From assembly GCA_020431825.1 (NCBI GenBank), contig JAGQHN010000009.1:1-64000 (forward strand): 64,000 nucleotides of DNA, written 5' to 3'. Shown here piece by piece: positions 1 to 64,000 of this stretch (positions are counted from its first letter, which is position 1; each line of letters starts with the position of its first letter). Under the pieces are notes generated by a model. That model was not told the DNA's origin, searched no databases, and was given only the letters and a program-made list of their open reading frames with translations. The translations under genes were made by a program, and so were the position numbers. Source of the stretch: Trueperaceae bacterium (GTDB lineage: Bacteria > Deinococcota > Deinococci > Deinococcales > Trueperaceae).

Positions 1-2064
1 GTGCCCTCTTTTGCCCGCACCTATCGCTATTTGAGCCTCTTACTTGTAGGCTTACTGGGTTTATTATCGTCTGCTAGGGCGCAAGAACTTTGTCCTGAGG
101 CACTTGCCAAAGGTCTGTTAAGCACAGAAGGGGATTGGCTTTTTAGCGAAACGGAGTTACAGCATCAGTTCATTTTTGATACCTCACCTGACATTTTGCC
201 CTATGTCAAAGCGCTGGCAGAGGCATTTGGTGATAATGGCCTGAACCCTATGCTGGCGCTCTTACCCAGTCGTGGCATGGTCTACGGGGATGGGTTGTCA
301 GCCTATGAGGCTAGTGCTTCCAGAGACGCCTATCAAGCTTTTCGCAATACTTTGAACCGTCAGGGTTTTTTGACCCCTGATTTGCTTTATCTTTTTGAAG
401 CTGCCCGGCAGCAAGAACAGCAATTGTTTTTTAAAGCTGACACTCTGTGGTTACCAGAGGCTGCCAGACTAAGTGCTCAGGAACTAAGCAACGTTTTGGA
501 ACAGTACTCGAGCTACGCAGCGCTGGCTAAAACCAAGTTTGAAACTGCAGAAGACGGTAAGGAAAGCTATAAAGGACTGTTGTCGCGGCAAATCGAGCAG
601 GCCTGTGGTCAAACTCAGAAAGAGGAGTCTTTTAGCCGTTTTGTTACCCGAGCAGTAGAGGAGAAAACCATAGCCGAAGAGGCGACCTTTACGCAACAAA
701 AGCGTCCCGATATTATTCTTTTAAGCACTCAAACTCGAGACCAGCTCATGAATTTCTCTGGGTTTTTAGCGCAGTACAGCGGTTTGCAGGTTAATGCTAT
801 TAAGCGCTTCGAAGGTTCGATTCTGAGTCCGCTAGCAAGTTTTTTTAGCAGTGACGCGTATCAACTAGAAGGATACCGACCCTCTTTTGTCATCTGGACC
901 TTTGATATTAATCAGACCATACAAGAGGGCAACTATTTCAGTGCTGCTGAGCCTCTTAGCTATCGTCAGCTTATTCCAGCAGCTTACGGCCAGTGTGAGG
1001 CGCAAAGCATGCTTATGGCGGAAGGTCGTGAGGGCTATGTGCAGCTTTCAAACGAGGCTAACCTTGAGATTGCCGGGAGCAATTATTATCTGGTTGTAGC
1101 CAGTGATGCCATTGTTACTGGCCTAGAGGTCGTCATACATTATCAGAATGGTCAAAAAGAAGAGCTCGAGCTTTCACAAATGGCCTATGACTCGAGTCGC
1201 TATTTTTTAGAGTTTTCAGACTTTATAGACGGTAAAGTTGATAGAGTTGAGGTTCGTAGCAGCGAAGAGGCCGATTTAAAAGCTCATATTTGTAATAACG
1301 GTAAAACTCAGGCTCGGCAGTATGAACGAATTACTCAAGCTTTGCTCAAGGTAGATGCGCCTTTCGGAGTAGCTGAAAACGCTCGGTCAGCTCCTGCTGA
1401 AGCTGCCTTTCAAGAAGCGCCAGAGGCTGTTACTGTAGTTGTGACCCCGGCGGTGAGCGTGACTAAGCTAGAAGAACCTGGTGCAAAGGCTGAGCCAAGC
1501 AGCGCTGAGGCCACAGCTTTTTCGCCAGAGATCATTGAGTCAACTCAGACATGGGCCGTCATACCACCGCTGGGCGAAAGTCATACCTCTAGAGTTGGAC
1601 AAGCGGAGGTGCTGCCCGGTTTATCAGCGCCTCCGCCTGATAGCTTGCCGCCTGTAAACTTGAACGAAACCAATCTGATGCTTATAACTACGCCGCAAAT
1701 GCTGCCTCTAGAGGGTAAGGCAACGACTGAAAATAAGGATTTTCGTTGGGCCTTAGGGCCTAGTACCCGTATTAACTTTAACAGTGACAAGCTTCAGTCC
1801 CTCGAGGTTACTATGGACTTTTTTAACCCGATTGAGGGGCAAGGACTAGAGGTTAGCTTTAATGGCAGTACGGTGCAAAACCTGGGGCTACTCCACCAGG
1901 GTACCCATATGAAATTAAGCTTTTACGTCAAGGCTATTCCTGGACTTAACCATTTGACCCTAAACTACAAGGATTGGAATGGTAAAGAAACCATCTTTGC
2001 CCCCGATGATCTGCGCCCTATAGCTTTACTGTTTAGAGAACTCGAGCTTCGGGAACGACCATAG
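1..2064 (+). CDS. AlgX/AlgJ-like secreted SGNH-fold protein with degenerate active site
   Basis: A 687-aa exported protein. The GTG at the window edge is followed directly by a signal peptide (hydrophobic residues about 10-24, cleavage after ARAQ), so it is plausibly the real start, although no upstream sequence is visible. Residues about 80-160 follow the AlgX/AlgJ polysaccharide O-acetyltransferase pattern: LLPSRGMVY, FRNTL..GF.TPDLL, then ADTLWLPEAA at 146-155 where the family has D-x-H-W. Residues 238-300 match the family's GTSxS...NFxGFL...P..VIW block, but read LLSTQT. Thus Asp147 is kept while the expected His (Leu149) and the Ser motif seem lost. A Pro/Ala/Glu-rich linker (about 450-560) leads to a C-terminal beta-rich part, perhaps carbohydrate binding. 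Partner genes such as AlgI would lie upstream, outside the window. I infer a non-catalytic polysaccharide-binding or scaffold role. Confidence 0.6.
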   Translation: MPSFARTYRYLSLLLVGLLGLLSSARAQELCPEALAKGLLSTEGDWLFSETELQHQFIFDTSPDILPYVKALAEAFGDNGLNPMLALLPSRGMVYGDGLSAYEASASRDAYQAFRNTLNRQGFLTPDLLYLFEAARQQEQQLFFKADTLWLPEAARLSAQELSNVLEQYSSYAALAKTKFETAEDGKESYKGLLSRQIEQACGQTQKEESFSRFVTRAVEEKTIAEEATFTQQKRPDIILLSTQTRDQLMNFSGFLAQYSGLQVNAIKRFEGSILSPLASFFSSDAYQLEGYRPSFVIWTFDINQTIQEGNYFSAAEPLSYRQLIPAAYGQCEAQSMLMAEGREGYVQLSNEANLEIAGSNYYLVVASDAIVTGLEVVIHYQNGQKEELELSQMAYDSSRYFLEFSDFIDGKVDRVEVRSSEEADLKAHICNNGKTQARQYERITQALLKVDAPFGVAENARSAPAEAAFQEAPEAVTVVVTPAVSVTKLEEPGAKAEPSSAEATAFSPEIIESTQTWAVIPPLGESHTSRVGQAEVLPGLSAPPPDSLPPVNLNETNLMLITTPQMLPLEGKATTENKDFRWALGPSTRINFNSDKLQSLEVTMDFFNPIEGQGLEVSFNGSTVQNLGLLHQGTHMKLSFYVKAIPGLNHLTLNYKDWNGKETIFAPDDLRPIALLFRELELRERP

Positions 2065-2150
2065 ACGCTGATTCTTTTCAACCTTAAGCTGATACTCGCC
2101 TGACAAATCCTAAGTAGACTTGGGGCATATCTGCTTATGTCACTCACCCC

Positions 2151-2176
2151 GCCCGCCTCGAGCGGGCACTTTCTTT
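2151..2176 (+). terminator. Rho-independent terminator after the AlgX-like gene
   Basis: A perfect 6-bp GC stem (GCCCGC / GCGGGC) with the loop CTCGA is followed by ACTTTCTTT, 87 nt after the stop. CTCGAG spans the loop and the start of the right arm. The next gene is convergent, so the signal would act for the plus-strand gene. Confidence 0.7.
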
Positions 2177-2185
2177 ACATTTCCC

Positions 2186-2977
2186 CTAATCCTTTAGGGT
2201 ATTTGCAGTAAACGCCAGAAACTCTTGCCACGCCGCAGCAGGGGCGCCGCCTGCACGAATCTCTTCAATGCTTTTGACAAAAGCATGACCTTGATCAGGG
2301 TACAAACTTATCCGATGCTCTATCCCTGCCTGTTGCAAGGCAGCCTCAAAGGCTTTGACTTCATCTACGGGTATAGAGGCATCTGCTTCCCCAAAGATGC
2401 CCAGAACAGGACCGGGCAACGCCCTTAGTTGAGCAGCGTCAGTTACTAAACTTCCGTAAAAAATACCTGTGGCTCTCAGCTCAGGATTGGTCAGGCTGTA
2501 GTTAAGCGAGGCGCCGCCGCCATAACAGAAACCCATGACCATAATTCGCTCAGGGTCGACATTGGGTTGTTGACTAAGCCAGGCATAAACGGTGTCCAGA
2601 TCAGTATTTATTTGTTCGGTTTTATGGCTTAAAACCTGGGTAATGGCCGTTGGAACCCAGTTGGCACTTTGTCCTCTAAAGGTGTCCGGTGCCACCACGA
2701 CATAGCCTTCTTCAGCCAGAGCCTCTGCTTTGCCAATAAGACTCTCTTTTAAGCCCCAGAATTCATGAATCATGATGACGGCTGGTAATTTTTCACTCGA
2801 GTCCGGCATGACGACATAGGCTTTGACGGGTTGACTGGCTGAGATAACCGTGTTGGTCAGGGTATCCACGGTTTTTCGGTTAATAAACCAGTCCAGGGGA
2901 ATCGAGAGCGCAAGTGCAAGCACAAGAACCCCAATTATGCCAAGCAGCCATTTAAAAAAGGTTAATAAGCGTTTCAT
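2186..2977 (-). CDS. Membrane-anchored dienelactone hydrolase family protein
   Basis: A 263-aa alpha/beta hydrolase of the dienelactone hydrolase (DLH) family. An N-terminal hydrophobic segment (residues about 8-28) acts as an anchor or uncleaved signal. The family's catalytic triad is visible: Cys151 in GFCYGG, Asp199 in GEAD and His231 in DQGHAF. The HEFWGL motif near residue 71 is also typical. DLH enzymes hydrolyse lactones and esters; the substrate here cannot be read from sequence. The gene stands alone, convergent with the AlgX-like gene. There is no clear Shine-Dalgarno. A CATAAT box lies 5 nt before the ATG on the minus strand, which would fit leaderless transcription. Confidence 0.85.
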   Translation of the reverse strand: MKRLLTFFKWLLGIIGVLVLALALSIPLDWFINRKTVDTLTNTVISASQPVKAYVVMPDSSEKLPAVIMIHEFWGLKESLIGKAEALAEEGYVVVAPDTFRGQSANWVPTAITQVLSHKTEQINTDLDTVYAWLSQQPNVDPERIMVMGFCYGGGASLNYSLTNPELRATGIFYGSLVTDAAQLRALPGPVLGIFGEADASIPVDEVKAFEAALQQAGIEHRISLYPDQGHAFVKSIEEIRAGGAPAAAWQEFLAFTANTLKD

Positions 2978-3217
2978 AGGTGATTATGAGCGGTTTTGCG
3001 TTAGCATAGTAGAGCCTGCGTTGCATTTTTTTGGTATCTCCTGACAGATAGCAAGTCTAGCGTTGGCTTTAAAGTATCCGTCAGAATGACCCTTTTACTC
3101 GAGCTATTGCTTTTCATATCTGTTTGCCTTATACCACTACCTCATTTTTCAGAGGCTAAGCTCCTTGTTTAGTCTTTCCTTAGGCTTTGCTCGCCCAGTA
3201 AAAGGCGTTTTGTAAAA

Positions 3218-3244
3218 TAACGTTTTTTGCCTGCTAAAACGTTA
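3218..3244. promoter_or_regulatory. Inverted repeat just upstream of the 85-aa gene/proB
   Basis: Perfect 9-bp arms TAACGTTTT and AAAACGTTA are separated by 9 bases and end about 10 nt before the ATG at 3255. The right arm touches the proposed -10 box TAGGCT (3243-3248). It could be an operator or a hairpin; no regulator is known. Confidence 0.35.
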
Positions 3245-3248
3245 GGCT
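3243..3248 (+). promoter_or_regulatory. Candidate leaderless -10 box (TAGGCT) for the 85-aa gene
   Basis: TAGGCT is followed by 6 nt and then ATG at 3255, with no Shine-Dalgarno between. The spacing matches leaderless promoters described in Deinococcus. No clear -35 element was found. Confidence 0.35.
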
Positions 3249-3254
3249 TTAGCC

Positions 3255-3512
3255 ATGACTGAGGACTGGCTTAACTGGCAAGTTTTGGAGCAAAGTTTGC
3301 CTCTTGACGAATTACCAGCATTTCACCGTGCATTTTTGAACCATAACCGACCAGATGAAGAAAACTGGGATGAGGCTTTTTTACGGCGCATTCAGGGCAA
3401 AGTGCAGGCGACCTTAAAAGCGCTCGAGCGTAAAGGTCTGGCCAAAACAGAAAAGGGCATACTCTGGATTGCTCAAGCTGCCCTGCCAGAAGCGTATCGT
3501 CATGGCAAGTAG
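3255..3512 (+). CDS. Small hypothetical protein upstream of proB
   Basis: An 85-aa protein I do not recognise. It is acidic in its first half and basic in the second (residues about 45-62, with RRIQGKVQ and ALERKGLAK), which looks like a small helical or winged-helix fold. Its stop codon overlaps the proB start region (proB ATG at 3502), so translation of the two is probably coupled. No Shine-Dalgarno precedes it, and a TAGGCT box lies 6 nt before the ATG. It may be a regulator or accessory of the first proline-biosynthesis step, but nothing in the sequence proves this. Confidence 0.6.
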   Translation: MTEDWLNWQVLEQSLPLDELPAFHRAFLNHNRPDEENWDEAFLRRIQGKVQATLKALERKGLAKTEKGILWIAQAALPEAYRHGK

Positions 3513-4614
3513 CAGCGGGAACTGGCAGCGCATTGTTATAAAAGTTGGAACCAGCAGCCTGACCGATGAGTCAGGGCGTATTTTTCCGCCAAAAATGTGG
3601 GCGATTGCCAGAGGCGCACAGGTTCTGGGCCAAAGGAAAAAGGCTAAAGTGGTGCTGGTTTCGTCAGGGGCTGGCGCTGCCGGGCGAGAACGTCTGGGCT
3701 TAAAGTTGCCCCTTACCCTGCCCGATAAGCAGGCTGCTGCTGCAGTAGGGCAGACGCTACTCATGCTTGACTGGTCAAGGGCACTGGCACCTTTGCCGAT
3801 TGCACAGATTTTGCTTTCTGCCTCGGATATTCAGGACCGTGAGCGCTATGTCAATGCCAAGAATGCGCTCGAGGCCAGTTTGCAACTTGGGGCTATTCCT
3901 ATTATTAATGAAAATGACAGCGTTGCGACGGCTGAAATTAAAGTGGGTGATAACGATACCTTGTCGGCCTGGACAGCTTATCTTATAGGAGCAGATGCGC
4001 TTATCATCCTGACTGATGTGGACGGGCTTTATGACAGTGATCCGCGCAGCAACCCGGGTGCTAAACGCATTGACACAGTAAGCGACATTACCGAGATTGA
4101 GGCGGTTGCAGGGAGTGCAGGCTCGAGCCGCGGTACGGGTGGTATGGTGACCAAACTCAGAGCAGCTCGTATTGCGACTGAAGCGGGCATTGAAACTCTG
4201 GTGATTGGTGGCGGGGGAGCAGGTTTAGAAGCCCTTGCTGAAGGGGATCTCTGGGGCACTCGGTTTTTAGCCAAGGCACACACCCCGGCACGCAAAGCCT
4301 GGTTAACGCAGCAAGCAAGCAAAGGCAGTATTGCTATAGATGCAGGCGCCTTTAAGGCGTTAAAGACCGGGCGTAGTCTTTTGCCCAAAGGGATTGTTGA
4401 GATTGAAAAAAGCTTTGACTTTGGCGATGCTATAGCCGTTACCTTTGAAAGGCGGCTGGTCGCACAGGGTTTAAGCAATTATGGAAGTGAGTCACTCCGC
4501 CGCATTATGGGTAAACATACCGGAGAAATCAGTAAGATTTTGGGCTATAAAGACTATGATGAAGTGATTCACCGAGATAATCTGGTTGTGCTGGAAGGCA
4601 AGAAAAGTTCTTAA
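3502..4614 (+). CDS. proB: Glutamate 5-kinase (ProB) with PUA domain
   Basis: Phosphorylates L-glutamate with ATP to glutamate 5-phosphate, the first step of proline synthesis, in the cytoplasm. The 370-aa length matches the two-domain enzyme. The amino-acid kinase domain shows VIKVGTSSLT, VSSGAGAAGRE, NENDSVAT, GDNDTLSA and LTDVDGLYDSDPR. The C-terminal PUA domain begins near KGSIAIDAGA and ends with GLSNYGSESLRRIMG. I chose the ATG at 3502 because the protein then starts a few residues before the conserved VIKVG strand. A longer in-frame start at 3469 would add 11 residues of no family pattern. The ATG overlaps the end of the 85-aa gene. proA is not adjacent. Confidence 0.95.
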   Translation: MASSSGNWQRIVIKVGTSSLTDESGRIFPPKMWAIARGAQVLGQRKKAKVVLVSSGAGAAGRERLGLKLPLTLPDKQAAAAVGQTLLMLDWSRALAPLPIAQILLSASDIQDRERYVNAKNALEASLQLGAIPIINENDSVATAEIKVGDNDTLSAWTAYLIGADALIILTDVDGLYDSDPRSNPGAKRIDTVSDITEIEAVAGSAGSSRGTGGMVTKLRAARIATEAGIETLVIGGGGAGLEALAEGDLWGTRFLAKAHTPARKAWLTQQASKGSIAIDAGAFKALKTGRSLLPKGIVEIEKSFDFGDAIAVTFERRLVAQGLSNYGSESLRRIMGKHTGEISKILGYKDYDEVIHRDNLVVLEGKKSS

Positions 4615-4665
4615 CTGCCATAAGTACAATCCTAAAACTTCATCTAATCTTTGAGCCAGATTCGC

Positions 4666-4671
4666 TAAACT
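4666..4671 (+). promoter_or_regulatory. Candidate leaderless -10 box (TAAACT)
   Basis: TAAACT plus exactly 6 nt precedes the ATG at 4678, and no Shine-Dalgarno is present in the 63-bp gap after proB. Confidence 0.35.
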
Positions 4672-4677
4672 AGTAAA

Positions 4678-6090
4678 ATGGTAGAGCAGGCAATACTTTT
4701 AACTGACTATGAAGAGGCGTATCGATGTTTTCATGAGGCGCACGCCGAAGAACAGACCTTTGGAGCCCTGAGAGATAAAGAGTACGCCCGACTTGATGCG
4801 GGTGGGCATATTTATCTTGACTATACCGGAGGCGGGCTGTACGCGCAAACGCAGCTGGATGAACACTTTGCCCTGTTAAAGAACGGGGTTTTGGGCAACC
4901 CTCACTCGATTAACCCAAGCTCGAGCGAGGCGACTCGGCTGGTTGAACAGTGCCGCAACGATATTCTTAGTTACTTTAATACCTCGAGCAAAGACTATGT
5001 GGTCATCTTTACTCAAAATGCCAGTGGGGCACTCAAGCTGGTTGCTGAGTCTTATCCCTTTTGTCCAGAAGGACGCTATTTACTTAGTTTTGACAATCAT
5101 AATTCTGTTCTTGGTATCCGTGAATATGCTCGGACCAAAGGGGCCAGACTGGATTATGTGCCCCTTGATTTGCCGGACCTAAATTTGAATGAAGCTGAGC
5201 TTGACCGCCTGCTGGCGCAAGAATCAAGGGGTGGGTTTAAGCTTTTTGCCTACCCGGCGCAGAGTAATTTCTCGGGAGTCAAGCACTCACTTGATTACAT
5301 AGCCAGAGCGCAAGCCCAAGGCTGGGATGTCTTTTTGGATGCGGCCGCCTTTGTACCGACCAACCGGCTTGATCTATCAAAGTATCAGCCAGATTTTGTT
5401 GGGGTTTCGTTTTATAAGATGTTTGGCTACCCAACAGGCATAGGTTGCCTATTGGCACGCCGCGATAGCTTGAAAAAACTCAAACGCCCCTGGTTTGCTG
5501 GTGGCACCATTACCCTGGCAAGTGTTATGGGGCAGCGGCACTGGCTAGCCGAAGGCTCTGAAGGCTTTGAAGACGGAACCGTCAACTATCTTATGATTCC
5601 AGCAGTCAGCATAGGGCTAAAGCATTTACAAAGTATAGGTATTGAGACAATCAGTGCCCATGTGGGCCGTTTGGGGGCATGGCTTTTAGGAGAACTCGAG
5701 TCTCTCAAACATAGCAACGGTCATCCGCTTATTCGTCTTTATGGACCTGCTGATATGGCCAAGCGAGGGGCTACCTTTGCCATGAATTTTTATCAGGCAG
5801 ATGACACTCAAATTGACCACCGCGTCATTGAACTCGAGGCCAGTAAGCTGGGTATTTCTTTGCGGACAGGCTGCTTTTGTAACCCCGGTAGTGGCGAAAG
5901 TGCCTTTGGCTTTGATCAAGTCGAAATAGATACGTGTTTCGCTCAGCCAAAACCGCGGCTAACCATCGAGGATTTGCGCGTTTGTATAGATGGTAAAAGT
6001 TCAGGCGCTGTGCGTGTATCTCTGGGCATTGCCAGCCATTTTAAAGATGTCTACGCCTTTGCCCAGTTTGCTAAACAGTTTCTCAGTTAG
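4678..6090 (+). CDS. Class V aminotransferase, MoCo-sulfurase/cysteine-desulfurase-like
   Basis: A 470-aa PLP-dependent enzyme of the class V aminotransferase fold, closest in motif to the N-terminal domain of molybdenum cofactor sulfurases. The sequence shows YLDYTGGGLY (about 46-55), GNPHSINPSS (73-82), the PLP lysine in SFYKMFGYPTG (Lys247) and the sulfurase-type cysteine motif RTGCFCNPG (Cys399, Cys401). The MOSC domain of full-length eukaryotic sulfurases is absent. Such bacterial stand-alone proteins may deliver sulfur from cysteine to a cofactor; the acceptor is unknown here and no molybdenum genes are nearby. No Shine-Dalgarno; a TAAACT box 6 nt before the ATG suggests a leaderless message. 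Confidence 0.8.
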   Translation: MVEQAILLTDYEEAYRCFHEAHAEEQTFGALRDKEYARLDAGGHIYLDYTGGGLYAQTQLDEHFALLKNGVLGNPHSINPSSSEATRLVEQCRNDILSYFNTSSKDYVVIFTQNASGALKLVAESYPFCPEGRYLLSFDNHNSVLGIREYARTKGARLDYVPLDLPDLNLNEAELDRLLAQESRGGFKLFAYPAQSNFSGVKHSLDYIARAQAQGWDVFLDAAAFVPTNRLDLSKYQPDFVGVSFYKMFGYPTGIGCLLARRDSLKKLKRPWFAGGTITLASVMGQRHWLAEGSEGFEDGTVNYLMIPAVSIGLKHLQSIGIETISAHVGRLGAWLLGELESLKHSNGHPLIRLYGPADMAKRGATFAMNFYQADDTQIDHRVIELEASKLGISLRTGCFCNPGSGESAFGFDQVEIDTCFAQPKPRLTIEDLRVCIDGKSSGAVRVSLGIASHFKDVYAFAQFAKQFLS

Positions 6091-6120
6091 GCTAGTGTAA
6101 GGGTTAACCGCGTGTGAGGT

Positions 6121-7632
6121 TTAAGCCAGTGCTGGTCTGGTGATGGTGTCAAAAACATTAATATGTTCTATAACATCCTGCTCGGCCTGTTCTTCAGCCA
6201 GAGCTTGACTAAGCTCTTTCCAGGCTTCAACCACCGTAGGGCAAAATTGACTGCCTGCCTGTTCAATAATCAGGGTGCTGGCTTTCTCATGGCTCCAGGG
6301 CTGGCGGTAAGCTCTTTCAGAAGTAAGCGCGTCATACACATCGATTACTGAGGTAATACGAGCCAGCAAGGGGATGTCCTCAGCTGCTAAGCCATCAGGG
6401 TAACCTGCACCGTCCCAGCGCTCATGGTGATGGCGTATCACCGCGAGTTCTTCAGGCATAAAGCCTGCAAACTTGGCGAGTTGCCAGCCGTGTAACGGGT
6501 GAAGCTCTATCGTTTTTCGCTCATTATCATCGAGGCGACCGGGCTTGTTTAAGATGTCAACAGGTACATTCAGCTTGCCAATATCATGAATAATGCCACC
6601 TTGTGCCAGCGCTCTCAGTTGCTCTGGTTTTAGACCCATCGTCTGGCCCAGTTGAACTGCCAGTTTGGCAACCCGGTAGTTGTGGCCCGCGGTATAAGAG
6701 TCGTGGGCTTCGGTTTCGGTAATCATGCGGCGTAAGTCAGGAGAAATAACAGACTCGAGCCGGTCGACCGGGTTAGCGCTCCAGAGACCAGGGAGCACCG
6801 TTGCCAGCGAGTGACCCAGAAAGTACTGCTTGGCTAAACCATAAACCATCATGATGCAGGCAAAGAGTATGAGCAGGTGGTAAATCCACCAGGAAGACAT
6901 CCAGGTTTTACCTGTTACCATAATGAACTGGGCTACGGTTAGCCAGCCAGCGCAGTAAACCATAGCCAGTTGCAAGGGAGCTCTGGTAAAGAGGTAAGAA
7001 TTCCAGTAGCGTCTGGCGGTTGCCAGACAAAGGCTCATGCCAATCCAGGCAAGGATATATTTTAAGGGGTCAGAACTTACCGGAAGGGCATCAGCAATTT
7101 GTGGGAACATAAAAAGCACGCCACCAAAGGTGAGGAGCAAGCCAACCCAGCCAGGTATAAGGTAAGGATTGAGTTTGTGTAGCTGCTTAATAAGGCTGGC
7201 GTCACCAGGAAAACTGGAAAGCAGTAGCCAAAATGAGGTGGTAAAGAGACTTAAATTTGCTGCAATTTTGATAATGCTATTGGCAGGTAAAATAAAACCA
7301 GGGGTTGCTAGACCGTGCATGCTGAAGATCATCGCCAAAGATATAAAAGCCAGAGACACCAGTTGCACCTGAATATTGCGTAGTCTTGTTCCTACCCAGC
7401 CAACACTGATGGCAATAATGCTGGCCCAAACGGCTGCCAAACTAACAATATAAAAATGGCCATGAATATGTTTATGGCTTAAATCAAATTGGGGAAAAAA
7501 AATGAGGCTTAGATAAAGGATGAGAGGAAAAAGAACAAAAAAGGCAATGGGTTTTGCTGAAACCTTATCTTGCTTTTGCTCGAGTCCACTACTGTTGTTA
7601 GGAAAAGTAATCATAGGCATCCGTATTTTCAT
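6121..7632 (-). CDS. Membrane HD-GYP c-di-GMP phosphodiesterase
   Basis: A 503-aa protein. Residues about 28-275 hold roughly eight membrane helices forming an unclassified integral-membrane sensor. Residues 300-490 are an HD-GYP domain with the HDIGK motif (His349-Asp350) and the intact HHHERWDGAGYP motif (401-412), so c-di-GMP hydrolysis is likely. The region AHDSYTAGHNYRVA (309-322) is also typical of the family. Start choice is uncertain: ATGs at 7632, 7620 and 7614 are all possible and none has a strong Shine-Dalgarno. It converges with the aminotransferase gene 30 bp away. A degenerate GGDEF protein lies 1.2 kb upstream, so both may belong to the same second-messenger circuit. Confidence 0.85.
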   Translation of the reverse strand: MKIRMPMITFPNNSSGLEQKQDKVSAKPIAFFVLFPLILYLSLIFFPQFDLSHKHIHGHFYIVSLAAVWASIIAISVGWVGTRLRNIQVQLVSLAFISLAMIFSMHGLATPGFILPANSIIKIAANLSLFTTSFWLLLSSFPGDASLIKQLHKLNPYLIPGWVGLLLTFGGVLFMFPQIADALPVSSDPLKYILAWIGMSLCLATARRYWNSYLFTRAPLQLAMVYCAGWLTVAQFIMVTGKTWMSSWWIYHLLILFACIMMVYGLAKQYFLGHSLATVLPGLWSANPVDRLESVISPDLRRMITETEAHDSYTAGHNYRVAKLAVQLGQTMGLKPEQLRALAQGGIIHDIGKLNVPVDILNKPGRLDDNERKTIELHPLHGWQLAKFAGFMPEELAVIRHHHERWDGAGYPDGLAAEDIPLLARITSVIDVYDALTSERAYRQPWSHEKASTLIIEQAGSQFCPTVVEAWKELSQALAEEQAEQDVIEHINVFDTITRPALA

Positions 7633-7905
7633 TAGGCTGCTTAAGAAAGTGTCTGAGATGAGGGCAGCAAAGATTATTAAACCCAGTTTAATGAAAAGGC
7701 TCTTACAAGACTCTTAATCTTGCTTTGAAAAATCAAGCATAGAGGTTTTTTCGTTGAAAAGGGCTGTTAACCTTTCATTAGGTTTTTACCTATGTCAGGT
7801 TTAAAATCGTCGAATAAGAAGTTCTATGGCTGCTAAGAGGTGAAGCGGAAGTATTTTGATTCAGTTACTAACATCAGCCCAGCAATCCGTATAACATAAG
7901 GCACC

Positions 7906-8871
7906 ATGACGAATATTCTTATTACCAGAAGGGTTCCGCAGGTTGGCGTTAGATTACTTAAAGAAGCCGGGTTTGAACCCGATATCATTGAAACAGATTT
8001 GCCAATTGCTCGAGACGAATTATTAAAGCGCGTATCAGCCAAAAGCTATCAGGCCATTTTAACCACCATGTCAGAAAAAGTAGATGATGAATTTCTAGAC
8101 GTAGCGGGTAAAGACCTCAAAATTGTGGCTAATTTTGCGGTGGGCTACAACAATATCGATGTTGAGGCCTGTAAGTCCAGAGGGGTCAGGGTCAGTAACA
8201 CGCCTGGCGTGCTGTCGGAAGCAACTGCTGATCAGGCTTTTGCCCTTTTACTGGCGGCCGCGCGTAGAGTGGTAGAAGGACATAAGTTGGTCGAGTCGGG
8301 TACCTGGGAAGGCTGGACACCTACGCAGCTCCTAGGACGTGATCTGAGTGGGCAGACTTTAGGGATTATTGGGATGGGGCGTATCGGGCAGGAGATGGCT
8401 AAGCGTTCCAGAGGCTTTGATATGCGGCTCATTTACCACAACCGTTCGAGAGATGAGGAGGCCGAAAAGAATCTGGGAGCGGTCTACAAATCGCTGGATG
8501 AGCTTTTGGCCGAGAGTGATTTTATTTCGGTTCATACGCCTCTGAATGCTGAAACCGAGCATCTGCTTTGCTATGAGCAGTTTAAGAAAATGAAAAAGAC
8601 GGCTATTATTATTAATACAGCAAGAGGGCCCATTATTCATGAAAAGGCGCTGGTCAAAGCCCTGCAAGAAAAATGGATTTGGGCAGCAGGACTGGATGTT
8701 TTTGAGTTTGAGCCAAAGGTAACTGAGGAACTATTAACGATGCCCAATGTGGTTTTGGCGCCTCATCTTGGTTCGGCTACCGAGGGTACGCGTGACGCTA
8801 TGATTAGCTTGGCAGCAACCGCCATTATTAAAGTTTTAAAAGGGGAAACGCCGTCAAACCTAGTTGCTTGA
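7906..8871 (+). CDS. D-2-hydroxyacid dehydrogenase, glyoxylate/hydroxypyruvate reductase-like
   Basis: A 321-aa cytosolic NAD(P)-dependent reductase of the D-isomer-specific 2-hydroxyacid dehydrogenase family. Visible signatures are NFAVGYNNIDV (substrate-domain hinge), GIIGMGRIGQEMAKR (Rossmann GxGxxG), NTARGP with the substrate-binding Arg, FEFEP with the catalytic-dyad Glu, and APHLGSAT with the catalytic His. The GxNNID and PHLGSAT patterns are those of glyoxylate reductases. It would convert glyoxylate to glycolate or hydroxypyruvate to glycerate; the exact substrate is unproven. AAGG upstream of ATG may serve as ribosome binding site. Its last 12 bp overlap the convergent GGDEF gene. 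Confidence 0.9.
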   Translation: MTNILITRRVPQVGVRLLKEAGFEPDIIETDLPIARDELLKRVSAKSYQAILTTMSEKVDDEFLDVAGKDLKIVANFAVGYNNIDVEACKSRGVRVSNTPGVLSEATADQAFALLLAAARRVVEGHKLVESGTWEGWTPTQLLGRDLSGQTLGIIGMGRIGQEMAKRSRGFDMRLIYHNRSRDEEAEKNLGAVYKSLDELLAESDFISVHTPLNAETEHLLCYEQFKKMKKTAIIINTARGPIIHEKALVKALQEKWIWAAGLDVFEFEPKVTEELLTMPNVVLAPHLGSATEGTRDAMISLAATAIIKVLKGETPSNLVA

Positions 8872-9648
8872 GGACTCGAGCCTGACTGCCACAGGTTGGG
8901 TCAAAACCTCAAGCTGGTTTTTGCCCTGAGATTTGGCTCTAGCCAGTGCCCGTTCTGCCTGTTCGCTGAGATTTTCCAGGTTGTAGCTGCCCTCTTGTGT
9001 CAGACTAATACCGCCACTTAGCGTTACTGAGATGTCCTGACGCTCGAGCCTTAAGGGTTTTTGACCAACCGTTTCTTGCAGCCGTGTGACCACTTCTCTG
9101 GCTTGCTCGAGCTCGGTATGGGGCATCAGCAGGACAAAACTTTCTTCGCCGTAGCGGGCCAGGGTATCGGTTTCCCTGAGACTTGTTTTTAGCAGGCCAG
9201 CGCAGCTGCGAAAGGCATGATCAGCCAGTAGGCGGTTGTAGTTTTGTTTGAGTTCATCAAAATGATCTATGCCCAGAATCACCAGGCTAACGGTGTAGCT
9301 ATGCCTGGAGGCAAGCAGCAATTCTTTTTGAGCAGTTTCTAAAAAAGTACGTCTGGAGAGTAGGCCAGTTAAGTCATCATGCCTGCTGGCTTCTTTGAGT
9401 TCTTCCTGCATGCTTTCAATAAGCGTGCCGCGCTGCGCATGCTGCCAGCTAATAAGCGGCGTAATTACAGCAGGTAGGCTCAGTGCCAGAATAAGCAACT
9501 CGAGCCTGCTCAATTCAGTTATGTCAAACAAATAAAGACTGAGGGCGCTCAGTAAAAAGGAAATAGCGATAGCGGTCAGTGTGCCCCGTAAGAGTGGCAT
9601 AAAGAAGCGATGTTTTATCAGCGTCTTGGGTTTGAATGAGACAGCCAC
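8860..9648 (-). CDS. Membrane GGDEF-domain protein with degenerate active site and intact I-site
   Basis: A 262-aa protein with two predicted membrane helices (about 18-41 and 48-67), a short linker and a GGDEF domain (about 90-250; DDLTGLLSRR at 91-100). The signature reads GEESF (167-171) instead of GGDEF/GGEEF, so the second Gly and the catalytic Glu are changed. The first metal-binding Asp of D-x-D-x-F is Gly126. In contrast RETD (158-161) sits exactly five residues before the signature, as in the inhibitory I-site that binds c-di-GMP. I infer a c-di-GMP receptor rather than a cyclase. The 9648 start is GTG without a clear Shine-Dalgarno; ATG at 9600 is an alternative that keeps both helices. 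Confidence 0.8.
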   Translation of the reverse strand: MAVSFKPKTLIKHRFFMPLLRGTLTAIAISFLLSALSLYLFDITELSRLELLILALSLPAVITPLISWQHAQRGTLIESMQEELKEASRHDDLTGLLSRRTFLETAQKELLLASRHSYTVSLVILGIDHFDELKQNYNRLLADHAFRSCAGLLKTSLRETDTLARYGEESFVLLMPHTELEQAREVVTRLQETVGQKPLRLERQDISVTLSGGISLTQEGSYNLENLSEQAERALARAKSQGKNQLEVLTQPVAVRLESSSN

Positions 9649-9692
9649 CTATTCAGGATGGCATAATTCACCCTGCAAGGTAGAGAAAAATG

Positions 9693-10340
9693 TTATTCGA
9701 GCTTTAGCCAGCTGCCCTGCCAGTCAAAGTACTCGAGGCCAGAAAAGCGCTTTTTGTAATCATAGTAAGACGCCTCGTGATACGCATAACCAGGGTAATA
9801 AAGCTGCATGCCCTTTGCTTTGGCCCAGTAGATGGATTGCAGAATCATAAAAATGCCGGGGCTACGGTGGCTTTCAGCCAGGTCAAAACACTGAAAGACG
9901 CTCGAGCAAGCTGCGCTGCCTAGATCCAGATAACTTATGCCAATCAGTTTATCGGCCTTATAAAGACAAACGCTCAAGCACTCACAGGGAACCGTAGCAG
10001 GTTGCCGTGAGACAAAGACATAAATCGACTCGGGAATATTCGTGGTAAAGCGCGCCCTATGATTGTCAAAAAGCTGATGCACTTCATGATTGACAAAGGC
10101 CGGGACAATACTGACCCTAAGGTCTTCATTCTTTTTCAAAATGCGCTTATGAATGCGACTTTCCTTAAAGGCATCAAGCTGCATGCGCAAGGGCATAACG
10201 TGTTTTTGTGGCAGTTCTTGAAGAATGCTGTAGCGGTAAAAATAGCTGCCAAAGTGCCGCCAGCCCTCATTCCAGAGGTAGTCCATGGCTTCAGGCGCCA
10301 CCTGAAAATGATAAAAGTAGTCGTTGATAAAGCTAATCAT
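9693..10340 (-). CDS. Arginyl/leucyl-tRNA-protein transferase-like (ATE/Bpt family)
   Basis: A 215-aa protein resembling the ATE family, which moves an amino acid from charged tRNA to the N-terminus of target proteins in the N-degron pathway. Matching features are AMDYLWNEGWRHFGSYFYRY near residues 18-37, MQLDAFKES, and the GNAT-like C-terminal stretch YYPGYAYHEASYYDYKKRF followed by YFDW..SW. The family's N-terminal Cys-containing segment, which binds Zn, heme or Fe-S in other members, is missing: the protein begins directly at the F..HFQVAPEAM region. Its start overlaps the trmK stop by 8 bp, so they form one transcription unit. It could use a different donor or target than canonical Bpt. 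Confidence 0.65.
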   Translation of the reverse strand: MISFINDYFYHFQVAPEAMDYLWNEGWRHFGSYFYRYSILQELPQKHVMPLRMQLDAFKESRIHKRILKKNEDLRVSIVPAFVNHEVHQLFDNHRARFTTNIPESIYVFVSRQPATVPCECLSVCLYKADKLIGISYLDLGSAACSSVFQCFDLAESHRSPGIFMILQSIYWAKAKGMQLYYPGYAYHEASYYDYKKRFSGLEYFDWQGSWLKLE

Positions 10341-10992
10341 AATAGTCCAGTGCTCGCCTGATTAAGTCTAGCCGATTTACCGCCCAGGGTTTGCTAAGCC
10401 GCCTGCCATAATAGAGCGCCTGCTTTTCCAGCTCTGCCCGTAAAAGTTCATTTTTTTGTTTCAGTAAGAGAGGGCCAAAGTGTAACGCCAGGTCAGGCTC
10501 GAGCCCCTCATAGGCTGCCTCTTGCCCCGGTTCAAAGCGTAAAATGATGTAAGGCCAAAAGCCGCTGACCATCGTTTCATTTGTCAGTTTGTAGCCATGT
10601 TCTAAGGCCCAGGTACGCAGTATTTCGGGTCTGTCATTGGCCTGTAAAACCAGGATACTGGGAAGTTTTTCTGGCGTCAGAATCTTCAGAATGGTGGCTG
10701 CGCCCATGCCAGAAATACTCAAACTTTCAAATTCACCCTGTTTAACGGCTTTTAAGCCGTCACCCAAGCGCACGTCGGCAGGGTAGCCTTTTAGAGCGGC
10801 TTGCGCCCTTGCAAAAGGTTCCTGGTACTTTTCAACTACGATGACTTTTTTAGCTCGAGCTGTCTCAAGGAGATAACGCGGCAACTTGGCATGATCACTG
10901 CCAATATCAAGATGGGTGTCTGTCCTTATCTCCTGGGCAACGGCAAGTAGCCTGGCAGAAAGCTTGGTGTTAAGACCAGTGTTGCAACTCAA
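10333..10992 (-). CDS. trmK: tRNA (adenine(22)-N1)-methyltransferase TrmK
   Basis: An S-adenosylmethionine-dependent enzyme that makes m1A22 in tRNA. Family blocks seen are LSARLLAVAQEI, the SAM site DIGSDHAKLPRYL, VVEKYQEPF, RLGDGLKAV and ISGMGAATILKIL, then LQANDR and ISG/WPYIILRF. I propose the TTG at 10992-10990 as start: it begins just before the conserved LSARLL segment and has GAAGG 8 nt upstream. The reading frame stays open to 11049, but that extension lies inside the VOC gene and resembles nothing in the family. With the TTG start the protein is 219 aa and overlaps the VOC gene by 23 bp. Confidence 0.85.
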   Translation of the reverse strand: MSCNTGLNTKLSARLLAVAQEIRTDTHLDIGSDHAKLPRYLLETARAKKVIVVEKYQEPFARAQAALKGYPADVRLGDGLKAVKQGEFESLSISGMGAATILKILTPEKLPSILVLQANDRPEILRTWALEHGYKLTNETMVSGFWPYIILRFEPGQEAAYEGLEPDLALHFGPLLLKQKNELLRAELEKQALYYGRRLSKPWAVNRLDLIRRALDYYD

Positions 10993-11419
10993 GAATATTG
11001 CCTTCGGGGTCGGCGGCGTAAAGAAAACGAATGCTGCCTGCGCCCTCAATGTTTCTAGTCACCACCTGCCCCAGCGCCCTGCCACCTGCTTCTATAACGG
11101 CCTCGAGGCAGGCATCAACATCATCCACTTCAAAAGCCAGATGCCCAATCCCCTCCCGGTTCGGGGCGCTTTCGGGTTTCTCAAGCGCTTCCTTGTACGA
11201 GAAAATTTCCAGCGTTGGCCCGTTTTGCCCGTGACCTGGTAGGCGCAAGTGAACACCCTGCAAGGCTGCGCCGCTGACGCCAGTGGCTTTTTCCAGCCAT
11301 TCTCCTGACTGATTTCTTTCAGGGGGTACAAACTCGCAGTTAAAAATCCGGGTGTAAAAGTGGGCCAGTTTGCGCCAGTCTTTGGCAATGATATTGGTAT
11401 GAGCGTAGCGGACGTTCAT
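10970..11419 (-). CDS. VOC family (glyoxalase/bleomycin-resistance-fold) protein
   Basis: A 149-aa protein with two beta-alpha-beta-beta-beta modules of the vicinal oxygen chelate fold: NVRYAHTNIIAKDWRKLAHFYTRIF at the N-terminus and GIGHLAFEVDDVDACLEAVIEAGG plus AADPEGNILELQ at the C-terminus. Possible metal ligands are His7, His93 and the Glu in ILELQ. The family includes dioxygenases, glyoxalases and resistance proteins, so the reaction cannot be assigned. It overlaps the DinB gene by 4 bp (ATGA) and trmK downstream, so the four genes from DinB to the ATE-like gene form an operon. Confidence 0.85.
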   Translation of the reverse strand: MNVRYAHTNIIAKDWRKLAHFYTRIFNCEFVPPERNQSGEWLEKATGVSGAALQGVHLRLPGHGQNGPTLEIFSYKEALEKPESAPNREGIGHLAFEVDDVDACLEAVIEAGGRALGQVVTRNIEGAGSIRFLYAADPEGNILELQHWS

Positions 11420-11859
11420 ACGAGCGCTTTTCTAATTTGCTTGAGATGATTGTCGTTATGCCAGACAACTTTGTCAAACTCATCTTTTAGCGTGTGGAGC
11501 CCGGTTTCACTATGCACAAATTCCAGGTGCCCCTGTGACGCATAATGCAACTCTGCCTGCAACATAATCATGCGTCTGACACTCACATAGACGTCTTTGC
11601 TCGCCTCAAGCGGAAGGCTTAAATAGCTAAGGTTGGTTGCCCATAAATCTTGATTGAAGCTCCAGATAACCGTTTTGGGTTCGCTTATGATCCTGCGAAT
11701 GCGGTCATAAAGTACGGTTTCAGCATCTGTCAGATGATGCAATATCTCACGAATGGTCCATTTGCCAGGAGCATAGGTTTTGTCTAGATCTTCGTCAGGC
11801 AGATCAAAATAAGGGACGGTTTCATTTTTGCTGCGCTCGAGCTCTTCAAGGATAGGCAT
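11416..11859 (-). CDS. DinB-like / YfiT-type metal-dependent protein
   Basis: A 147-aa four-helix-bundle protein of the DinB/YfiT superfamily. GKWTIREILHHLTDAE (about 32-47) and the C-terminal VVWHNDNHLKQIRKA hold the His residues that bind a divalent metal in the family. Members are thiol-S-transferases or uncharacterised hydrolases. It is first in a tightly packed operon (DinB, VOC, trmK, ATE-like). No Shine-Dalgarno is visible. TAGGAT lies exactly 6 nt before the ATG on the minus strand, the best example here of a leaderless-type promoter. Confidence 0.8.
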   Translation of the reverse strand: MPILEELERSKNETVPYFDLPDEDLDKTYAPGKWTIREILHHLTDAETVLYDRIRRIISEPKTVIWSFNQDLWATNLSYLSLPLEASKDVYVSVRRMIMLQAELHYASQGHLEFVHSETGLHTLKDEFDKVVWHNDNHLKQIRKALV

Positions 11860-11865
11860 CTTCTT

Positions 11866-11871
11866 ATCCTA
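11866..11871 (-). promoter_or_regulatory. Candidate leaderless -10 box (TAGGAT) for the DinB operon
   Basis: On the minus strand TAGGAT, then AAGAAG, then ATG at 11859. Same geometry as the boxes before 3255, 4678 and 17132. Confidence 0.4.
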
Positions 11872-11912
11872 ACGCGAATTAAGCCATGGGTGATAAAGCA
11901 GGCTTCACTTGT

Positions 11913-13754
11913 TCAAGAGGGGCCAGATAAACGCCAGTAACCTTTGACACTCGTTGCCGGAATGTCCGGGCCAACCGGGCCAAGATTCCAGAAGTGATCA
12001 TTGTAATTATTGACATTATCGTTGCCAAAAACACCCATAATGGCGTAGATCTCCGCTGGTGTTTGTACCTCAGTGGCAGCGCTGGCCCAGGCTTGCCGCA
12101 AGCTTAAGCCTCTGCTAAAGATGGCTTCGCCAAAGACTTGACCCTCACGATTATTGTCATACGTGGTATTAGCATAGGCCAGCATGAGGTGCAGACCGTT
12201 AAAGGCGCGGCCCCACTGTAACCACCAGCTAATCCCGGCTTCTTTTTCCTGCAGGGGACCACAGGCAGCTATAGCCAGCCACTCGAGGTCATTTTCTCCC
12301 CAGCTGGCCTGATCTGAAGTGAAACTACGCCTGTCTTGCAGAGTTTCAAAGAAAAACCCCAGACCGTAGGCATGACCGGTATAGAAAACGAAATCGGTGC
12401 TGTCGACGCCTGAGGCATCGGTTTCGCGAGCAAAGTCCCTTTGAAAGGCCGAGGTCTCGCCCCAGTTAAAAGCAATATCAACGCCTGCCTGCTTGACCTG
12501 CTTTAAAAAGCCCTCAGTGTTGGAAGCGGCATAAGGCAGACCCTGACTAAGACCAATCCACTCAGCACCGACACTGGTTTTAGCGATTTGTTGTGTAGCT
12601 ACTAAGGCAGGCGGGCTAATGGCAAGCGTCTGGCTGGCCCAGCTGCTTATGCCGTTGGCATCTGTGACCAGAACCGTTAGGGTTTCCTCAGTTACATTTT
12701 CTCGCCCGCTTACGCCATAACTCAGGCTCGAGGCATTCCCAACAGTTAAAGGGGTAGTAGAAGATGACCAGGCATAACTGTAAGGTGCTTTTCCGCCGGA
12801 AACCTGGCTTGTTGCCTTAATGGTATTACCTGAAGATACCGACATAGTCAGGCTGACCTGCGGAGCGTCTTCTAGGGCAGGAATAAGCAGGTTGCGCACT
12901 TCAAAGCTTTTACCCTCGAGGTTGAAACTGCCTTTAAACAGATAATGAGGTGCGATTTGTTGCACGGCCATATCTAAAGGTGGTGCGTAGTAAACCATTT
13001 CTGACTGAAGACACAGTGTGCCGAGTTGCACGCGGGAGCTGGCACAGTTGTTTTGTAAAGAAATCATGTCCTCGTTGACATCAAAATATTTGGCGGCAGC
13101 TCTTAGCTTTGCCTGGCTGGTTGACAAAAGAGCCGCCCTTTGACCCTCCGCCAGTACGCGAAAAGCATAATTCAGCTGGGTAACAACCCCATCGCCATCA
13201 AAAACAATTTTGACATCGGCGCCGGGGCCTTTCAGGGTATAGCCGTTGGGCGTTACGGCTTCAAAATCTATTTGCGTGTCCAGAAACGTATCGGTAATGA
13301 CGGCTCCGGCTTTATCAACAGCTTCAAAGCGAGAGTGACCTATGTTTGCGGTGCCGCCCTGAACCTTTAGGCCTGCAGCCTCAAGAGCTGCTTCAGCCCG
13401 GCTTAGCGCATCTGCATCACTTAAAATCTTGATATTCTTTATTGCTTCAAAGTCAAAGCCTTCACGAATGGTGCGGTTATTATCTTCATCACTTTCTCCT
13501 ATGCCAAGAGGGCGCATGGTCAGAGCCTGAAAACGCTCGCGGTTCAAATAACGAATGCTGCCATCACTGGCAATAATGGATTCGTCTATTCCGAGAGCGT
13601 CAGCCAGCAGCTTTGCCCTATCAGGATTCACCGGATTCTCAAGCACATAGAAAACGGGCAAATAATTAAAATCAAAAATCAGAATGGGATTATTGACACA
13701 GGAACTTAGTCCAAGAATACAGCTTAGTGCCAGGGCAAGACCCAGCTGCCTCAT
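11913..13754 (-). CDS. Lipoprotein with DUF6345-like C-terminal domain
   Basis: A 613-aa secreted lipoprotein; the lipobox LSSC puts the lipidated Cys at residue 19. Residues about 40-290 form an N-terminal region without a family I can name. About 300-390 is an Ig/PKD-like beta domain (KAPYSYAWSSS...LTVLVTDANG). The C-terminal 220 residues resemble DUF6345, with NWGETSAFQRDF, DFVFYTGHAYG, DLEWLAIAACGPL, and WGRAFNGLHLMLAYA. The pattern of a conserved His in a GH motif and a Cys in ACG recalls caspase/gingipain-like folds, but catalysis is not established. It is followed by two more lipoproteins on the same strand, probably a shared surface role. Confidence 0.65.
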   Translation of the reverse strand: MRQLGLALALSCILGLSSCVNNPILIFDFNYLPVFYVLENPVNPDRAKLLADALGIDESIIASDGSIRYLNRERFQALTMRPLGIGESDEDNNRTIREGFDFEAIKNIKILSDADALSRAEAALEAAGLKVQGGTANIGHSRFEAVDKAGAVITDTFLDTQIDFEAVTPNGYTLKGPGADVKIVFDGDGVVTQLNYAFRVLAEGQRAALLSTSQAKLRAAAKYFDVNEDMISLQNNCASSRVQLGTLCLQSEMVYYAPPLDMAVQQIAPHYLFKGSFNLEGKSFEVRNLLIPALEDAPQVSLTMSVSSGNTIKATSQVSGGKAPYSYAWSSSTTPLTVGNASSLSYGVSGRENVTEETLTVLVTDANGISSWASQTLAISPPALVATQQIAKTSVGAEWIGLSQGLPYAASNTEGFLKQVKQAGVDIAFNWGETSAFQRDFARETDASGVDSTDFVFYTGHAYGLGFFFETLQDRRSFTSDQASWGENDLEWLAIAACGPLQEKEAGISWWLQWGRAFNGLHLMLAYANTTYDNNREGQVFGEAIFSRGLSLRQAWASAATEVQTPAEIYAIMGVFGNDNVNNYNDHFWNLGPVGPDIPATSVKGYWRLSGPS

Positions 13755-13796
13755 AGTATGACCTCCAGAGAATGCATGAATACAGCTAGCCTCGAG

Positions 13797-14417
13797 CTAA
13801 AAAGTAACGGTGGCTTCTGAGGTCCCAAAGGTCAGGGTCAGGATGCTGCCCGGTGCCAGATCAGGAACGCTGGTTGCCTGAACGGATACCCGAATTTCGG
13901 CGGTATTGTTACCACCCGAGGTGATGATTTTTTGCAGAGCGGCAACGTCTGCTTCTTTTAAAGCAATGCCTATAAAGGCGTCCTCTGTTACGGTCATAAA
14001 TTTCTTGAGATTGCTTTTGTCTTGCTCGAGCTCGAGTAGCTTATTTAGCCTGAAGCTGGGCAGCGTATAGCTTTGCACTTCGTCACGCAGCGTCACATCA
14101 ATCTTTATATCTGTAATGCTTATATTGCAGGGGATTAAACTGCTGGCTGTTTCAAGTAGGGTTTCAGCGTCAAAGCCCAATTTAAAGAGACTTTGACTCA
14201 GATTAAGGGCAATAGGTGAAGAGCTGGTATCCAGATCGGCAAATTGACTTGTCAGGCTACCACTACCCAGCGCGGTGGTTTGCAACTCACCTCCGCCAAT
14301 TTCAACCTGTACCTGTTGCCCCAAAATGCCAATGGGGTCAGCCAGGGTTTGTGGCGGGATGACTGAACTGCAAGCTACCAAGCCAAAAATCAGAGAGGCA
14401 AAAAGAATAAGTTTCAT
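13797..14417 (-). CDS. Hypothetical lipoprotein
   Basis: A 206-aa protein starting at the ATG at 14417, chosen because AAGGA lies 4 nt upstream and the next 17 residues form a lipoprotein signal ending in LVAC. An in-frame start 24 bp further upstream would lie in a palindrome and disrupt the signal. The mature part is Ser/Thr-rich and predicted beta-rich, without recognisable domain; two Cys are present (the lipid Cys and one near residue 104). It lies between two larger lipoprotein genes on the same strand. Confidence 0.7.
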   Translation of the reverse strand: MKLILFASLIFGLVACSSVIPPQTLADPIGILGQQVQVEIGGGELQTTALGSGSLTSQFADLDTSSSPIALNLSQSLFKLGFDAETLLETASSLIPCNISITDIKIDVTLRDEVQSYTLPSFRLNKLLELEQDKSNLKKFMTVTEDAFIGIALKEADVAALQKIITSGGNNTAEIRVSVQATSVPDLAPGSILTLTFGTSEATVTF

Positions 14418-14433
14418 AGGGTCCTTAAGAGAG

Positions 14434-14459
14434 CAGGGCAAGGCTCGAGCCTTGCCCTG
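14434..14459. promoter_or_regulatory. Perfect 26-bp palindrome between two lipoprotein genes
   Basis: CAGGGCAAGGCTC followed by its exact reverse complement, centred on CTCGAG. It lies 8 bp after the stop of the upstream CAP-domain gene and 16 bp before the next ATG. No T-run follows on either strand, so an mRNA-stabilising or attenuating hairpin, or a protein-binding site, is more likely than a strong terminator. Confidence 0.5.
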
Positions 14460-14466
14460 AAAAGTA

Positions 14467-16716
14467 TTAGGGAGCGGGTAGTCGGAAAACTTTCAAAGTG
14501 CCACCATCGGAAGCTGTCCACATAACATCGCCATTGCTCATGGTAACCATGCTGTCTCTGCTGTTTAATAAGACGCCCGCTGCCAATTCGGTTTCAGCTA
14601 CGATGGTGTCTCCTTGCGGATTTACTACCATGGCAAAGAACTTGCCAGCAGTTGTCTCCCAGGCCACCAGAATATTGGCACCGTAGCGACTTGAGCGTAT
14701 ATATTTAATGTCTGTACCCTCTTTGAGCTTGGTGCGCGTAGCGGTACCTTCTTTGTCAAAGTTTAATATGCCTATTTCATTAAGCTTACCTGGGAATACA
14801 TTGTTTTGGATCAGGTAGCTGAGGACGAATTTCCCTCCTCCTACATTACTAAGGCCACCGATGTGACCTGAGCTAACGCCCTGTCCAAGAGCAGGTACTT
14901 CAGTGATGGTGGTACCATCTACGACAAACTTATTCTTGCCAAAGAGATCAACCTGTCTGACCTCAGCCCCTTGATTGTCAAAAACATGTAGTCGGAAATC
15001 TTTTGGAAATGAATCTCCCACAGTTATATTGAGGATATTGGTGCCGTCATAAAGGGCCAGAATATCCAGACTATGTGAGGTTCCCCAGGCTTTGACAAGA
15101 CTTGGTGAGGTGCCGTCACTATCCAGCATAAGCATGGACATACCTGTATGTACGTCAGGAGCAGCTGGCGTGCCAAAGTTGTTATTGTGATCAAAAGAAA
15201 CGAACCATTTATCTGCAACCGGCAAGATAGCAACTCTGCGGTAGTCTAAAGGATTAAGCATGGCAGTATTGCCAAAATACTTAAACTCACTTTCCTGACC
15301 TGGGGGTACCCAAACGCCTGGCTTACCATTATCTACTACCAGCGTTTCACCGCCACCTATAACTTTAAAAGCCATTTGATCTTTTCCTGTTTTAATGAGA
15401 TAGGCAATCTTAGTACCATCCGTACTAACGGTACCGGCATTTCCTGTACCCAAATCCTGGTCGGTACCCACTGGATTTCCAGCTGCATCAAGGCTTGTTA
15501 GCATGAGTTTATTGTCTGTTTGCCTGGTCCAGAGAATATAGCCACCGCCATTAGGATTGGCAGCTAAAGGCGCCATGGGTCGTTCGCTAAGAGGTAAGAA
15601 ACTTGGACCATTCACAATTGGCAAAGTAACAACAGCTCGCTGTAGGTCCTTGACTTCAATAGTAAACGCATTTGGTGTAGGTGCTGCATTTATGGTAATG
15701 GTTGCTGAGGCAGTTAGAGCACCTGCTGTGGCAGTTAGGTTTGCTGTACCTGCGTCTCCTGTAGCTGGTGGCGTGTAATTGGTAGTTGTACCAGTAGCAG
15801 CAGAAAGAGTTCCGGCACCTGTCAAGGCCCAATTAATGGGGTCAGTTGCATTTTGCAGGTTGGCAGTAAAGGCAACAGCTGCTCCCCCTATAGTAACGGT
15901 AGCCGTGTTTGGTGTGACCGTTAAGCTCGGGGTAGGTGCTTGTGCTGCATTAATGGTAATGCTTGCGCTGGCTGTTAAGGCCCCTGCTGTGGCAGTAAGT
16001 GTGGCAGTTCCTGCGTCACCTGTGCCTGGCGGTGTGTAACTGGTTGTTGCTCCGGTGCTAGCTGAAAGTGTGCCAGGTCCAGTAAGTGTCCAATTAATCG
16101 TATCAGTAGCATCTGCAAGGGTGGCATTAAAGGTGACAGCTGCTCCCCCGACGGTGACAGTGGTTGTGGTGGGGTTTACCGTGAGAGTAGGAGTTGGCGC
16201 AGGACCTGTTCCTTTAGGGGTTGCAAGGATCATGGTCCAGAAAGAATTGGCGGCAGTGCGTTCTAAACCAACCCCCAAATTTGTAACCGTTGGATTCATG
16301 ATGTTGGCGCAGGCCTCGGCGTCAGCGAGCCAGGCATTAAAGGCGTCTTCTGGTACGGCTGGTAATGCAGTACGTTTGCGATTTTCTAAGGCGCTGTCAG
16401 CTTCAAAGCCTCGAGCCTGTAGTCGTTCCAGCGTGCCTGGAGCCACATGCTCTTCATTATTGGTTTGAGACATGGCGACACTGTGAAACCAGGCCGTGTC
16501 CAAAATGGTTTCTACCCAGGTCACCGGATTTGTTGCAGCAAAGGCCTGGGTACCACAGGTACGGGCTTCTGATCTTGCCGTATTCACCAGGGCCAGCATG
16601 GCAATTTCTTCAGGGTAGGGCTGAAAACGTTTGGCAGCTTCACCTGGACTCGAGTTACAGGATGAAAAAAGTAAAGCCACCAAGATAGCTAAACCAAGAA
16701 TTCTACTTGACTTCAT
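14467..16716 (-). CDS. Lipoprotein with CAP/SCP domain and two Ig-like repeats
   Basis: A 749-aa lipoprotein from the ATG at 16716, preceded by GGGAGG at good distance; the lipobox LFSSC ends the signal. After it comes a CAP (SCP/PR1-like) domain (about 40-170 of the longer frame), with LVNTARSEA, FHSVAMS and EEHVAPGTLERLQARGF supplying the two family His. Two near-identical Ig-like (BIG-type) repeats of about 85 residues follow (TVTVGGAAVTF and TVTIGGAAVAF). The C-terminal 400 residues look like a beta-propeller or beta-rich region with repeated strands (GGYILWTRQTDN, NILVAWETTAG, NGDVMWTASDG). The CAP domain family acts outside the cell in binding or lysis roles. This gene has no CTCGAG from its 3' end up to about 16411. 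Confidence 0.75.
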   Translation of the reverse strand: MKSSRILGLAILVALLFSSCNSSPGEAAKRFQPYPEEIAMLALVNTARSEARTCGTQAFAATNPVTWVETILDTAWFHSVAMSQTNNEEHVAPGTLERLQARGFEADSALENRKRTALPAVPEDAFNAWLADAEACANIMNPTVTNLGVGLERTAANSFWTMILATPKGTGPAPTPTLTVNPTTTTVTVGGAAVTFNATLADATDTINWTLTGPGTLSASTGATTSYTPPGTGDAGTATLTATAGALTASASITINAAQAPTPSLTVTPNTATVTIGGAAVAFTANLQNATDPINWALTGAGTLSAATGTTTNYTPPATGDAGTANLTATAGALTASATITINAAPTPNAFTIEVKDLQRAVVTLPIVNGPSFLPLSERPMAPLAANPNGGGYILWTRQTDNKLMLTSLDAAGNPVGTDQDLGTGNAGTVSTDGTKIAYLIKTGKDQMAFKVIGGGETLVVDNGKPGVWVPPGQESEFKYFGNTAMLNPLDYRRVAILPVADKWFVSFDHNNNFGTPAAPDVHTGMSMLMLDSDGTSPSLVKAWGTSHSLDILALYDGTNILNITVGDSFPKDFRLHVFDNQGAEVRQVDLFGKNKFVVDGTTITEVPALGQGVSSGHIGGLSNVGGGKFVLSYLIQNNVFPGKLNEIGILNFDKEGTATRTKLKEGTDIKYIRSSRYGANILVAWETTAGKFFAMVVNPQGDTIVAETELAAGVLLNSRDSMVTMSNGDVMWTASDGGTLKVFRLPAP
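15682..16194 (-). repeat. Two tandem Ig-like domain repeats inside the CAP lipoprotein
   Basis: Two copies of about 255 bp encode nearly the same 85-residue domain (both end in ITINAA). High protein identity points to recent internal duplication. Confidence 0.75.
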
Positions 16717-17120
16717 TATGCCTCCCAGCAATAGAACAACTAAAGACTCTCATCTCCTCACCTCAAATGACAGGCTTAAACTGTCGCCACATACATTTTC
16801 CTGGCCTCCTTTTCTGTGACTTATAGCTTGAAAACCGGGTTTGCCGGAGTTTTCTGTGGTGTTTGAGTTAGCTGTTTGTAAAGCAGATGATTGGTGGTAG
16901 CGCAAAAAGCGTGGCGACTTAAATCCATCTTTTTTAAAGCTCGCCTTTTCTGCCATGGGTCACGCTTAACTCTTCCCAAGAGCTTACGTAAAGGGTCGTT
17001 ACTGGAGCGTGATTGAATCGTGATTTTACCGTCTGGGACACAGTTTTGTCTAAGTGCTGCAGAGCGCAAAGCGTGCTGACAGTGTAGGCGGTCGATACTT
17101 TCTCTAGTACAGCTAGCTTT
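16717..17120. other. Intergenic region between divergent genes
   Basis: About 400 bp upstream of both the CAP lipoprotein and the DUF72 gene. It must hold their promoters, but apart from the GGGAGG before 16716 I see no clear promoter, hairpin or conserved ORF. Confidence 0.4.
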
Positions 17121-17126
17121 TAGACT
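17121..17126 (+). promoter_or_regulatory. Candidate leaderless -10 box (TAGACT) for DUF72
   Basis: TAGACT followed by GGGGC and ATG at 17132; no AGGAGG-like site. Confidence 0.35.
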
Positions 17127-17131
17127 GGGGC

Positions 17132-17932
17132 ATGGAACTTTACTTTGGTACCGGTGGCTACAGTAATGATGATTGGTTGGGCCTGCTTTATCCAGAGGGC
17201 ACAAGGTCAAATAAATATCTGGAAATTTATGCCCAGTACTATAACGCAGTAGAGTTAAACAGCAGTTTTTATGCCATTCCTGGAATTCGGGCATTTGAAG
17301 GCATGGTTAAGAAAAGTAAGGCAAGGGTGCGTTTTGCTGTTAAGGCCCATCAGTCAATTACGCACACCAGAGATGCCGATGATGACACTTACCAGCGGCT
17401 GCTTGAATCTGTGGAACCCTTGCGGGCTGCCGGAATGCTTGGCCCTTTTTTGTTACAATTTCCGTATTCGTTTCACCGCACTGCTGATAATCGGCGTTAT
17501 TTAAAGTCAGTTGTAGACCGCCTAGCTGGAGAGCGTTTAGCGCTCGAGTTCCGACACCAGTCCTGGGATAATGACGAGGTGCGTCAGGCTTGCCGAGATC
17601 TGGGCGTAGCCTTTGTCAGTGTCGATTATCCGCCTTTAACAGGCCTGCCAAGTTCAGGTTTATATCTCACGGGAGATACCGCATATTTGCGACTTCATGG
17701 TCGCAACCGCGAAAAATGGTGGGACGGAAAAGATGCCAGTGAGCGCCATGATTACCGCTATACACCTGAAGAACTCAGGCCCTGGGTTGAAAGCATTCTG
17801 GCCCGTCAGGATGACCTTTCACAGCTCTATTTGTTTATGCAAAATACTACCAAAGGACACGCACTTTACAATTTGCGCATGCTCAAAGAGCTGTTTAATG
17901 AACGGGGCCTCGAGGTAGCCATAGGCTGGTAA
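17132..17932 (+). CDS. DUF72 (YecE-like) family protein
   Basis: A 266-aa TIM-barrel-like protein of the DUF72 family. Motifs: YFGTGGYSNDDWLGLLYP at the start, YYNAVELNSSFYAIP (about 36-50), FAVKAHQSITH, LLQFPYSFH, ALEFRHQSW and the C-terminal YLFMQNTTKGHALYN. The family is widespread and uncharacterised; conserved charged residues at barrel ends suggest an enzyme. It is monocistronic, with a TAGACT box 5 nt before ATG and convergent with the chemosensory operon. Confidence 0.85.
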   Translation: MELYFGTGGYSNDDWLGLLYPEGTRSNKYLEIYAQYYNAVELNSSFYAIPGIRAFEGMVKKSKARVRFAVKAHQSITHTRDADDDTYQRLLESVEPLRAAGMLGPFLLQFPYSFHRTADNRRYLKSVVDRLAGERLALEFRHQSWDNDEVRQACRDLGVAFVSVDYPPLTGLPSSGLYLTGDTAYLRLHGRNREKWWDGKDASERHDYRYTPEELRPWVESILARQDDLSQLYLFMQNTTKGHALYNLRMLKELFNERGLEVAIGW

Positions 17933-17962
17933 AAGGCGCCACTTCTTTTAAGTATTAGGCCT

Positions 17963-18772
17963 TTAAGTATTAGCTTCAGCGTAAAGTGCCTTTGTGATAG
18001 CGGGTAGTTGCTTATTTAAGAGAAAGCGGGCAACGCTTAAAACCGTCATGTCTCTGAGGCTTAAGACAACAGAAACCTCAGGGTTAACCCGTTGCATCAG
18101 CAGGACCTTGTCATGATACTCGAGTAAGACACTCGTCAGATTATTGGCGTTCAGTTTATCGCCCAGTACGCTGGCAGCCGAGGTAAAGAATTTAAAGTAG
18201 CCAGCAAAGGTGGCAGGATCTTCAATTTCCCGCCCCAGATTTAAGAGGCAATCTCCTTGCGCTGTGACCAGCATGACCGACTCTATATCTTCGGTAGAGA
18301 GAAAGGGCTCCACCTGACGCTCTAAAGCTGCGAAACTAGGATCTTTACTTGGTTTTAAGCTAATAGGCGCAGCAGATGGTTGTGCCTGGGTATTGTGCCG
18401 GGCCTGACTCTGATTCAGGATTTTTTGAATTTTGGGCAGCAAGTCGGTGGGGTTAAAAGGCTTCTTGATGACATCAATTGCCCCGACTTCTTTGGCCTGT
18501 TCATGTACGCTCTGGTTGACAATGCCAGAAATAAGAATGACCGGAATATGCTTATGTTTGGCGTCGGCTTTTAGTACCTGAGTCAGCTCAAAGCCGTCCA
18601 TACCTGGCATAACCACATCGGCAATGATGAGATGGGGTTCATGATCATGCAGGACCTGCAAGGCTGCCTCAGCGCTTTCTGCGGTAAAAACCTCGAGCTT
18701 ATGGGGTGCCAGAATGCGCTCTAAGGCTTTACGCACACTGACACTATCATCAACAATAAGAAGCCTAGGCAT
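17963..18772 (-). CDS. Response regulator with receiver and roadblock/LC7-like domain
   Basis: A 269-aa protein (start ATG at 18772, AGG upstream). Residues 1-120 are a complete receiver: acidic Asp8/Asp9, phosphoacceptor Asp52 in ADVVMPG, Ser/Thr in ISG and Lys in KKPF. After a Ser/Pro-rich linker, residues about 150-265 look like a roadblock/LC7 domain (SVMLVTAQGDCLLNLG, LLEYHDKVLLMQRV). Roadblock domains often act with small GTPases of the MglA type in polarity control, which fits a gliding/twitching chemosensory cluster. It is the last gene of that cluster; no MglA gene is in the window. Confidence 0.75.
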   Translation of the reverse strand: MPRLLIVDDSVSVRKALERILAPHKLEVFTAESAEAALQVLHDHEPHLIIADVVMPGMDGFELTQVLKADAKHKHIPVILISGIVNQSVHEQAKEVGAIDVIKKPFNPTDLLPKIQKILNQSQARHNTQAQPSAAPISLKPSKDPSFAALERQVEPFLSTEDIESVMLVTAQGDCLLNLGREIEDPATFAGYFKFFTSAASVLGDKLNANNLTSVLLEYHDKVLLMQRVNPEVSVVLSLRDMTVLSVARFLLNKQLPAITKALYAEANT

Positions 18773-18889
18773 GGTGACCTGCTTTCTGCACAGGCGTTTG
18801 ATTTTTTGGTCTTGCACTGGTGCAGAGTTGCTTAGTAAACAAACTCAGCTCAGGAAAGGCAAAAAATCTGGCACGCTGTCTTTTTTGCA

Positions 18890-19645
18890 TTAGTGGCTTG
18901 AACCTGCTTTCTCGCGTAAATGGTCAAGCTCAACTGCTACCTTAAAGAGCAGTTCTTTGGTGCTGTGGTTTATAGAAGTGTAGGCTGACAAAATCTGTGA
19001 TTCCTCGAGTCGCTCAAAGAAAAACTCTGTATCATTGCTATCTTCTGAAGTAAGAAAAATCTGAATAAGGGCTGCTTCGCCCACATAGTGGCTGATTTCA
19101 GCGTGGCAAATTTCACCGTGGCGCAGTACCACGATGGCTTCTTCTTCATTGATGCGCAGATAGAGCTTGCCCGAATGCTTATTTTGATTTAAGGACATCA
19201 TCAGATCAAAAAGCGTAAGCACCTCTAGGGTACCGCTGATTTGCGGGCTTTTCGGAATGACCATAGAGCGGGGCAACTGAGTCTGTTTGGTGCTTGGTTG
19301 TTTGGCTTTTTCTAGGTTCTGAAGGGCCTGGACAATGGCGTTGGCAGTGCTGCTACTCGGTAAACTCAGGTCATGATCTTCGGTGAGTTGGTCGCCGCTA
19401 TTGTCCAGTAAAATAAAGCTGCTTTGGGCCAGTGATTCATCACTGCGCACAATTTCGTAAAAGTCCTGACCACTCATGTCAAAAACGTCGTAGCTACTTA
19501 CAATGGCGTCAGGCTTGTCGCGCTCGAGCATGGTGAGGGCATAGAAACCTCCATCGGCCAGTTGACAGCTTATACCCACTCCGGCACAAACTCGACTGAG
19601 TTCAGCGGCTTTGGTTTGGTCTGTCATGACGAGGAGAACTTTCAT
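18890..19645 (-). CDS. Pseudo-receiver plus DUF4388 protein
   Basis: A 251-aa protein. The N-terminal 110 residues have the receiver fold (KVLLVMTDQ..., ALTMLERDKPDAIVSSYDVFDMSGQDF), but the phosphoacceptor position reads Ser and the acidic pair after strand 1 is incomplete, so it is probably not phosphorylated. Residues about 135-245 are a DUF4388 domain (SGTLEVLTLFDLMMSL...SGKLYL, VLRHGEICHAE, GEAALIQIF), common in chemosensory and motility systems. It sits between the CheA-type kinase and the REC-roadblock gene and likely works as an adaptor. The start has no strong Shine-Dalgarno. Confidence 0.75.
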   Translation of the reverse strand: MKVLLVMTDQTKAAELSRVCAGVGISCQLADGGFYALTMLERDKPDAIVSSYDVFDMSGQDFYEIVRSDESLAQSSFILLDNSGDQLTEDHDLSLPSSSTANAIVQALQNLEKAKQPSTKQTQLPRSMVIPKSPQISGTLEVLTLFDLMMSLNQNKHSGKLYLRINEEEAIVVLRHGEICHAEISHYVGEAALIQIFLTSEDSNDTEFFFERLEESQILSAYTSINHSTKELLFKVAVELDHLREKAGSSH

Positions 19646-19796
19646 AAATTGTTAAAAAACACCCTTCTATGTATCATACGTTTCGTGGCCCTAAGTAGCT
19701 GCTAGGCTTTTCACACCTTAGCCAGAGGCTGAGCTGTCATAACCTAGCCTAATCCCTGGCTATGACAAAAAACTAACGGGACAAAAAAGCGCTGAT

Positions 19797-22700
19797 TCAT
19801 AGGCTTTCCTGGGCAGTGACCTGACTTAGAGCCGTAACCAGGGTAAGTTCATCAACGGGTTTACTGAAATAAAGAGTGGCACCAAGCTCGAGGGCAACAT
19901 TGCGGTGTTTATCCCCGGCTCGAGTTGTCATAATGATAACGGGTGTGGCCTGAGTTTCTGGGCGGCGGCGCACTTCTTCTAAGAGTTCATAGCCGTTCAT
20001 GCGCGGCATTTCTAAGTCGCTCAAAATGGCATCAAAGTGTCCGTTTTGTGTGAGACCTTTTTGCACCAGCAGATCAAAGGCTTCCTGACCGTCACCTGCC
20101 GTGGTGACCTGATAACCTGCTTTCTCGAGCATTTTGCCAATAACTCGCCTGACACTTAAGGAATCGTCAACCAGCAAGAGTTCTTTTGCCTTGCTGGGCT
20201 GCTTTCGCTGGTGAGCTGTCTCAATTTTATTTTTGTGCTGACTGAGCTTGCTAAGCCCTACGGGGTCAAGCAGCAAAATAATCTCGCCATTTGGAGCCAG
20301 CGTTGCATTTGAAAGATGCTCGAGCTTAGCCAGTGCCGGGTTCAATTCACGAATAACCACTTCGCTCAAATCCAGATGCTCATCGACAATAAAGGCAAAG
20401 GTCTGCCGCTCCGCCTGAGTAATAACGATGGCAAATTCTTCACTTAGCTCTCTCTCAGGAAAACCAAACAGCTGTCTCAGATCTAAGAGCTCGAGGGTTT
20501 TATCCTGATAGCTGATCATTCGCTTGCCGTCGACAACTGGGCAGTGTTCCTGGCTTAGACGCTGCAATGTTTCTATGCTGTCTGAACCAAAGGCAAAGGT
20601 TTGATCAGCCACCTTGACCAGCAGGGCATCTGAGATAAGCAGGGTAAGGGGCAGTTTTAGCGTAAACCGCGTGCCCTTGCCCAGTTCGGTATGCAGGCTT
20701 ATCTCACCTTTAAGCCGTTTGACAGCACTGGCAACGGCGTCCATGCCGACACCACGTCCGGCGTCGGTACTGACTGCTTGTGCAGTTGACAAACCTGGAA
20801 TGAAAATGAGCTGACAACTTTCTTCAAAACTCATCTGCTCGAGTTCCTGGGCAGTTTTAAACCCTTTTTCCAGTGCTTTTTGTTTTAAACGCTCAACATT
20901 AAGCCCTGCGCCATCATCTTGGACTTCCAGATAGACATGGTTACCCCGGTGAAAAGCTTTAAGCTGGATAAGTCCTTCGGCGGTTTTTCCTCTGGTGATA
21001 CGCTCGTCCCTTGCCTCAATGCCGTGACTGATGGCATTGCGGACCAGATGCAGCATAGAGTCGCTGACAGCCTCTAAAATGGTGTTATCCAGTTCGACAT
21101 TTTCCCCTAACGTTTCAAGCCGATAGGCTTTATTTCCGCTGTTTCTCAGGAGGCGTTTTAACAGACCATAGAGCTGTGAGATAGGTACCATGCGCGCCCG
21201 GCTGATCTCCTGACGAAGCTGTTTGGAGATGCCCTGCAAGCGCTCATTTTCATCCTGACTGTTTTTATAGTAGCTACTTAACTCTTCACCTAACTCACTA
21301 ATATCGCTGGCCATTTCGGAAACGCTGCGGGCCAGAATATTCAGATCGTTATAGGTATCAAACTCGAGTTCGTCAAACATTTCCTGTAAAGAGCCACTGA
21401 TACGGGCTTTACTGGGACTAACCGAACTTGTTTGAACAGTCTGATTTTGCCTGAGCTGCGGGTTTAAATACTGGTTTTCAAACTCACTTAGCGTGCGGAG
21501 CATGCGGTTGCGACTTGCTTCCATAAGCAGACTTACTTCGCCCAGGCGTTCTAACTGCTGAGCCATGCGGCTACGCAGGCTAATAAGGTCACCTGCTAAG
21601 TCCATGAGGGTATCAAGTTTCTCGGCATTGACCCTGACCGTAGAAAGTTTTTTCGTATTGGGAGCAGCGTTTTCCTGCTCTACCTTGGCTCTGGATTTGA
21701 GTTGGGGCAAGTAGCTTTCTAAACTTTGCTGTAAGCGCCCCAGCTGTTCCTCGGCATCGTTGGCATTGCCGCCGGCCAGGAGCATCAGCTTATCTAAAAC
21801 ATCTCTGCCTTTGGCAAGACTTTCTAAGATGCTGTCGTCAAGCTCGAGACCCTCTTCTTTTACCAGACGACAGAGGGCTTCCAGGTCGGCAGCGACATCT
21901 CCAAGTGGCATAAGCTCAACCATATAGGCAGCACCTTTTATGGTGTGCATGGCCCGGAAGAGCGTTTGCAGCGCTTCCTCATCAGAGAGATTTTGTCTCA
22001 GGCTGTCCAGTGCCAGATGGGCAACGTCCAGATGTTCTTTGACTTCTGGAGCAAAGTAGTCCCAGACATCCTGCTGAGTTTGATAAAAGCTTTCAAGGCT
22101 AAGGGCCAGCTCTGACTTACTGTCTTCTGCCTCTGAATAGGGGGTGCCCAGAACCTTTGCAAGTTTTTGCTTGAGCCGGGTTAACTCAGACTCTAAGTTC
22201 GTCTGACGACCTCTGGCCGTATCGAGCATAAGACCCAGGACAAAACTGCCCTCTTTTAAGCAACTGATGGCGTCACCGCTTAAAGCCAGCTCATTGTCCC
22301 TTACCCTGACCATCAGGTCTTCAAGCTGATGGGCCAGATCACCCATAGCCTCGAGCCCGACCATGTAGGCGGCACCCTTTAGCGTATGAGTAGCGCGAAA
22401 CAGCCGACTGATGACATCAGGTCTGACCTCATCTGTTTTTAGGTCATCAAGACTGAGCTCGATAAGCTCTAGGATTTCTTCGGCTTCGGGCGCAAAAAAG
22501 GACCAGTCTTCCTGATGTTCGCGGTAGAACTGTTGCAAACTTTGACTGATGCTGTTCTTGCGGATAGTTTTTGTCCTGTGCGTTTCTTCTACAAAAAGCT
22601 CAGGCTGAGTTTTGATCAGGTCAGTCAGTAATTTGGCACCGCCAACGCTGTTAAACTGCAGGCCCACCTGACCTTCTTTACCAGTTCGGGCAATTGACTC

Positions 22701-23000
22701 GAGGCTAGCACCAAGAACCGCCGAAACCTTCTGTAACAGCAAATGTACGGTGTCAAACTGTTGCTCAGAAAAACGGTCACTCTTACTTAAAAAGCGCTCG
22801 GTTAGCTCACAGAGTTTGGCTATTTGCTCAAAGCCATACAGGGCAGCCGTACCTTTTAAGCGGTGGGTTACAACGCTCAAATTCTTAAGCTTAGAAGGAT
22901 CGGCTAAGCTTTCTAGGGCACTGTCAAAGCTGCTTAGGGCGTCCCAGGCATCCAGCAAAAAGCTTTCAAGAAGTTCGCTTTGTGGCGTAGGTATCATCAT
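19797..23000 (-). CDS. CheA/PilL-type hybrid histidine kinase with three Hpt domains and a receiver
   Basis: A 1067-aa cytoplasmic kinase. Three Hpt domains carry candidate phosphorylated His: His46 (THRLKG), His205 (THTLKG) and His352 (MHTIKG). Then come a linker and dimerisation region (VNAEKLDTLMDLAGDL), a HATPase with HLVRNAISHGIE (N-box), DDGAGL and GRGVGMDAV, a CheW-like regulatory domain, and a C-terminal receiver with Asp in SDLEMPRMNG and Lys in FSKPV. This matches ChpA/PilL of type IV pilus (Pil-Chp) systems rather than flagellar CheA. Its ATG follows directly on the TAA of the upstream MCP, so expression is coupled. Confidence 0.92.
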   Translation of the reverse strand: MMIPTPQSELLESFLLDAWDALSSFDSALESLADPSKLKNLSVVTHRLKGTAALYGFEQIAKLCELTERFLSKSDRFSEQQFDTVHLLLQKVSAVLGASLESIARTGKEGQVGLQFNSVGGAKLLTDLIKTQPELFVEETHRTKTIRKNSISQSLQQFYREHQEDWSFFAPEAEEILELIELSLDDLKTDEVRPDVISRLFRATHTLKGAAYMVGLEAMGDLAHQLEDLMVRVRDNELALSGDAISCLKEGSFVLGLMLDTARGRQTNLESELTRLKQKLAKVLGTPYSEAEDSKSELALSLESFYQTQQDVWDYFAPEVKEHLDVAHLALDSLRQNLSDEEALQTLFRAMHTIKGAAYMVELMPLGDVAADLEALCRLVKEEGLELDDSILESLAKGRDVLDKLMLLAGGNANDAEEQLGRLQQSLESYLPQLKSRAKVEQENAAPNTKKLSTVRVNAEKLDTLMDLAGDLISLRSRMAQQLERLGEVSLLMEASRNRMLRTLSEFENQYLNPQLRQNQTVQTSSVSPSKARISGSLQEMFDELEFDTYNDLNILARSVSEMASDISELGEELSSYYKNSQDENERLQGISKQLRQEISRARMVPISQLYGLLKRLLRNSGNKAYRLETLGENVELDNTILEAVSDSMLHLVRNAISHGIEARDERITRGKTAEGLIQLKAFHRGNHVYLEVQDDGAGLNVERLKQKALEKGFKTAQELEQMSFEESCQLIFIPGLSTAQAVSTDAGRGVGMDAVASAVKRLKGEISLHTELGKGTRFTLKLPLTLLISDALLVKVADQTFAFGSDSIETLQRLSQEHCPVVDGKRMISYQDKTLELLDLRQLFGFPERELSEEFAIVITQAERQTFAFIVDEHLDLSEVVIRELNPALAKLEHLSNATLAPNGEIILLLDPVGLSKLSQHKNKIETAHQRKQPSKAKELLLVDDSLSVRRVIGKMLEKAGYQVTTAGDGQEAFDLLVQKGLTQNGHFDAILSDLEMPRMNGYELLEEVRRRPETQATPVIIMTTRAGDKHRNVALELGATLYFSKPVDELTLVTALSQVTAQESL

Positions 23001-25211
23001 TTATCCTAGGCGGAAACGGGCCAGACTTCGGTTTAACTCCTGGGCCAGCTGGCGCAACTGTTCGGTGGCGTCTCGAGCCTGAATGACATAGGGTTCTGAA
23101 CCCTGGCTAAGCTGTGACATCGAACCAACGGCTTTGTGAACGGTTGCAATTCCCTGAACCTGGGTCTGGGTGGCTTGCGAGATAAGTTCAGCAAGCTGGG
23201 CTGACCTTTTAGAGATGGCGCCAATTTCTTTAAGCCGCTGCCCTGCTTCGGTGGCGACATCGTAGCCGGCTTCAACCTGCTCGTTGCTGTTTTTGACTTT
23301 ATGTACTACGTCTTTAATATCACGCTGCACATAACTAATGAGGTCAGTAATACGGCCAGCAAATTCGGCAGATTCCTCAGCAAGGTGTTTTACTTCCTCG
23401 GCAACGGTCGCAAACCTTGCTCCGGCTTCTCCGGCTCCGGCAGCTTCTAGCGCTGCACTTAGCGCCAGCAGATTTATCTGTGAAGAGATATGCGTTACGG
23501 ATTCAACAACGCTCGAGATTTCTTCAGAGTGTTTATTCAGACTGCTCATTTGCTTGGCAACTGATGCAACGTTGGCCTTAATTTCTTGCATGCCCTGCAG
23601 GGTTGCATTAACAGATACTTGCCCTTTTTCCGAGGCTTTCAGAGTAAGTTGTGCTGCTTTGGCTGAGGCATTGGCTTTTACTGCCATCTCTCTAATGGCC
23701 TTATGAACCTGAACTATATCCAGCCGTGCTTTTTGAGCTACCATAATTTGTTTTTTGGCGCTAAGCACGATGGCCTCTGTCGTTTGTGACATGACTGTAG
23801 CGTTGCCATTTACTGATTGGGCTGAAGTTTGCACCTGATTAATAAGACCGCTCAAGTCTTCAATCATGTGATTAATGGCTCTGGCCATGTTACCCATAAC
23901 ATCATCACTGATCTGACCCCGTTGACTCAGATCACCCTGAGCAATTTCGTTGAGCACCAGCATAAAGCTATCAATATTTTCCTGTAGCATGCGCGCCTGA
24001 ACCAGAGAATGTTCCTGCAGTGCCAGCTTTTCTTCTTGCAAGAGGCGCTCGGTCTGGGCTTCCTGTTCTTTTTGGGCGAGTAAAGCTGCATTGGTCTGGC
24101 GGGTTTTGCGCAGGAAGAAGTGCAGCGTTAAGATTGCCAGTACCGTAACGGCCAGGATAAGCAGAATGATGGTTCTCAAGCTGGACTGAGCCTGAGCAGC
24201 AACGCTACTAAGCGGGAGGTTGACTTCCATAACGCCGCGTACATCGCCAACTTTCCAGTCGGTTTTAGGGCTGTCGGCTCGAGTATTGTGGCAGGCAACG
24301 CAAGACTCTTCCATGATGTCTGCATGGGCATAGCGCAGTACCGATTCTCCATTTAGCGTTTCAATGCGGTAAAAAGGTTCTGCCGGGTTAGCTTTAAGTG
24401 CAGCAATGGCTTCCTGTTCAAAACTGTCTCTTGGCCCCCCATCGGTGCGCCAGGGAAAAGGGTAGTCACTGTAAAGTCTAAAGCTACCGCCTGAGCTGTC
24501 GTGCGAAATTTTTTCGCCCAGCAAGATGGTCAGCGTAGCGGGTATGGGAATCGCACCTGGTGTATTTAGAAAATCATGACTGACGGTGCCACCAACCGCT
24601 TTAACCCGGTCAACGACATTGGCACTGTAGGTGCTGCGCATCGTCACGATGGTATTACGCAGACTGCTGGCTTGCTGCAAAGCCGTGCTGGTAATAAGAT
24701 CTGCCTGCATGCGGTTGGCCTGCCAGATCATGAGACCAATAACCAGAAGAAAAGCGGAAGCCAGGGCTAAGATGATAGGGTCTAAAAAGCCCCTTGCTCC
24801 GGCTTCGCTAGCTTGAGCAGTTTGAGCATCACCGCTTGCCTGACGAGTTCCAAAACGGGCAAAGAGGCCTCGAGCCTCGGTATGCGCAGGTTCAGAATCA
24901 ATGATGAGCAAAGCATCATCACTCTGACTGGCATACAGTTCTTCAAAACTGCTTGACTTTGACAGATCCACTTCTTCATCGCTAAAAACGGTGGTGATGT
25001 CAAAATCATCATTTGCATCTGTTTCCAGAGCAACAGCCGGGAGATTATGTTGGGTAGCTCTGGCCTGAAGTCGGCTAATTAGATCGGGTTCTTCCTCGAG
25101 TGCTATGACTTGCTCAGAAGATTGTGTCAGCTGATCTGCTTCAGCTTCCTCGGCATCCGGGGCATCTTTGGCCTGACCAAAGCGCCCAAATAGGTTAAAA
25201 ATCTTTTTCAT
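23001..25211 (-). CDS. Methyl-accepting chemotaxis protein with c-heme DUF3365-type sensor
   Basis: A 736-aa transducer. An unusual acidic cytoplasmic N-terminus of about 140 residues precedes TM1 (about 145-164); the periplasmic sensor (165-346) ends with CVACH at 304-308, a c-type heme attachment motif, in the DUF3365/Tll0287-like context (YRIETLNGESVLRYAHADIMEESC...). TM2 is 347-367, followed by a HAMP-like part (QGDLSQRGQISDDVMGNM) and the MCP signalling hairpin (LSAALEAAGAGEAG.RFATVAEEVKHLAEES). It would sense redox state or a small ligand through covalent heme. The paired MCP upstream and CheA downstream are in the same operon. Confidence 0.9.
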   Translation of the reverse strand: MKKIFNLFGRFGQAKDAPDAEEAEADQLTQSSEQVIALEEEPDLISRLQARATQHNLPAVALETDANDDFDITTVFSDEEVDLSKSSSFEELYASQSDDALLIIDSEPAHTEARGLFARFGTRQASGDAQTAQASEAGARGFLDPIILALASAFLLVIGLMIWQANRMQADLITSTALQQASSLRNTIVTMRSTYSANVVDRVKAVGGTVSHDFLNTPGAIPIPATLTILLGEKISHDSSGGSFRLYSDYPFPWRTDGGPRDSFEQEAIAALKANPAEPFYRIETLNGESVLRYAHADIMEESCVACHNTRADSPKTDWKVGDVRGVMEVNLPLSSVAAQAQSSLRTIILLILAVTVLAILTLHFFLRKTRQTNAALLAQKEQEAQTERLLQEEKLALQEHSLVQARMLQENIDSFMLVLNEIAQGDLSQRGQISDDVMGNMARAINHMIEDLSGLINQVQTSAQSVNGNATVMSQTTEAIVLSAKKQIMVAQKARLDIVQVHKAIREMAVKANASAKAAQLTLKASEKGQVSVNATLQGMQEIKANVASVAKQMSSLNKHSEEISSVVESVTHISSQINLLALSAALEAAGAGEAGARFATVAEEVKHLAEESAEFAGRITDLISYVQRDIKDVVHKVKNSNEQVEAGYDVATEAGQRLKEIGAISKRSAQLAELISQATQTQVQGIATVHKAVGSMSQLSQGSEPYVIQARDATEQLRQLAQELNRSLARFRLG

Positions 25212-25226
25212 AGTCTAATGACTCGC

Positions 25227-27878
25227 TTAGGCTAGACGAAAGCGCTCGAGGCTCTGGGTGAGTTGCTCGGAAAGTTCCTGCAGGCGTTTGGCGACATCCT
25301 TACCTTGCTCAATGCTGCTTTGGGAGGCCTCGGCCATGGCGGTCATCTGGGCAACCGCATTATCCACATCGCCGACGCCACTTACCTGTGCCTGAGTTGC
25401 ACTTGAAATAAGCTGGGCTAACTGGGCGCTGCGCTCAGAAATACTCGAGATTTCCTTAAGCCTTTCCCCGGCGGCGGTGGCAACGCGGTAACCTTGCTCT
25501 ACCTCTTTGGTGCCGTCTTCAACACTAATAACGACTTCTTGCACCTCGGCCTGAACTCCTTTAATCAGTTCAGCAATGCGCCTCGTTGCTAGCGCCGAGT
25601 CATCGGCGAGTTTTCGCACTTCGTCAGCTACGATGGCAAAGCGGCGTCCAGCTTCACCAGCACCAGAAGCCTCAATGGCGGCGTTCAGTGCCAGCAGGTT
25701 AGTTTGTCTTGAAATGCGGGCAATGGTATCAACAATTTCTGAGATTTCTAAAGAACGATCCCCCAAGCTCTTAATGCGTTTGGCAATCGCCTGCACCTCA
25801 CGCCGAATGTTTTGCATACCATCCAGCGTATTGGTTACCGCTGATTGCCCTTCTTGAGAGGCTTTAAGGGTTTGCTCGGCTGACTGGGCCGAGACTCGAG
25901 CATTTTCTGCCATTTCACGAATAGAGCTACTTACCTCAATGACTTCATGGCGAGCTTTCTGCGCCTCGAGGGCTTGCTTTTGGGTACTACTGGTAATGGC
26001 CTCGGTGGTTTTAAGCATGGCCTCAGAGCCTTCATTAACAGAAAGGGCTGCCGTTTGCACATCACGCAGCAGGTAGGCAACTTCTTCAACCATCAGGTTA
26101 ATTGCGTCAACCACGTTGCCCAAGACGTCTTCGGTAACCTGACCACGCTGGGTTAGATCACCCTGAGCGATATCCATGGCGATATCCAGAAAGTTGGCAA
26201 TATTGGCCTGTAAGTTTTCCCGCTCCTGGCGCTCGAGCTCGAGTTCCTCTTCGGTTCTTACCATGCGTCTTAAACGTAAAATGGCAGTGTTCATCGAGTG
26301 ACCCAGATAGCCAACTTCATCATTGCTACGAATTTCGGCAAGTTGACTGAGGTCACCCTGAGCCACCTGATTTGCCAGAAAGGCGAGTTGCTGAATCGGA
26401 CGGGAAATAGATCTGGCAATGCCAGTCGCTATCAGTAAAGCTAGAAGCAGAGTTATGCCACCCACGGCAATGGTCCAGGTCAAAATGGTATTGAGCACCA
26501 TTAGCGCTTCATTACTTTCTTGCCGGGTGACAATAGACCAGTTAAGTTTTGCTACCGCAGCCATAATCTGGTCTTCTAACTCTGTACCTGCTGCAAAACT
26601 ATCCGGTAGAATTTTGGCGAAGGTAAAAATAGCGTTAATCCCTTTTTCGTCAGGCTTAATCTCGCTACCAGCATTGCTGCTTACAAAGCTCTGGCGTAAC
26701 TCGGGACTCAGCTGATTGGCATCGCTACCTCGCTCTAGACCAGGGTCAATAAGCGCTTTGCCCTGGGCATTAAAAAGCATGGCATAACCGCTTTCCCCAA
26801 ACTGATGATCGGTGATGTGGCTAATCAGCTTATCGAGCACAAGAGTAGAGCGCATGATGCCAACGATCTGTGTTCTACTTTCATCCCAGATAGGAAAGGC
26901 AATAAGTAAGGCTGAGGTTTCTGAACTTTCATCAAACTCTGGTTGCGATATATAGTAGGCCCCTTTGCCCTGATTCCAGGCGGCCTGCCACCAGCTTTCA
27001 TCTGCCTGATAGTAGTCAGAGAGGCGACCAGTAGTACCTAAGGTGGCACCGTAAATATCAGTTACAAAAAGCTCAGAGTGTTCTGGAAAACGCTTGAGAA
27101 AACCATTTAAGCTTTTGCTCACGCTGTTTTGCTCAGATTCTAAGGTGCTTTGTCTTAGGCTTTCACCTTCTGACTCTGATTGCCAGAGACCATCAAGATA
27201 GCTTATGCCTGCCAGAATTTCTGCTTCACTGCCGCTATAGCTTTGGTTGCGGTAAATGAGAGCATTACTGATTGCGTGGTTGCTGGAAAGCGCCTCGAGG
27301 GGCTGAACTTCTTCAATAAAAAAGGCTTTGGTCAAATCAACAATGCTCTGGGTTTGTACTTGCCGACTATCCGTGATTTGTCCCAAGAGGCTTTTTCGTA
27401 CCTGATAAATGGTGCTAAAGCCAGCAGCGCCGAGGCTGACCAAAATGAGGCTGACCAGTGCCACGATTAGCTTGCTGCTAAGTCTGCCGCTTGGCTTTAT
27501 AGGCGACGTTTCAGTGTTCTGGGAGCCCATAGTTTCAGGTTTAATGCTTAGTGCATCATCAAAAGCCGTACCAAATTGGGTGTTCATTTGACTGGTCTGG
27601 TAGGGGTTATAGGCATCTGACTGGGTTTGTTTAAAGAGCCGTGCAAAAAAGCCTTTGCTGTTTTCTTGCGGTACTTGGCTACCCTGACTTTGACTCCTAA
27701 AAGCGTCCTGTTGCCCCATAAGCTCTTGAATGGAGGTGGCCTCTTTTAAATCAAAGTCATCATCAAGTTCATTATCAAATAGTACTTCAAGCTCGTCTTC
27801 TTCAAGCACCTGAGGAATCACCTGCTCCTCGGTTTCTTGAGCCTGGGCACCAAACAGTTTGTGGGTATCAGCTGACAT
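25227..27878 (-). CDS. Methyl-accepting chemotaxis protein with Cache sensor (PilJ-like)
   Basis: An 883-aa transducer with Shine-Dalgarno GAGGAG 6 nt before ATG. Residues 1-134 are an acidic, Gln-rich cytoplasmic extension; TM1 is about 135-158; a periplasmic double-Cache-type domain spans about 160-460 ([67 protein letters not shown]). TM2 is about 470-490, then two HAMP-like units ([22 protein letters not shown] and a second at about 560), and the signalling tip [30 protein letters not shown]. Cache domains bind amino acids or organic acids. It probably feeds the same kinase as its heme-carrying neighbour. Confidence 0.92.
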
Positions 27879-27915
27879 AGTCGCTCCTCAGGAATAAATT
27901 GCAAATTTTCATGAC

Positions 27916-28365
27916 CTAAACCACCTCGAGCTGATGTTCAACCAGACTCAAAAGTCGCTGTATATCAAGCACATCAAAAGTCTTATCTTGATAGAAAGCT
28001 GTACCCTTGCTAAGGGGTTTCAAGGCGGTGGGCAGTTCTTCGGTCACTTGCTGATAATCAGCTTCTAGGGGTGCAAACCCCAGAACTTCATCTAGCGCCA
28101 GGGCCATAAGTTTGTTGTCCTGTTCCAGTACAATAGCCAAGTCTGTCTCGGTTTTGGGCAGACCAAAAATCTCATAGCTGTTGATGAGAGGCAAAATTGC
28201 GCTATCAACGGCTATGAGTCCCCAGAGACTGGCGCAGCTTCGAGGAACCGGGCTAAAGGTTTTGACAGGGATAATTTGTTTTACAAACAGGCTTTCGGCA
28301 GCAAAGTAATAAGAACCCAGTTTAAAATAACAGGCTCGAGTTGCAGATGCGCTGGGTCTGGTCAT
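27916..28365 (-). CDS. CheW/PilI-like coupling protein
   Basis: A 149-aa CheW-fold adaptor: CYFKLGSYYFAAESLFVKQII, then GLIAVDSAILPLINSYEIFGLP, and DEVLGFAPL. It would link the MCPs to the CheA-type kinase at the membrane. It starts 2 bp after the stop of the upstream receiver gene, so the two are co-translated. Confidence 0.88.
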   Translation of the reverse strand: MTRPSASATRACYFKLGSYYFAAESLFVKQIIPVKTFSPVPRSCASLWGLIAVDSAILPLINSYEIFGLPKTETDLAIVLEQDNKLMALALDEVLGFAPLEADYQQVTEELPTALKPLSKGTAFYQDKTFDVLDIQRLLSLVEHQLEVV

Positions 28366-28367
28366 AA

Positions 28368-28727
28368 TTATAAAAACTGACCGATTGCCGAAAGAATGGA
28401 TTCTGGGGTAAAAGGTTTGGTAATGTAGTCATTGGCGCCCTGACGTTTTCCCCATAAAATATCGGTAGGCTGATTCTTGGAACTAACCAGAATGACAGGG
28501 ATATTTCGGGTACTGCTGTCGCGCCGCAAGGCCCGTAAAACCTCAAAGCCATTGCGTTCTGGCATAACGATGTCTAGCAGGATAAGATCTGGTTGCTCGC
28601 TAGCAATATTGATTTCAACATTACTGCTTTCCAGGTAAGCTGTAACCTCATGATTGCCTGAACGAAGTATGGCTGCCAGCATATCGATGGTGGCTTTTGA
28701 ATCGTCAATGACAGTGATTTTTGCCAT
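28368..28727 (-). CDS. Single-domain response regulator (PilH/PilG-like)
   Basis: A 119-aa stand-alone receiver with Asp8/Asp9, phosphoacceptor Asp in LLDIVMPERNG, Ser in VSSKN and Lys in TKPF. First gene of the chemosensory operon; order REC, CheW, MCP, MCP, CheA mirrors Pil-Chp operons. AAAGGTG lies upstream of its ATG. Likely passes the signal to a pilus motor that is encoded elsewhere. Confidence 0.9.
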   Translation of the reverse strand: MAKITVIDDSKATIDMLAAILRSGNHEVTAYLESSNVEINIASEQPDLILLDIVMPERNGFEVLRALRRDSSTRNIPVILVSSKNQPTDILWGKRQGANDYITKPFTPESILSAIGQFL

Positions 28728-29251
28728 AATTCACCTTTCTTGCTGATCTTGCACCCTTGCGGGTAGAGTTCACATGGATTGACGACGTAGGAGACAAAGC
28801 AAGAACGAAACTTATCTACAGCTTAGGAAGCCGTTTATGACAAAACTCTTACTTTGAGGGGCTCAGCCTGTTTTTGTAAGGAACATCACGTTAAGCGATC
28901 TAAAGGGAGGGCCACTTGACTTATTTGACTGCCTATTAAGGGAGAAAGGTGGTAAATGAAGCAAGGGGAACAGGTCGATTATTATTGCCTTTCCAACAAA
29001 GCATGCACCTTTTGCTCAGTTCTTTGGTTTCAACTCACACTAACCTTCTCGTTAGGCTCAAATTAGCTCGCACTAAGTGGTGCATCAGCACTGGTTTTGG
29101 CAAGGCTATAAGGCTCGGCAAGTCGAAACACGTTCTGGCTTGTTATAAGTTGCCCGAATGAAATAAGAAATGCCGATAGGACTACGGCAGGTTCTAGCCT
29201 TTTTGGGGTTTGTGCTAGGCGCAGGCACATCAGGGCGATAGGATAGAGGTG
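28728..29251. other. Intergenic region between divergent chemosensory and antiporter operons
   Basis: About 520 bp. It must contain the chemosensory promoter (a weak TTGTCA/TAGATA pair is present on the minus strand, spacing 19) and the antiporter promoter. A TAGGAT box at 29239-29244 lies 7 nt before the ATG at 29252. A 70-codon plus-strand frame at 28949 has no conserved look. No hairpin or repeat was seen. Confidence 0.4.
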
Positions 29252-29590
29252 ATGAAACTTTTACTCATTGTTCATAGAGATGAGGCCGCACTCGAAACAT
29301 TTGTGACGGCTGTGCGCAAGGAAAAACTCTGCGGCTTTACCATGCTTGAAACAACAGGTGTGGGGCGGATTGCTGCAAAGGAACACTATGAATTTTCTAT
29401 CGGGAGTTTAAGTAAGCTTCTGGAAGGGGAGAAGCTCAACAATACAACTCTGTTTAGTCTGGTGCCCGAGGAGCGGCTCGAGCGTGTCATGACCCTCATG
29501 CATAAGCTTTTACCCAGTTTCAGTGAGCCAGGGAATGGCATTTATGCGGTCCTAGATGTTAGTCAGTTTGGGGGGCTCGAGGAACCATGA
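29252..29590 (+). CDS. PII-like small signalling protein, coupled to antiporter
   Basis: A 112-aa protein with the ferredoxin-like beta-alpha-beta pattern of PII/PII-like proteins: MKLLLIVHRDEAALETFVTAV, then GFTMLETTGVGR, and a C-terminal IYAVLDVSQFGG strand. The T-loop tyrosine region of classic GlnB is absent. The ATG at 29252 has GAGGTG directly upstream; a GTG one codon earlier is the other option. Its stop overlaps the start of the CPA2 antiporter (ATGA). PII-like proteins are often encoded next to the transporter they control, so I infer it regulates the antiporter by binding a nucleotide or other ligand. Confidence 0.6.
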   Translation: MKLLLIVHRDEAALETFVTAVRKEKLCGFTMLETTGVGRIAAKEHYEFSIGSLSKLLEGEKLNNTTLFSLVPEERLERVMTLMHKLLPSFSEPGNGIYAVLDVSQFGGLEEP

Positions 29591-30810
29591 GCGTTTTTCT
29601 CGAGCTGGCACTGGTACTGGCCATTATCGTGCTGGGAGCAAAACTGTCAGGCTTTCTAATTGCTAAACTCAATCAACCTATGGTGGTAGGCGAAATTACT
29701 TTTGGTTTACTGCTAGGGCCAACCCTGATTAATTTACTTAACTGGCCCCTATTCAGCCATCATGAGACAACCGCAGAAGTTGTGCACCTTTTAGCTGAAC
29801 TAGGTGTCCTCTTCCTGATGTTTTTGGCAGGCCTGGAAACCGATCTGGTCGCCATGCGCAAAGTCGGTATTCCGGCGACCAGCAGCGCCGTTGGAGGAGT
29901 TGTTTTACCTTTTTTTGGTGGCTGGCTCTTAGGTACGCTAGCAGGCTTTCCTCAGAATGAAGCGATTTTTGTCGGCACCATTCTTACGGCAACCAGTGTT
30001 TCTATCAGTGCGCAAACGCTCATGGAGCTTGGCAAATTGCGCACCAAAGAAGGCACCACCATCCTTGGGGCTGCTGTCATTGATGATGTTATTGGCATTC
30101 TCATGCTTTCTGTCGTGGTGGCAGTTTTTTCTAATGGAGGAGAAGCGCCGTCTCCTATATGGTTAGTAGCGGTCAAAATGCTTGTTTTTTTTGCCATTGG
30201 TTTAGGCCTAGCTCCACTGATGCGCCGCATCCTGGCTTTTTTTGCTGATTTACCTGTTTCTGAACCTCTTTTGGCGGGTGCCATTGTTATTGCACTGATT
30301 TATGGTTGGTCAGCCGAGTATCTGGGGGGGGTAGCTGCCATTACCGGGTCTTATCTCGCGGGAATTATCTTGTCACAGAGTGTTGTTAAACATGAACTTG
30401 AAGAAAAAACTCAGGTGCTGGTATATAGCTTGCTGGTTCCTGTTTTCTTTGTTGATATAGGTTTGCGGGCAAATTTGCGAGAAGCTTTTTCTGGACCTTA
30501 TGTGTGGCTGGGTATTGGCATTGTTCTGGTGGCTATTGTGGGTAAAATTATCGGCTCGGGTACTGGTGCCCTGATAACAAGATTCAGTTTCAAAGAATCC
30601 CTGAGAGTCGGTACAGGAATGATTTCCCGCGGTGAAGTGGGACTCATTGTTGCAGGCATTGGGATAGAGCGAGGAGTCATTTCGCCTGAGATTTTTAGCC
30701 TTATGGTGCTGATGGTGGTAGTCACAACCCTGGTAACCCCTATGCTGCTCAGGCTTAGTTTTGGTAGGGAGAGTCTTCAAAATCCTGAAGATACAGCCTC
30801 ACAGGGCTAA
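29587..30810 (+). CDS. CPA2-family Na+(K+)/H+ antiporter, NapA-like
   Basis: A 407-aa integral membrane protein with about 12-13 helices. The ion-binding double Asp appears in GAAVIDDVIGIL, as in electrogenic NapA-type transporters, and TATSVSISAQTL matches the unwound-helix region. Other family blocks are PMVVGEITFGLLLGP and MFLAGLETDL near the N-terminus and SRGEVGLIVAGIG near the C-terminus. It lacks the cytoplasmic RCK/TrkA-N domain of KefB/C, so ligand control may come from the preceding PII-like protein, with which it overlaps by 4 bp. Confidence 0.88.
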   Translation: MSVFLELALVLAIIVLGAKLSGFLIAKLNQPMVVGEITFGLLLGPTLINLLNWPLFSHHETTAEVVHLLAELGVLFLMFLAGLETDLVAMRKVGIPATSSAVGGVVLPFFGGWLLGTLAGFPQNEAIFVGTILTATSVSISAQTLMELGKLRTKEGTTILGAAVIDDVIGILMLSVVVAVFSNGGEAPSPIWLVAVKMLVFFAIGLGLAPLMRRILAFFADLPVSEPLLAGAIVIALIYGWSAEYLGGVAAITGSYLAGIILSQSVVKHELEEKTQVLVYSLLVPVFFVDIGLRANLREAFSGPYVWLGIGIVLVAIVGKIIGSGTGALITRFSFKESLRVGTGMISRGEVGLIVAGIGIERGVISPEIFSLMVLMVVVTTLVTPMLLRLSFGRESLQNPEDTASQG

Positions 30811-30826
30811 AGACGTTTTGCCAGAT

Positions 30827-31669
30827 CTAGCGCTGGCTCGAGCGTGGGTCAAGCACATCGCGTATACCGTCACCCAAGAGGTTAAACGCTAACACAGTTA
30901 GCAAAATGGCAATCGCAGGGGAGCTCGAGGCCCACGGTGCTTCGTTGATAAAATTACGCGTTTCTGAAACCATAGCGCCCCACTCAGGTATAGGGGGTTG
31001 TGCCCCGAATCCGATAAAACTAAGGCCCGCCGCAGTCAAAATGGCACTGCCTATGTCAAAGCTTGCCTGCACCATGAGGGGTGTAATGCTGTTGGGCAAA
31101 AGATGTCTAAAGGCAAGTCGTCCCTGAGTTGCTCCTAAAGCCCTGGCAGCATCGACAAATTCGACATGCTTTATCGCTAGAACCTGTGCCCTTAGTAAGC
31201 GGGCATAGCTAGGCCAGGACACCGCTGCGACCGCGATCATGACATTATTTAAGTTTGGTCCCAGTGCTGCTGAAATTGCCATGGCCAAAATAAGCGCTGG
31301 AAAGGCCAGAAAGATATCGGTAATGCGCATTAAGAAGTCATCCCAGAAGCCGCCAAGCAAACCAGCTGCTAGACCGATAACCGAGCCAACCAGCAAAGAA
31401 AGGCTAACCACAATGAGCCCCAGTCTGAGCGAAATGCGTGCTCCTTGTAAAACCCTGGAAAAGACATCCCTACCGAGCTGATCGGTGCCTAAAAAGTGGC
31501 TGCTACTAGGCGCCTGAAGACGTTCAGAAAGGTTTTGGGCAAGAGGGTCGCCTGAAATCAGTGGAGCAAACAGGGCCAACAAAATCATGATTAGGGCCAG
31601 GATGCTGCCCAGCATACTGCCAGGGTTCTTGACAAAGCGGCGCAGGTTGCGCTTTTGCAATTCGTTCAT
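30827..31669 (-). CDS. Peptide/nickel-type ABC transporter permease (DppC-like)
   Basis: A 280-aa inner-membrane permease with the OppC N-terminal segment (FVKNPGSMLGSILALIMILLALFAPLI), the FLGTDQLGRDVFSR motif and the EAA loop DAARALGATQGRLAFRHLLPN. Six helices expected. It overlaps the upstream permease by 4 bp (ATGA). No DppD/DppF ATPase genes are found here, so the ATPase must come from elsewhere. Confidence 0.92.
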   Translation of the reverse strand: MNELQKRNLRRFVKNPGSMLGSILALIMILLALFAPLISGDPLAQNLSERLQAPSSSHFLGTDQLGRDVFSRVLQGARISLRLGLIVVSLSLLVGSVIGLAAGLLGGFWDDFLMRITDIFLAFPALILAMAISAALGPNLNNVMIAVAAVSWPSYARLLRAQVLAIKHVEFVDAARALGATQGRLAFRHLLPNSITPLMVQASFDIGSAILTAAGLSFIGFGAQPPIPEWGAMVSETRNFINEAPWASSSPAIAILLTVLAFNLLGDGIRDVLDPRSSQR

Positions 31670-32673
31670 GCGTAGCTAATCCTCGGATCAAAGAAAGCGT
31701 AAAGAATATCTACCAGCAGATTAATCCCGGCATAGGTGAGACCTGCCACCAGAGTTACTCCCATAACTGCCGGAAAGTCCAGGCTGAGCGCACTCGAGGT
31801 CGCATAACTGCCAATCCCGGGCCAGGAAAAAATGGTTTCGGTTAAAACGGCACCTGTAAGAAGACTGCCTAGCAAATTGCCCAGAACAGTCAAAATAGGC
31901 AAGGCACCATTTCTTAAAGCATGTTTTAAAATAACCCAGCGTTCACTGATGCCTTTTGCCCTGGCAGTACGAATATAGTCCTGGGCTAAGACCTCAATCA
32001 TGGTGTTTCTTACCATGCGAGCGAGCAGAGCTGTTGAAAAAGCTCCCAAAACAATAGCCGGTAAAACAAGATGTCTTAAAGAGTCGACAAAGGCCTCGAA
32101 GTCTCTAGCAAGTAGGGTGTCAATGGTCATTATGTTAGTAAGTTCGGGTGGCGGGATAAGAAAAGCGTCTAGCCTTCCAGGGCCAGGTAACCAGCCTAAT
32201 TTGGTATGAAAAATACTGATCATTAGGATAGCCAGCCAGTAAATAGGCGTAGCGCCACCAATAAGCGCCAGACTGCGCACGCCAACGTCAATAAGGGTGT
32301 CTTTGAAAAGAGCCGCCAGCAAACCCGTCGGTATGCCAAAGAGGATGGCAAAGAGCAGTGCCGCCAGGGTGAGCTCGAGCGTTGCCGGGAAAAAATCTCT
32401 CAGGTCAGAGGCAATAGGTCTACGTGTCCGTAGTGAATTGCCCAAATCCCCCTGAGAAAGCCGTGACAGGTAGCGACCATACTGCACCCAGACAGGCTTG
32501 TCCAGCCCCGTTTTAATGCGGTAAGCCTCGATTTGGGCGTCTCTGGCATTGGAACCAAGGGCCGCGGCAATCGGGTCTCCTGGGACGATCTGGGCAATAA
32601 AAAAGGCAGCAAAACTTACGCCCCAGATAACAAAAATAAGATAGCCAAGTCGGCGAAATAAATAAGCAAGCAT
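31666..32673 (-). CDS. Peptide/nickel-type ABC transporter permease (DppB-like)
   Basis: A 335-aa permease: MLAYLFRRLGYLIFVIWGVS..FF..QIVPGDP is the OppB-type start, and DYIRTARAKGISERWVILKHALRN is the EAA loop that contacts the ATPase. It pairs with the DppC-like gene and lies downstream of the binding-protein gene, separated from it by a hairpin. Confidence 0.92.
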   Translation of the reverse strand: MLAYLFRRLGYLIFVIWGVSFAAFFIAQIVPGDPIAAALGSNARDAQIEAYRIKTGLDKPVWVQYGRYLSRLSQGDLGNSLRTRRPIASDLRDFFPATLELTLAALLFAILFGIPTGLLAALFKDTLIDVGVRSLALIGGATPIYWLAILMISIFHTKLGWLPGPGRLDAFLIPPPELTNIMTIDTLLARDFEAFVDSLRHLVLPAIVLGAFSTALLARMVRNTMIEVLAQDYIRTARAKGISERWVILKHALRNGALPILTVLGNLLGSLLTGAVLTETIFSWPGIGSYATSSALSLDFPAVMGVTLVAGLTYAGINLLVDILYAFFDPRISYA

Positions 32674-32782
32674 GAGCTAATGACCTCTTGAAAGGTTTTG
32701 ATTAAGAAACTAAGACTTCAGCATAAGGCTATTTAAAGTTGCGAAGATGCTTTGGATGAAAATAAACACAGACGTTTAAAGG

Positions 32783-32812
32783 ACGTGGTCAGCAGTTAGC
32801 TACTGACCACGT
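32783..32812 (-). terminator. Hairpin between binding-protein and permease genes
   Basis: A perfect 10-bp stem (ACGTGGTCAG / CTGACCACGT) with a 10-nt loop lies 23 bp after the stop of the binding-protein gene. The following minus-strand bases are CCTTTAAACG, a poor T-run, so partial termination or mRNA protection is likely, giving more binding protein than permease. Confidence 0.5.
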
Positions 32813-32834
32813 TAAGTCACACTAAACTCGAGCC

Positions 32835-34403
32835 TTACTCGGTCTTACTTACTTTGTCAAAGTCAACATTACCTTGAGCGTTGCGGATAAAGTCCTGGAC
32901 ATAGGCACGGGTTACAATGGGCACAGAAGGTTGGTAAAGAATGGCGAAGGGGCCTTCTTCAGCGACCAGTTTGGTTAATTGACCATACAGATCGCCACGT
33001 TTGGCGCTGTCAGCTTCCAGAGCAGCCGCAGCAGCAAGTTCGGAAGCTTCAGGATTATTCCAGTCATTACGCCAGGCCAGCGACTTGGCATTGTAGTCAC
33101 CAAGCGGGGTAGCATTGCCGTCTGGGTCTGGGTAGTCAGGGCTCCAGCCAACAACTACCAGTTCAGCCCCTTGAGCACGGTAAATATCTAAAAGTTCAGA
33201 TTGTGGCAACTGGCGAATATTGGCATTGATGCCCACTTCCGCAAGGTCGCTCTGGATCTTGGCACCCAGGTCAGCACAGGGGATGCCCCCACCGCAGGAA
33301 CCGGTACTTACCAAAAACTCAACACTTAAACCGTCCGCACCGGCTTCAGCCAGCAGGGATTTGGCTTTTTCAACGTCACGCTCATAGTAAAGGGTGTCAT
33401 CTGAGGCGAAAAGACCAAAGGGAATAATGGTCTGCATTTTGCGACCCAGACCGCCTAAGAGATCATTAATGATGCCGTCCTGGTCAACTGCGTAGCGCAC
33501 TGCCTGACGAATGCGGTTATCAGCAAAGGCTTTGCCTTCCCCTGAATTCATACCCAGATAGGTCATCTGGAAGGAGTCCGTTTGCAGGGCCGTATAGTCG
33601 GGGTTAGATTTGGCAGCATTAAAGGCTTCAGGGGTGAAGTTATAAGCTACGTCAATTTCGCCGGACTCGAGGGCAGCTTGCTGCGCACTTGACTCTTGCA
33701 TGTTGCGCAAAATAACGCGTTTGATGGGGCCAACACGGCTGGCATTTTCATTGGCAGTCAAAATGACCTGTGCGCCTGCATCCCAGCGCTCGAGTACATA
33801 AGGCCCCGAGCCTGCCGAGTTTTCACGCAGCCAGGTGCTACCAAAGTCACCATCAACTTCATGTTCCATAACGACTTTAGAGTCAACAATGCCACCAATG
33901 TTAAAGGTTAAGAGGTTTAAAACGATATTGGGGTTAGCATCAGCAGGAATGTTAAGTTCTACCGTTTGGTCATCAACGGCAACCGTTGAGCCGACCGTCA
34001 TTTTGGCAACATCGGTAATCAAAAACGAAGATGGTCCAGCAATGCCAATAGCGCGGTCAAAGGAATAAACCACGTCAGCAGCCGTTACAGGGTTGCCAGA
34101 AGAAAAGCTGGCATCACGCAGATTGAATACAATCTTGTGGCTGCCATCGGCCTGCGTTTCAACCGACCAGGTTGAAGCCAGAGAAGGTTGAACCTCAGAA
34201 AGATCGTTGCCTTCAAAACGCACCAACGTTTCATAGAGGTTGTCAGTAATAAGGCTGCCTGAAAACTCATAAGAGACCTGTGGGTCAAGGGTAATCAGAT
34301 CACCAAGATCAACACCCACAACCAGAGTAGATTGCCGCGCAGATTGCGCGAACGCCATAAAAGAAAAAAGTCCTAACGCCAGGATAAGCATACGCTTCAG
34401 CAT
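32835..34403 (-). CDS. ABC transporter substrate-binding protein, peptide/nickel family 5
   Basis: A 522-aa exported protein. The signal peptide ends at FMAFAQ (about residue 20). Family 5 hallmarks include DLITLDPQVSYEFSGSLITDNLYETLV, the LAST-WSVE segment, VTAADVVYSFDRA, IRQAVRYAVDQ and AEVGINANIRQLPQSE...VVGWSPDYPDPDG. It would bind an oligopeptide or similar solute in the periplasm for the two following permeases. Shine-Dalgarno GGGAGG precedes the ATG. Confidence 0.93.
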   Translation of the reverse strand: MLKRMLILALGLFSFMAFAQSARQSTLVVGVDLGDLITLDPQVSYEFSGSLITDNLYETLVRFEGNDLSEVQPSLASTWSVETQADGSHKIVFNLRDASFSSGNPVTAADVVYSFDRAIGIAGPSSFLITDVAKMTVGSTVAVDDQTVELNIPADANPNIVLNLLTFNIGGIVDSKVVMEHEVDGDFGSTWLRENSAGSGPYVLERWDAGAQVILTANENASRVGPIKRVILRNMQESSAQQAALESGEIDVAYNFTPEAFNAAKSNPDYTALQTDSFQMTYLGMNSGEGKAFADNRIRQAVRYAVDQDGIINDLLGGLGRKMQTIIPFGLFASDDTLYYERDVEKAKSLLAEAGADGLSVEFLVSTGSCGGGIPCADLGAKIQSDLAEVGINANIRQLPQSELLDIYRAQGAELVVVGWSPDYPDPDGNATPLGDYNAKSLAWRNDWNNPEASELAAAAALEADSAKRGDLYGQLTKLVAEEGPFAILYQPSVPIVTRAYVQDFIRNAQGNVDFDKVSKTE

Positions 34404-34472
34404 AGGTACCTCCCAGCGCCAAGAATATCACTTTGTAAATTCTGAGCGTGCTAGTTCAAACAGCAAAGACGG

Positions 34473-35768
34473 TTAGCGCCAGGGAAAACCAATGCGGCGC
34501 CAGGGACGCATATGCCTCAGTAAGGGGCGATTATCCCATTCTCTGGTTTCCTGAACCCGTAAAAGAAAAAGAATTGAAGAAGCGCGCATAAAACCTGAAA
34601 CCACAAAAAGACTGTAGTAAGGAAGCCAGACACCCGTTGAAAAGCGGCTAAGCAATTCTAAGATGGGTCCTGAAACCGCACCGCCCAAAAAACCCATAAG
34701 GCCAGTCACCAGACTGTACATGGCAATGAAACTAAGCCGCTCATCTTTCGGGGCGCTGACTAAAGCCAGGTTAAAAATCGCAGGTCCACCTGCGCCCCAG
34801 GCAACAGCGTCAATGACAGCGCTCAGCCAGATAAAATTTAGATTTTGATAGAGCCCTGCTAAGATCCAGGTGGTCGGAAAGCCTATTCCCATAATGAGCA
34901 CGCTGGCTGCCAAAATGGGTTTATTGCCAAAGCGGTCTGCCAGACGTCCCCAGATATTTGTGGTTATGAGAGCGGTGGTAGAAGCAATGATAGAAAAAAT
35001 GGCCAGTTGCGTAAACGTCATATGGAGGTTTTGAATAAAATAGGCGGTGATGAGAGCAGCTGAGAGGAAGATGCCAAAGTGAAAGTAGCCTGCAAAAACT
35101 AGGAATTTGCGAAAGTTAAGACTTTTCCAGGGTTTCAATAAGACTTCTTTAAAGGGAAGCTGGGCTTTGAGTTTGGGGGGTTCATAATGGAAAAGCAGCA
35201 AGCTTGCCCCAATCAGGGCAAAAACCACAGATAGCCCTAAGACCAGTTGAAAACTCAGGGGTGCCTTTATATGGTCTAAAAACCAGCCGGCAAAAAGACT
35301 GGCTAGCATGCCCACCACACCCACGATGCCTGCTCGTCTACCAAAGTAGCGTCCGCGTCTGTCTTCAGGGACAACAGCGCCCATCCAGTCAGTCCAGAGG
35401 GTGCCAAAGGTGGCTTGAAAAAGGCTGGATAAGCCTACCACTAGCAGCAAAAAGAAGGGCATGAGCTTATCGGGGATGCCAAGTGTGGGCGCTAACGCTG
35501 CTAAAACCCAGAGGCTCCGACCGATAAAGGCAAGCGAGGTAGCCAAAATGCGCCTTTGACTCAGGCCGCTGGCCCACCAGGCCACAACAGGGCTAAACAT
35601 TTGCGACAGGACAGGAATGCTCGAGACCAGCGCAATTTGCGTTGGGCTGGCATTGTAGTGCAGCATGTAACCAATCAGGACACTGCCGGTGGTCCAGACC
35701 AAAAAAATTTGCCCCAGACTTCCTTCCAGGACAGAGAGACGTAAGGTGCGCACCAGATTTGGCATCAT
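34473..35768 (-). CDS. Major facilitator superfamily transporter
   Basis: A 431-aa membrane protein with about 12 helices and the MFS loop motif between helices 2 and 3 (ASGLSQRRIL) and its second-half equivalent GRLADRFGNKPIL. Other features are TDWMGAVVPEDRRGRYFGRR and SAPKDERLSFIAMYSLVTG, seen in a group of uncharacterised MFS proteins. Substrate unknown. It lies 69 bp upstream of the peptide-binding protein gene on the same strand. Confidence 0.85.
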   Translation of the reverse strand: MMPNLVRTLRLSVLEGSLGQIFLVWTTGSVLIGYMLHYNASPTQIALVSSIPVLSQMFSPVVAWWASGLSQRRILATSLAFIGRSLWVLAALAPTLGIPDKLMPFFLLLVVGLSSLFQATFGTLWTDWMGAVVPEDRRGRYFGRRAGIVGVVGMLASLFAGWFLDHIKAPLSFQLVLGLSVVFALIGASLLLFHYEPPKLKAQLPFKEVLLKPWKSLNFRKFLVFAGYFHFGIFLSAALITAYFIQNLHMTFTQLAIFSIIASTTALITTNIWGRLADRFGNKPILAASVLIMGIGFPTTWILAGLYQNLNFIWLSAVIDAVAWGAGGPAIFNLALVSAPKDERLSFIAMYSLVTGLMGFLGGAVSGPILELLSRFSTGVWLPYYSLFVVSGFMRASSILFLLRVQETREWDNRPLLRHMRPWRRIGFPWR

Positions 35769-36063
35769 AAAAACTCAAGCTAGGAAAGCGAACTGCTTCA
35801 AGGCTCGAGTTTAACACCAAAGCCATCATTAAAGAGATGGGTAATTACCAAAAGCAAGTTCTGTTGGCAAATCGAGGCGCATATTTTTTCTTGCTAAACA
35901 AGACGGTATTTTTCTGACAAACTGCTCAGATCTTTCCTACATAACGTCACACAAGTTAGGGCATTTGCTAATAACACAGCCTTGCTATGATAATTGACGT
36001 TGGAGAGAATGGTTGGTTACCAAAAGCCTGATCGTAAACTAACGGTTTTGCAACTACAAAAGT
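35769..36063. other. Intergenic region upstream of the twin membrane proteins
   Basis: About 300 bp between divergent genes. It carries a possible plus-strand promoter at 35964-35991 (TTTGCT, 16 bp, TATGAT); otherwise no structure was recognised. Confidence 0.35.
35964..35991 (+). promoter_or_regulatory. Possible sigma-70-type promoter for the twin membrane genes
   Basis: TTTGCT and TATGAT separated by 16 bp, about 100 bp before the ATG at 36091. The -10 is good, the -35 weak. Confidence 0.3.
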
Positions 36064-36090
36064 TTGGCTGATTAGGTTAAGGAGGTGGCA

Positions 36091-36534
36091 ATGATCCCTG
36101 CTTTACGCAGTGCGCAGTCTAAGTCAGGGCGGGCTCTAGAGATTATTCGTGTGGTTATGTTGCTGCTCGTCATGGTTGGCTGGGTAATGTATCCACTCGA
36201 GCTGGTCATCTTGGATCACTGGCTCGAGTCCTGGCAATCGAAAGTTCCCTTTTTGCTGGCAATTCCAGGTTTTATTTTTACCCTATGGATATTCTTTGAT
36301 CGGGATACTCCCTGGGTTCGTAAGGCCTTTATTGCTACCATGTGGGTTTCTGTGGTTGTTGGTTTGACGGGTGCTTTTTTTCACATCCTCTGGAATTTTG
36401 ATGGTGATGTGGAGTGGTACTTTGATACGACCATGGAAGCGTTTGCCGGAGATAGACCTACCCTGGCGGCGATGGCCTTTACCCACATGGGTGTTACCGG
36501 GCTGCTTTGTATCTTCCGGACGAAGGGGGCGTGA
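36091..36534 (+). CDS. Small four-helix membrane protein, copy 1 of a tandem pair
   Basis: A 147-aa protein (ATG at 36091, AAGGAGG 5 nt upstream; an in-frame GTG six bases earlier lies inside that Shine-Dalgarno). About four membrane helices. It shares with the next gene the blocks LE-W-SWQS-VPF (L.SWQSKVPF), GAFFHILWNFD and GDRPTLAAMAFTHMGVTGLL. Two His in or near helices (FFHILW and THMG) are kept in both copies, so binding of heme b or a quinol site is possible; this is inference. No named family recognised. Lies upstream of a DOMON protein. Confidence 0.7.
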   Translation: MIPALRSAQSKSGRALEIIRVVMLLLVMVGWVMYPLELVILDHWLESWQSKVPFLLAIPGFIFTLWIFFDRDTPWVRKAFIATMWVSVVVGLTGAFFHILWNFDGDVEWYFDTTMEAFAGDRPTLAAMAFTHMGVTGLLCIFRTKGA

Positions 36535-36536
36535 GC

Positions 36537-36992
36537 ATGATTCGTGCACTCTTTAAGGCTCAAACTTATGAGGAAAAAACCCTGGCGTTTGTGCAACTTG
36601 CTTTTTTGCTTATTGCTATGTTTGGCTTTCTCTTTTACGGCATTGAGCACTGGGCGCTCGAGCATTTTCTTGACTCCTGGCAGTCTCGAGTTCCTTTTTA
36701 CCTTTCACTGCTAGGTTTTCCTCTAACGTTTTTGATGCTCTTTAGCACCAAGCCCTGGATACGCTATCCCTTTATAGCCTGGATGGCCATCACCTTTCTA
36801 TCAGGCATGATCGGCGCCCTGTTTCACCTTGTCTGGAACGCTGATGATATTAATGCAAGTTTGTTTTCAATATCAGGCTTTATAGACTCTTTTAGAGGTG
36901 ATAGACCCGTTCTTGCCGCCTTAGCCCACACCCACATTGGTGCGGTTGGCCTGATTATAGGTCTAACGCTCAATAATACTTCTGAAACTTAA
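36537..36992 (+). CDS. Small four-helix membrane protein, copy 2 of a tandem pair
   Basis: A 151-aa paralogue of the preceding protein, starting at the ATG at 36537, 2 bp after the previous stop; AAGGGGG lies a little upstream. Matching blocks are LDSWQSRVPF, GALFHLVWNADD and GDRPVLAALAHTHIGAVGLI. One extra His pair occurs (AHTH). The two copies probably pack together as a heteromer. Longer in-frame starts would overlap copy 1 and are unlikely. Confidence 0.7.
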   Translation: MIRALFKAQTYEEKTLAFVQLAFLLIAMFGFLFYGIEHWALEHFLDSWQSRVPFYLSLLGFPLTFLMLFSTKPWIRYPFIAWMAITFLSGMIGALFHLVWNADDINASLFSISGFIDSFRGDRPVLAALAHTHIGAVGLIIGLTLNNTSET

Positions 36993-37118
36993 GTAAGGAG
37001 GGAATTTACTGGTTCATTAACCTTTATAAAGCTGAGATCTAGTGCTCAGCCCGGTCTAAGATAGCAATGGTAGTGGCCTAAAAAGTACTGAGCCACTGTA
37101 TTACTGAAAGGAGTAGAG

Positions 37119-37670
37119 ATGAAAAAAGGATTCGTTTTGCTTATTGTCTTGTTTATGGCTGCTGCCATGGCTCAGCCAAGTGTTGACGGTGTTATAAATG
37201 ACGGTGAATATGACTCGAGCTATACCCACGAGGACTCAGGCTCCGTTATTTCCTGGACTATTGCCGGAGACACCATCTATATTGGTCTAAGTACTGAAAA
37301 CGATGGCTGGGTGGGGCTTGGTCTGCTACAAGAAAAAGTTGAAAAGAAACAAGGAGCAGATCAGTATCTTTTTGTTATGGATGGTGGCAGTTTAACTGCC
37401 CTTGATATGACTCAGGTTGATCCCAAAGATAGCCCTGCCATGGATGATGAACAAGGAGGTAGTCAGTCGATCCTCGAGTCTGCTGCCACCCTTGATGGTG
37501 AAGTCTGGACGGTCGAGTTTAGCCGTAAGTTAGATACCGGTGAAGCTACCGACATGCTTATAACTCCCGGTGAAACCTTTACTTTGCTCCTTGCCAAAGG
37601 TAAAGAGATGGACAAAGAAGAAGAGCACCGTAAAAACAGACGCTGGGAACTCGAGGATTTCGCCTTTTAA
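37119..37670 (+). CDS. Exported DOMON-domain protein
   Basis: A 183-aa secreted protein: signal peptide ending MAAAMAQ, then a single DOMON-like beta-sandwich (VDGVINDGEYDSSY, ISWTIAGDTIYIGLSTENDGWVGLGLL, DQYLFVMDGG, EVWTVEFSRKLDTGEATD). DOMON domains bind heme or sugars; the GWVGLGL core is the classic motif. AAAGGAG precedes the ATG. With the twin membrane proteins upstream and the decaheme cytochrome nearby, a role in periplasmic electron transfer is plausible. The gene ends at a hairpin. Confidence 0.8.
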   Translation: MKKGFVLLIVLFMAAAMAQPSVDGVINDGEYDSSYTHEDSGSVISWTIAGDTIYIGLSTENDGWVGLGLLQEKVEKKQGADQYLFVMDGGSLTALDMTQVDPKDSPAMDDEQGGSQSILESAATLDGEVWTVEFSRKLDTGEATDMLITPGETFTLLLAKGKEMDKEEEHRKNRRWELEDFAF

Positions 37671-37696
37671 TTAAACCTTTTGGTTCTAGTACTTGT

Positions 37697-37727
37697 CGGA
37701 TGATCTCAGATCATCCGGCATTTAACT
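37697..37727 (+). terminator. Hairpin after the DOMON gene
   Basis: CGGATGATC / GATCATCCG form a 9-bp stem with a 3-nt loop, 26 nt after the stop, followed by GCATTTAACTT. T-run is weak but placement is right. Confidence 0.55.
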
Positions 37728-37747
37728 TGCCACATCCCATCAAGTGC

Positions 37748-37853
37748 TTATACCAAAGTGCCGTTTTACTGTCATAAAAGTCATTAAACCCGGTCGTGAG
37801 AGCGTACCCTTTAACGACTCCGACGATGACATCATTCAAGCATTTTGGTATTA
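37748..37853. mobile_element. MITE-like element, about 106 bp, with terminal inverted repeats
   Basis: Ends TTATACCAAAGTGC and (reverse complement of the right end) TAATACCAAAATGC match in 12 of 14 bases. The internal block from about 37783 (ATTAAACCC...GTGAGAGCGTACCC...ATGACATCATT.AAGCA) recurs at 62910-62976. No coding capacity. Such non-autonomous elements are mobilised by a transposase encoded elsewhere. Confidence 0.55.
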
Positions 37854-37877
37854 ATTGTTTGTTTTTGGACAAGTACA

Positions 37878-40001
37878 TTAATTTGTAGGCTTGCTGCATT
37901 TACTAGGATCACCGCCATTATTAGTAGGATCATCAGCAATCTGAGAGTTGCAATAAATATAAGCAGTACCAGTAACATCTGAAGTAGGTGCGCCTACGAT
38001 AGCAAAACTACCAGATAGCGCAATCGCCCGACTAAAAATCAAATTAGTTTCTGAATCACCCAAGGTAAAGGTTTTGATTTCTTCCCAGTCACTCCCTCTC
38101 CGTTTATACAGATAGGCTGTGCGCAAATCGAGAGCACCGACTAGTGCATAGTCACCAGAAATACTTACATTAAAACCAAAACGATTTCCACTTTTTTCGC
38201 CACTGCCAATTAGCTTCTTAATTTCCTTCCAATCTTTGTCTTTTTCGCTATATTGAAAGATGTAAGCTGCACCTTCTCTTAAAGATAAACTGGAACCCAC
38301 AATGGCGTAATTTCCCGAAACGCTGACGCTAAACCCAAATCCGTTGACTTGGGATACTCCAGATGCAGCGTCACTGGGACTAAGACTCTTCATTTGCTTC
38401 CACTCCGTACCTGTGCGCTGATAAACATAAACAGATCCAGAGGCAGAGGTACTATTGACTGGTTCTCCTACCATAGCGAAGTTATTTGAAAGGGCAACAC
38501 GTTGCGGCCCAGAGTTTCGATTATCTGACCCTTCAGGGCTAAGCTCCTTTGCGAGTGTCCAGTCATTGCCACTGCGTTTATAAAGATAAGCTGCGTTTTT
38601 TCCAGAGGCACCAACGAGAGCATAATCACCAAAAAGGGCAATACTTCGGGCATAATTGTCCCCAAATGCACCAGACGCCAGTTTCTTCATTTGGGTCCAG
38701 TCTCCGGTAGCCCCTCGCTTAAAGATGTAGGCAGCACCAGCGAGTTCAGGATTGCTTGAAGGTGACCCTACAAGTGCATAATCACCTGATATGGCAACGC
38801 TATAGCCAAAGTAACTGTTGTTAGTAGCGTCAATAGAGCTAAGCTTCTTGACCTCTTTCCAATTTTCTTCGTAGTAAGTATAGGTACTGCGTCCGTTGGG
38901 TACAGTAATCAGCGGGCGTTCATAAATATAGGCAAGTCCAGGACTCTCACTACCTTCACCAAAATCTGGTGAGCCAACAATTGCGTAATCTCCAGATATA
39001 GCTACAGATAAACCATAAGAGTCAGTTGTGGTTTTACTATCAGAAGACAGTTTTTGCCTGTTTTCAAAGATGGGATACATTTCATTAGTAGCGGCTATAT
39101 CTCCGTCATCTAGCTCTTTGTTGCTTCCTAAAGTTTCTTTTGTGATCTTCGGGTCCTTGGGGGTAATAACTTCACAACAAAAATCTCTAGAACCCGCTTT
39201 CGATGAATAATGCATGAGAGAATCGTAGTTATAGGGCCCAAGGTCTTTAACCTTGTCTGGGGTTCTCTTATCAAAATTATTAGCAAACCCTGCCATGATG
39301 TTACCTGTAGTTACAGTTATATAGGTATCTCGGTCAGAGCGTGTTTGTTCATGTAGTATGCCTATAGCATGGCCCAGTTCATGGATAATGGAAGTTTTGT
39401 CACACTTTGGCTGCAACTTGATATCTCTTCTACCACCATTCCCTCTACCCACCCAAGAGTTACATCTTGTTGCGTCTGGAACAAAAACGACATAATCATT
39501 TGGGGTTTTTAGCGAAAGATCATTAACATTTATAAAGCTAATATTGGTATTGGTACTCCAGTGGTCTAGTGCTTCATAGATAAGTTTTTTTTGTGCTTCA
39601 CTAAACACGCCTTCAATCTTGTAAGGAATTACGCCGTTAGGCCATAAATCGTCTTTTTGTGGCGTAAAGGCCGCTTGAGTTTTGAGTGCCGTTTCATCTC
39701 CAACTTTTCCAACGATGAGATCACCTTCAAAAACGTAATCGCCGTCCATCACAAAGACGGTGACTGTCGAAGGCTCCGTTTCACCGGGCAGGATAATAGA
39801 TACTTCTTTGGTTTCTGTGTCAGCACTTGGAAAATATGGATTAAAGCTTGTTTCTGCTGGATCAGGTGTACTCGGAGAACCACAAGAAATGAGACCAAAT
39901 AGGAGGAGAAATAAAGTAAAGGGTAGGGATGGCAGTTTCAAGAGGTTAGAGCTACGAGACGTTTGAGCCTTTTCAACTGGCCGCACAGTGACATCGTTCA
40001 T
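37878..40001 (-). CDS. Lipoprotein with astacin (M12A) protease domain and FG-GAP propeller
   Basis: A 707-aa exported protein; the lipobox LISC gives Cys40 after a rather long N-terminus, and GGGAG lies about 9 nt before the ATG. Residues about 115-290 are an astacin-type zinc protease: WPNGVIPYKIEG, the zinc motif HELGHAIGILHE (His207, Glu208, His211, His217) and the Met-turn SLMHY (Met263). Residues about 315-690 hold around seven FG-GAP-like repeats of the form AISGDYALVGSP, a beta-propeller like integrin alpha. The gene is AT-richer than its neighbours and contains no CTCGAG, which suggests acquisition by transfer. Probable surface protease. Confidence 0.88.
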   Translation of the reverse strand: MNDVTVRPVEKAQTSRSSNLLKLPSLPFTLFLLLFGLISCGSPSTPDPAETSFNPYFPSADTETKEVSIILPGETEPSTVTVFVMDGDYVFEGDLIVGKVGDETALKTQAAFTPQKDDLWPNGVIPYKIEGVFSEAQKKLIYEALDHWSTNTNISFINVNDLSLKTPNDYVVFVPDATRCNSWVGRGNGGRRDIKLQPKCDKTSIIHELGHAIGILHEQTRSDRDTYITVTTGNIMAGFANNFDKRTPDKVKDLGPYNYDSLMHYSSKAGSRDFCCEVITPKDPKITKETLGSNKELDDGDIAATNEMYPIFENRQKLSSDSKTTTDSYGLSVAISGDYAIVGSPDFGEGSESPGLAYIYERPLITVPNGRSTYTYYEENWKEVKKLSSIDATNNSYFGYSVAISGDYALVGSPSSNPELAGAAYIFKRGATGDWTQMKKLASGAFGDNYARSIALFGDYALVGASGKNAAYLYKRSGNDWTLAKELSPEGSDNRNSGPQRVALSNNFAMVGEPVNSTSASGSVYVYQRTGTEWKQMKSLSPSDAASGVSQVNGFGFSVSVSGNYAIVGSSLSLREGAAYIFQYSEKDKDWKEIKKLIGSGEKSGNRFGFNVSISGDYALVGALDLRTAYLYKRRGSDWEEIKTFTLGDSETNLIFSRAIALSGSFAIVGAPTSDVTGTAYIYCNSQIADDPTNNGGDPSKCSKPTN

Positions 40002-40173
40002 TGGTTGTACTCCCTGTAGTAAGTTTAGAGGCTAAGGATATACCTTTACTAAGTCGATTGCCAGTTTCGCAAAATCTAAAAACATAATAGATGCATTTTA
40101 AGAAGCGTTCACCTTAAGGCCTCGAGGCTTATACTGCACAAGGGTGAAAGTGCTGGCTATTCTTAACGCAACA

Positions 40174-40212
40174 CCCTGTTTTCATTGCTTTATGCGGGTA
40201 AATGAAAACAGG
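40174..40212. promoter_or_regulatory. Long inverted repeat overlapping the decaheme terminator
   Basis: CCTGTTTTCATT and AATGAAAACAGG are perfect 12-bp arms around a 14-nt loop. The right arm overlaps the terminator stem at 40209-40231, so the two hairpins exclude each other. Confidence 0.45.
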
Positions 40213-40231
40213 CAGGAATATATCCTGCCTG
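40198..40231 (-). terminator. Rho-independent terminator of the decaheme cytochrome gene
   Basis: On the minus strand a 9-bp stem (CAGGCAGGA / TCCTGCCTG) with loop TATAT is followed by TTTTCATTT, 28 nt after the stop. Confidence 0.75.
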
Positions 40232-40259
40232 TAAAAGAACCTAAAACTAAGAGGCTGAG

Positions 40260-42503
40260 TTACTCAGCTTCTACCGGGTCGAAACGAGTCATGGCACTTA
40301 CATCAAAACCTAAATCCTCTAAAGAGTCATAAAGAACCTGCATGATGTAGTGCGGGTTATGAACATAAGATCCTGGGTCTTTACTAACATACTGATAGTT
40401 ATAGGCGGCGCGTAAGAGGCTAGGTGTCCAGCTATTAAAGCGCCCAGACAGTTCCTCTTCGCTTATTAAGCCGTCGCCATCAGCATCAACAAAGAAGTAC
40501 GGATAGCTATGGGAATCATAGCCTATGCTTTGCCCTGTAATGTTCATGGAGTAGGTTTGCATGGCTTTGAGCAAATTGCTTTCCATGGTGGCAATCTCAC
40601 CAAAGACACCTTCAGTGTTGTTACCGTCACCATCCCAGTCGGTTTCGTATTCGCGGATGGTTTGCAGATCACTAAAGCGGTTAATGGGTTCATGGCACTC
40701 ATTACAGGAGTCAAATTTTACGGTGAGTCCGTGTGTGGTGTGGCATGAGGTACACTGGGCAAAGTCTTCATCGTGTTCGAACAGACCCACGTAGTCCTTA
40801 CCGGTGTACTGGTAAGCGCCCTGCACTTCAGAACCAAAGCGAGTTGCACCAGCAGCGAAATAGTGAACGTTTAGGAAGCGGAGTTTATCTGACGTATCAT
40901 CGTCGTTAATGCCTCTGATTAAGGCATTTACACTGACGGTAGATTCACGGCCCTGGTGGCAGTTGAGACAGATATTAGTCGCAGCATTACCGCTATCAAC
41001 CACGGCGCCACTCGGGAATTTCACGCTTTCGACTTCATGAAGCGTAAATTCTTGTAGGTCGTTGTGACAGGTGCTGCACTGAAAGCCGTTAGAGGGAGGT
41101 TGAGCAATGGTTACTCCATTTTTAATAAGCATGGGTAAACCTGTTGCGGTGTGGCACCTTGCGCAGGTTCCAGGCACTTCGCCTTCAGCGTCCCAGTGTC
41201 TGAAAGCTTCTTCAGAACCGGCAAAGTGTCCGGCATCGATGCGGTGCAGGACATTCATCAGATTGGCATCGGTCAAAACATCCTGAACAGCAGCTTTGAT
41301 ATCGGGGGTAAAGGCGATGGGATCAGGATTAGTACTTGCCATGAGCACACCATGGAAACTGTCGGCACTGGGGTTTAGTGCGCTGTGTAAGTCCTGAATG
41401 GAATCATAGAGTAACTGAATGATGTACTTACCACCGTGGGCATAGGCACCGGGGTCTTTTAGCGAGGTTTGATAGTTATAGGCGGCTTTAACCAAACGCG
41501 GGGTAAAGGATTCAAATTTACCTTCACCTTCATCGATTGTGCCATTACTATTGGCGTCATTAAAGAAGTAGGGGTATCTGCCACTATCATAAAGCAGAGG
41601 GGTCTGAGTCATTTCACTGGCATAGGCCTGCATCATTTGATACAGGGTGTCCTGTAAGCCCTCGAGCTCGTAGTAAATACCTTCTTCTATATTCAAGTCG
41701 CCGTCATAGTCAACCATTGAACCTTGCATACGGACATTTTTTATATCTTCGGCGGTCGTGACATTTTCATGACAACTGCTGCACTCACTTACCTTAACCT
41801 CTAAGCTATGAGGATCGTGGCACTGAACACAGGTGGTGTAACCATCAACATGTTGGAACATAGTGTCGTAGCTCATTCCATCATATTCATAGCCACCCTT
41901 AGCCAGCGTGCCATATTTGCTTACTGCAGCGGCAAAGTAGTGAATGTTAATAAAGCCAAGATCTGGGCTAACCGTATCTTCTGCAACGGCAGCCTTGCTT
42001 ATGGCCTCATCGACCGAAACTTTAGAAGCGCGACCTTGATGGCACTGAACACAACGGGCTTCGGAACCCAGATTGGTAAGCTCGAGGCCAGAGGGCATAA
42101 CCGCACTGTTCATGCGTAGGGTGACACTGTTATGACAGGTCGTACAGTTAATGACACTACCAATTGCAGCGCTTTGATTAACAACGCCTGCCTCAGAGCC
42201 GTCAGCACCGATAAAATCAACGTAACCTGTCCCACTATGACATCTGGCGCAGCTTTCAGGTACGACCGCTGGATCGTCTTCGTTCCAGTGGGAAAAAGCT
42301 TCTGCCGTTATGTCAGCGTGGGCTGAGTGTGACCAGGCATCAAAAAAAGGCACATCTCCCATCAAGTCCTGGGGACTTGCAGGTGCCGATTCTTGAGCCA
42401 AGGCCAGGGAAAATACGTGTTTTGGGCTATAGATTCCAACTAGGGTCAAAATGACACCTAGGAATAGGATGGAACCTAAACCAGTTTTGGCTGCCTTTCT
42501 CAT
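40260..42503 (-). CDS. Decaheme c-type cytochrome with internal duplication
   Basis: A 747-aa exported protein with an N-terminal signal/anchor ending near SLALAQ and ten CxxCH motifs: CARCH, CTTCH, CVQCH, CVQCH, CSSCH in the first half and CARCH, CSTCH, CLNCH, CTSCH, CNECH in the second. The halves are clear duplicates, each with FRHWDAEG/FSHWNEDD, NIHYFAA/NVHYFAA, YNYQ.S.KDPG.Y.H and an EF-hand-like loop (DANSNGTIDEGEG, DADGDGLISEEEL). It would carry electrons in the periplasm or at the surface. AAGGAG is present before the ATG, and a terminator follows. No partner porin is nearby. Confidence 0.92.
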   Translation of the reverse strand: MRKAAKTGLGSILFLGVILTLVGIYSPKHVFSLALAQESAPASPQDLMGDVPFFDAWSHSAHADITAEAFSHWNEDDPAVVPESCARCHSGTGYVDFIGADGSEAGVVNQSAAIGSVINCTTCHNSVTLRMNSAVMPSGLELTNLGSEARCVQCHQGRASKVSVDEAISKAAVAEDTVSPDLGFINIHYFAAAVSKYGTLAKGGYEYDGMSYDTMFQHVDGYTTCVQCHDPHSLEVKVSECSSCHENVTTAEDIKNVRMQGSMVDYDGDLNIEEGIYYELEGLQDTLYQMMQAYASEMTQTPLLYDSGRYPYFFNDANSNGTIDEGEGKFESFTPRLVKAAYNYQTSLKDPGAYAHGGKYIIQLLYDSIQDLHSALNPSADSFHGVLMASTNPDPIAFTPDIKAAVQDVLTDANLMNVLHRIDAGHFAGSEEAFRHWDAEGEVPGTCARCHTATGLPMLIKNGVTIAQPPSNGFQCSTCHNDLQEFTLHEVESVKFPSGAVVDSGNAATNICLNCHQGRESTVSVNALIRGINDDDTSDKLRFLNVHYFAAGATRFGSEVQGAYQYTGKDYVGLFEHDEDFAQCTSCHTTHGLTVKFDSCNECHEPINRFSDLQTIREYETDWDGDGNNTEGVFGEIATMESNLLKAMQTYSMNITGQSIGYDSHSYPYFFVDADGDGLISEEELSGRFNSWTPSLLRAAYNYQYVSKDPGSYVHNPHYIMQVLYDSLEDLGFDVSAMTRFDPVEAE

Positions 42504-42864
42504 ATCCTTTCTCCTTGAACTCGGATGAGGAGCATCCGTCTCTGTTGAAGTTTAAAGGATGGTTACCTGGGTGGGTTTGGCTGATGTATGAGGGGTTATC
42601 TCCTTAACGCTTCTCCTGATTTAGACGCTTTGAAAGATAAACGAAGTGCCTGCTAGACCGATAGCTAACCGCATAAGATTTGCAACTACGTTTGTGATAG
42701 TAACATACAATTGAGGCTTTTTCAGAATACATTTGTCCCCATGAAGCTGTAGGTGAAGCGGGGAGAATGGCTTCTTTCACATTTGGAATCTTAGGTGAAG
42801 TGCATTTAGATAGACTTAAGGCTTCAAGTTAGATTTTTTAGCCTCTGGTTTTATCATGCTTACA
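42504..42864. other. Intergenic region upstream of the decaheme cytochrome
   Basis: About 360 bp, AT-rich. It must contain the cytochrome promoter on the minus strand; I found no convincing -35/-10 pair or operator. Confidence 0.35.
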
Positions 42865-42891
42865 CCTATCAGGGTGAAATCCCCTGATAGG
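42865..42891. terminator. Hairpin downstream of the Gfo/Idh gene
   Basis: A 10-bp perfect stem CCTATCAGGG / CCCTGATAGG with a 7-nt loop lies 24 bp past the stop of the minus-strand operon. On the plus strand it is followed by TCTGCTTTT; on the minus strand the T-run is weak. Likely ends the left catabolic operon. Confidence 0.55.
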
Positions 42892-42915
42892 TCTGCTTTT
42901 CAAGTTAGGATTTGC

Positions 42916-44076
42916 TTAATGTGACCAGTGGGCATCGGTCCATTTCTGATCGGATTTTGAACTTTCCACAGTTTTCTCGATAAAGTGAACGCCCCTGGCA
43001 CCATCATAAACAGTAGGAAAGTCACCCTCGAGCTCTCCAAGTTCTTTCCCTGCTTGCTTAGCGCGAATAGCTTCAGCAACCCCTAGGTAGACATTGGCAA
43101 AGGCTTCTAAAAAAGCTTCGGGGTGACCGGCTGGTATACGGCTGGCTTTTGCCGCCGCGGCGCAAAGATAATCATTGCCACGTTTAAGGACTCGAGTGGC
43201 TTCGCCAAGAGGACGGTAAATCAGATAGTTAGGGTCTTCCTGATACCAGGCAAGTGAGCCTTTGGTGCCAAAGACTCTTAAACGGATGTCATTTTCGTCA
43301 CCAATTTGAATTTGGGAAGCAATCAGCACACCTTTAGCGCCTGAGGCAAAGCGTAGCAGCAAGTTGCCATCATCGTCTAACAGGCGTCCGGGTACAAAGG
43401 TGCTGATGTCAGCGCAGAGTTCAGAAAGCTCGAGCCTGGTAACGGTCGCTACTAGATTCTCGGCATGGGAACCAATATCGCCAATGCATCCTGCTGCGCC
43501 ACTTCTGGCTGGGTCGGTGCGCCACTCGGCCTGCTTGGCGCCAGTTTCTTCTAGCTTGGTGGCTAGCCAGCCCTGGTTGTACTCAACAATGACTTTGCGA
43601 ATTTCACCCAGTTCACCACTTTGCACCATGTGCCGTGCCTGTTTGACCATGGGGTAACCTGTGTAGTTATAAGTGACGCCAAAAACTACGCCAGTCTTTT
43701 CCACAGTTTTAATCAGATCATTGGCCTGCTCACTGGTATGTACCAAGGGTTTATCGCTAACCACATTTATACCCGCTTCAGCAAAAGCCTTGGCAACGGG
43801 GTAGTGCACATGGTTAGGCGTAACAATAGAAACCATGTCAATGCGCTCACCCTCGGGTCTGGCCAGTTCTTTTTCCAGCATTTCCTGCCAGCTGCCATAG
43901 TTGCGGTCATCGGCTAAGCCCAGGTCTTGCCCTGACGCCTTAGCTTTTTCTGGGGTTGAAGATAGGGCTCCGGCGACAAACTCATACTGACTGTCGAGAG
44001 CCATGGCCTTGCGGTGAACATCGCCAATAAAGGCGTCTCGTCCACCACCGACCATGCCGTATTTTAGTTTTTTCAT
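42916..44076 (-). CDS. Gfo/Idh/MocA family oxidoreductase
   Basis: A 386-aa NAD(P)-dependent dehydrogenase. The N-terminal Rossmann motif is [15 protein letters not shown], followed by [17 protein letters not shown] and SDKPLVHT (family EKP-type motif with the catalytic Lys). The C-terminal domain has DIGSHAENL with a conserved His. [11 protein letters not shown] and the long [24 protein letters not shown] segment are typical of a subgroup that oxidises sugars or inositols. GAAAGGAAAACG precedes the ATG. Last gene of the left catabolic operon. Confidence 0.9.
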
Positions 44077-44086
44077 CGTTTTCCTT

Positions 44087-44596
44087 TCATATAAGCCAAT
44101 TAACGATTTGGTTTATGTTTTGCTCGAGCTCCTGACGGGTATCTATAGTCAGACAGGGGCTCGTAATTGGATAATCAAAATCAGCTTCAGCTTTAGCCCA
44201 GTAGGTTTCAAAGTCAGCCCAGGTTTTCAGGATGTGTGCAGGGCGGCGTGTTCGGGTCTCGAGCCTTTCTTGCCAGGTTTTTTGATCTGTGCAGGTGCAG
44301 TCAATTATTCCCAGATCAAAGTCAAGTTCCTGACTAAACTCGAGGGCGCGTTTGTAGCCGATTTCGCCTCTCAGTGGACTGTCCACAATCACATTAAATC
44401 CCTGCATAATCAGACTTTCTGCCTGTTCAAACATGATGTCATAAGCGGCTGGTCCATAGACTTCAAGGTACTTAAGGAGTACATCTGATGCATCATCTTT
44501 GTCCACTACGGGCCAGCCCAAACGCTTACCCAGCGCCCTTGCTGTTGCACTTTTGCCTATCCCCATAGGGCCGCGAAAGAGCAACAGCTTTTGCAC
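44087..44596 (-). CDS. P-loop kinase-like AAA protein (small-molecule kinase)
   Basis: A 169-aa P-loop protein: Walker [18 protein letters not shown] (about 7-23), then [31 protein letters not shown], and a lid-like RLETRTRRP. The size and layout resemble shikimate/gluconate-type kinases. The start is GTG (44596) with only a 3-bp gap from the preceding stop and no Shine-Dalgarno, so coupling is likely. In this operon it may phosphorylate a catabolic sugar intermediate (inference). Confidence 0.7.
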
Positions 44597-44599
44597 TAT

Positions 44600-45598
44600 T
44601 TAGCTTTCAAACGCAGCATCAAACGCAACCGTTGAGGGTTTGAAATCAAGACGTTTGGTAAAAGCTGCTGATTCGGTAGCGCCGTGAACCCGGTCCATGC
44701 GGCTATCTTCCCACTCAATGCTTAGGGGGCCGTCATAGCCAATATCATTTAGTGCCACGATGATCTCTTCAAAATTGATATCGCCGCGACCCACACTGCG
44801 GAAATCCCAGAAACGGCGTGCGTCGCCAAAGTTGGTATGACCACCAAAGACGCCAGCTTCACCGTTGCCGTGACCCCACCAGACATCTTTCATATGGACA
44901 TGGTAAATGCGGTTAGCAAACTTGCGTATAAAGCCAACATAATCCACGCCCTGATAGCCCAGATGACTAGGGTCATAGTTAAAGCCAAAGCGTTTGTGGC
45001 CTTTAAGGGCAACCAGCGCGCGCTCAGCCGAGGCAATGTCAAAGGCGATTTCAGTTGGGTGAACTTCCAGAGCAAAGTTAATGTCATTCTCTTCAAAAAC
45101 TTCCAAAATGGGTTTCCAGCGGCGAGCGAAGTCTTTAAAGCCTTTATCCCAGTAATCCTGACTGGTAGGTGGGAAAGCGTAGATAGAGTGCCATATCGAT
45201 GAACCCGTAAAGCCATTAACGACCTTGACACCAAACTTGGCTGCGGCCCTAGCCGTATCTTTCATTTCTTCGGCGGCGCGGCTACGTACGCCAGCGGGCT
45301 TGCCGTCGCCCCAGACATGCTCGGGCACAATGGCCTTGTGGCGATCATCAATCAGATCACAAACGGCTTGACCTACCAGGTGGTTACTAATAGCGTGACA
45401 CTCGAGCCCATGCTTTTCTAAAAGCTTACGCTTATCTTTGACGTATTTATCATTCTTAAGCGCTTCTTGAACATTAAAGTGATCGCCCCAGCAGGCGAGC
45501 TCCAGGCCGTCATAGCCCATCTCTTTGGCTAAGGGTGCCAGTTCGCTTAAGGGCAAATCGGCCCACTGGCCGGTGAATAAGGTAACAGGTCTTGCCAT
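44600..45598 (-). CDS. Sugar phosphate isomerase/epimerase-like TIM barrel
   Basis: A 332-aa protein of the xylose-isomerase-like TIM-barrel family. Metal-ligand motifs are [36 protein letters not shown] and [12 protein letters not shown]. The combination with an adjacent Gfo/Idh/MocA dehydrogenase is typical of inositol or sugar-derivative catabolism. Shine-Dalgarno GGAGG is good. It differs clearly from the two psicose-epimerase-type proteins in this locus. Confidence 0.88.
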
Positions 45599-45734
45599 GT
45601 CTATCCTCCAGATCTTGGTTTCGAGAGATTATTCTAACGCACTTTAGTCATGCTATCTAAATCTGAGGCTTACCTTGATTTTTACAGGAAGATAGTCCAG
45701 ATTTTTCCTGGCAAGATGCACGGACATACGTTAC

Positions 45735-45770
45735 AAATCCCCTCCGGCTCCCCTTTGCAAAAGGGGAGGA
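45735..45770. repeat. Palindromic intergenic repeat, copy A
   Basis: AAATCCCCTCCGGCTCCCCTTTGCAAAAGGGGAGG-type sequence: CTCCCCTTT and AAAGGGGAG pair perfectly. Same class as the elements at 58.5 and 60.7 kb. It lies in the 297-bp gap between the creatininase and isomerase genes, which otherwise shows no gene. Confidence 0.65.
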
Positions 45771-45895
45771 AATGCATCTTCTTTATGTCAAAGTCTTTTC
45801 AATCCTAGTTTTAAAGCCAGGATTAGAAAAGATAAAATGTGCATCAAACCTGCCGTTCAAATACTTGGTACTAGCTTCTCGGAACTAACTCCCTC

Positions 45896-46822
45896 TTAGA
45901 CTCTATTGATAAATTCACGTGTGTGAACATTGACTTTAATGTTCATAAGCTCGAGCACACCTCTGGCGGTGTGTTCTGAGAGTCGCTTGAAAGCTTCTTC
46001 ACCTTTTTCTTTGCTTGCCCTTAAAGGATTACCAATCACGCCACTTTCTATAAATTCGTGGTGATCCATGGGGAAATTAAAATAGGTATAGCCTTCAAAC
46101 TCAACATCTGGCATGCCGTCTTTCTTGCCAAAAGACTGCGGTAAAGACTCAGGGATGTGGGCTTTGGTAAAAGAAGCCCGCTCCATGCGCACCAGGTCGC
46201 TGTTCCAGGCCATGTCCTGTGAGGTCTCGAGTTCACTGGCGTGCCAGCCTGGGGTTTCCTCGGGGGGGTTTTCCATGAGTCCTTTTAAGATGCCAGTGTA
46301 GCGCTCCATATAGGGTTTAACAAAGCCTATGAGCGCCCCAGTTTCGTAGCGCAACTGCCGCAAGACGGGGTCAACCACCTTGATGTTAGAGCCGTGACCA
46401 TTGATAAAAATGATGCGGTTAAAACCGTGGTGTATCAGACTGCGCGCGGTGTCATACATGATGGCGAGTAAGGTCTGACTGCGCATAGTGATGGTGCCAC
46501 GCCCTAAGCCAGGTTCGTGCATGTGCTGTGGGCTATAGCCCATCCAGATAGGGGGCGAGTGTAAGACGGCGATGTGTTCAGCGACACGCCTCGAGACCTC
46601 TACTGCGGTAATGGTGTCAGTATAAAGCGGCAGGTGGGGGCCATGTTGCTCGAGGCTGGCCATGGGCACCAGAATGGTATCTTTAACCTTTAAATAATTG
46701 CCGATATCCGTTAGGGTCAGATTGCCCAAATCCCAGGAGATAAACTGACTGCGAAAGTCTTCGTCTCCTTCGGTCAGGTGGGGCACCTTGACTTTAAGTT
46801 GCTCACTACTGCTAGAAATCAT
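45896..46822 (-). CDS. Creatininase family protein
   Basis: A 308-aa member of the creatininase/FAPy-deformylase family of metal amidohydrolases. Family motifs: ILVPMASLEQHGPHLPLYTDT with Glu and His ligands, PPIWMGYSPQHM, HGFNRIIFINGHGSN and GWHASELETS. Members open cyclic amides or act as deformylases; in the sugar context the substrate is unknown. AAGGAG 7 nt before the ATG. It lies in the left catabolic operon after the UPF0261 gene. Confidence 0.9.
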   Translation of the reverse strand: MISSSSEQLKVKVPHLTEGDEDFRSQFISWDLGNLTLTDIGNYLKVKDTILVPMASLEQHGPHLPLYTDTITAVEVSRRVAEHIAVLHSPPIWMGYSPQHMHEPGLGRGTITMRSQTLLAIMYDTARSLIHHGFNRIIFINGHGSNIKVVDPVLRQLRYETGALIGFVKPYMERYTGILKGLMENPPEETPGWHASELETSQDMAWNSDLVRMERASFTKAHIPESLPQSFGKKDGMPDVEFEGYTYFNFPMDHHEFIESGVIGNPLRASKEKGEEAFKRLSEHTARGVLELMNIKVNVHTREFINRV

Positions 46823-46896
46823 GCATGCTCCTTTATGTTTTGCACTTATTATTTCCCCTTTTTCAAAGAGCCTGTCCCAAATTTGGTTTGGAAGGG

Positions 46897-48126
46897 CTAG
46901 GGAGATTTTTTCATTAGGTCAATAAAGATATTCGCTACCTTTTCTCCGAAGGAAGGGTCATTGACATGGTGTTTAAAAGTTTCTACTGGGATGTCTGAGC
47001 TAAGCTCTTGTTGCAGAGTTTTGCGAAAATCAGCATCTGCTTCAGGGTTCCAGAAGACACCGTCTGGCACATTCGGGATAGATAAACCTTCGCTGGGAAG
47101 GACAATGGAAACAGGTCCTTTGGCACTGTTTAGTTTGCGGGCAAAGATATGCCCTAGCTCTATCATCTCCTCATGGGTGGCGCGTACCAGAATATACTCA
47201 GGATTATGGTCATAGACCGGACGTCCGTAGAGCTCTTTAGGTACGGTTCCCGTATTCCAGACGCTAAAATCAATGCAGCCAGGCACAATGACCTGAGGTA
47301 GACCAAGCTCCCCTGCAACCTCGAGCCGTTTGGGGCCACCGTCATGAATGCCACCGACAAGCGGGTCATAAACTTCATTGGTTGTGAAGTCGATAATGCC
47401 GACAAACTGCCCTAATCGGGCAAGTTCCTCCATCGCTGGGCCGCCTACGCCATTAGAGTGAAAGATAACAGCTTCATAACCTGCATCTTTTAAGCGCTCC
47501 TTGGCTGCCATGACTGCTTTGGTGGTATTGCCAAGCATGGTCATGGCAACGTATTTTTCGTCATTGGCGGGTTTGGCTAGTGGGTGACCATGCTCGAGCA
47601 TGCCTTTAAGCGCTGCCGCAACGTTGTCAAAAATAGTACGGGCAATCGGGTTTAGGCCCAAAATGTCCACCACCGAGTGAACCACCATCATGTCTTTGGT
47701 GCCAACCAGCGGGTCAAAAAAGTGATGCCCTGAGGCAATCGGGGAAACCAGCACCTTAGGAACACCGAGGGGTAAGCCCATCATGGCGGCGGCTCCCATT
47801 ACCGCGCCTTCAGCCCCGCCCATGCTGACGGCAGCATCGAGTTTGCCTTTGGCAAAGAGGTCTTGCACCTGTTTTTGCAGGGCGTCGCGCATGCCTGCAA
47901 CCGCTCGTCCACGACTACCAGCATTTCTTAGGGTCTCAATGCTAGTGCCGCCAAAGCTAGCAACCTCAGCCCGACTGATATCGGGCACAATGCCCAGAGG
48001 TTCTCCTAAAATCCCTGAATCAATGACTGTCGTCTCTAGACCAAGTTTTTGTAACTGGTCACGTAAATAAGCGATTTCTGGCCCTTTGGTATCAAGGGTG
48101 CCGATGAGGATAACGGTCTTTGCCAT
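46897..48126 (-). CDS. UPF0261 (Tm-1-like ATP-binding domain) protein, copy 1
   Basis: A 409-aa protein of the UPF0261 family, the domain that forms the N-terminal, ATP-binding half of the tomato Tm-1 resistance protein. Signatures: the opening VILIGTLDTKGPEIAYL, AAVSMGGAEGAVMGAAAM, VVHSVVDILGLNPI, VIFHSNGVGGPAMEEL and GCIDFSVWNTG. Bacterial function is not established. It follows an epimerase gene exactly as copy 2 does on the right arm. The two copies share the GTLDTKG start and the SVVDI, FHxxGxGGxAME and DF/NFW blocks but are otherwise well diverged. Confidence 0.88.
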   Translation of the reverse strand: MAKTVILIGTLDTKGPEIAYLRDQLQKLGLETTVIDSGILGEPLGIVPDISRAEVASFGGTSIETLRNAGSRGRAVAGMRDALQKQVQDLFAKGKLDAAVSMGGAEGAVMGAAAMMGLPLGVPKVLVSPIASGHHFFDPLVGTKDMMVVHSVVDILGLNPIARTIFDNVAAALKGMLEHGHPLAKPANDEKYVAMTMLGNTTKAVMAAKERLKDAGYEAVIFHSNGVGGPAMEELARLGQFVGIIDFTTNEVYDPLVGGIHDGGPKRLEVAGELGLPQVIVPGCIDFSVWNTGTVPKELYGRPVYDHNPEYILVRATHEEMIELGHIFARKLNSAKGPVSIVLPSEGLSIPNVPDGVFWNPEADADFRKTLQQELSSDIPVETFKHHVNDPSFGEKVANIFIDLMKKSP

Positions 48127-48146
48127 AGGGTTCTTTCAGAATAGGG

Positions 48147-48210
48147 ATTAGTGGATAGTGGTCAGAAAGGGGTTACTCTCTACTGACCACCGATCACTAT
48201 CACCTTATTT
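48147..48210. repeat. Intergenic inverted repeat (GTGGTCAG...CTGACCAC)
   Basis: Between UPF0261 copy 1 and the epimerase gene: AGTGGTCAG ... CTGACCACC arms with further GATAGTG/CACTATC pairing. The same GTGGTCAG/CTGACCAC arms occur in the hairpin at 32783-32812. Confidence 0.45.
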
Positions 48211-48214
48211 ACTG

Positions 48215-49102
48215 TCACCTTATTAGAGGTAGTAAGGTCTGGGCGGTGGTTTCTACCAGCCAGCTATAGAACTCTTCAGAAAGCACGCCAGAGCCGTGAT
48301 CTTCGATAAATTTGAGCTGTTCAGCAGTGAGTTCTTTTTCGGCATTGGCGGTAGCATTTTTGTAAGGATTGGCGGGTGTGCGGTCTAAAGGGGCGACAAA
48401 TTCAACGGTTAAAGCACCGTCATAGCCAATTTCTTTGAGCATGCCAACAATGTCACGCCAGTTGAGTTGGCCCTGACCACAGGCCATGCGGTTATTGTCG
48501 GCAACATGAAAGTCATAAAGACGGCTGCCGGTATTTTGCAGTGCCTGTCTAAAATCAGCCTCTTCAATGTTCATGTGAAAGGCGTCAAGGCAAACGCCGC
48601 AGTCGGGGCCCACAGCTTGGGCAAGAGCCAGTGCCTGATCGTGACGGTTTAAGAAGTTAGTTTCAAAACGGTTGAGCGGCTCGAGCGCAATTCTTACCCC
48701 TTCTTTTTGGGCATGGTCATAGACTTCTTTTAAACCTTCAACGGCCCAGTTCCACTCGGTTTTTTCATCGGCCTGAGCATTGACCTTACCTACTTCCGAA
48801 GGCACGATGCTCATGATTTCGCCCTCGAGTTCTTTAACCATCGTTATAGAGTCCTTGAGATACTGAACGGTATTGGCCCGTCCAGCCTCATCAGCCTGAA
48901 TCAGGTCAAGTCCGGCAAACATAAGGCTAATCGAGCCCCAGCAGCGCAGCCCATTATCTTTTAGCAGTTGGCGCACTTCCTTGGTGTCGTATTTATGGGG
49001 CTCGCCGCCAATCTCGATACTTTTGTAGCCATATTTGGCTAGCCTTCGAATGGTGACCTCGATGGGTTCTGCTCTCATCCAGTTGTGCATTGATAGATGC
49101 AT
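48215..49102 (-). CDS. D-tagatose/D-psicose 3-epimerase-like TIM barrel, copy 1
   Basis: A 295-aa sugar epimerase-like protein; start ATG at 49102 with GGAGG 7 nt upstream (a longer frame to 49138 lacks this). The motifs IALEPLNRFETNFLNR (Glu ligand), VCLDAFHMNIEE (Asp), YDFHVADNNR (His) and LTVEFV (Glu) are those of the manganese site in the psicose/tagatose 3-epimerase group. It would invert a keto-sugar at C3 or isomerise a related sugar. Placed directly before UPF0261 copy 1. Confidence 0.88.
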   Translation of the reverse strand: MHLSMHNWMRAEPIEVTIRRLAKYGYKSIEIGGEPHKYDTKEVRQLLKDNGLRCWGSISLMFAGLDLIQADEAGRANTVQYLKDSITMVKELEGEIMSIVPSEVGKVNAQADEKTEWNWAVEGLKEVYDHAQKEGVRIALEPLNRFETNFLNRHDQALALAQAVGPDCGVCLDAFHMNIEEADFRQALQNTGSRLYDFHVADNNRMACGQGQLNWRDIVGMLKEIGYDGALTVEFVAPLDRTPANPYKNATANAEKELTAEQLKFIEDHGSGVLSEEFYSWLVETTAQTLLPLIR

Positions 49103-49146
49103 GAATAAACCTCCTATGGTTTGCTTTGCAGCAGGCAAGCCTGCGG

Positions 49147-50241
49147 TTAGCCAAGATGATCTGCCAGCAGCTCATACAGCCCTTTAAGCTCGAGCCCATA
49201 GTCTGCGGCGTAGCGGTTTAACTGGCTCAGATCTGCTGAGTCCTCACAGTAGATGACTTCGGCACCTTGCTTTTGGGCATCCTCGAGCCTTGCTCTTGTG
49301 AGTTTTTCTGCCAGTTCAGGGTTACTAAACCAGGTGCTGCCGCTGCCCGTTGGATGGGTTCGTTCTTTACGCCAGAAAAGCTCGACTTGATTACCCGGTA
49401 AAATGGCCCCCAGTAAGTGGCGAGGGCTGTCAAAATCTTTAACTCTAAGCGCCTGACTTGGGTCAATATAGGCGTATGGGCGAGTATCAGCTGAAGGTTT
49501 AAAGCTTAATTTGCCGTTTTTATAGGCCTGAGTCAGCAGCGCTAGCAGGCTCGTTACCTTGACTTCTTCTGGAAAACTTAGTCCAAGCCGTTCAGCATAG
49601 ACATGCCTGCAGGTATAAAGGTCGGTCTGGCTCAGAACAATAAGCTCCTTAGCCTTAACAGCCTCGAGCTCAGTCATGAGCTGTTTCGCCTGTTTTTTGG
49701 CTTGCTCCATGAACCCCAGTGATAGGGCCAGGAAACCGCTACTTTTGCCCCTCGTAATTTCAGCAGGGCTGAGGGTTAAGGCTTTTATCAGGGTGTTTAC
49801 TGCGTTTACGCTTTCGGGCCAGAGGTACTGCATTTCATCGCTGATAAAGAGCGCATAGTCATTTTGTTCCAGAGCTGACTTAAACTCGGCGTCACCAAAA
49901 AATGAAGGGGTTTGCTCGAGTCGTTCTTTGAGCCGTGCAACGGTTTCAGGCATTTTTCCCTGGCTTAAAAGCTCACTTTTTACAGCGCTCACCGCTTCAG
50001 AAAAAGGCTGATCTGTGGCGCAGTGTGATCGGGCAACCCCGGCATCTGTTTCGCTGAACACCGTACGCAAACTGTCTTCATTCCAGCTAAGTAAGCCTTT
50101 ATGTTCTGAATAAATGGTCAGAGCAATGCCGTGTGGCGTGAGCGCCTCATTAAAACTAACGTGGCTTAGAGGGTCAGCGTGGCGGCACATCAGGCAGTAG
50201 CGACACTTTTCAAGGGTCTCGAGTGCTTCCTGGTAGGTCAT
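49147..50241 (-). CDS. Degenerate CCG-type (Fe-S)-binding partner of the GlcD-like flavoprotein
   Basis: A 364-aa protein (ATG at 50241, GAGG 8 nt upstream). Residues 13-19 read CRYCLMC, a partial iron-sulfur motif. The C-terminal part follows the layout of HdrD/GlcF CCG domains: AYIDPSQALR where the family has HDPC.LGR, FDSPRHLL, ILPGNQVELFWRKERTHPTGSGSTWFSN where the family has CCG-x-GG, and LEDAQKQGAEVIYCEDSADL where it has CP.C. So the domain is clear but most cluster-ligating Cys are gone. Adjacent to the FAD oxidase as in glycolate or lactate oxidases, it may be a structural or altered-cofactor subunit. Confidence 0.7.
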   Translation of the reverse strand: MTYQEALETLEKCRYCLMCRHADPLSHVSFNEALTPHGIALTIYSEHKGLLSWNEDSLRTVFSETDAGVARSHCATDQPFSEAVSAVKSELLSQGKMPETVARLKERLEQTPSFFGDAEFKSALEQNDYALFISDEMQYLWPESVNAVNTLIKALTLSPAEITRGKSSGFLALSLGFMEQAKKQAKQLMTELEAVKAKELIVLSQTDLYTCRHVYAERLGLSFPEEVKVTSLLALLTQAYKNGKLSFKPSADTRPYAYIDPSQALRVKDFDSPRHLLGAILPGNQVELFWRKERTHPTGSGSTWFSNPELAEKLTRARLEDAQKQGAEVIYCEDSADLSQLNRYAADYGLELKGLYELLADHLG

Positions 50242-50317
50242 GAAGATACCCTCGAGTAAAAAAGGACAGAAAGGGATAAAGCTGTGCCCACTTTCCAATT
50301 GGTCTTCACTTTGGTCT

Positions 50318-51760
50318 TCACTTCACCCCTCCAAAACCAACTTTGCCGGGATTCATGATGCCGTTAGGGTCTAGGGCATTTTTAAGGCGCTCTAGCATAG
50401 GCCAGGCGTCACCATACTGACGGCGCATAAAGCGCGAGAGTTTTAAGCCAACGCCGTGATGCTCGTTGACCATGCCGCCATTTTCAAGCGCTGCGGTCAC
50501 GGCTGTATTCCAGATACGGTTATGCAGTTTGAGGGCTTCATGCGCATCTTCAGGAGGATTTTTTATGATAAAGCGGCTATAGACCATGGTGCCCCAGTGA
50601 AACCAGTGGGAAAAATGACCGATGTAGTCGACATCCCAGTCTTTATAGCTGCTCTCCACCGCTTCTTTTTGGGCGTAATAGAGCTTTTCAATATTGCTAA
50701 AAGTGGTCACCGATTCGGTGGTGCCATACATCCAGGGGAAGTGTAAACCCTTTGGTGGATAGTAAAAGTCATAGCGGTGCTGCCACCAGGCTTCACCAGG
50801 CTCACGGCCTAAATCCTGAGCACCTAAGTTTGCACAAATACTCAAGGCCTTTTGCTCTTGTAGCGCAGCTATGTCGGGGTCACCATCAAAACCAATCACC
50901 ATGTAAGCGCCATCAAACGCATAGCCCAGTACTTTTTTGACCTGAGAAAGCGTTGATTTCTGGTCATAGAGTCTTATGACGGTAGGCTCGAGCCGCTTAG
51001 TCACTATCAGTCTGCCTGCCTCGAGGGCTTTTGCCAGATCATCAAAAAGCAGGGCTCTAAACAGCCGAACCTCAGGCAGATAATCAAGTTGCATGGTGGC
51101 CTCAGTAATGACCCCCAGGGTGCCCTCTGAACCCAAAAATAGTCGGTAGAAATCGGGTCCTCCAGCGTGGTTCGGTACTTTGGGTGTACGAATGATTTCG
51201 CCATTCGGCAGTACCACCTGCATACTTAAAACCAGATCTTCAGCTTTGCCGTATTTGGTGCTAATGGTACCTGAACCTCTTGGAGCCAGGTAGCCCCCCA
51301 GGGTCGCGCAATTGGCCGAAGCCGGATAGTGCGGTAAGGTCAGATTTTTTTCGTTAACGGCCCACTCGAGCTGCGTACCATTTATGCCTGCCTGAGCGGT
51401 GACTGTGAGCGAGCGTTCATCAATCTCGAGTACTTTATTAAGCCGCTTGACATCGAGCATAATGCCACCAAAAATCGGTACGGCACCCCCCTGTGAACCA
51501 GAGCCGCCGCCCCAGGGAATCACCGGGATTTTATAGCTGTTGGCAATTTTAAGAATCTCGGCAATTTCTTCACTGGTCCCCGGACGCACGATATAGTCAG
51601 GGGGTCTGAGTTGTTCACCCCGGTCAAGCCACATTTGCGGTAACCAGAACCAGTCGGTTGAGTAGACCAGTTTTTCGCTCTCGCTGTTACTGATATAAGC
51701 TGCGCCAACGATTTCCTCGAGTTCGCTATAGATCATGTCTGGTACTAGGCCAGTGCGCAT
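50318..51760 (-). CDS. FAD-linked oxidase, GlcD-like
   Basis: A 480-aa flavoprotein of the FAD-binding type 4 (glycolate/lactate oxidase) family. The FAD-binding domain shows VRPGTSEEIAEILKIAN, IPVIPWGGGSGSQGGAVP and the PAS-ANCATLGGYLAPRGSGT loop; the C-terminal domain ends HHGVGLKLSRFM...LKNALDPNGIMNPGK. It oxidises a 2-hydroxyacid or alcohol to a keto compound and hands electrons to a partner, likely the neighbouring Fe-S-type protein. GAGGA before the ATG. Second gene of the left operon. Confidence 0.92.
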   Translation of the reverse strand: MRTGLVPDMIYSELEEIVGAAYISNSESEKLVYSTDWFWLPQMWLDRGEQLRPPDYIVRPGTSEEIAEILKIANSYKIPVIPWGGGSGSQGGAVPIFGGIMLDVKRLNKVLEIDERSLTVTAQAGINGTQLEWAVNEKNLTLPHYPASANCATLGGYLAPRGSGTISTKYGKAEDLVLSMQVVLPNGEIIRTPKVPNHAGGPDFYRLFLGSEGTLGVITEATMQLDYLPEVRLFRALLFDDLAKALEAGRLIVTKRLEPTVIRLYDQKSTLSQVKKVLGYAFDGAYMVIGFDGDPDIAALQEQKALSICANLGAQDLGREPGEAWWQHRYDFYYPPKGLHFPWMYGTTESVTTFSNIEKLYYAQKEAVESSYKDWDVDYIGHFSHWFHWGTMVYSRFIIKNPPEDAHEALKLHNRIWNTAVTAALENGGMVNEHHGVGLKLSRFMRRQYGDAWPMLERLKNALDPNGIMNPGKVGFGGVK

Positions 51761-51812
51761 GAGTGCTTCCTCAGTTTCACTAATCTATCTTCGGGCATCC
51801 AAAACTCCTCAC

Positions 51813-52505
51813 CTAGCGGTAACTGATTCGTTTCAAAAGACTATTGGTCAGAGCGGCAATATGCGTTTCCATCGCTTGTCTGGCTTTATTACCATCTCTG
51901 GCTTTTATGGCGTTAAAAATGTCACGGTGCTCTTGTGTGCAGGCCACAAGCCGTTCTGGATTGGTATGTGTATCGATATTGGCGACCTGATGAACCCGGT
52001 TTTTTAGTTGCACCACGGTTTGGCCCAGAAGTTTATTGGGGCAGGCTTCTTTAATAATTTCATGAAAGCGGACATCGACTTTGGCCCAGGCCGCAAGATC
52101 ATGATTTTTTGCTGCTTCTTCAAGCTTAAGGATGATGGCTTCCAGTTGTTCAATCTGCGTTTTGCTAATGCTTTCCGCTGCCAGTCTTACCAGTTCAGGC
52201 TCGAGCAGTGAGCGTATATGCACGACATCTAAAACATCCTGAATAGAGCGGCTGGCTACCGTTACGGTTTGGCCAGGAGCCGTTTCAACCAAACCTTCTT
52301 GCACCAGTTGTTGCAGCGCTTCTCTGACAGGGGTACGGCTGATGCCCAGAAGTTTGGAAAGGCGGGTTTCAGAAAGAGGTTCTCCTGGTTTTAACTCGGC
52401 ATGGCGGATGGCATCTTTGATACGGTCATAGGCTTCTTCGCGCCGCGTCCGATTAGATCCACGTTTTTTGTGCTGTTTACTCAGATAAATTTCCAGATTA
52501 TCCAT
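51813..52505 (-). CDS. GntR-family transcriptional regulator with FCD domain
   Basis: A 230-aa repressor. After a basic N-terminal tail the winged helix-turn-helix shows KDAIRHAELKPGEPLSETRLSKLLGISRTPVREALQQLVQEGLV; the FCD ligand domain has VDVRFHEIIKEA and EHRDIFNAIKARDGNKARQAMETHI, with the metal-binding Asp and His of the family. Ligands are typically organic or sugar acids. It is first on the left arm, facing the ABC importer, and three TTGTATACAA-like palindromes lie in the shared control region, fitting autoregulation and repression of both arms. Confidence 0.93.
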   Translation of the reverse strand: MDNLEIYLSKQHKKRGSNRTRREEAYDRIKDAIRHAELKPGEPLSETRLSKLLGISRTPVREALQQLVQEGLVETAPGQTVTVASRSIQDVLDVVHIRSLLEPELVRLAAESISKTQIEQLEAIILKLEEAAKNHDLAAWAKVDVRFHEIIKEACPNKLLGQTVVQLKNRVHQVANIDTHTNPERLVACTQEHRDIFNAIKARDGNKARQAMETHIAALTNSLLKRISYR

Positions 52506-52580
52506 TAAGACACCCTCTTAAAACCTCAGCATTCGAGATGAGTGCATACTCGAGGCTCGAAAACTTGGCCTGAAGACAAG

Positions 52581-52611
52581 TTGTATACAGATTCAATTAA
52601 TTTGTATACAA
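52581..52611. promoter_or_regulatory. Paired GntR-type operators at the regulator promoter
   Basis: Two copies of TTGTATACA(A/G) at 52581-52590 and 52602-52611, centres 21 bp (two helical turns) apart. The second is a perfect 10-bp palindrome and abuts the -10 box of the minus-strand promoter. Confidence 0.7.
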
Positions 52612-52640
52612 GATTAAGACAGCGGCTTCCCATCTGTCAA
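52611..52640 (-). promoter_or_regulatory. Minus-strand promoter of the regulator/left operon
   Basis: On the minus strand TTGACA (52640-52635), 18-bp spacer, TAATCT (52616-52611), followed at once by the paired operators. A bound repressor would cover the start site. Confidence 0.6.
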
Positions 52641-52725
52641 GCCAGAAAAGTATTGCCCTTTGATTAAAGACTTAGCGCAGAAATGCTTACTCCTAGTAAC
52701 TTGTGGGAAGCCGATCTTTAAAAAG

Positions 52726-52754
52726 TTGACACCTTATGCTGGCATTTGTATAAT
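52726..52754 (+). promoter_or_regulatory. Consensus sigma-70-type promoter of the ABC importer operon
   Basis: Perfect TTGACA (52726-52731), exactly 17 bp, perfect TATAAT (52749-52754). Transcription should begin about 52761, giving a leader of roughly 155 nt before the ATG at 52917. Confidence 0.9.
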
Positions 52755-52769
52755 CCAGGCACAGTATTA

Positions 52770-52780
52770 ATGTATACAAC
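52770..52780. promoter_or_regulatory. GntR-type operator just downstream of the importer promoter
   Basis: ATGTATACAAC, the same TGTATACA core as the operators at 52581-52611, at about +10 to +20 relative to the predicted start. Typical repression position. Confidence 0.65.
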
Positions 52781-52916
52781 CTGTCTACGCGCTCTGGCGT
52801 CTCGAGTTTTTATATAAGTGCCTGACTAAAAGGGAGGTGGCATCGCTTGTTGTAGGCAAAGTTGGTGAATTCCCGGTCTTTTTATTTGCTATCCATAAAA
52901 TCTGGAAGGAGTACGT

Positions 52917-54230
52917 ATGAAACAAAGTTTTCGTTTGCTGATAGTGGCTTTTGTTTTATTTCTAAGTTCTGCAATGGCTCAGGTCAATGACCTCACCATC
53001 TGGTGGGCTGAGTGGGACCCGGCGAATTATTTGCAGCAACTCGTCAATGACTATGAAGCTGACACGGGCATCAAAGTAAATGTGGTTCAGGAGCCCTGGG
53101 GTAGCTACTACGATAAGGTTGCTGCCGAATGGGCTGCCAAGGGCGGCGGTTTTGATCTGGTGGTTGGTGATAGCCAGTGGATTGGTCAGGGTGTTACCGA
53201 GGGTCACTATGTCAATCTGACCGATTTTATGAATGAAAACAACATTACCGATACCGTTACTGAAGCGACTCTGAAGTACTACGGTGAATATCCTGGTGGC
53301 AGTGGGCAATATTATGCTTACCCCACAGAAGGTGATGCTAACGGTTGGGCTTACAGAAAAGACCTTTTTGAAAACCCTGATGAGATGGCGGCCTTTAAAG
53401 AAAAGTACGGCTATGATCTGGCCGTACCTGAAACCTGGGCCCAGCTTCGGGATATCGCAGAGTTCTTTACTCGCCCTGATGATGGTCTTTACGGCGTTGG
53501 TGTTTATACGCAGGTTGACTATGACGCGATTACCATGGGCTTTGAAAATGTCTTCTTTAGCTACGGCGCTGACTGGAAAGATGCTGATAACAATGTTATA
53601 GGCGTAGTGAATTCTGACGCAGCGGTACAAGCACTCGAGCTTTACAAAGAGCTTTATGATTTTTCACCTCCTGGAACCACCAACGCCTTCTTTGCTGAAA
53701 TGAACGACCTCTTTATCAACGGTCAGGCTGCCATGATTATGAATTATTTTGCCTTCTTCCCAGCCCTTGATAATTCTGAAATCAATAAATACCGTGATGT
53801 AACAGGTTATTTCCCTATGCCTAAAGGACCTACCGGCGAGCGTTACGCTGCGCTTGGTGGTCAGGGTATCAGTGTTAACAGTTACGCCAGCGATGAGCGT
53901 AAGCAAGCTGCGCTTGACTTTATAAAATGGTTTGCGCAAAAAGATGTGCAGGCCAACTGGGCGGCCTTGGGTGGCTATACCTGTAACAAAGAAGTGCTTC
54001 AGTCAGATGCTTTCTTAACCCAAACCCCCTATAATGCCGCGTTTGCTGAAACTATGAACTTTGTTAAAGATTTCTGGAATATTCCAGAGTTTGGTCAGCT
54101 CCTGGAACCCTCACAACGCTATTTGCATAGTTATGTCGTGGGTGGTGAAGGTACAGCACAAGAAGCCATGGATGGTATGGCTTTTGAGATGGACGAAATC
54201 CTGATCAATGCTGGAGTTATTAAGGAATAA
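52917..54230 (+). CDS. Carbohydrate ABC transporter substrate-binding protein (CUT1)
   Basis: A 437-aa periplasmic protein with a signal peptide ending SSAMAQ. Family 1 features: DLTIWWAEWDPANYLQQLVNDYEADTGIKVNVVQEPWGSYYDKVAAEWAAKGGGFDLVVGDSQWIGQ, then LYKELYDFSPPGTTNAFFAEMNDLFINGQAAMIMN and YAALGGQGISVNSYASDERKQAALDFIKWFA. Aromatic-rich positions fit a sugar ligand. AAGGAG lies 6 nt before the ATG. First gene of the right operon, under the consensus promoter, and followed by a strong hairpin that would favour excess binding protein. Confidence 0.94.
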   Translation: MKQSFRLLIVAFVLFLSSAMAQVNDLTIWWAEWDPANYLQQLVNDYEADTGIKVNVVQEPWGSYYDKVAAEWAAKGGGFDLVVGDSQWIGQGVTEGHYVNLTDFMNENNITDTVTEATLKYYGEYPGGSGQYYAYPTEGDANGWAYRKDLFENPDEMAAFKEKYGYDLAVPETWAQLRDIAEFFTRPDDGLYGVGVYTQVDYDAITMGFENVFFSYGADWKDADNNVIGVVNSDAAVQALELYKELYDFSPPGTTNAFFAEMNDLFINGQAAMIMNYFAFFPALDNSEINKYRDVTGYFPMPKGPTGERYAALGGQGISVNSYASDERKQAALDFIKWFAQKDVQANWAALGGYTCNKEVLQSDAFLTQTPYNAAFAETMNFVKDFWNIPEFGQLLEPSQRYLHSYVVGGEGTAQEAMDGMAFEMDEILINAGVIKE

Positions 54231-54244
54231 ACCTTTGAACTAGG

Positions 54245-54275
54245 GTCCCCAGCCTCGCTCCTCAGGGCTGGGGAC
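54245..54275 (+). terminator. Attenuating hairpin after the binding-protein gene
   Basis: GTCCCCAGCC / GGCTGGGGAC form a perfect 10-bp stem with an 11-nt loop, followed by TTTGGTTT. Located 14 nt after the stop, before the permease genes. Confidence 0.7.
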
Positions 54276-54370
54276 TTTGGTTTAGACGGTGTGGATGTGC
54301 TTCTAGGCTATAAGCCCATGTTCATTGGCCGAATGCACAAAACAGGACACCTTCTGGTTTATGGAGTCTT

Positions 54371-55273
54371 ATGATTAAAAGCCCGAGTAAACGTCGTCAA
54401 CTGAGCGACCGCAATATTATTTTGCTCTTTATTTTGCCAACCATGATTATCTTGGTTTTAATGAATATTTATCCACTTTTTTATAGTCTTTATCTGAGTT
54501 TTACAGATTATTCGGTTATTTCGAGTGTGGCACCCAAATGGGTCGGCTTTCAAAATTATCAAACCATCTTATCGGATACCAGATTCTGGAAACATTTTGC
54601 TATTACCGGACAATATACGATTATCACTGTTGCCTTACAAATGCTTATTGGCTTTGGTCTGGCACTGCTTATCAAAGAAAAGTTCTGGGGAAGTGGGATT
54701 ATAACTACCCTGATTCTGGTTCCTATGATGCTTTCTCCGGTGGTGGTTGGTCTGTTCTGGCGGCTTATGTATCATCCGTCTTATGGCATTGTTAACTATC
54801 TGATTGGTTTCAGGAATATAAATACCGCACCAGAATGGCTGGGCAGTCCCACCCTGGCACTTTGGGCAATCATCATTGTTGACGTCTGGATGTGGAGTCC
54901 GTTTGTCATGCTTTTGTCTTTGGCAGGTTTAAGTGCTATTCCTGACTACCTGTATGAAGCAGCTGCCATAGACAGGGCGGGTAGCTGGTTTATTTTTCGC
55001 CGTATTACCTTGCCTCAGGTTATGCCACTCCTGCTGATTGCTGTGCTGTTTCGGACCATTGAAGCTTTAAAACAATTTGATCTGGTAATGGGGATTACGG
55101 GAGGGGGGCCGGGGGACGCCACCGAAACCGTTTCGGTAAGGCTCTACCGTGAGGCTTTTCAGGGGCAATTTGATACAGGCTTATCAAGTGCGCTGGCTTA
55201 TATTGTGCTGATTGTCATTATTGCTATTAGTAATCTTTATATTCGTCAGCTGAATAAAGTAAGGGAAGGCTGA
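54371..55273 (+). CDS. Carbohydrate ABC transporter permease 1 (MalF/UgpA type)
   Basis: A 300-aa permease with six helices: RNIILLFILPTMIILVLMNIYPLFYSLYLSFTDY at the N-terminus, and the EAA loop YLYEAAAIDRAGSWFIFRRITLPQVMP. AGGGG..GDATETVS is the usual periplasmic loop (GGGPGDATE). GGAG before ATG. Its stop overlaps the next start by one base. Confidence 0.93.
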   Translation: MIKSPSKRRQLSDRNIILLFILPTMIILVLMNIYPLFYSLYLSFTDYSVISSVAPKWVGFQNYQTILSDTRFWKHFAITGQYTIITVALQMLIGFGLALLIKEKFWGSGIITTLILVPMMLSPVVVGLFWRLMYHPSYGIVNYLIGFRNINTAPEWLGSPTLALWAIIIVDVWMWSPFVMLLSLAGLSAIPDYLYEAAAIDRAGSWFIFRRITLPQVMPLLLIAVLFRTIEALKQFDLVMGITGGGPGDATETVSVRLYREAFQGQFDTGLSSALAYIVLIVIIAISNLYIRQLNKVREG

Positions 55274-56271
55274 TGGCACTCAGGTCTCCAAGCGCTCCCA
55301 AGCAAGATGTCGTTATTTCAACCAGAGTAGATAAGGTTGGTCTAAGACCTGCCCTGTTGCGCAATTTTCGTGCGGGTCTGGCCGTGGTTGCCGCTCTCAT
55401 TATGTTACTCCCTGCTGTCTGGATGAGCATGACCGCTTTTAAATCGCGCCCGGATGCAGTTTCTGTGCCGCCGAAAGTTTTTTTTACGCCTACTTTAGAA
55501 GGCTTTGTTAGCTTGCTGACGGACCGTCGCCAATTATCCAATACCGAACTCGAGGACTACAAACAGCGTACGGACCTAAACTGGATGGATAAACTGGCTC
55601 TTAAACGTGGTCAGGCGATTATTGGCTGGAGTGAATTTCCAAAACATTTGCGTAATTCCATTATTATTTCAGTCACGTCAACCTTCTTGTCTATCTTTTT
55701 TGGCGTGCTTGCGGCTTATGCCTTTAGTCGCTTTAAGATTCCGGGTGAAAGCGACCTGCTGTTCTTTATTTTGAGTACCCGGATGTTACCGCCGGTTGTT
55801 GTCACTATTCCTATCTTTTTGATGTACCGCGCCCTGGGCCTCTTTGACACCCACATTGGCCTGATTTTGCTCTACACAGCGTTTAACCTATCTTTTGCCG
55901 TCTGGCTCATGAAAGGGTTTATCGATGAAATTCCTAAAGAATACGAAGAAGCTGCGCTGGTAGACGGCTATACTCGCTTACAGGCTTTTCGGAAAATCGT
56001 CTTACCGCAGGCAATTACTGGTATTGCAGCGACAACGGTATTTTCCTTTATTTTTGCCTGGAACGAATATGCCTTTGCGCTTATGCTCACTTCAAGCGCG
56101 GCACGTACCGCCCCTCCCAGTCTGCCCTCGAGGATTGGTACAGGGGGCGTAGAATGGGCTGCGATTGCCGCAGGTTCGCTCCTGTTTCTGATTCCCGCCA
56201 TCATTCTGACGTTTGCACTTCGTAAGCACTTGCTTAGAGGTGTGACCTTCGGGGCGATTCGTAAAGGATAA
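55273..56271 (+). CDS. Carbohydrate ABC transporter permease 2 (MalG/UgpE type)
   Basis: A 332-aa permease: first helix VVAALIMLLPAVWMSMTAFKS, EAA loop EYEEAALVDGYTRLQAFRKIVLPQA, C-terminal helix ending LRKHLLRGVTFGAIRKG. It carries an insertion of roughly 60 residues in the first periplasmic loop (about 70-130, LTDRRQLSNTELEDYKQRTDL...GQAIIGWSEFP), longer than usual MalG proteins. Start overlaps the previous stop (TGATG). Confidence 0.93.
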   Translation: MALRSPSAPKQDVVISTRVDKVGLRPALLRNFRAGLAVVAALIMLLPAVWMSMTAFKSRPDAVSVPPKVFFTPTLEGFVSLLTDRRQLSNTELEDYKQRTDLNWMDKLALKRGQAIIGWSEFPKHLRNSIIISVTSTFLSIFFGVLAAYAFSRFKIPGESDLLFFILSTRMLPPVVVTIPIFLMYRALGLFDTHIGLILLYTAFNLSFAVWLMKGFIDEIPKEYEEAALVDGYTRLQAFRKIVLPQAITGIAATTVFSFIFAWNEYAFALMLTSSAARTAPPSLPSRIGTGGVEWAAIAAGSLLFLIPAIILTFALRKHLLRGVTFGAIRKG

Positions 56272-56274
56272 ATT

Positions 56275-57363
56275 GTGGCGACCATCGAACTCAAGCAAGT
56301 AGAAAAGCGCTTTGGCGAAGCCTACGCCGTTAAGCCGATGGATATGACGATTAATAATGGCGATTTTGTGGTTTTGCTTGGCCCTTCTGGCTGTGGCAAG
56401 ACGACAACGCTGCGGATGATTTCTGGGCTCGAGTCGGTCTCGAGTGGCATTATTAATTTCAATGACAAAGACGTCACCTGGCTGCACCCAAGCGAACGCG
56501 ACATTGCCTTTGTCTTTCAGTTTTTTGCCCTTTATTCGCACATGACCTGCCGTGAAAATATCGCTTTTCCGCTGCGTGCCAGTGGCGAAGAGGGTGCTGA
56601 AATCGACCGCAAGGTCAAGCGAGTTGCTGAGATGCTCCGTATTGAGCATTTGCTTAAATCACGACCAGGTGGACTTAGTGGGGGAGATCAGCAGCGGGTG
56701 GCCCTGGCAAGGGCGCTGGTGCGTAAACCTGCGGCGTTTCTTATGGATGAACCCCTTGGTGCCCTTGACGCCGAGTTTCGTGAAACCATGCGGGCAGAAA
56801 TAAAACGGCTGCACCTCGAGCAAAATGCCACCACGGTTTATGTAACACACGATCAGATTGAGGCTATGGCGATGGGTGACAAAATTGTGGTCATGTCGGC
56901 TGCTGAGATTCAGCAAGCCGGGACCCCCCTCGAGGTTTACTATGACCCAGCTAATCTTTTTGTAGCGCGCTTTATTGGTAGTCCGGGTATGAATCTGGTT
57001 GAGGGAAGTTACAGCGAGGGCAAAATCAAACTTGGCGATGCCAATATCTACTGTGTACCGCAGGATTGGCGAGCGAGTTTAGATACGACCATTGGTACGG
57101 GTGAGGTTGTTGTGGGCTTCAGACCTGAGGCGGTGCAGTTTTCCGCGCAGGGGCAACTTGGTTCGTCGGTGTATGCTAATGATCTTCATGGGAGCTACAG
57201 CATGCTGCATCTCGAGCTTATTAAGGACAATATTGTCAATGCTCGAGCTGACCGCCGTGACCGTCATCAGATGGGAGATAGCATCAAATTTGACATTGAC
57301 CCGGAGCAGGTGAGATTTTTTGACCCGAAGACGGAAAAAGCCTTGCAGAAGGTGGCGCTATGA
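56275..57363 (+). CDS. ABC transporter ATPase 1 (MalK/UgpC type)
   Basis: A 362-aa ATPase starting at GTG (56275) with AAAGGA upstream. Walker A GPSGCGKTT, Q-loop VFQFFALYSHMT, signature LSGGDQQRVALARAL, Walker B AAFLMDEPLGALDAEF and H-loop VYVTHDQIEAMA are all intact; the C-terminal half is the TOBE-type regulatory region. The D-loop and Q-loop differ from those of the second ATPase. It ends in a 4-bp overlap with that gene. Confidence 0.94.
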   Translation: MATIELKQVEKRFGEAYAVKPMDMTINNGDFVVLLGPSGCGKTTTLRMISGLESVSSGIINFNDKDVTWLHPSERDIAFVFQFFALYSHMTCRENIAFPLRASGEEGAEIDRKVKRVAEMLRIEHLLKSRPGGLSGGDQQRVALARALVRKPAAFLMDEPLGALDAEFRETMRAEIKRLHLEQNATTVYVTHDQIEAMAMGDKIVVMSAAEIQQAGTPLEVYYDPANLFVARFIGSPGMNLVEGSYSEGKIKLGDANIYCVPQDWRASLDTTIGTGEVVVGFRPEAVQFSAQGQLGSSVYANDLHGSYSMLHLELIKDNIVNARADRRDRHQMGDSIKFDIDPEQVRFFDPKTEKALQKVAL

Positions 57364-58433
57364 GCCGCATTCGCCTAGAGACAATCAGTAAAACCTTTGG
57401 TGAAGAGCTGGCTTTAAGCAAGGTTAGTCTGGACATACAGGACAATGAATTTTTTGTTTTGCTCGGTCCAACAGGGGCAGGTAAAACAACCACCCTGCGC
57501 GTTATTGCGGGTCTGGAAAAACAGGACGCTGGTCATGTCTACTTTGATGAAAGTCTGGTTGACAGCATTCCACCAGCAGACCGCGATACCGCTTTTGTGT
57601 TTCAGCAGTACTCGCTCTACCCCAATATGACGGTTTACGAAAATCTGGCCTTTCCCCTTAAGTCACCCCTGCGAAATTTTGATGCCGCCGATATCGACAG
57701 ACGCATCAAGGATGCCGCTGAAAAACTACGTATCACCCATTTGCTCGAGCGCAAAACAGCGCGCCTCTCAGGTGGGGAAATGCAGCGGGTATCGATTGGT
57801 CGGGCGATTGTCAGAAAGCCTAGGGTTTTTCTAATGGATGAGCCTCTGTCCAACCTGGACGCCAAACTCCGTGAATCTTTACGGGTTGAGCTTAAACATT
57901 TGCAAAAAACCCAGGAAGTCACCACTCTATTTGTAACGCATGACCAGATTGAGGCGCTGACTATGGCAGATCGGCTGGCGGTCTTAAACAATGGAAAAAT
58001 CATACAGATAGGTAGTCCTGATGATATTTACGACCGTCCTGCCAGTACCTTTGTGGCGCAGCTGGTTGGTACGCCCCGAATCAATTTGTTTGAGACCGAA
58101 TTTGCGGGTGGCAAGTTGCATAGTTTAAAAAATGCTTTAGAGTTTGACGCTACCGGGCTCGAGCCTGCCTCCAAAACATTGGTGGGTATTCGTCCGGAAG
58201 ACATCAGCATAAGTGCTCAAGGCACTTTTCATGCCAAGGTTGTCCTTAAAGAACCTCTGGGTGTTGAGACCATCGTTCATTTGCAAACTGAAGATAATAA
58301 GCTTCTGGCAATCGTGCCGGGCATCAGCCATCACCAGATTGGTGAAACGGTAAAGTTTGAGGTCAATAGTGACAGGCTGCATTTCTTTACGACTGAGGGT
58401 GAGCGAATTGAGGCTAAAGGAGTGGCCGCATGA
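57360..58433 (+). CDS. ABC transporter ATPase 2 (MalK/UgpC type)
   Basis: A 357-aa ATPase with Walker A GPTGAGKTT, Q-loop VFQQYSLYPNMT, signature LSGGEMQRVSIGRAI, Walker B VFLMDEPLSNLDAKL and H-loop LFVTHDQIEALT, then a TOBE region. Both ATPases have complete sites, so the importer may use a heterodimer, as in the GlpS-GlpT pair of some glycerol ABC importers. Most CUT1 systems use one ATPase twice. Overlaps the first by ATGA. Confidence 0.94.
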   Translation: MSRIRLETISKTFGEELALSKVSLDIQDNEFFVLLGPTGAGKTTTLRVIAGLEKQDAGHVYFDESLVDSIPPADRDTAFVFQQYSLYPNMTVYENLAFPLKSPLRNFDAADIDRRIKDAAEKLRITHLLERKTARLSGGEMQRVSIGRAIVRKPRVFLMDEPLSNLDAKLRESLRVELKHLQKTQEVTTLFVTHDQIEALTMADRLAVLNNGKIIQIGSPDDIYDRPASTFVAQLVGTPRINLFETEFAGGKLHSLKNALEFDATGLEPASKTLVGIRPEDISISAQGTFHAKVVLKEPLGVETIVHLQTEDNKLLAIVPGISHHQIGETVKFEVNSDRLHFFTTEGERIEAKGVAA

Positions 58434-58463
58434 GGGATTTCAACTTTCTTTGTTTGCGTAATA

Positions 58464-58552
58464 GAAATCCCCCCCGACCCAAGAGTATTCTCGCTTTGCT
58501 CGGATCCTTTATAAAAGGGGGGAGGTTGAGCGAAGCGCAAATCGAGGGGATT
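58464..58552. repeat. Palindromic intergenic repeat, copy B
   Basis: Outer arms AATCCCCCCC and GAGGGGATT enclose a second pairing (TCGCTTTGCTC with GAGCGAAGCG). Same class as copies A and C. It fills the 151-bp gap before the epimerase gene and may fold in the operon mRNA. Confidence 0.65.
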
Positions 58553-58584
58553 GAACGTTACACATCAAATTCGCTGAGGCTGAC

Positions 58585-59439
58585 ATGGTTTTAAGTTTTG
58601 GAGTTAATACCTGGGTCTGGGTTTCACCCACTACAACTGAGCGCTTTGCACAGTATGTGCCAAAAGTTAAAGCGATGGGTTTTGACATGATTGAATTTGG
58701 GGTAGAAGACACCAGCGCCCTTGACTACAAAAAGGCTGCCGAGATTTTAAATGACTATGACTGTGGTATCAGTGTGGCTGCAGCGATGGGACCGGACCGA
58801 GATTTAATTATTGCTGATAGGGGTATTCAGCAAAATGGGCTTGCCTATCTTAAGCACTGCATCGATGCCTGTCATACCCTTGGAGCACACAACCTGATTG
58901 GTCCTATGTACTCAGCGGTGGGGCGTGTCTGGGAACAAACGCCAGAAGGTCGTGAACGCGATAGCGAAACGCTGGTGAAGCATCTCAAAGAATTATCTTC
59001 TTATGCCGCAGATAAAGGGGTGGTGCTTTGCCTCGAGCCCCTCAATCGGTTTGAGACCAGCTTTCTTAATACCACCCAGCAGATGAACGAAATCATTGAC
59101 CGGGTTGATCACCCTGCCTGTAAAGTTCTGCTTGATACCTTTCATATGAACATCGAAGAAAAATCGCTGGGTGATGCCATACGGCTTTGTGGTCATAGAC
59201 TTGCCCATTTTCATGCCTGTGAAAATGACCGGGGCGCACCTGGTAGTGGCAATGTTACCTGGAATGATGTGGCGGAAGGTCTAAAGGACATTAAATATGA
59301 GGGCCCAGTCGTTATCGAGTCGTTTACCAGCGAAGTCAAATCTATTGCCAGAGCGGCTGCTATCTGGCGCAAGTTTGAGTCTTCTCAAGATGCTCTGGCA
59401 GAAAATGGTCTTAGATTTCTCAAGGGACTACTTGCATGA
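58585..59439 (+). CDS. D-tagatose/D-psicose 3-epimerase-like TIM barrel, copy 2
   Basis: A 284-aa epimerase-like protein with LCLEPLNRFETSFLNTT (Glu ligand), VLLDTFHMNIEEKS (Asp), AHFHACENDRGAPGSG (His) and VVIESF (Glu), the metal site of the tagatose/psicose 3-epimerase group. GAGG precedes ATG. It overlaps UPF0261 copy 2 by 4 bp, so epimerase and UPF0261 are produced together, as on the left arm. Confidence 0.9.
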   Translation: MVLSFGVNTWVWVSPTTTERFAQYVPKVKAMGFDMIEFGVEDTSALDYKKAAEILNDYDCGISVAAAMGPDRDLIIADRGIQQNGLAYLKHCIDACHTLGAHNLIGPMYSAVGRVWEQTPEGRERDSETLVKHLKELSSYAADKGVVLCLEPLNRFETSFLNTTQQMNEIIDRVDHPACKVLLDTFHMNIEEKSLGDAIRLCGHRLAHFHACENDRGAPGSGNVTWNDVAEGLKDIKYEGPVVIESFTSEVKSIARAAAIWRKFESSQDALAENGLRFLKGLLA

Positions 59440-60644
59440 AAACCGTCTTGCTTATCGGTACGCTGGACACCAAAGGTCAGGAATATCTTTTTGTTAAAAA
59501 CCTGATTGAGGCACGGGGGCATAAAGCACTGCTTATGAATGCAGGGGTCTTTGAAGCGACGATTTCTGCTGACATAAGTGCAGAAGAGGTTGCTCGTGCG
59601 GGTGGGGAGAGCCTCGAGTCCTTACGCAGCAAAAGCGACCGGGGTCACGCGGTGACCATTATGAAGCGCGGTGTTGAAGCTGTAACCAAAGACTTGTTTG
59701 ACAAAGATGCCATACAAGCGGTTCTGGGTTTAGGCGGTTCAGGCGGTACGATTCTGGCAACGGCAGGCATGCGTACCTTGCCTGTAGGGGTTCCTAAACT
59801 GATGGTTTCAACCCTGACTTCTGGCGATATTGCGCCCTACGTAGATATAAAAGATATCTGCATGATGTATTCGGTGGTAGATATTGCCGGGATTAACCAG
59901 CTCTCGAGCCAGATTTTAAGCAATGCTGCCGGCATGATTTGTGGAGCACTCGAGCAAGCTATTCCTGAAATGGAAAGCAAACCTCTTATTGCCGCTACCA
60001 TGTTTGGGGTTACTACCCCTTGTGTGACCAGGGTCAGGGAGAAGCTCGAGTCTGAGGGCTACGAAGTCCTGATTTTTCACGCTACGGGTAGTGGTGGTCG
60101 GGCGATGGAAGGGCTGATAAGAGACGGCTTTATAACCGCAGTCGCTGACATTACTACGACGGAATGGTGCGACGAGCTGGTCGGGGGCGTGTTATCTGCC
60201 GGGAAAGATAGGTTAGAAGCTGCCGCAAACGCGGGTATTTCTCAGGTTGTCTCTGTCGGTGCGCTGGATATGGTCAACTTCTGGGCGATGAATACTGTGC
60301 CCGAAAGGTTTAAAGACCGCAAATTTTACAAGCACAACGAAAACGTTACGCTTATGCGTACCACAGCCGAGGAAAACGCGCAACTTGGAAAAATCATTGC
60401 CGAAAAAATAAATGCTGCGACAGGGCCAACCATGCTTATCTTGCCTCTAAAAGGCGTAAGTATGATTGATGCTGAAGGACAGGCATTTTATAGTCCTGAG
60501 GCAGACGCGGCCCTTTTTGCAAGTTTGCGTGAACACCTTGCAAAGCACATTAAACTCGTTGAACTTGATGCGCATATCAATGATGATGCTTTTGCCAGCG
60601 CTGTTGTGACTGAACTTCTCAGGTTGATGAAAGAGGCTGGCTAA
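59436..60644 (+). CDS. UPF0261 (Tm-1-like ATP-binding domain) protein, copy 2
   Basis: A 402-aa paralogue of the left-arm protein: VLLIGTLDTKGQEYLFV start, VLGLGGSGGTILATAGM, MYSVVDIAGINQLS, LIFHATGSGGRAMEGL, and VGALDMVNFW. ATGA overlap with the epimerase gene. In Tm-1 and related proteins this domain is fused to a TIM barrel; here the barrel is the separate next gene. Likely an ATP- or nucleotide-using enzyme of this pathway, reaction unknown. Confidence 0.88.
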   Translation: MKTVLLIGTLDTKGQEYLFVKNLIEARGHKALLMNAGVFEATISADISAEEVARAGGESLESLRSKSDRGHAVTIMKRGVEAVTKDLFDKDAIQAVLGLGGSGGTILATAGMRTLPVGVPKLMVSTLTSGDIAPYVDIKDICMMYSVVDIAGINQLSSQILSNAAGMICGALEQAIPEMESKPLIAATMFGVTTPCVTRVREKLESEGYEVLIFHATGSGGRAMEGLIRDGFITAVADITTTEWCDELVGGVLSAGKDRLEAAANAGISQVVSVGALDMVNFWAMNTVPERFKDRKFYKHNENVTLMRTTAEENAQLGKIIAEKINAATGPTMLILPLKGVSMIDAEGQAFYSPEADAALFASLREHLAKHIKLVELDAHINDDAFASAVVTELLRLMKEAG

Positions 60645-60650
60645 TGGTAA

Positions 60651-60728
60651 GAATCCCCCTCAAGCCTCCTCTGGAAAAGGGGAAGGCAAACGTTCTCCCC
60701 GTTCTTAAAGAGGGTCTATGGGGATTTC
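60651..60728. repeat. Palindromic intergenic repeat, copy C
   Basis: AATCCCCCTC at the left and GGGGATTT at the right enclose CTCTGGAAAAGGGGAAGG and TTCTCCCCGTTCTTAAAGAGGG. Third member of the class; sits between UPF0261 copy 2 and the TIM-barrel gene. Confidence 0.65.
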
Positions 60729-60775
60729 TCACTCCCGATAGCAAAGCTTAAACTGTATGCAAAAAGGAGAAAATC

Positions 60776-61615
60776 ATGCCTTTTATTCCAAGAAGTGAAG
60801 CCTTAAAACGGTTACGCGCACAGATTGCCAGCGGTCAACCGCTTATTGGGGCGGGGGCAGGTACAGGCATTTCGGCTAAGTTTGTCGAGCGGGGCGGCGT
60901 GGATATTATTATCATTTATAATTCCGGGCGCTACCGTATGGCGGGCCGGGGTAGTCTGGCAGGCATTATGCCTTATGGCGATGCCAATGCCATTGTTGTA
61001 GAGATGGGCGGTGAGGTTTTGCCCGTGGTGAAAGACACCATGGTGCTAGCAGGTGTGTGTGGCACCGACCCCTTTCGCCTGATGCCAGTTTTTCTAAAAC
61101 AGCTTAAAGAGATGGGCTTTGATGGCGTTCAGAACTTTCCCACGGTAGGTTTGATTGACGGGACGTTTCGGGCAGGACTCGAGGAAACTGGCATGAGCTA
61201 TGACCTGGAAGTTGACATGGTACGCATGGCTCATGATCTGGATATGCTCACCTGCCCTTATATTTTTAGCCCTGAAGATGCTGTCAAGATGACCAAAGCT
61301 GGCGCAGATGTGCTGGTACCGCATATGGGCCTAACTACCAAGGGAACGATTGGTGCACAGACTGCGCTTACGCTTGACGATTGTGTCAAGAAAATTCAGG
61401 ATATGCATGACGCTGCCAAAGACATTAACCCCGAGGTTATGGTGATTTGTCATGGTGGCCCGATTGCCGAGCCCGAAGATGCGCAGTACATACTCGATAA
61501 CACAGAGGGGATTGTGGGCTTTTTTGGAGCCTCGAGCATGGAGCGCCTTGCTGTAGAACCTGCCATTGAAAATCAAGCCAGACGCTTTAAGGAAATGAAA
61601 TTTAGTAAAAAGTAG
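60776..61615 (+). CDS. Phosphoenolpyruvate-hydrolase-like TIM barrel (Tm-1 C-terminal domain type)
   Basis: A 279-aa protein of the phosphoenolpyruvate-hydrolase-like family, the TIM barrel that forms the C-terminal half of plant Tm-1. Motifs: [17 protein letters not shown] near the N-terminus, [59 protein letters not shown] and [24 protein letters not shown] before ATG. Placed after UPF0261 copy 2, the two probably form a complex. Enzymatic reaction in bacteria is not settled; the name reflects fold similarity. Confidence 0.85.
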
Positions 61616-61674
61616 AAAGTGAATAGTGGTTAGTGATTGGTAAAAACTCTATCCACGCTTACCGGAGGTAAGAC

Positions 61675-62085
61675 ATGAAAACCATAGGACGCTGCAAAAT
61701 TACTCGTAATGAAGATGTTGACCAGCTTCGCTTTGACTGGGGAACATTACATTTTTTAAGTGATGAAAATGCTACAGGCGCCAAAAGTTTTAGCTTTGGT
61801 CATGTTGAACTGGCGGTTGGCAAAGGCCACGTGCGCCACAACCACCCTGACGCCGATGAAATCATTTATGTCATGTCTGGTGAAGGTGACCAGATGCTGG
61901 ATGATGAGCCTGCGGTTCATGTCAAAAAAGGCGATTCTATCTGGATTCCTAAAGGTATTTATCACTCAACCATTAATCAGGGAAGCGAGCCCATGCATTT
62001 ACTGGTGGTTTATGCGCCTGCCGGGGCTGAGCAGGTGCTGTGGCAAGATCCTGGCGTAACCGTCTTAAAGCCCGGTCAGCACTAG
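61675..62085 (+). CDS. Cupin-domain protein
   Basis: A 136-aa single cupin: motif 1 VGKGHVRHNHPDADEIIYVMSGEG and motif 2 VHVKKGDSIWIPKGIYHSTINQG, with three His and a Glu for metal. Such cupins in sugar loci may be isomerases (for example of sugar acids), mutarotases or binding proteins. GGAGG 7 nt before the ATG. Tenth-kilobase continuation of the right operon. Confidence 0.9.
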   Translation: MKTIGRCKITRNEDVDQLRFDWGTLHFLSDENATGAKSFSFGHVELAVGKGHVRHNHPDADEIIYVMSGEGDQMLDDEPAVHVKKGDSIWIPKGIYHSTINQGSEPMHLLVVYAPAGAEQVLWQDPGVTVLKPGQH

Positions 62086-62094
62086 GAGAAGGCC

Positions 62095-62817
62095 ATGGCA
62101 ACAAAAACAACTAATTACTGGGGAGTCACTAGAGCCTTGGGAGGCTGGGCACTAGGAGCATTTTTGTTCGGCCTCCTGTTTAAACCCATTATCCAAAACA
62201 TTTTTCCTGCTGACCTGCGGGATGATGTGATCATCTTGGCTTTGCCTTTTGTTGCCTACTTTGCTGCTATATTGCTGCTGTTTATTCTGGGCATCAATCT
62301 AATATCCCAGCGCTTACATTTATCTATTCCTAACCGCACACACCGCGCCGTTGAGTACACCATTATTGCAGGCATACTGTTTGGCATCTTTGCCCTTTTT
62401 CAACCCTGGACAATCGGTCCTTATCGCTTTGGTTTTGGCCTACTACTCTTATCGACGCTGGCGTTCATTCTCTGGAGTCACGTTATGCCTAGACGTGCCA
62501 AGGATGATAGTTTGCAACCCCCTTATACAAAAAATGCGGTTACGGCCGGGCTTATTGTTGGTCTGCTTATTACTGCGCTGATTGCTGGGGGCTTTGCGTT
62601 AACGAGTCGCCCTAAAGAACCTTATGGTATTCGGGAACGCCAGTGGAACTTTATGCGTGAAGATCAGAAAGTAGAAATAGCTACTAAGGCCAACCGCGAT
62701 TATTTTGCCGGGTATTTGCCCTTCTTTCTGGTTTATGGCTTGCTTCCGGGGCTGGTTGGCTTTTTCCTGATTAGAGAGTTTGCGACCCCTAAAGCTTCGG
62801 AGGAAGCAAGCGTTTAA
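62095..62817 (+). CDS. Hypothetical six-helix membrane protein
   Basis: A 240-aa integral membrane protein, about six helices (near 15-28, 45-70, 85-105, 110-128, 148-168, 205-222). I do not recognise its family. AGGAG precedes the ATG and only 9 bp separate it from the cupin gene, so it is the last gene of the right operon. Possibly a transport or membrane-anchor component of the pathway. Confidence 0.65.
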   Translation: MATKTTNYWGVTRALGGWALGAFLFGLLFKPIIQNIFPADLRDDVIILALPFVAYFAAILLLFILGINLISQRLHLSIPNRTHRAVEYTIIAGILFGIFALFQPWTIGPYRFGFGLLLLSTLAFILWSHVMPRRAKDDSLQPPYTKNAVTAGLIVGLLITALIAGGFALTSRPKEPYGIRERQWNFMREDQKVEIATKANRDYFAGYLPFFLVYGLLPGLVGFFLIREFATPKASEEASV

Positions 62818-62909
62818 AAAAGGTTTCCGATTTTATGTTTCCTTTAAGAGTTGTCTCCCGTGTTTATGAGAATTCATAACTGAAAACCACAAAATCTGGT
62901 AAACCGCCC

Positions 62910-62976
62910 ATTTAAACCGCTTGTGAGAGCGTACCCTTAGACCCGACTATGACATCATTTAAGCAATGTGGTATTA
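62910..62976. repeat. Second, partial copy of the MITE-like element
   Basis: Shares with 37783-37853 the block TTAAACC...GTGAGAGCGTACCC...GAC.ATGACATCATT.AAGCA.T.TGGTATTA. The left inverted-repeat end is not recognisable. The right end supplies the TAA stop of the PfkB gene (62974-62976). Confidence 0.6.
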
Positions 62977-63978
62977 GAAGTCTCTAAAGCCATACGTTTC
63001 GGCCAGAGCTAAGCAGGCTTTAGCATTTTGTACACCTGCTGACGCGCCAGGGTGTGCCAGTGAACTTGCCGCTGTACATACCGCAAGTCTTAAGCAGCTT
63101 TCCTCACTTTTATTTTCATGTAGAGCAAACAGATAGCCAGCACTAAAGGCGTCACCTGCACCAGTTGCCCCTTTGATGAATTCTTGTGGTAGTTTAATGC
63201 TGCCTTGATAGGTGGTGTTTCCTGTAGCGTCAATAGAGCAGGCACCCGGTGCGGCATGAATGACAACCTTGCCAGGACAACCTAAGGTTTTCAACTCGAG
63301 CCCTGCCTCTGTCATGGAGACCCTGTTTGCTTCTACTTTTCTTTGCAAGATTTGCCCGGCCTCAAATTCATTGACAAAAAAGACATCACTGTGTCCAAGG
63401 GCGGCTCGAGCGATCTTGGAAAAGCTTGGGTCTGAAGAACTCACGCAGTCGCTTACGGTTATAAAACCAGCTGCTTTGGCACTTTGTAAAGTCCGTGCCA
63501 GCCCCGTTGTTCCCTTAGCGTCCAGCTCATCTAATGTATCTAAGAGCATGATGTAAGACAAATAAAAAAGTTTGGCTCGAGACCTGCTCAGGTCAATATC
63601 CTTTTCGCTAAACAGAGCATTGGCCCCCCGCTGATGAAAAAAGGTACGTCGTCCGCTGCTTGCTACTGTCATGGCGTCGGTATACGAGGTAGGAGCCAGG
63701 TCAGTAAAGGCAAGCTGGGTGATATTAATCCCGGCCTGCTGGCAGCTTTCTAAAATCCAGTTACCGTTGGCATCATCTCCTACAAGACCACATGCCTCTA
63801 AAGGAAAGTTCGCACCTAAAGCTACAAGGTCCAAAAGAAGATTAAAAGCCCCGCCCCCATTGCTCCGTGATTCACTGCTGATCGTGGCCAGGGTATCCTG
63901 CTCAGGCCAAACATTAATAAGCTTGACATAATCAACAATAAAGTTGCCTGCAGCTAAGAGGCCAGAGCGTTTAGGCAT
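62974..63978 (-). CDS. PfkB-family carbohydrate kinase
   Basis: A 334-aa ribokinase-type kinase. N-terminal signature NGGGAFNLLLDLVALGA and C-terminal ATP/anion-hole signature KGATGAGDAFSAGYLFAL with the catalytic Asp are intact. It phosphorylates a sugar or sugar derivative; substrate unknown, but its position next to the catabolic locus suggests a shared pathway. Its stop codon lies within the MITE-like repeat. Start ATG at 63978; TAAACC lies 6 nt upstream on the minus strand. Its 5' neighbour is outside the window. Confidence 0.9.
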   Translation of the reverse strand: MPKRSGLLAAGNFIVDYVKLINVWPEQDTLATISSESRSNGGGAFNLLLDLVALGANFPLEACGLVGDDANGNWILESCQQAGINITQLAFTDLAPTSYTDAMTVASSGRRTFFHQRGANALFSEKDIDLSRSRAKLFYLSYIMLLDTLDELDAKGTTGLARTLQSAKAAGFITVSDCVSSSDPSFSKIARAALGHSDVFFVNEFEAGQILQRKVEANRVSMTEAGLELKTLGCPGKVVIHAAPGACSIDATGNTTYQGSIKLPQEFIKGATGAGDAFSAGYLFALHENKSEESCLRLAVCTAASSLAHPGASAGVQNAKACLALAETYGFRDF

Positions 63979-64000
63979 AAGCTGGGTTTAACCGTTCTGT

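Follow-up and report, generated by a model that had tools for sequence, protein, structure and literature searches.

A divergent GntR-linked locus with two UPF0261 lineages as a candidate catabolic regulon in a Trueperaceae bacterium

The window analysed here, a 64-kb stretch of DNA, comes from a single contig in a draft assembly of 5.6 Mb. In two divergent arms it carries the following genes and sites.

42916..44076, minus strand: Gfo/Idh/MocA dehydrogenase, 386 aa (PF01408/PF22725)
44087..44596, minus strand: AAA_33 ATPase/kinase-like protein, accessory (PF13671)
44600..45598, minus strand: TIM3, IolE-like TIM barrel of the 2-hydroxy-3-keto-glucal hydratase type (PDB matches)
45896..46822, minus strand: creatininase-family metal hydrolase (PF02633, 198 bits)
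46897..48126, minus strand: UPF0261_L, predicted ATP-dependent small-molecule kinase, creatininase-linked clade (PF06792/PF23189)
48215..49102, minus strand: TIM_L, tagatose/IolO-like keto-sugar 3-epimerase, revised start (PF01261, AP_endonuc_2-type)
~49147..50241, minus strand: GlcF-like iron-sulphur electron-transfer partner, revised start (CxxCxxC motif)
50318..51760, minus strand: GlcD-like FAD oxidase, VAO family (PF01565/PF02913)
51813..52505, minus strand: GntR/FCD transcription regulator (PF00392/PF07729)
52582..52589, no strand: operator-like palindrome TGTATACA, site 1 (site count)
52603..52610, no strand: operator-like palindrome TGTATACA, site 2 (site count)
52726..52754, plus strand: sigma-70 promoter TTGACA-17-TATAAT of the right arm (12/12 positions)
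52771..52778, no strand: operator-like palindrome TGTATACA, site 3, shortly after the -10 hexamer
52917..54230, plus strand: CUT1 solute-binding protein of the importer (PF01547)
54371..55273, plus strand: ABC permease 1 (PF00528)
55273..56271, plus strand: ABC permease 2 (PF00528)
56275..57363, plus strand: ABC ATPase 1, UgpC/MalK-like (PF00005, OB/TOBE domains)
57360..58433, plus strand: ABC ATPase 2, UgpC/MalK-like (PF00005, TOBE domains)
58585..59439, plus strand: TIM_R, tagatose/psicose 3-epimerase-like (PF01261)
59436..60644, plus strand: UPF0261_R, predicted ATP-dependent small-molecule kinase, barrel-linked group (PF06792/PF23189)
60776..61615, plus strand: PEP-hydrolase-like TIM barrel, TBST, predicted C-C lyase (PF09370)
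61675..62085, plus strand: small cupin (PF07883)
62095..62817, plus strand: conserved membrane protein (no Pfam match)
62974..63978, minus strand: PfkB-family kinase, doubtful member (PF00294)

A sequence-only reading of this DNA had named many of these genes, all of which were found far above the Pfam cut-offs; missing from its list were the GlcF-like protein, TIM3, the GntR/FCD regulator and the membrane protein, the last of which has orthologues in close relatives and in Chloroflexota loci. It had also counted two kinases as members. PfkB, however, sits beyond the interval 42916-62817 assigned to the locus, and beyond the genus neither PfkB nor AAA_33 accompanies the cluster. No AAA_33 orthologue was found in the compared loci of other genomes, and a PfkB gene in the equivalent place was seen only in G001, a genome of the same genus (74% in L029). 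Both were ruled out as pathway kinases on this lack of conservation, and the likely pathway kinases are the UPF0261 proteins themselves.

Both UPF0261 proteins match PF06792/PF23189 over their full length, with 168/230 bits for UPF0261_L and 211/334 bits for UPF0261_R against a cut-off of 27. They share 39% identity, and TIM_L and TIM_R share 35%. The creatininase-linked UPF0261 proteins form a monophyletic clade that spans several phyla (support 100/96), while UPF0261_R belongs to the group linked to the PEP-hydrolase-like barrel. The locus had been described as a duplicated epimerase-UPF0261 module, which the low identities and the separate creatininase-linked clade contradict; a local duplication of the block was therefore rejected. 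Judged by their sequences, UPF0261_L and UPF0261_R are paralogues of ancient origin.

A fold search with the predicted model of UPF0261_R (pLDDT 95) matched Tm-1 and both chains of PDB 9MPY; the other neighbours, a few lipases and, at TM 0.2-0.3, folds of the glycosyltransferase and UDP-GlcNAc 2-epimerase types, were uninformative. PDB 9MPY is a UPF0261 protein from Novosphingobium aromaticivorans with acetovanillone bound, and it retains 25 of the 27 residues that are invariant among 54 relatives. Conserved positions of the family include the invariant DTK, residues 11-13 in UPF0261_R, and H215. In acetovanillone catabolism of N. aromaticivorans the first step is reported to be that of a single-component kinase, MarK. 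From titles and authorship we infer that MarK is Saro_1862, the protein of 9MPY. As 9MPY keeps the invariant residues, this link argues strongly that UPF0261_L and UPF0261_R are probably small-molecule kinases. The earlier view that UPF0261 function is unsettled is not supported; the literature searched yielded only the Tm-1 work and the MarK citation on the function of the family.

Like the window copies, MarK/Saro_1862 combines the two-domain UPF0261 fold with a catabolic role, but it is distant in sequence and acts on a phenolic substrate. The MarK pathway also uses a carboxylase and a phosphatase, and domains of the biotin-dependent carboxylase and phosphatase of the acetovanillone (Acv/Hpe/MarK) system were found in none of the 20 cluster proteins. 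We know of no barrel or creatininase partner of MarK. Given the phenolic substrate of MarK and the variety of other genomic contexts of UPF0261, the kinase role may not transfer. UPF0261 and the barrel would then carry out another ATP-linked reaction, or form a regulatory or scaffold pair, rather than act as kinase and lyase. The diverse contexts fit such a role, as do the names 'ATP-binding' and 'signal transduction', the plant Tm-1 structure solved in complex with a helicase, and the single UPF0261 member that is structurally tied to a pathway. The MarK inference, the conserved residues and the consistent placement of UPF0261 among catabolic enzymes argue against it, and we consider it improbable.

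In every one of the 19 loci whose flanks are complete, the creatininase gene lies near UPF0261_L, against none of the 45 loci with UPF0261_R only. It overlaps UPF0261_L by 4 bp in seven loci and is a near-obligate neighbour; genome G124 has UPF0261_L and lacks the creatininase. Within one class, orthologues of the two occur in the identical 20 of 298 genomes, and the barrel is present in 17 of these 20 genomes versus 44 of the 278 others, statistics that ignore kinship and come mostly from MAGs.

The right arm had been said to hold a PEP-hydrolase-like barrel, and the PF09370 PEP_hydrolase match at 60776-61615 (435 bits, cut-off 34) agrees. The barrel lies at most 2.5 kb from UPF0261_R in 37 of 49 loci, and UPF0261_R itself overlaps TIM_R by 4 bp. 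A structural relative of the barrel is PDB 2P10 (Mll9387), and its fold neighbours are methylisocitrate lyase and KPHMT, but also IGPS and TIM. Because these nearest folds mix lyases, isomerases and synthases, a C-C lyase role beside UPF0261_R is only weakly indicated. A Pfam tally around barrel-linked UPF0261 loci, seeking a common substrate class, gave no single context. Plant Tm-1-like proteins likewise combine UPF0261 with a PF09370 barrel, fused in plants and encoded by separate genes here; Tm-1 is a tobamovirus replication inhibitor and, unlike the cluster, has no linked importer or epimerases. In the Thermus locus L016, UPF0261 comes together with a TIM barrel and a class II aldolase.

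The two epimerase-like proteins resemble keto-sugar 3-epimerases. For TIM_L, the ATG at 49102 (295 aa, the orthologue length) is a likelier start than the TTG at 49138, and the protein is 58.6% identical to a Sinorhizobium pSymA protein. TIM_R matches D-tagatose 3-epimerase structures at E about 3e-43. The D-psicose 3-epimerase model NF051856 gives 134 and, for TIM_R, 206.5 bits, below its equivalog cut-off of 300. Both carry LEPLNRFE, DAFHMN/DTFHMN, FH...NR/NDR and a late Glu, recognised by eye, which may correspond to the 3-epimerase metal/catalytic residues Glu, Asp, His, His, Arg and Glu. The GlcD-like oxidase, predicted from its sequence to be a 2-hydroxy-acid or sugar-acid dehydrogenase, scores 196 bits with the GlcD equivalog TIGR00387 (cut-off 568). 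The GlcF-like protein, with no Pfam match, has CxxCxxC and one further Cys and, where present, adjoins or lies near the GlcD-like gene; a separate GlcE gene was not found in the cluster.

The Thermotoga myo-inositol pathway (IolG, IolM, IolN, IolO) likewise unites a Gfo/Idh enzyme, a creatininase-family hydrolase and an IolO-like TIM-barrel epimerase. The locus could thus encode a cyclitol (inositol-like) route of this kind, with two dehydrogenations, ring opening by the creatininase-family protein, IolO-like epimerisation and phosphorylation by UPF0261. The Gfo/Idh enzyme is present, and the creatininase matches the IolN model NF041098 with 90 bits, and TIM_L and TIM_R the IolO model NF041099 with 151 and 146 bits. 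However, these scores stay well short of the curated thresholds (245, 300 and 300), plain creatininase and MftE models outscore IolN, and IolG TIGR04380 reaches 59 against 355. The cluster also adds GlcD/GlcF, UPF0261 and the barrel, and an oxidase of the GlcD/GlcF type suggests a 2-hydroxy acid, leaving the cyclitol route with a small chance.

The levoglucosan (LgdA-B1-B2-C) and Agrobacterium GlycDH-AtOGE-AtHYD-Gfo systems share a hydratase-like TIM barrel and a Gfo/Idh enzyme with the cluster. TIM3 matches PDB 8RO4 (E=1.4e-41) and 2ZDS (1.2e-119), and by the former match, on homology only, a 2-hydroxy-3-keto-glucal hydratase homologue is present; its orthologues (51-70%) occur in 13 loci. 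The Gfo/Idh enzyme is related to levoglucosan dehydrogenase but scores only 110 bits with model NF052479, whose cut-off is 650. In G002 and G003 its orthologue (73-74%) adjoins the left module, and in G124 its orthologue (66%) is divergently oriented to the GntR gene. The main job of the locus might therefore be a non-hydrolytic 3-keto-glycoside route of oxidation, elimination, hydration and reduction, a known pathway built from the same parts, with the UPF0261 genes belonging to a side branch that uses the sugar acid released; ThuA genes near the Rhodothermales cores would also fit. Against this, an eliminase homologue was looked for and not recognised among the cluster genes of the window, which include extra kinase, hydrolase and oxidase genes; several loci lack TIM3 and Gfo; and no pair is as constant as UPF0261_L and the creatininase. 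We regard this route as unlikely. With the four-carbon acid-sugar OtnI-OtnK-OtnC system the cluster shares an isomerase-kinase-cleavage logic, but no OtnK (DUF1537) or OtnC/class II aldolase domain was found in it, and the OtnI model NF043033 gives 52 and 46 bits against 325. As it falls short on their defining features, the cluster was rejected as a member of the inositol, levoglucosan, Otn, GlcDEF and acetovanillone systems. The remark that no textbook sugar route uses this set held for every known route tested, and a pathway with this gene set was not found in the open-access literature searched.

That the genes might not be co-conserved elsewhere had been named as a refutation; our survey found them co-conserved across phyla. 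The set is kept in Deinococcota, Chloroflexota, Rhodothermota/Balneolota and Actinomycetota, and partly in rhizobia, while Rhodothermales retain only GlcD-GlcF-UPF0261_L-creatininase at the corresponding locus. An uncharacterised locus on Sinorhizobium meliloti pSymA (717-742 kb) carries orthologues of the importer, UPF0261_R, the barrel, the cupin and TIM_L; it differs by an acid-sugar-dehydratase-like enolase-superfamily protein and a 2-hydroxyacid dehydrogenase, and this stretch lacks GlcD/GlcF, UPF0261_L and the creatininase. The binding protein is 71-76% identical in G017 and L059 and 51-52% in rhizobia; the cupin has orthologues of 67% identity in G002 and G003, where they sit next to the left module, and of 47% in rhizobia.

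Six Chloroflexota loci (L038, L040, L051-L053, L068) carry nearly all genes of both arms in single co-directional operons. The palindrome TGTATACA occurs three times in the window, always within the divergent promoter region, and genome G017 carries the same three sites (sites 1-2 spaced by 21 bp in the window, 22 bp in G017) and a visible sigma-70 promoter arrangement. It also precedes both unlinked modules in G117 (L048, L124) and G124 (L128, L097). Its 8-bp core was spotted by eye and then counted, a post hoc choice: the 30 loci contain 17 copies where 6.7 would be expected, which ranks it second among 64 palindromes of like composition. Every one of the 17 is found 35-518 bp upstream of some cluster gene, and the evidential weight of the site rests on position rather than count. 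Longer palindromic operators were sought as well, and none was shared among loci. GntR/FCD orthologues occur in the loci of compared genomes, and both arms appear, from these sequence features, to form one GntR regulon with TGTATACA as putative operator. The idea that the two arms serve one pathway is supported by the Chloroflexota operons and the shared site. That two unrelated catabolic operons merely stand back to back would fit the right-type UPF0261/barrel pair of another subclade elsewhere in G002 and G003 and the right module alone in L097, but it was ruled out as highly improbable on the operon and operator evidence, and in G017 the importer is split between both loci, with the binding protein ~0.5 Mb from the permeases.

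We give about an even chance to the locus being one GntR-controlled catabolic regulon, through which a carbohydrate-like compound would be imported, oxidised, epimerised, phosphorylated by UPF0261 and cleaved. The CUT1-type ABC importer would take up the compound, probably a glycoside or sugar-acid derivative. TIM3 and the Gfo/Idh enzyme may act on an intermediate that is a keto-sugar or an unsaturated sugar, the GlcD/GlcF-like oxidase would yield a keto acid, and TIM_L and TIM_R would adjust the stereochemistry beside the keto group. The products could then be phosphorylated by the two UPF0261 proteins and cleaved by a different partner in each case: UPF0261_R would work with the PEP-hydrolase-like barrel, acting as a lyase, and UPF0261_L with the creatininase-family hydrolase. 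Cleavage by these two partners is presumed, and the order of steps and the substrate class are put forward tentatively. A more specific version, which we hold possible but doubtful, has a keto-sugar acid phosphorylated by the UPF0261 kinases and then cut by barrel and creatininase. The UPF0261-barrel pair, fused in land plants, would then be a general kinase-lyase unit, and the ancestral job of Tm-1 therefore small-molecule catabolism.

No described pathway found in the literature searched matches this set, in which two separate UPF0261 lineages are tied to two different partners. As the set is kept across several phyla, its substrate should be common in nature. For a family that has mostly been met in plant virus resistance, the locus offers testable chemistry, a kinase with a lyase or hydrolase. 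With its rhizobial version on pSymA, S. meliloti provides a genetically tractable host, and the original job of the plant Tm-1 protein family becomes testable.

Every gene named in the sequence-only reading was confirmed with Pfam and NCBIfam in the window (positions 1–64000 of a 70.9 kb contig; draft genome of 5.6 Mb in 338 contigs). We additionally found a GlcF-like iron-sulphur protein and a further IolE-like TIM barrel (TIM3), along with a GntR/FCD regulator and a conserved membrane protein, none of which that reading had mentioned; the left epimerase (TIM_L) probably starts at 49102. The claim that no textbook sugar route uses this set was supported for the known routes tested: the equivalog cut-offs for the inositol (IolG/N/O), levoglucosan and Otn systems, glycolate oxidase and psicose-epimerase were all missed. 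The carboxylase and phosphatase of the acetovanillone route were looked for among the cluster proteins, and none was present. Other features read from the window are:

17963–28365, minus strand: large chemosensory/twitching-type cluster encoding a 1067-aa CheA-type hybrid that contains Hpt domains, a CheW-like protein, and two each of CheY-like response regulators and methyl-accepting proteins
34001–36000: strong, local AT skew (+0.23) spanning the start of a peptide importer binding-protein gene (minus strand) and an MFS gene
40260–42503: multihaem cytochrome-like protein of 747 aa, with several CxxCH motifs and an NVHYFAA block in each half; the halves look like an internal duplication
45740–45770 and 58468–58560: intergenic gaps in the cluster with similar inverted sequences rich in GGGGAG/CCCCTC, perhaps a dispersed repeat in the genome

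Querying 84,980 species genomes with an alignment built on UPF0261_L, the UPF0261 protein of the left arm, recovered orthologues of ~48–75% identity in Chloroflexota, Rhodothermota/Balneolota and Actinomycetota. In comparison loci L038, L040, L051–L053 and L068, the genes of both arms form one co-directional operon, comprising importer genes, the right epimerase (TIM_R) and UPF0261_R, the PEP-hydrolase-like barrel, membrane protein, TIM3, Gfo/Idh, GlcD, TIM_L, UPF0261_L and creatininase, in some cases with GlcF and cupin, which bears out the treatment of the arms as one pathway unit. The Gfo/Idh of these operons shares just 25–31% identity with that of the window, whose Gfo/Idh type turns up again together with the left module in G002 and G003 (close relatives) and G124. 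In the single-contig genome G017, the importer binding protein is part of the left module, and the permeases and ATPase accompany the right module, ~0.5 Mb off; since the importer is divided between them, it is very likely that the two loci work jointly. Beside the left module of G002, a fragment (L032, 14936–15271) with 63% identity to importer ATPase 2 is apparently an importer remnant at the ancestral divergent position.

The divergent promoter region (52506–52916) contains a perfect sigma-70 promoter at 52726–52754 and three copies of the palindrome TGTATACA, the only three in the 64-kb window; all three are kept in G017. Genome G117 has unlinked modules, with a site 57 bp before GntR on the left (L048) and another 518 bp before the binding protein on the right (L124). 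Both modules of G124 (L128, L097) carry a site, and in L047 and L103 sites precede GlcD and the Gfo/Idh–TIM3 pair. The choice of TGTATACA is post hoc, as its core was noticed by eye following a palindrome search, and 17 copies against 6.7 expected is moderate enrichment only. The strength of the evidence is in the positions, all 17 copies lying 35–518 bp upstream of some cluster gene. Both arms thus appear to form one regulon, with TGTATACA as candidate operator.

We compared 298 genomes from a single class. Full-length orthologues of UPF0261_L (≥48% identity) and orthologues of creatininase occupy an identical set of 20 of them, one more genome having just a fragment of UPF0261_L; the barrel occurs in 17 of these 20 versus 44 of the 278 others. 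Across 64 loci with enough flank, creatininase is near UPF0261_L in 19/19 and near UPF0261_R-only loci in 0/45. The co-occurrence p values carry no correction for phylogeny. The exception is G124, which has UPF0261_L and TIM_L without creatininase, its place being taken by a Gfo/Idh enzyme and a second protein resembling sugar isomerase. A published analysis (PMC5028733) found UPF0261 in 97% of bacterial genomes with the barrel, co-evolution of the two sequences and their fusion in plants, consistent with consecutive or joint steps.

The module had been described as duplicated, which proved wrong. Local duplication is at odds with the 39% identity between UPF0261_L and UPF0261_R, the 35% between TIM_L and TIM_R, and the tree, where UPF0261_L falls in its own clade of 19 rows from several phyla (support 100/96) and UPF0261_R in a broader barrel-linked group. 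The two are old paralogues. A right-type copy, linked or not, is present in 15 of 18 inspected UPF0261_L genomes (5 relatives and 13 others). On pSymA of S. meliloti, a TIM_L orthologue (59%) accompanies a UPF0261_R orthologue (49%), barrel, cupin and whole importer, indicating that the modules occur in varying combinations around a single uptake system.

Several other UPF0261 loci were noted. A separate barrel-less clade on Roseobacter and Rhizobiaceae plasmids (L018, L019, L020, L024) adjoins aldehyde dehydrogenase and class III aminotransferases; MarK/9MPY branches near it, on a long branch. On Thermus thermophilus pTF28b (L016, 11110–13846), consecutive genes for creatininase, UPF0261 and a class II aldolase accompany a tricarboxylate-type transporter; this cluster, also from Deinococcota, is related to that of the window but distinct from it. 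A Chloroflexota locus (L041, 1390–9852) may represent an anaerobic variant of the route: alongside TIM_L, UPF0261_L and creatininase it encodes a lactate-racemase-type protein, an aldehyde ferredoxin oxidoreductase and a DeoC-like aldolase that bears 4Fe-4S domains.

The view of UPF0261 function as unsettled is outdated. The solved structures nearest to the confident AlphaFold model of UPF0261_R (pLDDT 95) are plant Tm-1 and 9MPY, the latter being Saro_1862, a UPF0261 domain protein of Novosphingobium aromaticivorans with bound acetovanillone. According to PMC13101465, which cites work of 2025, acetovanillone catabolism in this organism begins with the single-component kinase MarK, and from title, organism, ligand and authorship we infer that Saro_1862 is MarK. 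Of 27 residues invariant among 54 relatives, 25 are also found in 9MPY, and both window copies are therefore probably kinases. In contrast, the two-component kinases of other acetovanillone degraders, HpeHI and AcvAB, belong to a PEP-synthase-like family.

Established knowledge of the families suggests a route in which the CUT1 importer would mediate uptake, TIM3 and Gfo/Idh would handle a keto- or unsaturated sugar, GlcD/GlcF would oxidise a 2-hydroxy acid, the epimerases would perform 3-epimerisation, UPF0261 would phosphorylate, and the barrel and creatininase-family hydrolase would cleave. TIM3 matches 8RO4, a 2-hydroxy-3-keto-glucal hydratase (E 1e-41), and a route with this step has been described (PMC10628242, PMC7676230). 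Sugar acids are favoured by the rhizobial version, which has a D-2-hydroxyacid dehydrogenase and an enolase-superfamily protein that scores against models for arabinonate and galactonate dehydratases. Fold neighbours of the barrel include methylisocitrate lyase and KPHMT as well as non-lyases, so that a lyase role is a guess, somewhat less likely than not. The families are known and their combination is undescribed; the gene set is a real cross-phylum catabolic one, and apparently co-regulated.
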